Source: an uncultured Bacteroidales bacterium (GTDB lineage: Bacteria; Bacteroidota; Bacteroidia; Bacteroidales; FEN-979). Taken from it: a DNA stretch of 35,133 nucleotides. The first letter of the stretch is position 1. Each line of letters starts with the position of its first letter. Where the stretch lies: positions 1 through 35,133 of the forward strand of contig CAISJJ010000134.1 of assembly GCA_903885595.1 (NCBI GenBank). The letters are read 5' to 3'. Positions 1 through 35,133 of this stretch are shown piece by piece. A program made the position numbers and the translations under genes. Below the pieces are notes generated by a model. The model saw nothing but the letters and a program-made list of their open reading frames with translations. It was not told where the DNA came from and did not search any database.

Positions 1-1055
1 ATGGGATCACAAAAAATTTCATTGTAATACTGGCCCTGGGCCGAATGGTCGCTCATTTTCTGCCAGGATGCGCCCCGGTCAGCGCTGCGGAAAAATCCTT
101 TTGCGTCGGGGGTTGATTCGATAATGGCATAAAGAACATCAGGATTGACCGGGGAGATAGCCAGCCCGATGCCGCCCATATTCGCCCCTGGAAGGCCCGA
201 TGTAAGTTTGTCCCACGATTCCCCGGCATTGGTCGACTTGTAAATGGCAGTTTCAGGACCCCCGCCGATCTTGGTAAATACATGGCGCCGGCGTTGTTCC
301 GAAGTGGCATATAGTACATCCGGGTTCCGGGGATCCAGGACCACGTTGTTCACCCCCGTATTTTCGCTGATTTCAAGGACTTTTTTCCAGGTTTTTCCGC
401 CATCGGTTGTTTTGTAAAGGCCACGATCACCGCCTGGACCCCAGACGGACCCTTCTGCAGCCACATAAACAATATCAGAATTCAGGGGATCGATCAGTAT
501 TTTGCCTATTTGACGCGAATCCTTCAGACCCATGTATTTCCAGCTTTTACCATTGTCGGCGCTCATATAAACCCCGTTGCCGTAACCAAGCGACCGCTGA
601 TGATTGTTTTCGCCGGTGCCAACCCAAACCACATTGCTGTTATTCGGATCAATAACCACGCATCCGATGGAATAGGCGCCATAATTGTCGAACACCGGTT
701 CAAAAGAAGTTCCGTTGTTAACAGTTTTCCACACATGGCCCGATGCCACAGCAACAAACCATTCACTTTTATTCTTTGGATTCACGGCAAAATCGGCAAT
801 ACGTCCTGAGCAAAAGGCCGGCCCGATGCTTCGGAATTTCAAACCACTTACCAATCCTGAATTGTAAACCGAGTCTTCCTTGGGTTTCTCCTTGTCCTTG
901 GATTTCTCCTTGTCCTTGGATTTTTCCTTGGAATTATTAATGCTGGTTTCCTTTTGCTTCGACTTTTCCGGTTTTTTTTCTGCAAAAGCAGTGTTGATCT
1001 GACTTAAAACAAATGCTGCCGAAAGGAGCCATAAGTACAATCGTAATATTTTCAT
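1..1055 (-). CDS. Secreted BNR/sortilin-like beta-propeller protein ('glycosyl hydrolase' family), partial
   Basis: Open from an ATG at 1055 to the window edge, about 351 codons with no stop, so the C-terminal part is missing. The first 26 residues form a signal peptide ending near AFA/EKK. A lysine-serine-rich linker (residues about 27-60) with repeated KEKSKD units follows. The body then begins with a GPAFCSGRIADFAV motif and repeated blades carrying DPNNSNVVWVGTGE, SADNGKSWKYMGL and KTTDGGKTWKKV, the Asp-box/VPS10-like pattern. Bacteroidota proteins of this family usually run near 1000 residues and are often named 'glycosyl hydrolase', although the enzymatic activity is not established. 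It probably acts in the periplasm or outside the cell. Whether a T9SS tail exists cannot be seen. Upstream lies mtnA on the same strand with a 125-base gap that has no convincing promoter box. Confidence 0.82.
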   Translation of the reverse strand, partial: MKILRLYLWLLSAAFVLSQINTAFAEKKPEKSKQKETSINNSKEKSKDKEKSKDKEKPKEDSVYNSGLVSGLKFRSIGPAFCSGRIADFAVNPKNKSEWFVAVASGHVWKTVNNGTSFEPVFDNYGAYSIGCVVIDPNNSNVVWVGTGENNHQRSLGYGNGVYMSADNGKSWKYMGLKDSRQIGKILIDPLNSDIVYVAAEGSVWGPGGDRGLYKTTDGGKTWKKVLEISENTGVNNVVLDPRNPDVLYATSEQRRRHVFTKIGGGPETAIYKSTNAGESWDKLTSGLPGANMGGIGLAISPVNPDVLYAIIESTPDAKGFFRSADRGASWQKMSDHSAQGQYYNEIFCDP

Positions 1056-1180
1056 AGTGTGGTTTTTTGGTTCAGGTGGATTTCAGCGGAAAAAAGTACA
1101 GATTCTTGTTATGTTCTCAGAATGAAATTGTTTCCAGTGCTATCTGCTTGTTTTACTGTATAATCTGCCCGATATTTTTA

Positions 1181-2221
1181 TTAGAATAATCGCCGGATTA
1201 TTTCTGCTGATGGTTTTACGATTCCTTTTTCAGTTATGATGCCTGTGATGAATTTTGCAGGCGTGACATCGAATGCCGGATTAAAAGCAGGGGAACCCGG
1301 CGAACAGACCAGGATTTTTTCATGCCGGCCATCGTTTGTGATGCCATCCTGGTACAGCACCTCCTCTTCACTGCGCTCTTCAATCGGGATGTGCTGTCCG
1401 TCGAGGCAATCAATATCAAAGGTCGAGGTTGGGGCTGCAATATAAAACGGGACTCCATATTCCCTGGCCGCAATTGCCTTTTCAAGTGTGCCTATTTTAT
1501 TGGCGGTATCTCCGTTGGCAGCAATCCGGTCGGCTCCGACGATCATCATGTCGATTTTTCCGAGTGACATGAGCCAGGCTCCAGCATTATCAGGGATGAT
1601 GGTATGAGGGATTCCGGCCTGTTTAAGTTCCCAGGCGGTAAGTCGTGCACCCTGGCTACGCGGACGGGTTTCGTCGGCATAAACAAAAATTTTCTTTCCC
1701 TGCTGATGAGCAAGGTAGATTGGGGATAAAGCGGTGCCATAATCAACGAAGGCTAACCAACCGGCATTACAATGGGTTTCAATTGTCATCCCGTCATGTA
1801 TGAGTGAGTTCCCATATTCACCAATTTCCAGGGAATCTGCTGCATCCTGATCGGCAATTCGTTGAGCTTCCTCAATGGCCTTCGAACGGGAGACCATGGC
1901 GCAGGAATGAACTTTATCAACAGCATAAAATAAATTGCGGGCAGTGGGTCGTGTCGATTCTATCACCCGCCTTGCCTGATCAATAAATGTGGCATAGCCC
2001 GACACGGGGGCCTCCATGGCAGCCTGTGCCATGGCAAAGCCTGCAATAGCGCCGATGGCACCTGCCCCGCGTACCATCATGGTACGGATGGCATGACAGC
2101 TATCTGAGAATGATTTTGCTTCCTGTATCCGAAAACGAAAAGGCAATAAGTTCTGTTCGATGAAAAAAACCGAATTTCCCTCCAGCCAGACCGTTCTGTA
2201 ATTGTTTCCGTTGACTTTCAA
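1181..2221 (-). CDS. mtnA: S-methyl-5-thioribose-1-phosphate isomerase
   Basis: 346 residues, full length for MtnA. It isomerises 5-methylthioribose-1-phosphate to methylthioribulose-1-phosphate in methionine salvage (cytosol). Visible signatures are VRGAGAIGAIAG near residues 50-61, the catalytic-cysteine motif THCNAG (Cys151) and GADRIAANGDTANKIGT with Asp231. The start is a TTG: the N-terminus MKVNGNNYRTVWLE matches the family's conserved beginning, and an ATG further in would remove it. It begins 6 bases after the stop of the lipoprotein gene, so the two are probably cotranscribed. No other methionine-salvage gene is nearby. The related eIF-2B-alpha-like ribose-1,5-bisphosphate isomerases are the main alternative, but the HCNAG context favours MtnA. 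Confidence 0.93.
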   Translation of the reverse strand: MKVNGNNYRTVWLEGNSVFFIEQNLLPFRFRIQEAKSFSDSCHAIRTMMVRGAGAIGAIAGFAMAQAAMEAPVSGYATFIDQARRVIESTRPTARNLFYAVDKVHSCAMVSRSKAIEEAQRIADQDAADSLEIGEYGNSLIHDGMTIETHCNAGWLAFVDYGTALSPIYLAHQQGKKIFVYADETRPRSQGARLTAWELKQAGIPHTIIPDNAGAWLMSLGKIDMMIVGADRIAANGDTANKIGTLEKAIAAREYGVPFYIAAPTSTFDIDCLDGQHIPIEERSEEEVLYQDGITNDGRHEKILVCSPGSPAFNPAFDVTPAKFITGIITEKGIVKPSAEIIRRLF

Positions 2222-2227
2222 AATTCG

Positions 2228-2626
2228 TCACTTGACAATGAGTGAAGTATCGCGGATGGCATATGGGGGCAATTGAATCTTGAAGTTTCCGCGCAATGTC
2301 TGACCCTGGTAGTTCGCAATGCAGGTTCCTATAAATGTCCTTGGATAAAGACGATTGAAATGGGCACGACCCACCCCGTCGGAGTTGGCACGGCGAATAA
2401 ACAGGTTATTCGCAAGGCTGTCCTGGCTCAGGTAAAGGTATATATAAGCGCCAACCACCGGAATTCCCTGGTTGGTTAAAACATATAAATTTAATGTAAC
2501 TGAATCAGGGCCAAGATCTTCCCAGGCAGCGACGGGGGGTGAGTCCTCCACCTTTTTGCAGGATGACCAAAAAATAGGCAGAACGAGCATTGCAACTAAT
2601 AAATATGGAATAACTTTCCGTATCAT
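2228..2626 (-). CDS. Small lipoprotein with carboxypeptidase-regulatory-like beta-sandwich
   Basis: About 132 residues from the ATG at 2626. This start was preferred to one 10 codons upstream (2656) because it gives a clean lipoprotein signal (MIRKV, hydrophobic stretch, lipobox FWSSC followed by KK) and avoids overlap with the preceding gene. The mature part (PDSVTLNLYVLTNQGIPVVG and a later NSDGVGRAHFNRL) looks like one Ig-like or carboxypeptidase-regulatory-like domain, a fold common in Bacteroidota surface lipoproteins. Its partner is likely the barrel gene immediately upstream (10-base gap). Exact function unknown. Confidence 0.72.
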   Translation of the reverse strand: MIRKVIPYLLVAMLVLPIFWSSCKKVEDSPPVAAWEDLGPDSVTLNLYVLTNQGIPVVGAYIYLYLSQDSLANNLFIRRANSDGVGRAHFNRLYPRTFIGTCIANYQGQTLRGNFKIQLPPYAIRDTSLIVK

Positions 2627-2636
2627 GTCTGCTGCT

Positions 2637-3266
2637 TTATAATATTTTAAAACCAAGGCTGACCACGAACAGGTTGCCTTTCGAATTTACCGGGTAAACC
2701 GTTCCGCTGCTACCGGTTACATCATTGATAAGGCTGTTCAGCCCTGCCTGATAACGAATGTCGAGGGTCATGAACAAGACGTCGATCCCGGTTCCGGCCT
2801 GGATATACCAGTTGACCGTATTTAGGCTGGATTTTTCGATCGGGCCCGTGAGGTTAACATCCTCAATCTTAGAGTTAACAACAAAAGATACTTCGGGGCC
2901 AACCATGATCCTCCATTTAAAAAGTTTGGATTGAATTATGCTAAAACCAATCAATACAGGAATATCGAGTGTCCCAACTGTAACTTTCTGTTTCCAGTCA
3001 TTCACCGTGCTGATGCCAAGATTTTCAAAAGTTGCCCCGGAAAGGGTATAATAAAATTCGGGCTGGAGATGAACACGCTTACCAATGCGGGCAAAGGCAC
3101 CCACATGAAACCCCGAACTCATCGAGGATTTGATAGAATCAATGTTTGTATTTAGTTTAGATGCGTTGTACCCAATTTTCAAACCGAGATCAAACTGGGC
3201 ATAGGATAGTTCTGATGTAAAAATAAAGGTGATGAAAAGAATCAATAGGCCAATCAGTTTTTTCAT
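2637..3266 (-). CDS. PorT-like outer-membrane beta-barrel protein
   Basis: 209 residues. It has a signal peptide (MKKLIGLLILFITFIFTSELSYAQ cleaved after about residue 23) followed by alternating amphipathic strands such as FDLGLKIGYNASKL, GFHVGAFARIGKRVHLQPEF and LFVVSLGFKIL, ending in an aliphatic C-terminus typical of barrels. It fits the 'outer membrane protein beta-barrel' family found in many copies in Bacteroidota, usually without a known substrate. It is the first gene of a likely three-gene unit with the lipoprotein and mtnA. A TATTTTTG box lies about 27 bases upstream of the ATG. Confidence 0.8.
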   Translation of the reverse strand: MKKLIGLLILFITFIFTSELSYAQFDLGLKIGYNASKLNTNIDSIKSSMSSGFHVGAFARIGKRVHLQPEFYYTLSGATFENLGISTVNDWKQKVTVGTLDIPVLIGFSIIQSKLFKWRIMVGPEVSFVVNSKIEDVNLTGPIEKSSLNTVNWYIQAGTGIDVLFMTLDIRYQAGLNSLINDVTGSSGTVYPVNSKGNLFVVSLGFKIL

Positions 3267-3292
3267 CTATGGGTGTTTTTTTGTTTACCTGT

Positions 3293-3300
3293 CAAAAATA
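3293..3300 (-). promoter_or_regulatory. Putative Bacteroidota -7 promoter box for the outer-membrane barrel gene
   Basis: Minus-strand TATTTTTG matches the TAnnTTTG consensus 27 bases upstream of the ATG at 3266. No clear TTG is placed at the usual spacing, and the region is AT-rich, so chance is possible. Confidence 0.38.
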
Positions 3301-3333
3301 AAAAATAAAATCAAGAAATAAAAATTATTGTTC

Positions 3334-4605
3334 TTATCCAATCCGGTCAAACCCGGTATAAGGTATCAGCACCCTGGGTATGTTAATTCCTTCGGGCGTC
3401 TGGTTGTTTTCAAGCAGGGCTGCAACAATACGGGGAAGCGCAAGCGCACTGCCGTTTAAGGTATGGGCAGTTTGGATTTTACCCGCCTCATCCTTAAACC
3501 GGAGTTTAAGACGGGTCGACTGAAAGGTTTCAAAATTAGAAACCGAGCTTACCTCGAGCCACCTGGCCTGGGCCGATGACCAAACTTCCATGTCGTAAGT
3601 GAGAGCTGAGGTAAAACTCATATCGCCTCCGCAGAGTTTCAGCACCCTGAAGGGGAGTTCGAGTTTTCGCAACAGGCCGGTAACATAATCCTTCATCTCC
3701 TCCAGGATTTCATAGGACTTTTCGGGATGTGCAATCTGCACGATCTCCACTTTGTCGAACTGGTGCAGTCGGTTCAATCCGCGTACATCTTTGCCATAGG
3801 AACCGGCTTCGCGGCGGAAGCAGGCTGAATAGGCCACATTTTTCATTGGCAGGTCGCTGCTTTTCAGGATGGTGTCGCGATAGATATTGGTCACCGGGAC
3901 TTCAGCCGTAGGAATGAGATACAAGTCATCGAGGCCGGCATGGTACATCTGGTCATCCTTGTCGGGCAACTGGCCCGTGGCGTAAGCTGATGCCGCATTA
4001 ACCATATAGGGGGGCTGCACTTCAGCATATCCTGCTTTCAATGCTTCATCGAGGAAAAAATTGATCAAGGCCCGCTGTAACCTGGCACCCTTGCCTTTAT
4101 ACAAAGGAAATCCCGCCCCCGTAATTTTATTGCCGGTAATGAAATCAATGATGTCATACTTTGTTGTGAGATCCCAGTGCGGAACTGCTTCAGGTGCAGC
4201 CGGAATAACTTCGCCTTCCTGCATCACCACAAGGTTTTCCTCGGGGGTTTTTCCACGGGGAACAGAGGAGTGTGGGAGGTTGGGAACGCGGACAAGAATA
4301 TCGTCAAGCTCCTTCTTAATATTTTCAAGTGCAGAATCCATCTCCTTGCCCTTGCTTTTGATCTCTCCCGTTTGATCCTTTAACTGGTTTGCTTCAGCAG
4401 TTTTGCCTGATTTAAAAAGGATACCAATCTCTTTGGCCAGGATATTACTGCGGGCCTGCATATCATCAAGCATTTTTTGGGTTTCACGGCGTTTATCATC
4501 CAGCTCGATAATCCGATGGATAATCTCCTCCCCATTAAAATTTTTTATCGAAAGACGCTCGATCACCTCTTGCTTGTGTTCACGGATAAAATTCAATGAA
4601 AGCAT
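3334..4605 (-). CDS. serS: Serine--tRNA ligase
   Basis: 423 residues, full length. It charges tRNA-Ser (and tRNA-Sec where present) with serine in the cytosol. The N-terminal arm (residues about 28-105) is the long helical hairpin that binds the tRNA variable arm. The class II catalytic core shows TAEVP (233-237), motif 2 with CFRREAGSYGKDVRG (about 262-276) and motif 3 with NGSALALPRIVAALLEN near the C-terminus. The ATG at 4605 gives the canonical MLSLNFIREH start. It lies downstream of rpmA on the same strand, but a terminator and its own TAnnTTTG box separate the two, so it is probably independently transcribed. Confidence 0.97.
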   Translation of the reverse strand: MLSLNFIREHKQEVIERLSIKNFNGEEIIHRIIELDDKRRETQKMLDDMQARSNILAKEIGILFKSGKTAEANQLKDQTGEIKSKGKEMDSALENIKKELDDILVRVPNLPHSSVPRGKTPEENLVVMQEGEVIPAAPEAVPHWDLTTKYDIIDFITGNKITGAGFPLYKGKGARLQRALINFFLDEALKAGYAEVQPPYMVNAASAYATGQLPDKDDQMYHAGLDDLYLIPTAEVPVTNIYRDTILKSSDLPMKNVAYSACFRREAGSYGKDVRGLNRLHQFDKVEIVQIAHPEKSYEILEEMKDYVTGLLRKLELPFRVLKLCGGDMSFTSALTYDMEVWSSAQARWLEVSSVSNFETFQSTRLKLRFKDEAGKIQTAHTLNGSALALPRIVAALLENNQTPEGINIPRVLIPYTGFDRIG

Positions 4606-4625
4606 ATAAACAGTTATTTAAGAGA

Positions 4626-4633
4626 CAAAAATA
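4626..4633 (-). promoter_or_regulatory. Putative -7 promoter box for serS
   Basis: Minus-strand TATTTTTG ends 20 bases before the serS ATG and lies just after the rpmA terminator hairpin, the expected place for an independent serS promoter. No clear -33 TTG. Confidence 0.45.
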
Positions 4634-4655
4634 GTTAAAAACGTTCAGGCAGGGA

Positions 4656-4689
4656 TAAAAAAAAACCGGCACGGATTAACCCATGCCGA
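4656..4689 (-). terminator. Rho-independent terminator of the rplU-rpmA operon
   Basis: On the minus strand CGGCATGG, a 5-6 base loop and CCGTGCCG form an 8-bp stem with one mismatch, followed directly by about nine T residues. It lies 47-80 bases after the rpmA stop. The same palindrome also has the look of a dispersed repeat (see the neighbouring hairpin at 4706-4731). Confidence 0.72.
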
Positions 4690-4705
4690 TTGGTATCATA
4701 TAGCG

Positions 4706-4731
4706 TTTCGGCACGACTAATCGTGCTGAAA
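4706..4731. repeat. Second palindrome next to the rpmA terminator (REP-like)
   Basis: TTTCGGCACGA, loop CTAA, TCGTGCTGAAA form an 11-bp hairpin with one G-U pair and no T-run. Its core GGCACG/CGTGC resembles the terminator palindrome 20 bases away, so the two look like a divergent tandem copy of one hairpin element. Confidence 0.55.
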
Positions 4732-4735
4732 TATT

Positions 4736-5005
4736 TTAATTGGCAGTCTCTTCCAGTGGTACTACTGAAACATACGAACGGTTGCTTCTCTTTTTTCTGA
4801 ATTCAACGATACCGTCGGTAAGGGCGTATAGGGTATGATCCTTTCCAATGCCTACATTCAGGCCCGGGTTATGAACAGTGCCGCGCTGACGGAGAATGAT
4901 GTTGCCTGATCTGGCAGCCTGGCCACCATAAATTTTCACGCCTAAACGTTTGCTATGTGATTCGCGGCCGTTGCTTGAACTACCAGCCCCTTTTTTGTGT
5001 GCCAT
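4736..5005 (-). CDS. rpmA: 50S ribosomal protein L27
   Basis: 89 residues with the family's characteristic [20 protein letters not shown] start and [17 protein letters not shown] core. L27 sits in the large subunit with its N-terminal tail reaching the peptidyl-transferase centre. No N-terminal cleavable extension of the Firmicutes type is present. It follows rplU in the standard rplU-rpmA operon, with a 47-base gap largely filled by a heptamer tandem array (5016-5046). Confidence 0.98.
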
Positions 5006-5015
5006 ATCTTATATT

Positions 5016-5046
5016 AATTACGAATTACAAATTACGAATTACGAAT
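5016..5046. repeat. Heptamer tandem array (AATTACG)4 in the rplU-rpmA gap
   Basis: Four 7-bp units AATTACG, AATTACA, AATTACG, AATTACG plus a partial unit. It occupies most of the gap inside the ribosomal operon, ending 10 bases before the rpmA ATG on the minus strand, so it is transcribed as part of the mRNA and sits in the rpmA translation-initiation leader. Same unit and same orientation as the array inside mfd at 17122-17156. Confidence 0.9.
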
Positions 5047-5052
5047 GCAGCT

Positions 5053-5421
5053 TTATAATTCTGCTGGTTCCTCTTCCGTTTCCTTTACATTTTTGGTTTT
5101 GCTTGCGCTTTGTAAACTGATATCTTCTATCAGTACTTTACTGAAATCCTGCCGGTGTCCCGATTCTTTCTCATATCCCTTGCGACGTTTCTTTTTAAAG
5201 ATAACTACTTTATCGCCTCTGACATGATCGACGATCTGGCCGGTGATGCTGGTACCTTCAACCAAAGGTTTGCCAACACTGATTTTGCCGTCGTTATCCA
5301 GCAGCAATACCTGATCAAATTCTATTTTTGTTCCTGGGTCACCTTCGAGCCGGTGAACAAAGATTTCGTCATTCTTCTCTACCTTAAACTGCTGACCAGC
5401 TATTTCAACGATTGCGTACAT
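5053..5421 (-). CDS. rplU: 50S ribosomal protein L21 with acidic C-terminal extension
   Basis: 122 residues. MYAIVEIAGQQFKVEKNDEI and KKKRRKGYEKESGHRQDF are the hallmark L21 segments (23S rRNA-binding large-subunit protein). The usual family length is near 103 residues. Here a tail of about 18 residues after ISLQ is rich in K/T and then E (VKETEEEPAEL) and extends past the normal end. First gene of the operon with rpmA; a strong promoter match lies upstream. Confidence 0.97.
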   Translation of the reverse strand: MYAIVEIAGQQFKVEKNDEIFVHRLEGDPGTKIEFDQVLLLDNDGKISVGKPLVEGTSITGQIVDHVRGDKVVIFKKKRRKGYEKESGHRQDFSKVLIEDISLQSASKTKNVKETEEEPAEL

Positions 5422-5456
5422 GATATAATGAGTTGATGTTCGTAAAATTGGGAGTG

Positions 5457-5486
5457 CAAAGTTATAAAATTTTTAACATCTCCAAA
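5457..5486 (-). promoter_or_regulatory. Promoter of rplU-rpmA
   Basis: On the minus strand TTTG at 5486-5483, an 18-base spacer and TAACTTTG at 5464-5457: an excellent match to the Bacteroidota TTTG/TAnnTTTG consensus. The predicted leader before the rplU ATG at 5421 is roughly 30 bases. The divergent ABC-F gene has its own box on the other side of this 230-base gap. Confidence 0.72.
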
Positions 5487-5610
5487 CCATAGCGGTAAAA
5501 AAAAGAAGATTTAATTTAAATTTATTACAAAGTCACCTTTTTACGAATTCAATATCATTCAGGTAGTATTTCCAAACAACACCGTTCAAACGTCACATGT
5601 ATCACCAAAG

Positions 5611-5643
5611 TTGCCATATGTCACGAATCTATTCTTATCTTTG
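5611..5643 (+). promoter_or_regulatory. Putative promoter of the ABC-F gene
   Basis: TTG at 5611 and TATCTTTG at 5636-5643, nine bases before the ATG at 5652. The -7 box is a perfect consensus match. The 22-base spacer is a little longer than typical, and the implied 5' leader is very short. Confidence 0.48.
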
Positions 5644-5651
5644 CATCGTAT

Positions 5652-7595
5652 ATGATTTCAATCAACAACCTTTCCATTCAGTTCGGCGGTGAATCGCTGT
5701 TTGATCATATTTCCTTCATTATTAATGACAAGGATCGGATTGGTCTTGTCGGGAAAAATGGGGCTGGAAAGTCGACTTTGCTTAAAATTATCAAGGGACT
5801 TCAGCGGGCCGATGAAGGTGATGTGATTCTTCCCGATGGCTATTCCGTTGGTTATTTGCCCCAGGAGATGGATACACATGGAACCGGGAGTGTAATTGAA
5901 GAGGCCATGAATGCATTTACTGAAGTGGTCGAACTCGAGGTGAAGATCGCGGGTTACGAGAATCAAATCAGCGAACGAACAGATTATGAATCGGAGAGCT
6001 ATCATAAACTCATCAGACGGCACTCAGAAGCGATCGAACGTTATCACCTCATTGGAGGACAGGCGGTTCATGTAAATATTGAGAAGGTTCTCACAGGCCT
6101 TGGATTTGAACGGGAAGAGTTTGACCGTAAGTTGTCGACCTTCAGCAGCGGATGGCAGATGCGCGTCGAAATTGCCAAAATCCTTCTGCAACGGCACGAT
6201 GTGATCTTACTGGATGAGCCCACAAACCATCTCGACATCGATTCCATTCAATGGCTGGAGGATTTTCTTGAAAATTTCAAAGGTGCGGTGGTGCTTGTTT
6301 CGCACGACAGAGCTTTCCTGGATAATGTTACGAAACGGTCGATCGAAATATCCCAGGGTAAACTTTATGATTACAAGGCAAACTATTCTGAATATGTTTT
6401 AATGCGCGAGGAACGGATGGAAAGTCAGCTGGCTACCCATAATAATCAGCAACGGCAGATCCGTCAGATTGAGCGGTTCGTTGAACGGTTCCGCTCGAAG
6501 GCGACCAAAGCAAAACAGGTTCAATCGCGCATTAAATTGCTCGAGAAAATTGACCTGGTTGAAGTGGATATGGTGGATGAATCGGGTATCCGCTTTCGGT
6601 TTCCCCCGGCGCCTCACTCAGGAAAGATCATTCTTGAAGGGAAAAACCTGAACAAAGATTATCCGCAGAAACGCGTACTGAACAACCTGGCTTTTTCAGT
6701 AATTAAAAATGACCGGATTGCATTTGTCGGAAAAAACGGGGAGGGGAAAACAACTTTGTCGAAAGTCATAACCGGACAAGTTGATTACACCGGGGAACTG
6801 AAATTCGGACACAATGTAGTTATCGGCTATTATGCTCAAAATCAGAGTGATTACCTTGATCCTGATAAAACTGTTTTTCAAACAATTGATGATATCGCAG
6901 TGGGCGATATCCGTCCAAGGATTAAGGGCATCCTGGGTGGTTTCCTGTTCAGCGGCGACGATATTGAAAAAAAGGTGAAGGTGCTTTCGGGCGGGGAAAA
7001 GTCAAGGCTGTCTCTGGCCAAGCTCCTGCTTACTCCTGCAAACCTGCTAATCCTTGACGAACCTACCAACCATCTTGATATGCACTCAAAGGATGTGTTG
7101 AAGAGTGCACTTCTGCAATACAATGGGACACTGGTTATTGTGTCGCATGACCGTGATTTTCTCCAGGGGCTTACCAACCGGGTTTTTGAATTCAGACATG
7201 GATCAATCAAGGAGTATCTGGGCGATATTTATGATTTCCTGGAACAGCGCAGGTTGCGGACCTTGAACGAACTCGAAGCGAATCAGAAAAAGATGGCTGC
7301 TCAATCTGCTGAAGACCCGGTTTCACAAAACAAGATCAATTGGGAAAAGCGAAGAGAAAGTGAGAAAGAGGTGCGCAAGGTAAAATCCCAGATTACAAAG
7401 TGTGAAACGGAAATTGAGAAGCTGGAAGCGGAACTGAAGGTTAAAGAAGGGATGCTTGGCACACCTGAAAAATATCAGAAACAGATTCAGGATGGGACAC
7501 TTTACAAAGCATATGAAGATCTTAAGGTTATATTAACCCGTGAAATGAAGCGCTGGGAAGAATTGAATTATGAACTCGAAGTGATGGAAGGATAA
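5652..7595 (+). CDS. ABC-F family ATP-binding cassette protein
   Basis: 647 residues with two ABC ATPase domains and no membrane segments, typical of ABC-F translation factors that act on ribosomes. Domain 1 has Walker A GKNGAGKST (about residue 34), signature FSSGWQMRV and Walker B ILLDEPTNHLD. Domain 2 has GKNGEGKTT (about residue 360), LSGGEKSRLSLAK and LLILDEPTNHLD. Between them is the charged interdomain linker (ERFVERFRSKATKAKQVQSR), and the C-terminus is a coiled coil of the Uup/YdiF kind. Members include EttA, Uup, YbiT and antibiotic-resistance proteins; sequence alone does not tell which role applies. Transcribed divergently from rplU, convergent with the polyprenyl synthase. Confidence 0.95.
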   Translation: MISINNLSIQFGGESLFDHISFIINDKDRIGLVGKNGAGKSTLLKIIKGLQRADEGDVILPDGYSVGYLPQEMDTHGTGSVIEEAMNAFTEVVELEVKIAGYENQISERTDYESESYHKLIRRHSEAIERYHLIGGQAVHVNIEKVLTGLGFEREEFDRKLSTFSSGWQMRVEIAKILLQRHDVILLDEPTNHLDIDSIQWLEDFLENFKGAVVLVSHDRAFLDNVTKRSIEISQGKLYDYKANYSEYVLMREERMESQLATHNNQQRQIRQIERFVERFRSKATKAKQVQSRIKLLEKIDLVEVDMVDESGIRFRFPPAPHSGKIILEGKNLNKDYPQKRVLNNLAFSVIKNDRIAFVGKNGEGKTTLSKVITGQVDYTGELKFGHNVVIGYYAQNQSDYLDPDKTVFQTIDDIAVGDIRPRIKGILGGFLFSGDDIEKKVKVLSGGEKSRLSLAKLLLTPANLLILDEPTNHLDMHSKDVLKSALLQYNGTLVIVSHDRDFLQGLTNRVFEFRHGSIKEYLGDIYDFLEQRRLRTLNELEANQKKMAAQSAEDPVSQNKINWEKRRESEKEVRKVKSQITKCETEIEKLEAELKVKEGMLGTPEKYQKQIQDGTLYKAYEDLKVILTREMKRWEELNYELEVMEG

Positions 7596-7600
7596 TCAGA

Positions 7601-7636
7601 TATACGATTTACGATTTACGATATACGATATACGAT
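7601..7636. repeat. Heptamer tandem array (TWTACGA)5
   Basis: Five 7-bp units TATACGA, TTTACGA, TTTACGA, TATACGA, TATACGA in the 72-base gap between the convergent ABC-F and polyprenyl synthase genes. The TTTACGA unit is the reverse complement of the TCGTAAA unit at 14596-14623. Confidence 0.9.
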
Positions 7637-7667
7637 TGACACCAAGGTTTTTCCCGCTTGACACCGA

Positions 7668-8642
7668 TTACCGCTCACGCCCCAGCATCTCCTGCATTAA
7701 TCCAATCATTTCAGAGGCCTTTCCTGACTCAAAGTGCAGCGAGTTAAAAATATCCATGGCTTTCTGATGATGATTTTCTATCTCATGACGGGTAATCTCG
7801 TCAACTTTTAACTGCCTGAAAATCCTTATAATCTCCTCCACTTTTTTTGATCTGTCAATTTCCTTGTCGCAATAGTAATTTGTCAGTTTCAGAAGTGTAT
7901 CTTCCCTGGCTAGTTCAAAAGCCTTAAGGAACAGGAAAGTTTTTTTATTGGTAGAAATGTCTCCGCCGATGGTTTTTCCAAACTTGTTTGTATCACCAAA
8001 GGCATCAAGAAAATCATCCTGCAATTGGAAAGCTAATCCCAGTTCAATCCCGAAGTCGTATATTTTCTCAGCATCCTGCGGGGAGGCCTTGGCCAGAATG
8101 GCGCCAAGTTTAACGCTGCAGGCAATCAATACAGCTGTTTTCAGCCGTATCATCTGCATATAGTCAGCAATAACGACATCGGATTTTGTTTCAAAATTCA
8201 TGTCATACTGTTGACCTTCACATACCTTCCGTGCCGTGTCGTTGAACAGGTTTAGCACCTGTGGCAGTAGTTCGGGATCTGTTTTTGCTACATATTCGTA
8301 GGCAATTACAAACATGGTATCGCCTGAAAGAATAGCCGAATTGATGTCCCATTTCTGGTGCACCGTCTCTCTGCCACGGCGAAGGGGTGCATTATCCATG
8401 ATGTCATCGTGCAGCAGGGTGAAATTGTGAAAAATCTCAACACCCATGGCCGGGTAAACCGCTTTGTTGATTTCTCCGCCGAAAAGATCACACGACATCA
8501 GCACCAGAACCGGACGAAGTCTCTTTCCACCGATGTCGAGTGTATAAGCAATTGGTTCGTATAGTTGTAATGGCTCATTAACAAATTCCGCGTCGGAAAA
8601 TGCATTGCTGATAAATTGCTGAAGAAATTTAAGGGAGTGCAT
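7668..8642 (-). CDS. Polyprenyl diphosphate synthase, short-chain (FPP/GGPP) type
   Basis: 324 residues. It condenses isopentenyl diphosphate with allylic diphosphates to make isoprenoid chains. The first aspartate-rich motif is LLHDDIMD (Asp79, Asp80, Asp83) followed by RRGRETVHQKW, and the second is LQDDFLD (Asp209, Asp210, Asp213). Phe74, five residues before the first motif, is the bulky position that in characterised enzymes limits chain length, suggesting a C15-C20 product; this is an inference. GGKRLRP near residue 38 binds substrate diphosphate. It starts 4 bases after the rfbA stop and is probably cotranscribed with it and the RND exporter. Confidence 0.92.
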   Translation of the reverse strand: MHSLKFLQQFISNAFSDAEFVNEPLQLYEPIAYTLDIGGKRLRPVLVLMSCDLFGGEINKAVYPAMGVEIFHNFTLLHDDIMDNAPLRRGRETVHQKWDINSAILSGDTMFVIAYEYVAKTDPELLPQVLNLFNDTARKVCEGQQYDMNFETKSDVVIADYMQMIRLKTAVLIACSVKLGAILAKASPQDAEKIYDFGIELGLAFQLQDDFLDAFGDTNKFGKTIGGDISTNKKTFLFLKAFELAREDTLLKLTNYYCDKEIDRSKKVEEIIRIFRQLKVDEITRHEIENHHQKAMDIFNSLHFESGKASEMIGLMQEMLGRER

Positions 8643-8646
8643 GATT

Positions 8647-9507
8647 CTAATCAGTCAGGTTGATAAGGTACTGCCCATAGCCGCTTTTAAGCAGGGGCTG
8701 TGCTATCAGATTCAACTGTTCCCTGCTGATGAACTTCATCCGGTAGGCAATCTCTTCAATGCAGCCAATTTTCAGGCCCTGGCGGTTTTGAACAACTTCA
8801 ACAAATTGAGAGGCCTGTAATAGCGACTCAAAGGTTCCCGTGTCGAGCCAGGCGATGCCACGGCTTAAAACACCTACTTTTAGTTTCCCCTGAGCCAGAT
8901 ACCAGCGGTTCACATCGGTGATTTCGTATTCACCGCGGGCGCTTGGTTTCATGTTTTTTGCAACTTCAATTACTGAATTATCGTAAAAGTATAATCCCGG
9001 AACAGCAAAGTTCGATTTGGGATTTTTTGGCTTTTCCTCTATCGACAATGCATTCAGAGCTTCATCGAATTCCACCACGCCATAGCGCTCCGGATCGTTG
9101 ACATGATATGCAAATACAACGCCACCTTGCGGATCATTGTTTTCCTGAACCAGTTGAGACAGACCATTCCCAAAGAAAATATTATCACCCAGCACAAGCG
9201 CCACTTTGTCACTCCCAATAAAAGATTCCCCGATTACAAAAGCCTGTGCTAGTCCGTTGGGCACTACTTGTTCTTCATACGAAAATGAACATCCAAGCGC
9301 TTTGCCATCACCCAGTAATTGTTTGAAATGAGGCAGGTCATGTGGTGTTGAAATGATCAGGATCTCATTTATTCCTGCCATCATCAGCACCGAAAGCGGA
9401 TAATAGATCATCGGCTTATCGTAAATCGGCATGAGTTGCTTACTCACCGCAAGTGTTAATGGGTGTAACCGGGTTCCGGCGCCTCCCGCTAAAATGATTC
9501 CTTTCAT
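8647..9507 (-). CDS. rfbA: Glucose-1-phosphate thymidylyltransferase
   Basis: 286 residues, the usual RfbA length. It makes dTDP-glucose from dTTP and glucose-1-phosphate, the first step of dTDP-rhamnose and related sugar nucleotides used in surface polysaccharides. The N-terminal nucleotide-binding loop is [18 protein letters not shown], followed by [26 protein letters not shown] and the IAWLDTGTF block. No rfbB, rfbC or rfbD accompanies it here, so the rest of the pathway is elsewhere. It lies 36 bases after the RND gene and 4 bases before the polyprenyl synthase gene. Confidence 0.96.
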
Positions 9508-9543
9508 GATACCTGGATTTGAGATGTCTGTATTCGGTTCAGT

Positions 9544-11955
9544 TTACTTATTTATGCTGCTTTTTTCAATTTCCCGGCTACGGGGAGAAATTTCATCAAT
9601 ATCGGTGTCTGAAGAATCTTCATAAATGTCAACAAAGGGTTCTTCAAAAGCTTTGGTGGTACTCCATTTATCAAGGGTCATAAGCAACGATGGCAGGACA
9701 AGCATGTTGAGCAATCCGGCGACGAGTAATGTGAAGGAGATAAGGAATCCCAGTGCCTGTGTGCCCCCGAAAGTCGAGAAGACAAATATCCCGAAACCGA
9801 AGAAAAGTACCGTTGACGAGTATATCATGCTATACCCTGTTTCGCGTAAGGCTGAAATGACCGATGATGGGATATCATGCCCGGTGTGTTTCAATTGTAA
9901 CCGGTAACGCGACAGGAACTGGATGGAATTATCAACAGAAATGCCAAGAGCAATACTGAATATAAGGATCGTGGAAGGCTTGATCGGAATTCCGGTAAAT
10001 CCCATCAGGGCCGCTGTCATCAGTTGTGGAATGAGGTTCGGGATCAGCGAGATCAGTATCATTCGCCATGAACTGAACAGGAAGGCAAGAAGCATGGCAA
10101 TGACTACTACGGCAAGGGCGATGCTCTCCCAAAGGTTTCGGATCAGGAATTGCGATCCTTTTAAAAACACAACGCTTGTCCCCGTAATGGTGACATTATA
10201 TTTTGCAGGATTGAAAATGGAATCAATTTTTGGCCTGAGGCTTTGCTGAATGCTGTCAATCTTCGTAATTCCGACATTGGCCATCTGAATACTGATGCGC
10301 GTGACCTGGTAGGTTGAATCAATGAAATTGTCGAGGATGGAACGTTTTTTTGATTTCAGAGATGGGATATATCCGGCCATAAAGGTCAGTTCATTGGAGG
10401 TGGGGAGTGAGTAGTACTGTGAATCTCCGGCATAAAAAGCCTGCCGGGCTGTTTTAATTACCTCAACAATCGACAATGCTTTCGATAACTCTTTGTAGGT
10501 CTTCAAACTGTCCTGTAACCGGTCGATTTTTTTCAGGGTGACGAGATTCATGACCCCTTTTTTCTTTTTAGTATCAACCGTTATTTCCAACGGCATAATC
10601 CCTTTGAAATGCTTTTCAAAAAAGAGCATGTCCTTGTAAATGGGATCGCGTTTGGAAATATCATCTACGATCGTTCCACTGGTTTTCAATCTGAGCGCGC
10701 CTATAACCCCGATCAGAACCAGAATACCCATAAAAATGTAAATGGGATTCCGGTAGTTTTGAACCCAGTAGACTGCCTTGTCGATAATTGATTTTGCCAG
10801 GCTTTCCTCTATGTGTTTCGTATATTTCCCTTTGGGAGGAGGCAGGAAGCTGAAAAAGATAGGAACCATGGTCAGCGAAAGGGCATAAATCACCATAATG
10901 CTGATTGCTGCGACAAGTCCGAATTCAACCAGCAGCGTATTGTTGGTGATCGTAAATGCAGCAAACCCGGTTGCCGTGGCTGCATTGGTCAGCAGGTTGG
11001 CGACTCCGATACGCTGGATTACACGTGTCAGGGCTTTCGCCTGGTTACGATGGTGACTGTATTCGTAATGGTATTTGTTGAGGATAAAAATGCAGTTTTC
11101 AACAGCGATGACAATTACCAGGGGAGGAATGATGGAGGTAAGCATGGTGATCTTGTAACCAAAAATCCCCATCAGGCCCAGCGCCCATAATACACTGATG
11201 AGTACAATAACCATAGGGAAGATCACCGCTTTAGCCGACCGGAAAAACACGAACAGGAAAAGTGCCGAAATCAACAAAGCCAGAATTACAAATAATTTAA
11301 GTTCATTTAAAAGTTTTTTTGCAACCAGGGTATTGATGAACGGGAGTCCGGAATAGTGTGCTTCAATTTGCGATCTGGCCGAAAAACGGTCGACCATGGC
11401 TTTGATCTCATTCACAAGCCGGTCGCGTTCCTTCGATTGGATGGTGTTTTTATCAAGGGTGAGTCCGAAAAGGTAGGCGGATGTTGATTTGTTATAGATC
11501 AATCCTTCGTAAAAAGGTAACGATTGAATTACAGATTTCACTGAATCAAGCGCTGCCTGGTTGAGTGGCTTCGTGGGTGAGATGGGAATGAATTCAAACT
11601 TTTTGAGCGAATCATTTCTCACCAGATTGTATAACCGGGTAACCGATACAATAGCGGCCACCCCTTTAATGCTTTTCAGTGAATCGGTAAGATCATAAAT
11701 TGCACTATAGTGCGAAAGCTGGAAAAATTCAGGATCCACAATGCCAATGAACATCACGGTGCCATCCTGCCCGAATTGCTCGATAAATCTTTGATAGGTC
11801 CTGGCAGTTGAGTCTGATTCAGGCAGGATGCTGGCATTCTGGTATTGTATTTTTACCTGGGTCGCCTTGTAGCCCATAAATGCTGTCATCAGTGCGATTA
11901 TAACCAGAATGATGACTCTGTTCCGTAAAATGGTACTAACAAGAAAATTCCACAC
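9544..11955 (-). CDS. RND/MMPL superfamily exporter
   Basis: 803 residues in the two-fold RND layout: one N-terminal membrane helix, a large periplasmic loop (about 32-215), a block of five helices (about 218-390), then the repeat of this arrangement (helix near 400, loop, final block about 625-775). Characteristic segments are IPPLVIVIAVENCIFILNKY and STILIFSIALGISVDNSIQF, the helix-4 regions with acidic residues for proton coupling. The start is GTG at 11955. No membrane-fusion or outer-membrane partner is adjacent, and the length matches the MMPL/COG1033 lipid-type exporters (HpnN-like) better than tripartite AcrB types. The substrate is unknown; its neighbourhood with polyprenyl and nucleotide-sugar synthesis hints at an envelope lipid, which is only inference. 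Confidence 0.9.
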   Translation of the reverse strand: MWNFLVSTILRNRVIILVIIALMTAFMGYKATQVKIQYQNASILPESDSTARTYQRFIEQFGQDGTVMFIGIVDPEFFQLSHYSAIYDLTDSLKSIKGVAAIVSVTRLYNLVRNDSLKKFEFIPISPTKPLNQAALDSVKSVIQSLPFYEGLIYNKSTSAYLFGLTLDKNTIQSKERDRLVNEIKAMVDRFSARSQIEAHYSGLPFINTLVAKKLLNELKLFVILALLISALFLFVFFRSAKAVIFPMVIVLISVLWALGLMGIFGYKITMLTSIIPPLVIVIAVENCIFILNKYHYEYSHHRNQAKALTRVIQRIGVANLLTNAATATGFAAFTITNNTLLVEFGLVAAISIMVIYALSLTMVPIFFSFLPPPKGKYTKHIEESLAKSIIDKAVYWVQNYRNPIYIFMGILVLIGVIGALRLKTSGTIVDDISKRDPIYKDMLFFEKHFKGIMPLEITVDTKKKKGVMNLVTLKKIDRLQDSLKTYKELSKALSIVEVIKTARQAFYAGDSQYYSLPTSNELTFMAGYIPSLKSKKRSILDNFIDSTYQVTRISIQMANVGITKIDSIQQSLRPKIDSIFNPAKYNVTITGTSVVFLKGSQFLIRNLWESIALAVVVIAMLLAFLFSSWRMILISLIPNLIPQLMTAALMGFTGIPIKPSTILIFSIALGISVDNSIQFLSRYRLQLKHTGHDIPSSVISALRETGYSMIYSSTVLFFGFGIFVFSTFGGTQALGFLISFTLLVAGLLNMLVLPSLLMTLDKWSTTKAFEEPFVDIYEDSSDTDIDEISPRSREIEKSSINK

Positions 11956-11974
11956 AGTCTGAAAATTTGGGTTG

Positions 11975-11982
11975 CAAATTTA
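11975..11982 (-). promoter_or_regulatory. Putative -7 box for the RND exporter operon
   Basis: Minus-strand TAAATTTG, 19 bases before the GTG start at 11955. No TTG is seen at the normal -33 distance. Confidence 0.37.
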
Positions 11983-12052
11983 CACAATCCTAATTAGAAA
12001 TTGAGAATCTCTGGTACCTTTGTCAGGAGAAATTAGCACAGTGATTTGGATG

Positions 12053-12096
12053 CTGGTAAGTTGGTAAGTTGGTAAGCTGGTAAGTTGGTAAGTTGG
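12053..12096. repeat. Octamer tandem array (YTGGTAAG)5
   Basis: Five 8-bp units: CTGGTAAG, TTGGTAAG twice, CTGGTAAG, TTGGTAAG, plus a partial TTGG. It lies between the divergent RND and dehydrogenase genes. Read on the other strand the unit is ACCAACTT/ACCAGCTT, the same family as the array at 30189-30276 and the short array at 12148-12173. Confidence 0.92.
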
Positions 12097-12139
12097 AGTG
12101 TAAGATAATTTGCCTGATTCCACATTCACTTGTACATTG

Positions 12140-12147
12140 TATATTTG
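12140..12147 (+). promoter_or_regulatory. Putative -7 box for the 2-hydroxyacid dehydrogenase
   Basis: TATATTTG matches TAnnTTTG, 28 bases before the ATG at 12176, immediately followed by three octamer repeat units. No -33 TTG at normal spacing (a TTTG at 12109 is too far). Confidence 0.36.
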
Positions 12148-12173
12148 ACCAGTCAACCAGTTTACCCGCTTAC
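12148..12173. repeat. Short octamer array, inverted relative to 12053-12096
   Basis: Units ACCAGTCA, ACCAGTTT and ACCCGCTT run up to 2 bases before the dehydrogenase ATG. The consensus ACCAGYTT is the reverse complement of the upstream array, making an inverted pair around the presumed promoter. Confidence 0.65.
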
Positions 12174-12175
12174 AA

Positions 12176-13129
12176 ATGAAAAAGGCACTCTTCATCGACT
12201 CCGTCCACCCCTTGATTTCCGAAGCGCTGACCGGCATGGGATTTCAGTGTGATTATTATCCTGAATATGGAAGAAAGGAGTTTTTATTGTCAGCAGATCA
12301 ATATACCGGGATCATCATCCGCAGTAAGATCAAACTTGATAAAGAATTTCTGGACAGGGCCACCCGTTTGAAGTTTATTGGCCGGGTTGGGGCCGGCATG
12401 GAGAGCATAGATGTGGATTACGCAATACTAAAAGGAATCATTTGCCTGAATTCCCCAGAGGGGAACCGTGATGCAGTGGGTGAACACACCTTGGGAATGC
12501 TGCTCTCATTAATGAACCATTTTATACGTGCCGACCATCAGGTGCGCAGCGGAAAATGGATCAGGGAGGGTAACCGGGGTACAGAGATTAAAGGTAAGAC
12601 AGTGGGAATCATTGGCTACGGAAACATGGGGAGTGCGTTTGCCCAGCGGCTGAAAGGATTTGAGGCTAAGGTTATCTCTTTTGACAAATACAAGAGCGGA
12701 TATACCGACGGTAACACCTTTGAAACATCGCTGGAGGAGATCTTCAGCGAAAGTGACATCGTGAGCCTGCACATCCCACTGACAGAGGAGACGAAATTCA
12801 TGGTGAATGATGACTTTATCCAGCACTTTCGGAAAAATATTTGGCTGATCAATACATCCAGGGGGCCGATAGTAAAGACCATAGATCTGGAAAAAAATAT
12901 TCTGACTGGAAAAATCGCTGGTGCAGCCCTGGATGTTCTGGAATATGAGGATGCCTCATTTGAAAATATTTCCGGGAAGTTTCCGGCTGAACTTGATTTT
13001 CTCCTTAAGTCTGACAAAGTGATTTTTACGCCGCACATCGCCGGGTGGACCTATGAGTCGAATATCAAACTTGCCAGAGTTCTTGTGGAGAAGATCAGGG
13101 AGACATTAGTCGTGACAGGTGACAGGTGA
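12176..13129 (+). CDS. D-isomer-specific 2-hydroxyacid dehydrogenase (phosphoglycerate-dehydrogenase-like)
   Basis: 317 residues. The NAD-binding Rossmann segment is VGIIGYGNMGSAFAQRL (about 143-159). The catalytic triad of the family is visible as Arg229 (NTSRGPIV), Glu256 (LDVLEYED) and His287 (TPHIAGWT). It may oxidise 3-phosphoglycerate for serine synthesis or act on another 2-hydroxyacid; there is no C-terminal ACT domain and no serC or serB neighbour, so the substrate is open. The C-terminal residues VVTGDR and the TGA stop are encoded by the heptamer array at 13112-13139, so the end of this protein is repeat-derived. Confidence 0.88.
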   Translation: MKKALFIDSVHPLISEALTGMGFQCDYYPEYGRKEFLLSADQYTGIIIRSKIKLDKEFLDRATRLKFIGRVGAGMESIDVDYAILKGIICLNSPEGNRDAVGEHTLGMLLSLMNHFIRADHQVRSGKWIREGNRGTEIKGKTVGIIGYGNMGSAFAQRLKGFEAKVISFDKYKSGYTDGNTFETSLEEIFSESDIVSLHIPLTEETKFMVNDDFIQHFRKNIWLINTSRGPIVKTIDLEKNILTGKIAGAALDVLEYEDASFENISGKFPAELDFLLKSDKVIFTPHIAGWTYESNIKLARVLVEKIRETLVVTGDR

Positions 13130-13139
13130 CGCGTGACAA
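13112..13139. repeat. Heptamer array (GTGACRV)4 overlapping the dehydrogenase stop
   Basis: Units GTGACAG, GTGACAG, GTGACGC, GTGACAA. The TGA at 13127-13129 lies inside the array. The reverse complement (YYGTCAC) is related to the GTCACGT and GTCCCGY units found in mfd, and the unit recurs at 14567-14587. Confidence 0.9.
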
Positions 13140-13206
13140 GGTAATAAGATCGCAGATTGGTGAAGGATCTCAGCGATAGTTGATCGAATGAATTCCAAAA
13201 AAAATG

Positions 13207-13214
13207 TACTTTTG
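13207..13214 (+). promoter_or_regulatory. Putative -7 box for the phosphofructokinase gene
   Basis: TACTTTTG followed by CACC is a close match to strong Bacteroidota promoters, but a TTG lies 24 bases upstream rather than 17-20. If used, it gives an unusually long leader of roughly 110 bases before the ATG at 13330, in which no known riboswitch was recognised. Confidence 0.42.
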
Positions 13215-13329
13215 CACCTCGAAAGGAAATTCCATTCAGAAAATTCCCATTCTGAACAGGATAAAGCAAACCAAGGATCAAAACACAGGTAATTCATTTG
13301 GCCGAATTGCATAAAATAAATTTTAACTC

Positions 13330-14562
13330 ATGAGGTACGAAAACAAACTATTCAAAGGCAAAACCTTAGCAATTTTATCAGGTGGCGGAGACACACCTGC
13401 AATCAATTCAAGTATCGAAGCTATCAGGAACCGCGCCTCATTACTGGGATTTAAAGTATATGGCATTTTGCAGGGCTGGAAAGGTCTCCTGGGGGATGGC
13501 GATGTGGTTGATCTTACCAACCAGCCTTACGATGGCTATTATGGGGGTACAGCATTACGTTCGAGCCGGACGAACCCGTTTCCTTCAAAGAAGAATCCTG
13601 TAAGCCGTGTTCCGCAGGTGTTGCGCAACTTTGAACGATATAAAATCGACGTCCTGGTTACCATCGGGGGCGATGATACAAATGGAGCGGCCAAACGGTT
13701 GTTCGAAACAGAAGGTATTCCGGTGATCGGGTTTCCAAAAACCATCGACAACGATTTGCGTACACGTACCATTCACACATACAAGGGGAAAGATATTGAA
13801 GCTGTCTTATGTCCCGGGTTCCCGTCGGCAGCCCTGACGATGATGGAATTCACTGCGAACCTCCGGACGACGGCTGAATCACATTCACGCGTACTGGTAA
13901 TGGAGGTGATGGGCCGCGATGCCGGCTGGCTGACTGGTTCGGCGGTATTTGGCGGGGCCACGCTTGGGCTCATTCCCGAATTTGAGATTACCAAAGAGCG
14001 CAAAGATGTGTTTTTCGAGACTGTCAAGGAGGCCTACATGCATTCAAAAAAGAGGTGTATCGTTATTCCGGTTTCAGAAGGAACCCGCTGGTATGATGAG
14101 AAAACCGGAAAGGTTGATGTGGTTTATGCCAGCTCTGAACTGGATGAATACGGGCATCCCCGGTTTGGTGGTGTAAGTGGAATTATTGCTTCGGAGATCA
14201 GCGCCAAACTTGGCATAGAAGCCCGTGCCCAGATTTCGGGATACTATCCCCGCTCTGGACATTGCAGGCATTATGATCGCCGGTTAACCGCCACCCTGGC
14301 CGATAAGGTCGTCGATTTGCTGCTTCGTGAAGAATACGGACAGATGCCGGTTATGAAAAAGATCGTGCCCAATGTTGAATTGGAGGAATTCAATACAACC
14401 TCGATCGATATGGGTGCCGTGGGAAACAAACCCTTGTCAGAAGATTATTATGATATCAGTAAGTTTGCCTTCACCGAGGCCTACCACGATTTCCTCAGCA
14501 ACATCCTCGGTTCTCCCGGATTTGACGAATTCAAGTATGATTTTCCGGTGGTGATACCGTGA
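13330..14562 (+). CDS. pfp: Phosphofructokinase, PPi-dependent signature
   Basis: 410 residues. It phosphorylates fructose-6-phosphate to fructose-1,6-bisphosphate. The substrate motifs SGGGDTPAINSSI, PKTIDNDL (catalytic Asp140) and MEVMGRDAGWLTG are clear. The two positions that separate donor classes are Asp116 in GGDDTNG (Gly in ATP enzymes such as E. coli PfkA) and Lys137 in PKTIDND (Gly in ATP enzymes). Both are of the pyrophosphate-using type, so a reversible PPi-PFK is predicted from established family rules. Automated annotation may call it pfkA. Together with the nearby FBPase it places the control of glycolysis and gluconeogenesis in this region. Two tandem arrays begin 5 bases after the stop. 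Confidence 0.9.
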   Translation: MRYENKLFKGKTLAILSGGGDTPAINSSIEAIRNRASLLGFKVYGILQGWKGLLGDGDVVDLTNQPYDGYYGGTALRSSRTNPFPSKKNPVSRVPQVLRNFERYKIDVLVTIGGDDTNGAAKRLFETEGIPVIGFPKTIDNDLRTRTIHTYKGKDIEAVLCPGFPSAALTMMEFTANLRTTAESHSRVLVMEVMGRDAGWLTGSAVFGGATLGLIPEFEITKERKDVFFETVKEAYMHSKKRCIVIPVSEGTRWYDEKTGKVDVVYASSELDEYGHPRFGGVSGIIASEISAKLGIEARAQISGYYPRSGHCRHYDRRLTATLADKVVDLLLREEYGQMPVMKKIVPNVELEEFNTTSIDMGAVGNKPLSEDYYDISKFAFTEAYHDFLSNILGSPGFDEFKYDFPVVIP

Positions 14563-14566
14563 TGAC

Positions 14567-14587
14567 GAGTGACAAGTGACGAGTGAC
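14567..14587. repeat. Heptamer array (RAGTGAC)3
   Basis: GAGTGAC, AAGTGAC, GAGTGAC, starting 5 bases after the phosphofructokinase stop. It belongs to the same GTGACRR family as 13112-13139 and is separated by only 8 bases from a second, different array. Confidence 0.88.
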
Positions 14588-14595
14588 AAAAAAAA

Positions 14596-14623
14596 TCGTA
14601 AATCGTAAACCGTAAATCGTAAA
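14596..14623. repeat. Heptamer array (YCGTAAA)4
   Basis: TCGTAAA, TCGTAAA, CCGTAAA, TCGTAAA between the convergent phosphofructokinase and aspartate kinase genes. It is the reverse complement of the TTTACGA units at 7601-7636. Confidence 0.9.
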
Positions 14624-14645
14624 TTCCTTCTTCATTGATCCCCTT

Positions 14646-15950
14646 TTACTCCCTGGCCAGCACCAGCTGAATAGTATTCCTGCTCCGGAGTTCCATCAGG
14701 ATTTCACGGCCTTTGGTAATCCGGTCGACTGATTCGGGGTTGTAATGACGAATGGTAATAAGTTCCAGTCCTTCGTTGTAGCGGGTTTCATAGTCTTTCT
14801 GAAGGAAAGACAGCAGGGGCGCAATTTTTAGAGGATCAGCATCCACACATATGGAAAAACTGATGGCCGAATTCTGCATCACATTCACTTTGATCCTGAA
14901 GGTGGCCAGTATTCTGAATATTTCACTCAGGTTTTCCTCCAGGATGAATGAAAAATCACGGGGCGAAATGGAGATCAGCACCTGATCCGGTTTCCGGATA
15001 AAGATAGGGACCGAAATTTTCCATTCTTTCAGATTTTCCACCAAAGTTCCTTCCATTTCCGGGTTCAGAAAAGATTTTACCCTGAGGATTATGTTCGCAT
15101 TTTCAAGCGGTTTTATGGTCTTGGGATGAATTACACTTGCGCCGTAATAGGCCAGCTCAATCGCTTCACGATACGAGAGGGTTTCGAGCCGAACGGCATC
15201 CTTCATCCATTTTGGATCGGCATTCATCACCCCCGGAACATCTTTCCAAATGGTCATCTCCTTTACCTGAAGTAAATATGCAAAGATGGCAGCGGAAAAA
15301 TCAGAACCTTCGCGGCCCAGGGTTGTTGTATTCCCGGCAGCATCACTCCCAATGAAACCCTGTGTCAAGGCAACATGCTCGGACCCGGGAACCTGTTGAA
15401 AATAACTATTGATTTTTTCCCGGATCAGTTGCCCGGTGGTTTCCCAATCAATACGGGCATCACGGTATGTTGAATCTGTTTTAATCAGTTCACGTACATC
15501 AAAGAGTTTTGAATGAATGCCCTGTAATTCGAGAAAGTGATGAAAAATCGAGGAGGATATTAACTCCCCGTAACTCACAATCTGGTCGTACTCAAAGTCA
15601 AATTCCAGGCGGTTTTTTTCATACAGATGCCCTTTTCGTATGTATCCCCTGAGTTGGTTGAACAGCGAACCGATCTCCCCGAATACCACGTGATCTTTAT
15701 CATCGAACAATTCATCTGCAATTGCAAAATGGTAATCCCATACCTTCTGGAATGTATCAACAACTCCAACCGGATCATTATTCATGTAGTTTTTCAACAC
15801 CTCCTCCATCGCATTTGTCGTTTTTCCCATGGCCGAAAGAACCACCACCAGCGGCCCCTTGCTGAATGTCTTCAGGATGCCGGCAACGTTTTTTATCCCT
15901 GCTGCGCTGTTTATCGACGCGCCGCCAAATTTGAACAAGTTTAAGTGCAT
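14646..15950 (-). CDS. lysC: Aspartate kinase
   Basis: 434 residues, monofunctional. It phosphorylates aspartate at the entry to lysine, threonine, methionine and diaminopimelate synthesis. Kinase motifs are LFKFGGASI at the N-terminus, [20 protein letters not shown] (about 205-224) and the [12 protein letters not shown] block. The C-terminal third (from about residue 320) has ACT-type regulatory sequence ([29 protein letters not shown]), so feedback control by an amino acid is likely. The ATG at 15950 gives [19 protein letters not shown] box ends only 4 bases upstream, suggesting a leaderless or near-leaderless transcript. Divergent from fbp. Confidence 0.93.
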
Positions 15951-15954
15951 GCCG

Positions 15955-15962
15955 CAAATGTA
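15955..15962 (-). promoter_or_regulatory. Possible -7 box of lysC, immediately upstream of the start codon
   Basis: Minus-strand TACATTTG lies 5-12 bases before the ATG at 15950. With the normal box-to-start distance, transcription would begin at or next to the ATG. No -33 TTG is evident. Confidence 0.33.
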
Positions 15963-15976
15963 AAGAAAAAGTAAGA

Positions 15977-16004
15977 TTGGATTCGCCGGAAATGTCTATT
16001 TTTG
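15977..16004 (+). promoter_or_regulatory. Promoter of fbp-mfd
   Basis: TTG at 15977, a 17-base spacer and TATTTTTG at 15997-16004, a good consensus fit. It places transcription start about 10-15 bases before the ATG at 16025 and argues against the upstream in-frame TTG at 15977 as a start codon, since that triplet is part of the -33 element. Confidence 0.65.
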
Positions 16005-16024
16005 TTCTCTCAAATCCATCTGTT

Positions 16025-17044
16025 ATGAAATTCAAAACCCTCACCGAGTTTATTATCGAAAAACAAGCTGATTATCCGCAAGCATCAGGCGAACTGTCGC
16101 GACTGCTTAACGATATCGGTATTGCCGCCAAATTTGTTAACCGCGAAGTAAACCGTGCCGGCCTTGGCGAAGTGATGGGTTATGCCGGTGAAGTAAACGT
16201 TCAGGGCGAGGATCAGAAAAAACTGGATGTTTATGCCAACGATCAGTTCATTGCCGCATTGAAATCAGGCGGTCAATGCTGTGCCATTGGTTCCGAAGAA
16301 AATGAGGAGATCATCATTCTCGATAGTGATATTTCGAAACATGGAAAATATGTGGTCGCCATCGATCCCCTTGATGGTTCATCCAATATCGAATCAAATG
16401 TTTCAATTGGCACGCTGTTTTCAATTTATCGTCGCCGCACCGTGCGCGGGTCAGCCACGCTGGAAGATTTTCTGCAGCCTGGCCGCAACCTGGTCGCTGC
16501 CGGTTACATCATCTATGGATCTTCAACTATGCTGGTTTATACCACCGGCTATGGAGTCAACGGTTTTACCCTGGATCCTTCGGTAGGTTTGTTTATTTTG
16601 AGTCATCCCGACATCAAATATCCCGAAACCGGAACAATTTATTCCATCAATGAAGCCAACTATTTTTCTTTCCCTGAAGGCGTAAGACAGTATATCCATT
16701 ATTGCCAGGAAGAAGATGCAGCCACGCACCGGCCTTATTCAACGCGGTACATCGGATCAATGGTCGCCGATGTTCACAGGAATATGGTTCGAGGAGGGGT
16801 TTTCCTTTATCCGGGAACTACCAAGAACAAAAAAGGCAAGCTGCGGTTGTTGTATGAATGCAACCCGGTTGCTTTCCTGGCTGAACAGGCTGGCGGCAAA
16901 GCTTCTGACGGATTCCGCCGCATTCTTGACATTCAGCCAACCATGCTTCACGAGCGCTCACCTTTGTTCGTCGGACCAACCTACATGGTTGAGGAGGCTG
17001 AAAAGTTAATGAAGGAATATTCACCCGAATTTAAAATCGATTGA
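16025..17044 (+). CDS. fbp: Fructose-1,6-bisphosphatase class 1
   Basis: 339 residues from the ATG at 16025, matching the 330-340 residues typical of class 1 FBPases. A longer frame from a TTG at 15977 exists but overlaps the promoter. It hydrolyses fructose-1,6-bisphosphate to fructose-6-phosphate in gluconeogenesis, Mg-dependent, cytosolic. Key segments are the metal-binding EENEEIIIL and [16 protein letters not shown] motifs, [12 protein letters not shown] and the C-terminal [20 protein letters not shown]. mfd follows after 7 bases, so they are likely cotranscribed. Confidence 0.96.
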
Positions 17045-17051
17045 ACATCGA

Positions 17052-20000
17052 TTGAAGCCTGCCGATCTTTTATCGCTTTTTAAAGAAAGTCGCCTGGTAA
17101 AGGAGATGGGTGGACATTTTGCGAATTACGAATTACGAATTACGAATTACGATTTAAAAGATCCTGAATCGAAAATTCCACCTTCGGCTTTCACAATCCA
17201 AACTTCGGAATCAGATATCCAGGAAATCAATACCCAAATCCTAAATCCGGAATCCGGAATTAGGTTTAGCGTTTCCGATATCAGGAATTCTGAATCCGAA
17301 CTAGTCCCGTGTCCCGCTTCCCGCGTCCCGCGTTTCAGGCTACACCTGAAAGGCCTGGTTGGTTCTTCCCGTTCTTTCGTTACCGCTGCTGTACTTGAGA
17401 CCACAACGCAAACGCACCTGGTGTTGCTACAGGACAAAGAATCGGCAGCCTACTTCTTTAACGATTTGCAGCAAATCCTTGGCGACCGTGTTTACTATTT
17501 TCCCTCTTCCTTCAAACGCGGGTTCCATACAGGAATTAAGGACAACCAGGGTTTATTGTCGCGCACCGAGGTACTGAACCATCTCAACAGCAGGGCGCGC
17601 AAATTCATTGTTGTAAGTTATCCTGAGGCTGTTGCCGAAAAGGTAGTCAATAAAAAGTACCTTGAAAAAAACACCTTGAAACTTTCTGTCGGGGAGCAGG
17701 TGAACATGGAATTTGTGCTTGATTTGCTGGTCGAGTATGAATTTGAACGTGCCGATTTTGTAGTTGAACCGGGCCAGTTCTCCCTGCGCGGCGGATTGAT
17801 TGATGTTTATTCCTTCAGCAGCGACCATCCGTTTCGTATTGAATTCGGAGGCGACAAAGTGTCGACCATCCGCACCTTTGACCCATCGACACAGCTCTCT
17901 GTCCAAAAATTGCATGAAATCAGCATTGTTCCTGACATCAGGGTCGATGCCAGTAAAAAAATTGCCTACGAGTCGATTTTCGCCTTTCTACCTGAAAAAG
18001 CCGTTGTATGGCTCGATGATGCAGGTTCTATGGCACACCTGATGGAAAAACAGCCTTCCTCTGATCTCCTTTTGCATGGAAGCGAGTTTTTAAAGTCATT
18101 ACTCGGTTTTTCAACCATCGAATTCGGACAGCAATTCTACTTTAAAACAGCACATCCAGTTGTTTTTAACACCGCACCGCAGCCATCTTTTAACAAGAAT
18201 TTTGACCTATTACTCCAGGATCTTCGAAGGAATACCGGTAGAGGATACAAGAATTTCCTGCTAGCAGATAATCCCAAACAGGCTGAACGGTTGCAGAGCA
18301 TATTTGAGGAAATAGAATCGAAGTCAGAAGTACAAAGTCAGAAGTACGAAGAACGGGAAATTGACACTGTCCCGCGTCCCGTGTCCCGTGTTCCGGAGGC
18401 TTCGTCAGTTGTCCCGCGTCACGTGTCCCGTGTCCCGGATGAACCATTGCACATTACCCTGAATTTCTCCCTCCACGAAGGTTTCATCGACAACGACCTG
18501 AAGATTGCCTGCTACACCGACCACCAGATATTTGAGCGTTACCATAAATTCCACCTGCGTGAAGGGTATACGGCCAAGGAGGCCCTGACCCTGAAAGATT
18601 TGTATGATTTGCGTCCGGGCGATTTTGTAACACACATCGATCACGGGGTCGGGCGGTTCGATGGGTTGGAAAAGATCAGCAACAATGGGAAGGAACAGGA
18701 GGCAATCAGGCTCATTTATAAAAATGAGGATCTGCTTTATGTCAGTATTCATTCACTTCACAGGATATCAAAATACATCGGGAAGGAGGGCACCGCCCCC
18801 TCGCTGAACCGCCTTGGTTCAGATGTCTGGAATAAACTCAAGAATAAAACCAAGAGCCGGGTCAAGGATATTGCCAAGGAACTAATCAAATTGTATGCTG
18901 AACGGCGTGCTGCGCAAGGGTTGGCCTGTTCTCCTGATACCTATATGCAGACAGAGCTTGAAGCTTCCTTTATTTATGAAGACACTCCCGATCAGATCAA
19001 GGCCACAGTTGATGTTAAAAGGGATTTGGAAGAAACCTATCCGATGGACCGGCTGATATGCGGAGATGTTGGGTTTGGAAAAACAGAGATCGCTATCCGT
19101 GCGGCTTTTAAAGTAGTAGCGGAGAGCAAACAGGTAGCCATCCTGGTTCCCACGACCATCCTTGCTTTGCAGCATTTTAAAACATTTTCTGATCGGTTGA
19201 AAGCTTTTCCCTGCAGGGTTGATTACATCAACAGGTTTAAATCGGCCAAAGAACAGAAAAAATTGTTAGCTGAACTTGAGGAAGGGAAAATCGATATCCT
19301 GATCGGCACGCACCGGCTGCTTAGCAAGGATATTATTTTTAAGGACCTTGGATTGCTCGTCATTGATGAAGAACAGAAATTCGGAGTCGGAGCAAAGGAA
19401 AAAATTAAAATGCTCAGGGTAAATGTGGATACCCTCACCCTTACGGCTACACCTATTCCGCGAACGCTGCAATTTTCGCTCATGGGGGCCCGCGATCTTT
19501 CAATCATCAATACGCCGCCGCCAAACCGCTATCCTGTTCAAACCGAAATCCATCCATTTGGTGAGGAGGTTATCAAAGAGGCCATTATCTTCGAGGTTTC
19601 GCGTGGCGGACAGGTCTTTTTTGTGACCACGCGTGTGGTGAATATTATGGACATTGCCGGGATGGTGCAGCGCATGGTTCCCGGGGTTAAGGTTGCGGTA
19701 GCCCATGGGCAGATGGAGGGGCATAAGCTTGAAAAGGTTATGCTCGATTTCATTGAAGGTGAATACGACGTACTTATTGCCACAACAATTATTGAATCTG
19801 GCCTGGATATCTCGAATGTAAACACAATCCTCATCAACGATGCCCACCATTACGGGCTAAGCGACCTCCATCAGTTACGCGGAAGGGTGGGACGATCAAA
19901 TAAAAAAGCATTTTGTTATTTGCTGGCGCCACCGATGTCGTTACTTACCGAGGAAGCGAAAAAAAGACTGCGGGCGATTGAGGAGTTTGCCGACCTGGGA

Positions 20001-20660
20001 AGTGGTTTTAACATTGCAATGCGCGACCTCGATATCCGGGGTGCTGGCAACATACTTGGCGCTGAACAGAGTGGTTTTATATCGGAAATCGGCTATGAAA
20101 TGTACCAGAAAATCCTTGACGAAGCATTGCTGGAACTGAAGGAAACTGATTTTAAAGATCTGTTCCACCCCGATATTCCTACTTCTTATGTACGGGATTG
20201 CGTCATAGAAACTGATCTTGAAATTCTGATCCCTGATGATTATATTACCAACATCACCGAACGGTTAAATCTTTACAAGGAGCTGGATTCCATTGATACG
20301 GATGCAAACCTGATAAAATTCAGAGAACGGCTGATCGACCGGTTTGGTCCTGTGCCGGAACAAACAGAATCGTTGCTGCAAACCATTCGCCTCCGGTGGC
20401 TGGCCCGCAGCATTGGATTTGAGAAACTGGTGCTGAGAAACCAGCGGCTGACAGCCTATTTTATCAATAATCCTGAATCGGCCTATTTCCAGTCAGACCA
20501 ATTCTCAGCTATCCTCGAATTCATGAAAAATAACCCTTCCGGATGCAAAATGACAGAGGAAAAAAACAGGTTATTCATGACCTTCAGGGATGTTCCTGAA
20601 ATCAATGCTGCGCTTGTCAGATTGGAAGCATTCCAAATTTTAAAAGTTACTAACATTTAA
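17052..20660 (+). CDS. mfd: Transcription-repair coupling factor with repeat-built insertions
   Basis: 1202 residues. Mfd removes RNA polymerase stalled at DNA lesions and recruits UvrA. The UvrB-like N-terminal region (LKGLVGSSRSFVTAAVLE onward), the RNA-polymerase-interaction domain (RPGDFVTHIDHGVGRFDG, from about residue 521), the RecG-like helicase with Walker A GDVGFGKT (about 671-678) and DEEQ box (about 771), and the C-terminal TRCF domain are all present. The start is TTG, 7 bases after the fbp stop; the next ATG is 18 codons in. Two segments foreign to the family interrupt it: about residues 24-98 and 424-463. Both are encoded by tandem heptamers and keep the frame, and without them the length would be the usual 1085-1090 residues. 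The catalytic domains are intact, so the protein is probably functional. Confidence 0.96.
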   Translation: MKPADLLSLFKESRLVKEMGGHFANYELRITNYDLKDPESKIPPSAFTIQTSESDIQEINTQILNPESGIRFSVSDIRNSESELVPCPASRVPRFRLHLKGLVGSSRSFVTAAVLETTTQTHLVLLQDKESAAYFFNDLQQILGDRVYYFPSSFKRGFHTGIKDNQGLLSRTEVLNHLNSRARKFIVVSYPEAVAEKVVNKKYLEKNTLKLSVGEQVNMEFVLDLLVEYEFERADFVVEPGQFSLRGGLIDVYSFSSDHPFRIEFGGDKVSTIRTFDPSTQLSVQKLHEISIVPDIRVDASKKIAYESIFAFLPEKAVVWLDDAGSMAHLMEKQPSSDLLLHGSEFLKSLLGFSTIEFGQQFYFKTAHPVVFNTAPQPSFNKNFDLLLQDLRRNTGRGYKNFLLADNPKQAERLQSIFEEIESKSEVQSQKYEEREIDTVPRPVSRVPEASSVVPRHVSRVPDEPLHITLNFSLHEGFIDNDLKIACYTDHQIFERYHKFHLREGYTAKEALTLKDLYDLRPGDFVTHIDHGVGRFDGLEKISNNGKEQEAIRLIYKNEDLLYVSIHSLHRISKYIGKEGTAPSLNRLGSDVWNKLKNKTKSRVKDIAKELIKLYAERRAAQGLACSPDTYMQTELEASFIYEDTPDQIKATVDVKRDLEETYPMDRLICGDVGFGKTEIAIRAAFKVVAESKQVAILVPTTILALQHFKTFSDRLKAFPCRVDYINRFKSAKEQKKLLAELEEGKIDILIGTHRLLSKDIIFKDLGLLVIDEEQKFGVGAKEKIKMLRVNVDTLTLTATPIPRTLQFSLMGARDLSIINTPPPNRYPVQTEIHPFGEEVIKEAIIFEVSRGGQVFFVTTRVVNIMDIAGMVQRMVPGVKVAVAHGQMEGHKLEKVMLDFIEGEYDVLIATTIIESGLDISNVNTILINDAHHYGLSDLHQLRGRVGRSNKKAFCYLLAPPMSLLTEEAKKRLRAIEEFADLGSGFNIAMRDLDIRGAGNILGAEQSGFISEIGYEMYQKILDEALLELKETDFKDLFHPDIPTSYVRDCVIETDLEILIPDDYITNITERLNLYKELDSIDTDANLIKFRERLIDRFGPVPEQTESLLQTIRLRWLARSIGFEKLVLRNQRLTAYFINNPESAYFQSDQFSAILEFMKNNPSGCKMTEEKNRLFMTFRDVPEINAALVRLEAFQILKVTNI
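17122..17156. repeat. Heptamer array (CGAATTA)5 inside mfd
   Basis: Four perfect CGAATTA units plus CGATTTA, read in frame as a 7-residue period (NYELRIT then NYDL). Same unit and direction as 5016-5046. Because 7 is not a multiple of 3, all three frames are used; this strand is stop-free, whereas the opposite strand has TAA every 21 bases. Confidence 0.93.
17236..17263. repeat. Degenerate heptamer array (RAATCCG)4 inside mfd
   Basis: AAATCCT, AAATCCG, GAATCCG, GAATTAG within the first mfd insertion. Coded peptide QILNPESGI. Further degenerate ATCCGAA-like pieces surround it up to 17303. Confidence 0.72.
17304..17332. repeat. Heptamer array (GTCCCGY)4 inside mfd
   Basis: GTCCCGT, GTCCCGC, TTCCCGC, GTCCCGC ending the first insertion, coding for VPCPASRVPR. 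Conserved Mfd sequence resumes directly after it (LHLKGLVGSS). Confidence 0.92.
18321..18355. repeat. Heptamer array (AAGTMMR)5 inside mfd
   Basis: AAGTCAG and AAGTACR alternate (a 14-base higher-order unit), ending in AAGAACG. It codes for SEVQSQKYEERE at the beginning of the second mfd insertion. Confidence 0.85.
18369..18438. repeat. Two GTCCCGY heptamer arrays inside mfd
   Basis: Four units at 18369-18396 (GTCCCGC, GTCCCGT, GTCCCGT, GTTCCGG) and four at 18411-18438 (GTCCCGC, GTCACGT, GTCCCGT, GTCCCGG), separated by 14 bases. Both give the peptide period VPRPVSR / VPRHVSR, the same register as the 17304 array. The GTCACGT unit links this family to the GTGAC arrays. Confidence 0.93.
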
Positions 20661-20693
20661 TGATCTCTGAAAATTTTAAGTCCTTTCTTTTCT

Positions 20694-20701
20694 TAATTTT
20701 G
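20694..20701 (+). promoter_or_regulatory. Putative -7 box for the lamin-tail-like secreted protein
   Basis: TAATTTTG lies 38 bases before the ATG at 20739, in a 78-base gap after mfd. No clear -33 TTG. Confidence 0.38.
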
Positions 20702-20738
20702 TTATCGATTTTCGCATAGTAACCTTTAATCTAATCAT

Positions 20739-21761
20739 ATGAAAAAACTTGTACTCTTTTTTACTGCACTGTTATCAGCTGGTGCCATTTTTGCCCAAAC
20801 AGACTGTGCTGACCTTTTTATTTCAGAATATGTGGAAGGCTGGAACAACAACAAATCAATGGAGATCTACAATCCCACGCAGGCATCGATTACACTTGAC
20901 AATGTTTACAGACTTATCCGCTGGTCGAACGGAGCCACAAACTCTGACCAGGACAAGCAGTATGTACTGCCATTAGTCAGCACGATTCCGGCCTTTGGTG
21001 TGATGGTTATGATCCAGGATACTATCCCTGAAGGTCAGGATACCATGGTATGGCCTGCATTACGTAAAAAAGCCACCTGGCTTGCTCCCTATGCATACAA
21101 TACAACACCACCAACCCAGGGAGGAAATGTTGTGTTCTGGAATGGCGATGACGCCATTTCTCTCCAGAAAAAGCAAACGAATGGTACCTGGGTAGATATA
21201 GATATTTTTGGTGAGATCGGAGTAAAACCTAAAGCCGGCGGAACTGGTACTTTGGGAGCATGGACTGACACGAAACCTTACTGGACCGGAGTTGGCCGAT
21301 ATATGACCCTGAACAAAACGCTTGTGCGCAAACATACGGTAAAACACGGTGTCGATCGTCAAACTATGATCCATTATGGCGATAGCATGACCGGAAATGA
21401 TCCAAACAGTTTCAATGCAAAGTTGGAATACGATTCACTGCCAGGTAATACTTTTGACAGCCTTGGTCAGCACAGGTGTGATTGTAAAGGCTCATCCGGT
21501 ATTGGAAAACTTATGCAGGACCAAAGTGTGGTGATTTTGCCAAACCCGGTGACTAATAACCACTTTACGATTCAGGCAAAAATGCCTGTTGCATCTGTTG
21601 CTGTTGTTTCAATTGTCGGTCAAACTGTCTATTCCCAGGATTTCAACCTTCGTCAGGAGGAGGTAAAGGTTTTACTGAATAACCTTCCGGAGGGGGTTTA
21701 TCTGGTCAAAGTGAAATTTGGCGACAACCAATCAACGATTAAAAAAATCATTGTTCAATAA
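20739..21761 (+). CDS. Secreted T9SS protein with lamin-tail-like domain
   Basis: 340 residues. The signal peptide (MKKLVLFFTALLSAGAIFAQ) is cleaved near residue 19. Residues about 22-140 (CADLFISEYVEGWNNNKSME IYNPT, then LDNVYRL and IPAFGVMVMIQD) resemble lamin-tail-type domains that occur on extracellular nucleases and phosphoesterases. The last roughly 80 residues (VVILPNPVTNNHFTI, IVGQTVYSQ, LPEGVYLVKVKFG, KKIIVQ) form a type A T9SS sorting domain, so export across the outer membrane and surface anchoring or release are expected. There is no visible catalytic domain. It is followed by the TonB-dependent receptor gene on the same strand, with two palindromes in between. Confidence 0.82.
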   Translation: MKKLVLFFTALLSAGAIFAQTDCADLFISEYVEGWNNNKSMEIYNPTQASITLDNVYRLIRWSNGATNSDQDKQYVLPLVSTIPAFGVMVMIQDTIPEGQDTMVWPALRKKATWLAPYAYNTTPPTQGGNVVFWNGDDAISLQKKQTNGTWVDIDIFGEIGVKPKAGGTGTLGAWTDTKPYWTGVGRYMTLNKTLVRKHTVKHGVDRQTMIHYGDSMTGNDPNSFNAKLEYDSLPGNTFDSLGQHRCDCKGSSGIGKLMQDQSVVILPNPVTNNHFTIQAKMPVASVAVVSIVGQTVYSQDFNLRQEEVKVLLNNLPEGVYLVKVKFGDNQSTIKKIIVQ

Positions 21762-21770
21762 TGTCACTTT

Positions 21771-21798
21771 GTAGATACATGAATTATCATGCATCTAC
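21771..21798. repeat. REP-like palindrome 1 between secreted-protein and receptor genes
   Basis: GTAGATACATGA, loop ATTA, TCATGCATCTAC: a 12-bp stem with one mismatch, 9 bases after the stop codon. There is no T-run, so it is a weak terminator candidate. It has the GTAGA...TCTAC outline of a dispersed palindrome. Confidence 0.62.
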
Positions 21799-21824
21799 GT
21801 TTCAATCCCATTGAAGATTTTAGG

Positions 21825-21844
21825 GGACATGACAAGTCATGTCC
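21825..21844. repeat. REP-like palindrome 2
   Basis: GGACATGAC, AA, GTCATGTCC: a perfect 9-bp inverted repeat with a 2-base centre. It lies 26 bases after palindrome 1 and 39 bases before the receptor ATG, inside its presumed leader. Confidence 0.65.
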
Positions 21845-21883
21845 AGGTAAGATATCCTCGTTGTCTACAAAATCCAAAAAACT

Positions 21884-24778
21884 ATGACGAAACGTTTTAC
21901 AATTTTATTCTTTGCACTTATCTTTCCAACGCTGCTTTTCTCCCAGAAAATCATGATAAGGGGTGTCGTCACTGATGCAAATTCCGGTGAGACCCTGATT
22001 GGCGCTACAATTTTGTACGGCGAAGGAAAAGGAGTGGTCACTGATATGGATGGAAGATATTACCTTAAGGTTGACCCCGGAAAATACCATCTTAAAGTTT
22101 CATATGTGGGATATTTACCCGTTGAATTAGATATCACTGTAAATCAAGCAGAACAGACTCAGAATTTTCAATTGAAAACACCGACCCTCACCGAAGTTGA
22201 AGTTATCGCGGATGTTGCAAAAACACGTGAAACACCGGTTGCGTTCTCTACGGTTCAGCCTATTAAACTTCAGGAAGAACTTGCTGCACGAGACATTCCA
22301 ATGATTCTGAATAAAACCCCCGGTGTATATGCCACGCAGCAAGGAGGTGGTGACGGGGATGCCCGCATTAACATTCGTGGCTTCAGTCAGCGTAACCTGG
22401 CTGTAATGATCGACGGAATCCCGGTGAATGATATGGAAAACGGTTGGGTATATTGGTCAAACTGGTTTGGTCTTGATGCCGTGACCCGAAACATACAGGT
22501 TCAACGTGGACTTGGAGCATCAAAACTTGCCCTTCCATCAGTTGGGGGTACCATGAATATTACTACCAAAGGAATTGATGCCAATCTGGGCGGTACCTTG
22601 AAACAGGAGGTCGGAACAGATGGTTTTTTACGAACTTCTATCGGGGCAACTACCGGGTTGATGAATCATGGATGGGGCGTTACGGTGGCTGGTTCCTACA
22701 AGCAAGGCAATGGCTGGGTTGATAATACCTGGACAAAGGGATGGTTTTTCTATTTGCGGGTCGATAAAAAGCTGGGGCATCATTTGCTTACCTTTTCAGC
22801 TATGGGCGCCCCTCAAAAGCATGCCCAGCGTTCATACATGAAATCCATCGCAACATTTGATAAAAATTATGCAGCGGAATTGGGGGTCGATACATCGAAA
22901 ACAGGCAATTCCTATGGGGTCCGTTATAATCCGAATTGGGGATATCTTAACCGTTGGACAGGCTCAATTGACAATCCGGTTTATTCGGGAGAGCCCGAAA
23001 GTTTATCTTCGGCAATGAACTTTTATTTTAAACCTCAAATAAGCCTTCGCGACTTCTGGCGTATAAACGAAAAGTTCTACTGGTCCAATATTCTTTACGC
23101 CTCCTTTGGGCAGGGCGGGGGAACCGGAACTGCCAGAACCGATAAAAACGGGACACCCGGAAGTTCAACTTTTTTTACTGATCCAATCAACGGACAAGTT
23201 AATTTTCAGACAGAATATGACAATAACCGGAATAGCAGCGGACTAAATCCGGATAATATAGCGCTCGCAATTTTGCGGAGCAGCAATAACAATCACTATT
23301 GGTTTGGTTTGCTGTCAACCATTAACCTTGAAATTAATCCGAATCTGACATTATCCGGCGGTATTGATTTAAGAACGTATCGTGGCGAACACTATCGTAC
23401 GGTGTATGATCTCCTTGGTGGTAATTATTTTCTTGATAATTCAAACGCCAACAGGTATAAAAAAGAGCATCTGGGGATTGATGATAAAATTATTTACAAT
23501 AATGATGCTTTGGTGCGGTGGGGAGGACTTTTCGCCCAGTTAGAATTTAAAAAAGGAAACTGGACTGCCTTTCTCAATCTCACTTCAGCATTGACAGGAT
23601 ATCAGCGCATTGACTATTTTCGTAAACAGGATTTGGTAATCGATAAAACTATTTATTCTGAAGCCGTTGGTCTGGGGGATGTCTTTTATTACAACGGATC
23701 CGAAAACCTAACCTATTATGCTGATACAGCCGGATATTCTCATTATACTTCGCACGATACCACCTACGTGATCAGTAATGCGGGTGCAGATACATCCTAT
23801 ATCACCAATGCTACCGCTTATGACATCAATTCAAAACAAGCCAGATATACCCACACTCAATGGAAGTGGTTGCCTGGTTTTACTGTAAAGGGTGGTGCTA
23901 ATTACAATATTGATGCAAAGAACAACATCTTTCTGAACCTTGGATTTTTATCAAAGGCGCCACGCTTCGCCAACGTTTTTGATAACAGCAATAAAATGTT
24001 CCGGGAGATAAAAAATGAAATCATCGAGGCGCTCGAAGTTGGATACAGTTTCAATACGAAGAAAATTGCCATCAATGTGAATGGGTACCTTACTTATTGG
24101 CAAAACAGGCCATTGGATGTCGCATCAAAGGTTACGATCGAAGACGTGGCCTATTCCTATAACATTAATGGAATAGATGCACTGCATAAGGGAATTGAAC
24201 TTGAATTCGGATGGAAACCAATTCCGTCATTACAATGGGATCAGGTGTTTGCCTGGGGCGACTGGCGCTGGACTTCAGGAGATTCAGTTTATGTTTATGA
24301 TGATAACAACAAACTTCTGACAACACGGTATTTTGATGCCCGCGGGGTTCATGTTGGCGATGCTGCTCAGGTTCAACTCATGGAAAGTGTCAGATGGGAG
24401 ATTATAAAATACTTGTATGTCTCAGGAAGTTTCACGGTGTTTGCCAAGAACTATTCCCAGTTTGATCCGATTACGCTTGGTCCCGATCCGAATGATCCGT
24501 CATACAATTATCTTGATGAAAATGGTAACCCACGCGATTCGTGGATGCTGCCAGTTTATTACCTGATCGATCTGAATGCCGGATACCGGTTTACCTTTAA
24601 CCATTTTAAACTCGATATACGCGCCAGCGTGCTGAATCTGCTCGACCGGAAATATATTTCTGACGGTCAGAATAACGACTCTTATTCAACCTCAACACGA
24701 AATTTCGATGCCGCTTCAGCGGGAGTATTCTTTGGCAACGGAAGAACCTTTAATGCATCAATTGCGTTGAGTTATTAG
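21884..24778 (+). CDS. TonB-dependent receptor with carboxypeptidase-regulatory-like N-terminus
   Basis: 964 residues. The signal peptide (MTKRFTILFFALIFPTLLFSQ) is followed by a carboxypeptidase-regulatory-like domain (GVVTDANSGETLIGATILYG, residues about 27-110), a plug domain (TPVAFSTVQP..., INIRGFSQRNLAVMIDGIPV, GLGASKLALPSVGGTMNI, about 118-230) and a beta-barrel ending in the aromatic RTFNASIALSY. It imports a ligand across the outer membrane using TonB energy. The ligand is unknown. No SusD-like partner follows, which argues against a classical polysaccharide-utilisation pair. Instead it is bracketed by two T9SS-secreted proteins. Confidence 0.95.
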   Translation: MTKRFTILFFALIFPTLLFSQKIMIRGVVTDANSGETLIGATILYGEGKGVVTDMDGRYYLKVDPGKYHLKVSYVGYLPVELDITVNQAEQTQNFQLKTPTLTEVEVIADVAKTRETPVAFSTVQPIKLQEELAARDIPMILNKTPGVYATQQGGGDGDARINIRGFSQRNLAVMIDGIPVNDMENGWVYWSNWFGLDAVTRNIQVQRGLGASKLALPSVGGTMNITTKGIDANLGGTLKQEVGTDGFLRTSIGATTGLMNHGWGVTVAGSYKQGNGWVDNTWTKGWFFYLRVDKKLGHHLLTFSAMGAPQKHAQRSYMKSIATFDKNYAAELGVDTSKTGNSYGVRYNPNWGYLNRWTGSIDNPVYSGEPESLSSAMNFYFKPQISLRDFWRINEKFYWSNILYASFGQGGGTGTARTDKNGTPGSSTFFTDPINGQVNFQTEYDNNRNSSGLNPDNIALAILRSSNNNHYWFGLLSTINLEINPNLTLSGGIDLRTYRGEHYRTVYDLLGGNYFLDNSNANRYKKEHLGIDDKIIYNNDALVRWGGLFAQLEFKKGNWTAFLNLTSALTGYQRIDYFRKQDLVIDKTIYSEAVGLGDVFYYNGSENLTYYADTAGYSHYTSHDTTYVISNAGADTSYITNATAYDINSKQARYTHTQWKWLPGFTVKGGANYNIDAKNNIFLNLGFLSKAPRFANVFDNSNKMFREIKNEIIEALEVGYSFNTKKIAINVNGYLTYWQNRPLDVASKVTIEDVAYSYNINGIDALHKGIELEFGWKPIPSLQWDQVFAWGDWRWTSGDSVYVYDDNNKLLTTRYFDARGVHVGDAAQVQLMESVRWEIIKYLYVSGSFTVFAKNYSQFDPITLGPDPNDPSYNYLDENGNPRDSWMLPVYYLIDLNAGYRFTFNHFKLDIRASVLNLLDRKYISDGQNNDSYSTSTRNFDAASAGVFFGNGRTFNASIALSY

Positions 24779-24879
24779 CAAGAGAGCAAGAGGACTCCGA
24801 TTGGTGCCCAGACTCACATGCCATCAGGCTACGGAATCACTTGAACACAAAAGCAAGCATAAACCAATAAAAACAAAAT

Positions 24880-27327
24880 ATGAAAACAATAGTATTATCA
24901 TTTATTTGCATTGTGATTGCAGGACTGCAGGTCTTTTCACAAAACACCATTGCCGAAGCCCGGGCCATGGGTGTGGGCGCAACAGTTACGGTTAGAGGGG
25001 TTGTAACAAATGGCTTAGAACTTGGTAATGCTATCCGGTATTTGCAAGATGCAACTGCAGGAATTGCTGCCTATAAAGGTGGCGCTTTTACTGCTGTTCT
25101 GAGGGGTGATTCCATCAGTGTTACCGGAGTGTTGAAAAACTATAACCAATTGCTTGAACTTGATCCGGTCACCTCATTTACTACGATTGCGCCCCGACCA
25201 CTTCCTGAACCTCAGGTCATAACGCCGGGACAGATGAGTGAACCATATGAAGCCGAACTTGTAAAAATGCTGAATGTGACTTTTGGCAACGGGGGAGGGG
25301 TTTTTGCCGGAAATACCAATTATAATGTTACTGCGAATGGCGAAACCGCCCAGGTGCGGGTGAATACTTTTTCAAACCTGGTTGGGAAAATCATTCCTAC
25401 AGATGAAGTTACCATAACTGGTATTTGTTCCCAGTTTCATTATACTGATCCCAATGCCGGTTACCAGTTGCTGCTAAGAGATACAGCCGATATCGTTGCC
25501 AAGAGTTCCATTCTTTTTACCACGCCATTGACAATCAGTAATATTAGTACCACTGGTTTTTCATTAGCCTGGGTGACCAATATTGCCGGAACCACGGAAC
25601 TGTTTTATGGACGCACTCCCCAACTCGAACTTGGCCACCAAAGCGTCGCCGGCACAGGCACCGACCACGCAATCAGTATTTCAGGCCTAAACCCTTCAGA
25701 TTTGATTTATGTACAGGCCTTTTCTGTTACATCGCAGGATACCGCATGGTCCGGACTAAAGCCTTTTATAACACGATCCATCTCCTCGGGTAATATCAAG
25801 ACCTATTTTACAAGACCGGTCGATACCACTGTTTCAACAGGAACCAAAGCTATCCAGATATACAGGGCAGTTGACGACACCTGTATTGCCTATATCAACC
25901 GTGCAAAATTTTCGGTAGATATTTCTATTTACAATTTCAATGTTGAAGGTATTTCTCCCATTTATAGCGCAATGAATTCAGCATTCAACAGGGGAGTCAC
26001 CGTTAGGGTTGTCACCGATGGAAGCACTAATAATTCTGCAATACAGGAATTGGTGCCTGGGATTGGCGTAATTGCCCGGCCGGAAACTTCCGGCATTATG
26101 CATAATAAATTTATGGTGATTGACGGAAATTCCGCCAACCCGAATGATCCGATTGTCTGGACTGGGTCATGCAACTGGACTGATCAGAATATCAATACCG
26201 ACGCAAACAATGTACTCTTTATCCAGGATGCCAGCCTTGCAAAGGTGTATACACTTGAGTTTAATGAAATGTTCGGATCTTCAACTGCAACCCCTGATCC
26301 TGCCAACGCAAAATTCGGCTCGGCAAAATCCGATAACACGCCACATGAACTGATTATTGCTGGAAACCGTGTTGAGGTCTATTTCAGCCCGAGTGATGGT
26401 GTGACTGGTCAGATAATTTCACATATTGAAGAAGCCAACACAGATCTGGAAATCGGAACCATGCTGATGACCCGGACAGTCATAAGCGATGCAATTATCG
26501 ACCGTACACAGGCAGGTGTGGGATCGAAGGTTGTAATCAGCAGTCGGACGACTTCATCTCAGGTTGTTGAAGCCTTGGGGAATGCCCTGGGCAATAATTT
26601 TAAGGAATATAATGAACAAGGTATGCTTCATAGCAAAAGTATGATTATTGACCAATCGGATGTATCATCTGATCCATTTGTATGGACAGGTTCCCATAAC
26701 TGGAGTGATGCAGCAAATACCGTTAATGATGAAAATACCATTGTTATTCATAATGCGGTAGTTGCCAACCTTTTTTACCAGGAGTTTAAAAAACGGTTTG
26801 ACCTGGCTATACCGATAAGTGAACGTCCAATCCTGAACCTGGGCCCTGACACCGCTGTTTTTGTTGGTGACACGGTGACACTTGATGCCAAACAATTTGA
26901 TGCTTATGTTTGGTCAACTGGCGATTTATCACAGATCATTAAAGTAGATTCTTCTGGGGTTGGGTTTGGCACAAAAAAGGTTTATTGCCGTGTAACGGAT
27001 CAATATGGCCTCCAGTCCGATACGGTTCGCATTACCTTCAAGGCGCATACAGGGATCAGTGAACAAAATACCCTGATATCAGGTCTTTCGGTTTACCCGA
27101 ACCCTTCAAACGGATCATTCACTGTGGGATTCCTGGCTAAAAGAAACGAACCGGTAAGCCTTGAACTGATGAGTTTTGATGGCAGGGTTGTATGGCAATC
27201 GAAGGTAACAACAATGACAGGGACCAATTCGGTCAGGGTGTCAAATGTTGGGGTTCCGGCCGGACTTTTCTTTATGAGATTAAGGACATCAGAAGGGGAC
27301 CTCGGGAAAAAATTAATGATTAAGTAA
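24880..27327 (+). CDS. Secreted phospholipase-D-like (HKD) protein with OB-fold, Fn3 and T9SS domains
   Basis: 815 residues. Signal peptide MKTIVLSFICIVIAGLQVFSQ. Residues about 25-205 (VGATVTVRGVVTNGL, DSISVTGVLKNYNQLLEL, DEVTITGICSQFHY) look like OB-fold domains seen on extracellular nucleases, followed by a fibronectin-III-like module (about 212-300). Two PLD catalytic motifs follow: HNKFMVIDG (His408, Lys410) with GSCNW, and HSKSMIID (His584, Lys586) with GSHNW, so both halves of the active site are present. The end is a type A T9SS sorting domain (VYPNPSNGSFTV...KKLMIK). PLD-fold enzymes of this plan cleave phosphodiesters in DNA or lipids; nuclease action outside the cell is the likelier inference given the OB-fold. 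Confidence 0.88.
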   Translation: MKTIVLSFICIVIAGLQVFSQNTIAEARAMGVGATVTVRGVVTNGLELGNAIRYLQDATAGIAAYKGGAFTAVLRGDSISVTGVLKNYNQLLELDPVTSFTTIAPRPLPEPQVITPGQMSEPYEAELVKMLNVTFGNGGGVFAGNTNYNVTANGETAQVRVNTFSNLVGKIIPTDEVTITGICSQFHYTDPNAGYQLLLRDTADIVAKSSILFTTPLTISNISTTGFSLAWVTNIAGTTELFYGRTPQLELGHQSVAGTGTDHAISISGLNPSDLIYVQAFSVTSQDTAWSGLKPFITRSISSGNIKTYFTRPVDTTVSTGTKAIQIYRAVDDTCIAYINRAKFSVDISIYNFNVEGISPIYSAMNSAFNRGVTVRVVTDGSTNNSAIQELVPGIGVIARPETSGIMHNKFMVIDGNSANPNDPIVWTGSCNWTDQNINTDANNVLFIQDASLAKVYTLEFNEMFGSSTATPDPANAKFGSAKSDNTPHELIIAGNRVEVYFSPSDGVTGQIISHIEEANTDLEIGTMLMTRTVISDAIIDRTQAGVGSKVVISSRTTSSQVVEALGNALGNNFKEYNEQGMLHSKSMIIDQSDVSSDPFVWTGSHNWSDAANTVNDENTIVIHNAVVANLFYQEFKKRFDLAIPISERPILNLGPDTAVFVGDTVTLDAKQFDAYVWSTGDLSQIIKVDSSGVGFGTKKVYCRVTDQYGLQSDTVRITFKAHTGISEQNTLISGLSVYPNPSNGSFTVGFLAKRNEPVSLELMSFDGRVVWQSKVTTMTGTNSVRVSNVGVPAGLFFMRLRTSEGDLGKKLMIK

Positions 27328-27340
27328 ACATGAACGGGGG

Positions 27341-27370
27341 CCCGGCGCAATACCGGGTTCTCCTTTTCGT
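27341..27370 (+). terminator. Possible weak terminator after the PLD-like gene
   Basis: CCCGG, a 7-base loop and CCGGG, then TTCTCCTTTT, 13 bases past the stop. The stem is only 5 bp and the T-tract is broken by cytosines. Confidence 0.35.
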
Positions 27371-27378
27371 TATCTTTG
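27371..27378 (+). promoter_or_regulatory. Putative -7 box for the GT2-pyrC genes
   Basis: TATCTTTG, a perfect TAnnTTTG match, 31 bases before the GTG start at 27410 and right after the weak hairpin. No -33 TTG was found. Confidence 0.43.
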
Positions 27379-27409
27379 AAATTATTATTCATAATTAATA
27401 CGTCGGTTT

Positions 27410-28150
27410 GTGTCAGATTGCCTGGTAATCATTCCTACCTATAATGAAAAGGATAACATCGAGCGCATCGTGCGCAAGGTGTTTTCCCTGCCAAAGGAAT
27501 TCGATCTTTTAGTTGTTGAAGATAATTCACCCGATGGAACGGCAGCCATAGTTAAATCGCTTCTTCCCGTTTTTCCAGACCGGCTGTTTATTGAAGAGCG
27601 CAAAGGTAAACTTGGACTGGGAACTGCCTATATTCATGGGTTTAAATGGGCATTGAAACGCAACTATGATTTCATCTTTGAGATGGATGCCGATTTTTCC
27701 CATAATCCTGATGATCTTCTTGCACTGTATGATGCAGCTAAGAATAAGGGGGGCGACTTGGTTATCGGATCACGTTATATTACAGGAGTAAATGTTGTTA
27801 ACTGGCCTATGGGCAGGGTTTTAATGTCGTATGTGGCTTCAATTTATGTGCGGTTTATTACCCGTATGAAGGTTATGGATACTACGGCCGGGTTTAAGTG
27901 TTATGCACGAAAAGTACTGGAAACCATCGATTTAAACAAGGTTCGGTTTACCGGCTATGCCTTTCAGATCGAAATGAAATATACAGCCTGGAAACTCGGC
28001 TTCAATATCGTTGAGGTTCCGATTATTTTTACAGACCGTACCCTGGGCGAATCAAAAATGAGCAAAGGTATTTTTAAGGAGGCCGTTTTAGGTGTCATCA
28101 GTCTTCGATGGCGAAGCCTTTTTATACATCACAAATCCCGCCCCGTTTAG
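27410..28150 (+). CDS. Polyprenol-phosphate mannosyltransferase-like GT2 glycosyltransferase
   Basis: 246 residues from a GTG start that gives the standard CLVIIPTYNEKDNIERI N-terminus. The family (DPM1-like) transfers a sugar, typically mannose from GDP-mannose, to a polyprenyl phosphate on the cytoplasmic face of the membrane. Visible motifs are VVEDNSPDGT (nucleotide binding), the metal-binding EMDADFSHNP (Asp93-x-Asp95), GSRYITG and DTTAGFKCYARKVL. There is no C-terminal membrane domain, so it is the soluble single-domain type. In many Bacteroidota this gene directly precedes dihydroorotase, as here. Confidence 0.92.
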   Translation: MSDCLVIIPTYNEKDNIERIVRKVFSLPKEFDLLVVEDNSPDGTAAIVKSLLPVFPDRLFIEERKGKLGLGTAYIHGFKWALKRNYDFIFEMDADFSHNPDDLLALYDAAKNKGGDLVIGSRYITGVNVVNWPMGRVLMSYVASIYVRFITRMKVMDTTAGFKCYARKVLETIDLNKVRFTGYAFQIEMKYTAWKLGFNIVEVPIIFTDRTLGESKMSKGIFKEAVLGVISLRWRSLFIHHKSRPV

Positions 28151-28163
28151 TTTTTTTTCTCGT

Positions 28164-28201
28164 ACAACCCCGACGGGTCCTGCACCCTGACAGGGTGTTG
28201 T
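28164..28201. repeat. GC-rich REP-like palindrome between GT2 and pyrC
   Basis: CACCCTG, A, CAGGGTG is a perfect 7-bp inverted repeat (28183-28197). An outer ACAAC (28164-28168) pairs with GTTGT (28197-28201), and a partly palindromic ACCCCGACGGGT sits between. No T-run. Confidence 0.62.
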
Positions 28202-28223
28202 GGAGTGTCCAAATTGTTGATAA

Positions 28224-29579
28224 ATGAACAGTTCATATTATATTCATAACGCACTGATCATAAATGAAAACAGCAGGTTTTCAGGAGCTGTGCTGATTCA
28301 TGATGGCATAATAGCCGAGATTTTCCATGGAAAAGCACCCGATGGTTTAACTATGCCTGAAGGCACAATTATCATTGATGCCAAAGAGTGTTATCTTTTA
28401 CCCGGAATTATCGACGACCACGTACATTTTCGCGAACCCGGATTGACCGAAAAGGGAGACCTGAAATCAGAAAGCAGGGCAGCAGTAGCGGGTGGTGTAA
28501 CCTCCTTTATGGAAATGCCAAATACAAAACCAAACGCGACAACCCTCGAATTCCTTGAGGAAAAGTATAAACTTGGCGCTGAAAAAGCACTGGCCAACTA
28601 CTCTTTTTTCCTGGGAGCAACCAACGCCAACCTTTCGGAAATTACTGCAGCGGATCCTTCAAAGATTTGTGGATTGAAGGTTTTCATGGGGGCCTCAACC
28701 GGCAATATGTTGGTTGATAACCAGGAAAGTCTTAATTCGATTTTCGAAAAATCACCCTTGCTTATCGGTGTTCATGCTGAAGAGGAGTCCATAATAAAGC
28801 ATAATCTCCATCATTTCACCGGGCAATTTGGTGAAAATATCCCGGTTGCCTCTCATCCGTTGATCCGAAGTGAAGAGGCATGTTACACATCATCCCAAAA
28901 GGCGGTATCTCTGGCGGTAAAGCATAATGCAAGGCTTCACCTGATGCACCTGTCTACAGCAAAGGAACTCAACCTGCTGCATAATGATCTTCCTTTGGAG
29001 GAAAAAAAAATCACCGGTGAAGTTTGTATTCATCATCTTTGGTTCGATGATCGTGATTACCAGGATCTCGGATCCCTGATCAAATGGAATCCTGCCATCA
29101 AGGCATCAAAAGACCGTGACGGCCTTTTCACCGGATTGATAAACAATAAAATCGATATCATCGCTACCGATCATGCTCCGCATCTCAGATCGGAAAAAGA
29201 TAATTTTTACAATGCCTGCCCTTCAGGCGGCCCCCTTGTTCAGCATTCCCTGGTAGCTATGCTGGGCTTTTATCAGCTGGGAAAGATTTCACTTGAAAAA
29301 ATTGTGGAAAAAATGTGTCACGGTCCTGCCATTATTTACAGGATTCAAAACAGGGGCTTCATCCGAAAAGGTTATTTTGCCGATCTTGTCCTGGTCGATC
29401 CGGACAATCCATGGGTTGTAGAAAAAGAGAACATTTTATACAAATGCGGTTGGTCTCCCTTTGAGGGTGTTACCTTCAAATCGCGTATTACCCATACCTG
29501 GGTGAATGGCCACCTGGTTTTTAATCAGGGACGGTTTGATGAATCCCGAAAAGGCCGGAGATTAACATTTAAGGTTTAG
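28224..29579 (+). CDS. pyrC: Dihydroorotase, class I
   Basis: 451 residues, the length of class I (long) dihydroorotases. It closes carbamoyl-aspartate to dihydroorotate in pyrimidine synthesis. All metal-site residues are visible: His66 and His68 in DDHVHFREPG, Lys152 (carboxylated lysine) in GLKVFMGAS, His184 in GVHAEEE, His239/His242 in HLMHLST and Asp316 in ATDHAPH. The Arg70 substrate contact is also present. It is therefore predicted active rather than one of the inactive homologues that partner aspartate transcarbamoylase. The intergenic region to the GT2 gene holds a palindrome and no recognisable promoter. Confidence 0.96.
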   Translation: MNSSYYIHNALIINENSRFSGAVLIHDGIIAEIFHGKAPDGLTMPEGTIIIDAKECYLLPGIIDDHVHFREPGLTEKGDLKSESRAAVAGGVTSFMEMPNTKPNATTLEFLEEKYKLGAEKALANYSFFLGATNANLSEITAADPSKICGLKVFMGASTGNMLVDNQESLNSIFEKSPLLIGVHAEEESIIKHNLHHFTGQFGENIPVASHPLIRSEEACYTSSQKAVSLAVKHNARLHLMHLSTAKELNLLHNDLPLEEKKITGEVCIHHLWFDDRDYQDLGSLIKWNPAIKASKDRDGLFTGLINNKIDIIATDHAPHLRSEKDNFYNACPSGGPLVQHSLVAMLGFYQLGKISLEKIVEKMCHGPAIIYRIQNRGFIRKGYFADLVLVDPDNPWVVEKENILYKCGWSPFEGVTFKSRITHTWVNGHLVFNQGRFDESRKGRRLTFKV

Positions 29580-29674
29580 GTGCAGTGAATCTTTATTTCA
29601 ACATTCTCAATTTGTTGATCAAGATTCGATATTCATTAATCGTTGTTCATGTACTAAAAAATAAATATTGACAG

Positions 29675-30127
29675 ATGAAACAAAATATCTTACTTTTTTC
29701 TCTTCTGATTTTCACCATTTCTTCATGCCGGATTGAACATAAGGAGGTTGAAGAAACCTACGAAGATGGATCCCCAAAGCGTGTTTGTGTCTATATTGGA
29801 AAAGGTGAAAATCGTGAACTTATTAAAGAAACCACCTATTATCCCAGTAAACAGGCCCAGATGGAAGGTACATACAAGGACAACAAACGGGAGGGCAGAT
29901 GGACATACTGGTACGAAAATGGGAAAGTATGGAGTGATGGTATATTCGTGAAGGGTAAATCGGATGGTAAAAGAACAACCTATTTCGAAAATGGGAAAGT
30001 GCGATACGAGGGATTTTATAAGCAGGATATGCGTGTGGGCAAATGGCGGTTTTTTGATGAAAATGGCCGGTTGCTGCAGGAGGTAGACTATTCAGCGCCG
30101 CCGAAAGAAAATAAACCTGTCAAATAA
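29675..30127 (+). CDS. MORN-type (YwqK-like) repeat lipoprotein
   Basis: 150 residues. A lipoprotein signal (LIFTISSC at about residue 18) is followed by at least three YwqK/MORN_2-style repeats with the pattern G-x-Y-x-x-x-x-R-x-G-x-W-x-x-x-x-E-N-G-K: EGTYKDNKREGRWTYWYENG, KSDGKRTTYFENGKV and DMRVGKWRFFDENGRLL. Such proteins are often annotated as 'toxin-antitoxin system YwqK family antitoxin' by similarity, but nothing toxin-like is adjacent. Here a surface or periplasmic binding protein is more plausible. Function unknown. Confidence 0.8.
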   Translation: MKQNILLFSLLIFTISSCRIEHKEVEETYEDGSPKRVCVYIGKGENRELIKETTYYPSKQAQMEGTYKDNKREGRWTYWYENGKVWSDGIFVKGKSDGKRTTYFENGKVRYEGFYKQDMRVGKWRFFDENGRLLQEVDYSAPPKENKPVK

Positions 30128-30188
30128 CAAATGGCAACCTGCAACTGATAAGTATAAATAGTATAGACAGCAAGCCCAATACTCATCT

Positions 30189-30276
30189 ACCTGTTTACCT
30201 GCTTACCTGCTTACCAGCTTACCAGTTTGCCAGCTTGCCAACTTGCCAACTTGCTAACTTGCTAACTTGCCAATTT
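30189..30276. repeat. Octamer tandem array, 11 units, with graded variants
   Basis: Eleven 8-bp units without gaps: ACCTGTTT, two ACCTGCTT, ACCAGCTT, ACCAGTTT, GCCAGCTT, two GCCAACTT, two GCTAACTT, then GCCAATTT. Neighbouring units differ by only one to three bases, so the sequence drifts steadily from one end to the other. It fills about half of the 172-base gap between the convergent MORN lipoprotein and nuclease genes. The reverse complement matches the YTGGTAAG array at 12053. There are no spacers, so it is not CRISPR. Confidence 0.95.
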
Positions 30277-30299
30277 TCTCTGTTGACTTATCACGTAAA

Positions 30300-31313
30300 T
30301 TAATAATTTACAACGGTATATACCGGCAGGTGATCGCTGAATCCCCCAAAATATTCTTTTGATCCGGCAGTGCGGTTTGGCAGTAATTCTCCTTTTTTGT
30401 TTTTATACAAAATCCAGTCAGGTTTAAAGATGTAAGCGTAAGGTGGAAGAATATAAGCTCCCTTGCGCTTTTTTATGAGGAGGTTTCCTGAAACAATGAT
30501 CTGATCGAACATGTCCCAATCTTTATAATACAGGGTGCCTTCCCCTTTCAGAAAGCGTTCACACATCAGGTTATATAACCGGGATGGAGATGGTTTTTTG
30601 TCTGTTTGGCCAGCATGCATTATTTCTGCAAGGCTTTTATTATCAGGCTCATCATTGAAATCTCCCATGATCACAATGTTGGCATTGGGATTCTTCGCCA
30701 TAACAGAATCTGTAAGATGTTTTAAGGTGACAGCATTTTCAATACGCTGAGGTTCAGTCTCGGCTGCCCCTCCTGAACGTGATTTCCAGTGATTGATAAA
30801 TAGATGAAAAGTGTCTTTTTTTGCATCAGCAAGGCGAACATATAAAACGGAACGTGTTTTAAAAGACAATGCTGAAGGAAAGGCCTGGTGGCCGATGTAT
30901 TGCATCAAATCTTTCCGGTAAAGCAATGCAACATCGATGCCCCGCGGATCGCTGCCCTCTTCCAGGATTGCCTGGTAGTTTCCTTTTTGCAATTGGGTTT
31001 TGGTGATCAGGTCATTCAAAACCATGATGTTCTCTACCTCGGCAAGCCCGACTGCTGCAGGCAGATTAATGCTGTCGATGCCAACCAATACCCTGGCAAT
31101 GTTGGTAAGTTTATGGTTGTACCGCTCACTCGTCCATGCAACCTTTGACCCAGGTAAAAAATCCTCATCACTTTTATTTGGATCATCAATGGTGTCAAAA
31201 ATGTTTTCAGTATTGTAGAAAGCAATTTTAAACTGACCGGCTCCACTTTTCTGAGCCTGCGAACTAACCGTGAAACAAAAGGTCAGAACTAAATAAAAAA
31301 TAGTATTTCGCAT
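30300..31313 (-). CDS. Exported endonuclease/exonuclease/phosphatase family protein
   Basis: 337 residues with a signal peptide (cut near SSQAQ, residue 20). The EEP fold signatures are FKIAFYNTENIFDT (first Asn), VGLAEVEN (Glu metal ligand), FINHWKSR (catalytic His), IVIMGDFNDEPDN (Asp/Asn) and the C-terminal FSDHLPVYTV (Asp-His pair). The catalytic residues for Mg-dependent phosphodiester hydrolysis are therefore all present. Exported members act on nucleic acids or phosphorylated lipids and sugars; the substrate is not evident. No T9SS tail, so it is probably periplasmic. Alone on this strand, upstream of a palindrome. Confidence 0.9.
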   Translation of the reverse strand: MRNTIFYLVLTFCFTVSSQAQKSGAGQFKIAFYNTENIFDTIDDPNKSDEDFLPGSKVAWTSERYNHKLTNIARVLVGIDSINLPAAVGLAEVENIMVLNDLITKTQLQKGNYQAILEEGSDPRGIDVALLYRKDLMQYIGHQAFPSALSFKTRSVLYVRLADAKKDTFHLFINHWKSRSGGAAETEPQRIENAVTLKHLTDSVMAKNPNANIVIMGDFNDEPDNKSLAEIMHAGQTDKKPSPSRLYNLMCERFLKGEGTLYYKDWDMFDQIIVSGNLLIKKRKGAYILPPYAYIFKPDWILYKNKKGELLPNRTAGSKEYFGGFSDHLPVYTVVNY

Positions 31314-31342
31314 GATTATTATTTTTTTAACCGTACCAACGT

Positions 31343-31366
31343 CCCCCTCTCCTTGAGGAGAGGGGG
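31343..31366. repeat. Perfect 10-bp palindrome, CCCCCTCTCC / TTGA / GGAGAGGGGG
   Basis: A 24-base hairpin with perfect 10-bp arms and a TTGA loop, in the 140-base gap between two minus-strand genes, followed by a G-rich tail (GTCGGGGGTGAGG). The symmetry and lack of a T-run suggest a dispersed repeat rather than a terminator. Confidence 0.75.
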
Positions 31367-31403
31367 TGTCGGGGGTGAGGTAAATTGCCCGGCAAAGATC
31401 AAT

Positions 31404-31435
31404 AAAAAAGGGGCACCCTTGACGAGCCCCCTTTT
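31404..31435 (-). terminator. Rho-independent terminator of the coiled-coil lipoprotein gene
   Basis: On the minus strand GGGGGC, an 11-base loop, GCCCC and then TTTTTT. The arm pairs AAAAGGGG with CCCCTTTT with one bulged base. It begins 19 bases after the stop at 31454. Confidence 0.7.
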
Positions 31436-31453
31436 CAATAATTTTAAAACATC

Positions 31454-32305
31454 TTAATCAACAACGATAACCAGGTATTTTGAATTCGACCAAAAAGCCT
31501 TGTAATCGAGGATCTGGAGTGACTGGATCACCTTTTTATCACCCGTGAATTTATAAGCGCTTGATGGGTGATTTGACAGGATCTTTGCTTTCTTGCTCAG
31601 GATCGAAATTTCAGTCACTTTGCGTATGTCGATCTTTGTGAACAACTCTTTGTTGAAATCAGAAAGAATTTCACCGCTTTTAATAACCGAGCTCTTTTTC
31701 AGTTCCTTGTTGGTGCCAATTACGTAATAGGCTGAGTTCAGGGCTTCATCCTGAGATGCAATTGTTTGCGTTTGATTATTGATCTGGGAACCCTGATCTT
31801 TCACGGTCCGGGACAGTGTGTCGATTTTCAGGTTAGCCATTTCAAACGAGGCATTGAGTTTAGCCAGCTTTGTACGAAGATCCTCAATTTGTGAAGCCTT
31901 GTCGGCAAGATCCTTGTTAAGGCGTTCAACCATTTTGTTCAGTTCGTCTACCTTCATATTGGCGTTTTTCAGTTTCTTAGACAGAGCGCCGATGGTTTCC
32001 TTGTTTTTTTGCATCAGACTGTAGATAGTCTGGATATCATTTTTTATCTGTTCCTTGGCCGACAGTTTTAATTCACCGCCACGGTCAGTAGTGAGATTGA
32101 TGATGTTTTCCTTTTGTTTGATTGTGTCCAGTGTTCCCTGGATGTCGTTGATGGAGCGGATAAATTCGTTGATAGCTTCATCCTTTTGCATGGTTTGGCT
32201 AAGCAGACTGTCAGATTTAGCCTGCAATTCCTGGGCTTTTTTCTCCGCTGCACGGCCGCATGCGAAAAACACAGGGATCAATAAAAGCAAAAAATACTTT
32301 TTCAT
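31454..32305 (-). CDS. Coiled-coil lipoprotein
   Basis: 283 residues. The lipoprotein signal MKKYFLLLLIPVFFACG places Cys at about residue 16. Residues about 20-195 form a long heptad-repeat coiled coil rich in K, E, L and N (KELQ, KKLKNANMKVDELNKMVERL). A compact C-terminal domain (YYVIGTNKELKKSSVIK, then ILSNHPSSAYKF and YLVIVVD) follows, probably in the periplasm. It resembles a widespread Bacteroidota family of coiled-coil lipoproteins with no firm function. It has its own putative promoter and terminator, so it is monocistronic. Confidence 0.8.
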   Translation of the reverse strand: MKKYFLLLLIPVFFACGRAAEKKAQELQAKSDSLLSQTMQKDEAINEFIRSINDIQGTLDTIKQKENIINLTTDRGGELKLSAKEQIKNDIQTIYSLMQKNKETIGALSKKLKNANMKVDELNKMVERLNKDLADKASQIEDLRTKLAKLNASFEMANLKIDTLSRTVKDQGSQINNQTQTIASQDEALNSAYYVIGTNKELKKSSVIKSGEILSDFNKELFTKIDIRKVTEISILSKKAKILSNHPSSAYKFTGDKKVIQSLQILDYKAFWSNSKYLVIVVD

Positions 32306-32327
32306 TTGTCGTGGATTTGAATTTTTA

Positions 32328-32335
32328 CAAAATTA
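32328..32335 (-). promoter_or_regulatory. Putative -7 box for the coiled-coil lipoprotein
   Basis: Minus-strand TAATTTTG lies 23 bases before the ATG at 32305. No convincing -33 TTG. Confidence 0.4.
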
Positions 32336-32447
32336 CGAATAAAATCAGAAATATTTTAATAAACTAATTTCCTCATTTCTGGTAGCTGCCAAAAAGTTTC
32401 TAAAGGAATTTGTCAACTAACAGTAACTTTACCAAAAAATATACGAA

Positions 32448-33764
32448 ATGACCTGTTTAGTAAAAATTATTCTGAAGCCTGGGAAAGAGGCTGCAGTTAA
32501 ACGCTTTCATCCCTGGATCTTCTCAGGTGCCATTGGAAAAACAGAAGGAGCGCCACGGGAAGGGGATATCGTCGAGGTTAGAAGCGCGCATAATGAATTT
32601 CTTGCCTTAGGTCATTATCTGCCGGGATCCATTGCTGTTAAAATATTTTCGTTTGTTGCGGCCGAATCAAAGGATGGTTTCTGGAAAGCAAAGTTGAAAT
32701 CAGCATGGGAATTAAGGGACAGGCTTGGACTCACCAGAGGATCCATCACAAATGCATATCGCCTTGTTTTCTCCGAAGGAGATATGTTGCCAGGTTTGAT
32801 AATCGACTATTACAACGGGGTGGCTGTTATTCAGGTACACTCAATCGGGATGCAACGGTTGTTGCCTGTTTTTACAGATACGTTGGTGGAGTTGTATGGA
32901 AGCAAACTCCTCGCCGTTTACGACAAGAGCTCCGAGACAATGGAAAAGTCAAAACTCATAACCCGTAATTCCAAACTTTTTCTTAAAACAGGAAACTCAG
33001 CAGATCAAAAAGGTGCCATTGCCACAGTCCGTCAGTCTGCCAGTCCGCCAGTCCACCTTTCTGCCGCTTCTCCAACCTGCCAGTCATCTATTTCCTCCGA
33101 CCATTTTCTCTTCGGATCGTCAGGCCCGGTAGAAATTCTTGAGACAGGCCATCGCTTTACAGTTGATTTTATCCGTGGACAAAAAACCGGTTTCTTCCTT
33201 GATCAGCGGGGAAACCGGATGTTTGCACAGTTTTATGCGAAAGATAAAAAGGTGTTGAATGCATTTTGTTATTCAGGCGCCTTTTCGGTGTATGCATTGA
33301 AGGGAGGAGCCTCCCTGGTGCATTCCGTTGACAGTTCAAGGATGGCAATAGACTGGACTGAAGAAAACATCCGTATAAATGGGTGTGACCAGGGTCGGCA
33401 CAAGTCATTTGTGGCAGATATCAAACAGCATCTAGTTGAAACAGGTGAAAAATACGATATGATCATCCTTGATCCTCCGGCCTTTGCGAAAACACATCAC
33501 GTGACTAACAATGCCCTGCACGCATATGTCCACATCAATGTTGCAGCCATGAAACTTTTAAATCCAGGGGGATTGCTATTTACTTTTTCCTGTTCTCAAC
33601 CAATTTCAAGGGAGATGTTTCGCTCAGCGATCCAATCTGCTGCAATCGAAACCGGCCGCCAGGTCAGAATTTTACACCAGTTGTCGCAAGGCCCCGATCA
33701 TCCGGTCGGCATCTGCCACCCTGAGGGAGAATACCTTAAAGGTTTAATTGTTGAAGTGATGTAA
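32448..33764 (+). CDS. rlmI: RlmI-like class I SAM-dependent 23S rRNA methyltransferase with internal insertion
   Basis: 438 residues against the usual 390-400. The N-terminal PUA domain (KRFHPWIFSGAIGKTEG) is followed by the RlmI linker domain and a Rossmann methyltransferase: GQKTGFFLDQRGNR, SAM-binding NAFCYSGAFSVYALKGGA, acidic SVDSSRMAIDWTEENI and catalytic ILDPPAFAKT. It is expected to methylate a cytosine C5 in 23S rRNA. Between DKSSETMEKS and HFLFGSSGPVEILETGHRF about 45 low-complexity residues (roughly 168-221) intervene that are not expected in the family. Part of them is coded by octamer repeats at 33023-33054. The catalytic core lies after the insert and looks intact. Confidence 0.92.
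   Translation: MTCLVKIILKPGKEAAVKRFHPWIFSGAIGKTEGAPREGDIVEVRSAHNEFLALGHYLPGSIAVKIFSFVAAESKDGFWKAKLKSAWELRDRLGLTRGSITNAYRLVFSEGDMLPGLIIDYYNGVAVIQVHSIGMQRLLPVFTDTLVELYGSKLLAVYDKSSETMEKSKLITRNSKLFLKTGNSADQKGAIATVRQSASPPVHLSAASPTCQSSISSDHFLFGSSGPVEILETGHRFTVDFIRGQKTGFFLDQRGNRMFAQFYAKDKKVLNAFCYSGAFSVYALKGGASLVHSVDSSRMAIDWTEENIRINGCDQGRHKSFVADIKQHLVETGEKYDMIILDPPAFAKTHHVTNNALHAYVHINVAAMKLLNPGGLLFTFSCSQPISREMFRSAIQSAAIETGRQVRILHQLSQGPDHPVGICHPEGEYLKGLIVEVM
33023..33054. repeat. Octamer array (GCCAGTCC)4 inside the rlmI-like gene
   Basis: CACAGTCC, GTCAGTCT, GCCAGTCC, GCCAGTCC within the insertion, coding for TVRQSASPPV. The unit is close to GCCAGCTT and ACCAGTCA of the intergenic octamer arrays at 30189 and 12148. 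Less regular CTGCC/CCAGT pieces continue to about 33090. Confidence 0.82.
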
Positions 33765-33793
33765 TTTCATGAATTTCTTATATCACGCTTCTC

Positions 33794-33814
33794 TTTCCGG
33801 TATCCCGCATCCCG
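33794..33814. repeat. Short heptamer array (YATCCCG)
   Basis: TTTCCGG, TATCCCG, CATCCCG, with an isolated TATCACG at 33781, in the 58-base gap between the convergent rlmI-like and lipoprotein genes. Related to the GTCCCGY units in mfd; only three units, so it is less certain. Confidence 0.55.
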
Positions 33815-33822
33815 GTTATTGA

Positions 33823-34497
33823 TTACTGAATCATCACCTTTTTAACCACCGATTCATATCGCGTGATTATTTTGCCTCCTGCACTGGTTCCCTGCTGGAG
33901 CGGTAAAGTTGATTGCCGGTCGATTCTTATCCTGATCGGCACCCCCGAATTCCAAACCGATAATGCTCCGGCTGGGATCGTAAGCGACGTTGCGCCTGCC
34001 TGGTTTGTTGTGACTTCAGCAACAGGTAATACAATCCCAACGTGCATTGTAATTGATTCATTGCCACCACCACAGGGTGCGCCTTGCCAGGTAATTACAT
34101 TGTCCTTGTTTTTAAACAGTGTATCTATCGCTGGCAATTCAATTTGTCGTTCCAGGTTTGCCGTGTTGGTGTAGACCCGTTTCCATGGGTCCGAATAAAC
34201 GAAGGTTCCTGACGGAATCTGTTCATTGTCATAATTTGACTCGTAAAATGAATTAATAGTGTTCAGGTTCATGCTGTAACCGTTTAAGGTTACATAACTT
34301 GGAGAAGCAAGAATCACGCGGGTATACCAATCAGTATCATAAAACCGCACGCTGAAATGGGAATCATTGTTGTCGGCAGAATAAATGTACCAGAGTTCCT
34401 GCTGGATGTGATCAGGGTCAACAAATTCAGAGTTTTTCTTTTTACAGCTTACGAGCAGAATAATACCCATAAGGAGCAGACAGGTGAATTTTTTCAT
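33823..34497 (-). CDS. Hypothetical lipoprotein
   Basis: 224 residues. Lipoprotein signal MKKFTCLLLMGIILLVSC followed by KKKN. The mature part is beta-rich (HFSVRFYDTDWYTRVILA, VAEVTTNQAGATSLTIPAGAL, VWNSGVPIRIRIDR) and ends ESVVKKVMIQ. No family was recognised. It has no obvious partner except the T9SS protein upstream on the same strand (59-base gap). A TATATTTG box lies 23 bases upstream of the ATG. Confidence 0.72.
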   Translation of the reverse strand: MKKFTCLLLMGIILLVSCKKKNSEFVDPDHIQQELWYIYSADNNDSHFSVRFYDTDWYTRVILASPSYVTLNGYSMNLNTINSFYESNYDNEQIPSGTFVYSDPWKRVYTNTANLERQIELPAIDTLFKNKDNVITWQGAPCGGGNESITMHVGIVLPVAEVTTNQAGATSLTIPAGALSVWNSGVPIRIRIDRQSTLPLQQGTSAGGKIITRYESVVKKVMIQ

Positions 34498-34519
34498 AGG
34501 ATAACGGATTAGAATATAA

Positions 34520-34527
34520 CAAATATA
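34520..34527 (-). promoter_or_regulatory. Putative -7 box for the hypothetical lipoprotein
   Basis: Minus-strand TATATTTG fits TAnnTTTG at a plausible distance from the ATG at 34497. A TTG is present only 10 bases upstream of it, too close for a -33 element. Confidence 0.4.
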
Positions 34528-34556
34528 ACATTTTAATCAATCATGCGCTCCTTTCT

Positions 34557-35133
34557 CTATTTCACCAAAACCTTCCGGGTCGCCGAAAAATCTTTGCCGG
34601 ATGCCTTCAAGAGGTAAAGGCCTGTTACAAATCCGGAAAGATCGATTGTTGCAACAGCTGAAGCTGGAAAAATTGCTGACTTCACAAGCAACCCCCGACT
34701 GTCAAAAACCGTAATTGTATAAGGCTCTGTCAGTGTTTTTTCAAATAATACGTTAATTGTTCCATGCACAGGATTCGGATACACTGTTATTCCAATCTGA
34801 TTTTTTACTTCCGGAACCCCAATCGTTCGGTTGCCCTGTGCATACCATACCCCCCATTTGGCTTCGGAAATGAGCAGACTTGCACTTGTTGAAGCGGGAT
34901 GAATTTTGTCTGATGCCATTGGAAGCGAGGCGATGACCGATGATCCCTCATAGAGTGTGGAAAAGATGATCTGGTCATCCATCTTCGAATAATTTGGATA
35001 GCTTAGGGTTGAACCATTGCTGAAAACCTCTATAAAATCGCCGGTTTCGAGATTGGAGGCCAGCACAAGAACCGAATTATCCGCTGCATCAACGTAATCA
35101 AACGCACAAATGGCTGGTGAATTTTTTGATAAG
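34557..35133 (-). CDS. C-terminal part of a T9SS-secreted beta-propeller-like protein, partial
   Basis: The reading frame is open to the window edge (about 191 codons), so the start is missing; an internal GTG at 35066 is not a real start because coding sequence with propeller character continues before it. Segments such as DAADNSVLVLASNLETGD and NYSKMDDQIIFSTLYEGSSV resemble TolB/PD40-type propeller blades. The last 80 residues (ITVYPNPVHGTINVLFE, FDSRGLLVKSAIF, LSGFVTGLYLLKA, TRKVLVK) form a type A T9SS sorting domain. A secreted or surface-attached protein; function unknown. Confidence 0.8.
   Translation of the reverse strand, partial: LSKNSPAICAFDYVDAADNSVLVLASNLETGDFIEVFSNGSTLSYPNYSKMDDQIIFSTLYEGSSVIASLPMASDKIHPASTSASLLISEAKWGVWYAQGNRTIGVPEVKNQIGITVYPNPVHGTINVLFEKTLTEPYTITVFDSRGLLVKSAIFPASAVATIDLSGFVTGLYLLKASGKDFSATRKVLVK

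Follow-up and report, generated by a model that had tools for sequence, protein, structure and literature searches.

Tandem arrays in the window and across the genome

The window, a stretch of 35,133 nucleotides from an uncultured member of the Bacteroidales, carries short tandem arrays between, at the ends of and within protein-coding genes (Table 1). A lag scan of the window yielded 13 arrays, ten heptamer and three octamer, and Tandem Repeats Finder was used to list the 7- and 8-bp arrays. Both confirmed the arrays that the initial annotation had described along positions 5016-33814, except that Tandem Repeats Finder gave no array at the end of this range, near 33814. For four arrays its bounds are slightly narrower than those of Table 1 (17122-17156, 17244-17260, 30188-30273 and 33025-33054). 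The RlmI-like methyltransferase is ~45 residues longer than its family model, the extra length lying before residue 229. An Rfam scan of the window returned nothing.

Table 1: Tandem arrays and the mfd gene in the window
Feature	Position	Strand	Context
Heptamer array AATTACG / CGTAATT	5016..5046	-	6 bp past the rplU stop (5053-5421, minus; L21)
Heptamer array TWTACGA	7599..7636	+	begins 3 bp beyond the stop codon of the ABC-F type gene at 5652-7595
Octamer array GGTAAGTT	12054..12096	+	between divergent genes
Heptamer array GTGACRN	13112..13138	+	3' end of D-2-hydroxyacid dehydrogenase gene; ORF stop inside the array
Heptamer array TGACRAG	14563..14589	+	at the stop of pfk (13330-14562)
Heptamer array AAATCGT	14593..14624	-	between convergent pfk and aspartokinase-like genes
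mfd (transcription-repair coupling factor)	17052..20660	+	two stretches match TIGR00580; arrays occupy two variable sites
Heptamer array CGAATTA	17119..17156	+	in frame, near mfd N terminus
Short heptamer array AATCCGG	17233..17260	+	in frame in mfd
Heptamer array GTCCCGY	17304..17333	+	in frame in mfd; unit family as in the arms of element L243 of the same genome (0.68)
Heptamer array AAGTMMR	18321..18351	+	in frame in mfd; listed by Tandem Repeats Finder as 14 = 2x7
Two heptamer arrays GTCCCGY	18368..18437 (18369-18395, 18411-18437)	+	in frame in mfd; 0.81 to the arms of L243
Octamer array ACCAGYTT / GCCAACTT	30188..30276	-	between convergent genes
Octamer array CAGTCCGC	33025..33057	+	in frame in RlmI-like methyltransferase gene (32448-33764)

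The 7- and 8-bp arrays are real and occur throughout the genome. We analysed 611,386 bases, consisting of the window and 40 further stretches of the same genome, one of them trimmed for overlap; some long contigs had been chosen from matches to a CGAATTA pattern, the matched places outside the window being avoided. Among exact tandem runs (at least 12 matches), 40 had period 7 and 33 had period 8, whereas none was found at periods 5, 6, 9, 10 or 11. A single third-order Markov resample gave no run at 7 or 8 and one at period 10. With mismatches allowed (score 12), 53 arrays of period 7 and 34 of period 8 were obtained, against 0 to 4 each for periods 4, 5, 6, 9, 10 and 11. The restriction to periods 7 and 8 holds for the exact runs but is broken by a minor period-9 class (6 of 99 sampled arrays and 3 of 66 element arms, see below). 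These 99 arrays include 55 heptamer and 38 octamer arrays and correspond, scaled to the genome, to ~970; they comprise 25 canonical heptamer and 28 canonical octamer units, with AAAATGC as the commonest heptamer family. Searching the genome for three CGAATTA units with up to two mismatches gave 67 placements, overlapping ones within one array included, compared to none for the reversed control pattern, in agreement with the view of a dispersed system whose units recur in both orientations. In contrast, the proposed NN[AC]CGNN rule with one CpG per unit failed, as CpG is present in only 27/55 heptamer and 13/38 octamer consensus units. Arrays of this kind also turned up in relatives assembled independently and in complete plasmids from other phyla.

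Tandem heptamers of cyanobacteria are known as STRR. The likeness to these repeats noted in the initial annotation was a good lead, as in complete cyanobacterial plasmids such arrays lie on both sides of genes of the protein family described below. In the passages of PMC4679880 and PMC4692102 concerned with long simple sequence repeats, for which Nostoc and Xanthomonas are named as rich genomes, dispersed tandem heptamers with variable units are likewise described, and the heptamer arrays found here also lie far above chance. The present system differs in that octamers are nearly as common and that some arrays are paired around a 4HB gene (see below), a pairing of which those passages make no mention. 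The view that no named equivalent is known in Bacteroidota is not supported, since MacGregor 2015 (PMC4679880) reports TAACTGA repeats in Beggiatoaceae, Cyanobacteria and five Bacteroidetes. These are also heptamer arrays at gene borders, as described there with stops in all three frames when read in one orientation, but they represent one unit sequence compared to the many units found here.

Inverted array pairs around four-helix-bundle genes

The gene in question encodes a four-helix-bundle (4HB) protein of the S23/23S_rRNA_IVP family (PF05635, TIGR02436). Twelve PF05635 matches above cut-off were detected in the genome of the window, two of them with an internal stop and none on the contig of the window; two of the proteins match TIGR02436, and a match was obtained (E 6.8e-28) to 2gsc_A, the structure for the S23 gene xcc0516 of Xanthomonas. 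At E<=0.001, PF05635 was found in 35 of 41 relatives and 232 of 296 phylum genomes. Aligning the 5' flank with the inverted 3' flank gave a score of at least 30 for 10 of the 12 loci and for 39 of 59 other phylum loci, amounting to 49/71, compared to 10/71 when the flanks were aligned directly and to 2.7% for 1500 shuffled partners. Ordinary ORFs reached this score in 2/382 (own genome), 2/364 (relatives) and 9/303 (phylum) cases, and the difference between 4HB loci and control ORFs within the own genome was highly significant (Fisher 2e-16). The 59 loci are the best match per genome in 29 relatives and in the top 30 genomes from the phylum set, drawn from pools of 35 (own genome included) and 232 genomes with a PF05635 match. 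Their assignment to Bacteroidota follows from the named relatives, which belong to this phylum. Among the 30 best phylum loci 14 reach the score, several of them weakly. Two loci (L287, L299) show no 7- or 8-bp period, and at five of the phylum and plasmid loci taken together (L247, L308, L348, L272, L274) the direct score exceeds the inverted one.

On plasmids, inverted array pairs were found at 17 of 20 4HB loci (taken from 37 plasmid records), compared to 3/20 in direct orientation and 6.8% of shuffled partners. Fourteen of the 17 are cyanobacterial, the others stemming from Gemmatirosa, Azospirillum and Riemerella. A search of phages with a single query gave no 4HB match. The element is thus present in Bacteroidota and Cyanobacteria, with single cases in two other phyla. 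It consists of a tandem array with units of 7 or 8 bp, rarely 9 bp, followed by a short leader, the 4HB gene and the reverse-complement array, and spans ~450-950 bp in the own genome. The two arms of an element carry matching units, many copies differ from one another in their unit, and in predicted folds of ten elements of the own genome the two arms pair with each other.

The rRNA intervening sequences, which are excised by RNase III, show a similar arrangement. As described for them in part in PMC4990558, an ORF of the same four-helix-bundle family (23S_rRNA_IVP / TIGR02436) lies between complementary ends able to form a stem. However, the stem quoted there, from one species, is a plain one of 28 bp, in contrast to the tandem array arms found here, and the intervening sequences sit in rRNA helices (commonly 9, 25 or 45), whereas the present elements, many per genome, are located between protein genes or at their ends wherever neighbours are annotated. 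The same source terms the intervening sequences selfish and cites Ralph and McClelland 1993 for the idea that their ORF serves mobility.

Arms were characterized at the 66 of 91 loci with a score of at least 30 (43 of period 7, 18 of period 8, three of period 9 and two of period 6). When each protein was compared with its nearest neighbour from another genome and another site, the periods agreed in 0.74 of cases versus 0.49, and arm similarity was 0.30 versus 0.16 (0/999 permutations in both cases); the whole-matrix test of arms against proteins was weak (rho -0.14, 6/999). Period and sequence of the arms are thus co-inherited with the 4HB protein clade. At one shared site, 17 of 20 pairs showed a closer match between the arms of one element than between arms from different species, the elements having been preselected for matched arms. 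From the purine/keto heptamer grammar perceived by eye, only the excess of G over C and the purine bias were counted, on arms: the 5' arm is G- and purine-rich, with G>C in 61/66 and G<C in 3/66. The element prefers the sense position within a gene series (57 sense and 10 antisense among those of the 91 loci that have co-directional neighbours, p 4e-9, based on a crude ORF call). All three frames are closed by 29/66 5' arms versus 13/66 of their reverse complements, and 10/66 arms contain no stop in any frame of either strand. A three-frame stop as universal role of the arms was consequently rejected.

Solo arrays and variable sites

In the unbiased sample only 1/99 arrays has an inverted partner within 700 bp (score >=28), compared to 4.4% for the flanks of other arrays, and 13/99 have a direct partner within this distance. 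Most arrays are therefore not element arms now, and the assumption that all arrays are arms of inverted pairs was rejected for the present state. Nevertheless, 21/99 solo arrays match arms of elements of the own genome, against 1/99 for reversed arms. In the window, the units at 13112..13138 and 14563..14589 match the arms of a 4HB element of a congener (L262; 0.90 and 0.70, respectively). The AATTACG, TTTACGA and GGTAAGTT families had no match among the 4HB arms compared. An inverted AATTACG pair was observed around a YbaK-like gene (named by eye; L009).

The twelve 4HB places of the own genome face the ~970 extrapolated arrays. Across 10 genomes array density tracks the PF05635 copy number (rho 0.82, uncorrected for kinship); for PF05635-poor genomes the sequence was too short for a meaningful comparison (1 array in 80 kb versus 12 in 400 kb). 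Arrays starting within 12 bp of a called stop amount to 28/99 in the own genome and 19/70 in relatives, which we do not count as evidence for a targeting of gene ends because an array that brings a stop codon itself ends the ORF. Gene-less tight inverted pairs were found between convergent genes in G016, G014 and G018 and at L313 and L320.

Insertions differ between congeners. The junction that carries the array 7599..7636 in the window measures 1 bp in L231 (G002), 10 bp in L238 (G007) and 19 bp in L240 (G009), and at the junction of 12054..12096 other octamer arrays are present in G008, G012, G014, G011 and G003. The mfd site 18368..18437 holds a different array in several congeners, as judged from mfd loci on the plus strand, with no usable junction from 10 of all 26 loci. 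At the pfk-aspartokinase junction of 19 genomes arrays were seen by eye in 11 and none in 8, and the units change between congeners. A PF05635 match lies at this junction in G017; in G007 a 4HB-like frame was recognized by eye, which is not among the PF05635 matches listed. Next to sufE, a PF05635 match is present in at least 5 of the 15 genomes of the own genus with sufE, among the matches listed.

A proposed element and competing explanations

The occurrence of paired arrays on either side of a small gene, whose function is not known, in several phyla points to an overlooked kind of small genetic element. We propose, with a probability of roughly 57%, that array, 4HB gene and inverted array form a dispersed element akin to the rRNA intervening sequences and that solo arrays are in part its relics. 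Mobility of the element, recognition of its arms and the origin of the solo arrays we infer along the following lines. The element would be transcribed together with the host operon, and its arms would pair into a long hairpin with the 4HB message in the loop, as in rRNA intervening sequences. A 4HB oligomer might bind the unit of its own arms and thereby set the period, slippage might lengthen the arrays, and copying from arm to arm via the hairpin might keep the arms matched. Spreading would occur by a DNA or RNA step, probably using host enzymes; in the elements examined, neither a transfer event nor a target duplication nor an enzyme was identified. The solo arrays, those of the window among them, would be partly relics or strays of arms and partly arrays expanded by slippage, which is the weakest step of the scheme.

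In the parts of these papers bearing on the subject, heptamer repeats are called little understood (PMC4692102) and S23 proteins are without known function (PMC4990558). The present result joins the two questions, and the arm repeat of each 4HB protein becomes its candidate binding site. If the proposal is true, a small class of elements is added. It may account for the presence of arrays within essential genes and at their ends, and would hint at the kind of setting from which rRNA intervening sequences, and possibly Avd, descended. A far-reaching version, which we consider conceivable but doubtful, assumes a class of small selfish elements in several phyla, in which the 4HB protein recognises and propagates its own arms, each clade having its repeat code and its period (7, 8 or 9) dictated by oligomer geometry. 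A single lineage would then have branched into the rRNA intervening sequences, the STRR heptamers of cyanobacteria, the octamers of Bacteroidota and Avd, the helper of DGRs, and in such genomes the majority of solo heptamer arrays would be its footprints.

In phase-variable contingency repeats, length changes within a population switch a gene; the present data comprise one assembly per species. Arrays might also arise by plain replication slippage, with a polymerase geometry favouring 7- to 8-bp duplications (a proposal by Mrazek et al. 2007, as cited in passages of PMC4679880 and PMC4692102), and be neutral microsatellites merely tolerated by 4HB genes. The solo state of most arrays, their location at tolerant sites (junctions, the ends of genes and, in frame, parts of mfd and of the RlmI-like gene), the variation of units at one junction between congeners and the predominance of heptamers among the long repeats of other genomes, as given in the same passages, are in line with this explanation. 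It does not, however, lead one to expect that 4HB genes are flanked by matched pairs in inverted orientation, that unit and period are inherited along with the protein, that the arms are polar, or that octamers are nearly as common as heptamers next to zero exact runs at 6 or 9, and we regard it as rather unlikely.

In REPIN/RAYT systems, short dispersed repeats flank, in inverted orientation, a gene that possibly acts on them, and the elements found here share these features, although their repeats are tandem arrays. A separate transposase or reverse transcriptase might move the element, with the 4HB gene as cargo or as a helper like Avd in DGRs. The inverted ends of fixed polarity indeed resemble transposon ends, one 4HB protein of the own genome gives a weak score against the DGR Avd model (25.8 bits for a cut-off of 80), and PF05635 is described in part of PMC10053308 as a family related to Avd and resembling it. 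However, unlike in DGRs, no RVT_1 match was obtained in G010, G011, G013 and G020, each with 6 to 10 PF05635 matches, and, unlike in REPIN/RAYT, no Y1_Tnp match in G005, G008, G010, G011, G015 and G021, with 5 to 16 PF05635 matches (all drafts, some incomplete). The own genome has three Y1_Tnp matches and one RVT_1 match, the latter at a contig end. Neither gene being consistently present in element-rich genomes, a reverse transcriptase or Y1 transposase as required mover is not supported, and a separate mover in general appears improbable.

Finally, the inverted arrays might be terminators, processing stems or three-frame stops that insulate small genes and are kept by selection, lone arrays serving ordinary genes likewise, but this is very improbable, given that the pfk junction has no array in 8/19 genomes, that some arms are free of stops in every frame and that a terminator requires neither tandem structure nor a tie to a protein clade, even though the gene-less pairs between convergent genes, the frame-closing bias of the 5' arms and the pairing of the two arms in predicted folds fit such a role.

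Tandem arrays of 7 and 8 bp

The assembly containing the window (contig C134) comprises 6.02 Mb in 547 contigs, and the window itself carries ordinary genes, namely rplU, an ABC-F type gene, polyprenyl synthase, D-2-hydroxyacid dehydrogenase, pfk, an aspartokinase-like gene, FBPase, mfd and an RlmI-like methyltransferase gene. The closest named relative of its Mfd (85% identity) derives from an uncultured Bacteroidales MAG. The initial annotation had reported 7-bp and 8-bp arrays throughout the window, and 13 arrays of 7 or 8 bp above threshold were indeed detected at the positions it named. In-frame arrays are located within mfd (several) and the RlmI-like gene (one), whose product extends ~45 residues beyond the family model length, with the extra stretch immediately before residue 229.

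The proposed enrichment of periods 7 and 8 was confirmed: 611,386 bases sampled from this genome contained 40 and 33 exact runs, respectively, compared to zero at periods 5, 6, 9, 10 and 11; a third-order resample yielded zero exact runs at period 7 or 8. Periods 14, 16 and 21 were also raised because they are multiples. Genomes of the genus and family (60-100 kb each) again showed periods 7 and 8 (period 7/period 8 counts: G018 12/4, G003 4/4, G020 6/2, G008 4/2, G006 2/2, G017 1/4), with a period 9 count of 3 in both G003 and G017. Counts in three genomes from other families of the order were 0/1 (G026), 0/0 (G039) and 2/0 (G027). In 1.46 Mb from 80 named Bacteroidota loci, period 7 ranked first with 25, followed by 12 each at periods 6 and 9 and 6 at period 8, and ten complete genomes of the phylum (400 kb) gave 11 at period 7, 5 at period 6, 2 at period 10 and 1 each at periods 8 and 9.

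Features with coordinates
Feature	Sequence	Position
GTGAC arrays	window	13112 and 14563
Palindrome 3' of one gene	window	21760-21850
GC-rich palindromic repeat near 31350	window	31345-31380
Ordinary gene with matched inverted flanks	L050	12716-13937
169-aa ORF between AATTACG arrays	L009	1316-2114
mfd junction	Mfd residues	425-462

The GC-rich repeat resembles the CCCTCCC...GGGAGGG kind. In congeners (loci L153, L155, L158, L166, L168 and L233), a palindrome of this kind is located at the N-terminal site of mfd, where this genome has heptamer arrays. The palindrome 3' of one gene is a different one (e.g. GAGACGTGGCATGCCACGTCTC); by eye, it recurs at the orthologous junction in many congeners, a further hairpin that keeps a constant location.

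Four-helix-bundle genes between inverted arrays

Gene order near mfd is mostly conserved among the relatives fetched. At the mfd junction, the heptamer arrays differed among several species, and other species lacked them. The convergent pfk/aspartokinase-like junction carried arrays in 11 of 19 genomes and none in 8 (by eye), representing at least seven unit families, certain ones common to two or three genomes. In the relative G017, this junction contains a PF05635 match flanked by inverted octamer arrays, which covers profile positions 1-87 of 106, the gene being cut short. PF05635 (TIGR02436), the S23 or 23S_rRNA_IVP family of four-helix-bundle (4HB) proteins, was taken up after this insertion. 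It has 12 matches in this genome, two with an internal stop, and is present in 35 of 41 relatives and 232 of 296 phylum-sample genomes, with no matches in 14 control genomes.

Matched inverted arrays surround 10 of the 12 own loci, with units including GTGACRC, CGGGACR, GGCGGACA, AGTTCCC, AATGCAAAC, TGATTGAC, TGCAAAR and AGGTAGCG. This architecture will be referred to as an element and its two arrays as arms. The two failing loci were L246, with a 5' array only, and L252, near a contig end; at L247 the direct flank match exceeds the inverted one. Alignment of the 5' flank to the inverted 3' flank scored at least 30 in 49 of 71 loci (own 10/12, relatives 25/29, phylum 14/30), compared to 10/71 in direct orientation and 2.7% for shuffled partners. 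Ordinary-ORF controls reached this score in 2/382 (own), 2/364 (relatives) and 9/303 (phylum) cases.

The L050 gene is the higher scorer (92) of the two own ordinary ORFs reaching 30, and the arrays around the ordinary-looking ORF of L009 are likewise inverted. The GCGGGAC arms of L243 form a higher-order repeat on both sides, with heptamer groups spaced by AAAT or ACTTT. A near-palindrome, TTTTCYGATTAANCAGAAAA, and its variants were seen by eye upstream of the 4HB start in the leaders of L242, L243, L245, L260, L262 and L273, perhaps an operator or RNA hairpin.

Relation of arms to protein and to solo arrays

A protein tree was obtained for 66 loci with arms, and nearest relatives were taken from another genome and another site (no common neighbour ORF). 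The nearest relative had an identical period in 0.74 of cases compared to 0.49 expected, and arm similarity was 0.30 compared to 0.16 (both 0/999 permutations); a whole-matrix test agreed more weakly (rho -0.14, 6/999). GTGACGC heptamers characterize one clade and GGTAACAG octamers another, and TTAGC heptamers are common to a phylum copy (G051) and a cyanobacterial copy. The nonamer AATGCAAAC was found in two genomes, both copies having a neighbour in common. At shared sites, 17 of 20 pairs had arms that matched better within elements than across species, these elements being preselected for matched arms.

In an unbiased sample, 1 of 99 arrays had an inverted partner within 700 bp; arrays lacking one are termed solo. 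Own element arms were matched by 21 of the 99, compared to 1 for reversed arms (10 arms compared), and array density correlated with PF05635 copy number across ten genomes (rho 0.82, kinship ignored). Some relation of solo arrays to 4HB elements is therefore likely. The best match of the window GTCCCG arrays in mfd was own element L243, that of the GTGAC arrays L262, an element of a congener; the AATTACG, TTTACGA and GGTAAGTT families had no matching element among those known.

Fold predictions for 10 own elements paired the majority of each arm with the opposite arm, which is the plan of rRNA intervening sequences (IVS), described as excised by RNase III (PMC4990558). The solved family member Xcc0516 (2gsc) is reported as a pentamer of four-helix bundles (PMC4990558). 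We propose that the 4HB oligomer may bind the arm repeat, which would fix the period. Neither reverse transcriptase (RT) nor Y1 transposase matched in every element-rich genome, this genome having one and three matches, respectively. We consider it somewhat probable (a little under 0.6) that the arrays belong to an IVS-like system of dispersed 4HB elements, our confidence being slightly reduced by the truncation of the G017 gene and by a few loci whose flanks match better directly than inverted. S23 ORFs in rRNA and heptamer arrays in several phyla were already known separately. In the literature covered, mostly outside subscription journals, we found no report that connects 4HB genes with tandem arrays; their combination in one architecture and the correspondence of repeat unit to protein clade appear to be new.

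Orientation and occurrence in other phyla

In the 5' arm, G exceeded C in 61 of 66 loci and C exceeded G in 3, and purines made up more than half in 56 (Bacteroidota 42/50, others 14/16). Where both neighbours agree in direction, 57 4HB genes were sense and 10 antisense (of 91 loci). At the corA junction, two congeners have site and unit in common with the 4HB gene in opposite directions, an arrangement expected from either an inversion between the arms or two insertions.

A tblastn search of complete plasmids yielded 37 records, 31 of them cyanobacterial. Inverted arms scored at least 30 in 17 and at least 40 in 13 of 20 regions examined, compared to 3/20 at either threshold in direct orientation and 6.8% and 3.9% for shuffled partners; the three failing regions were all cyanobacterial. 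The arm units include STRR-type heptamers, for example TCAGAAG, GGGAACA, AGGGTGT and TTAGCTG; it was to STRR repeats that the initial annotation had likened the window arrays. The same architecture was found in one Gemmatimonadota and one alphaproteobacterial record.

4HB genes also lie between cas genes in L346 (Anabaena sp. 90 plasmid), L348 (Pseudanabaena galeata) and L358 (Picosynechococcus PCC 7003), twice between cas6 and cas4 and once between cas10 and cmr3, with inverted arm scores of 55, 59 and 29, respectively. 23S_rRNA_IVP genes have previously been reported in cas loci (PMC3936711), and these may reflect array-flanked 4HB elements.
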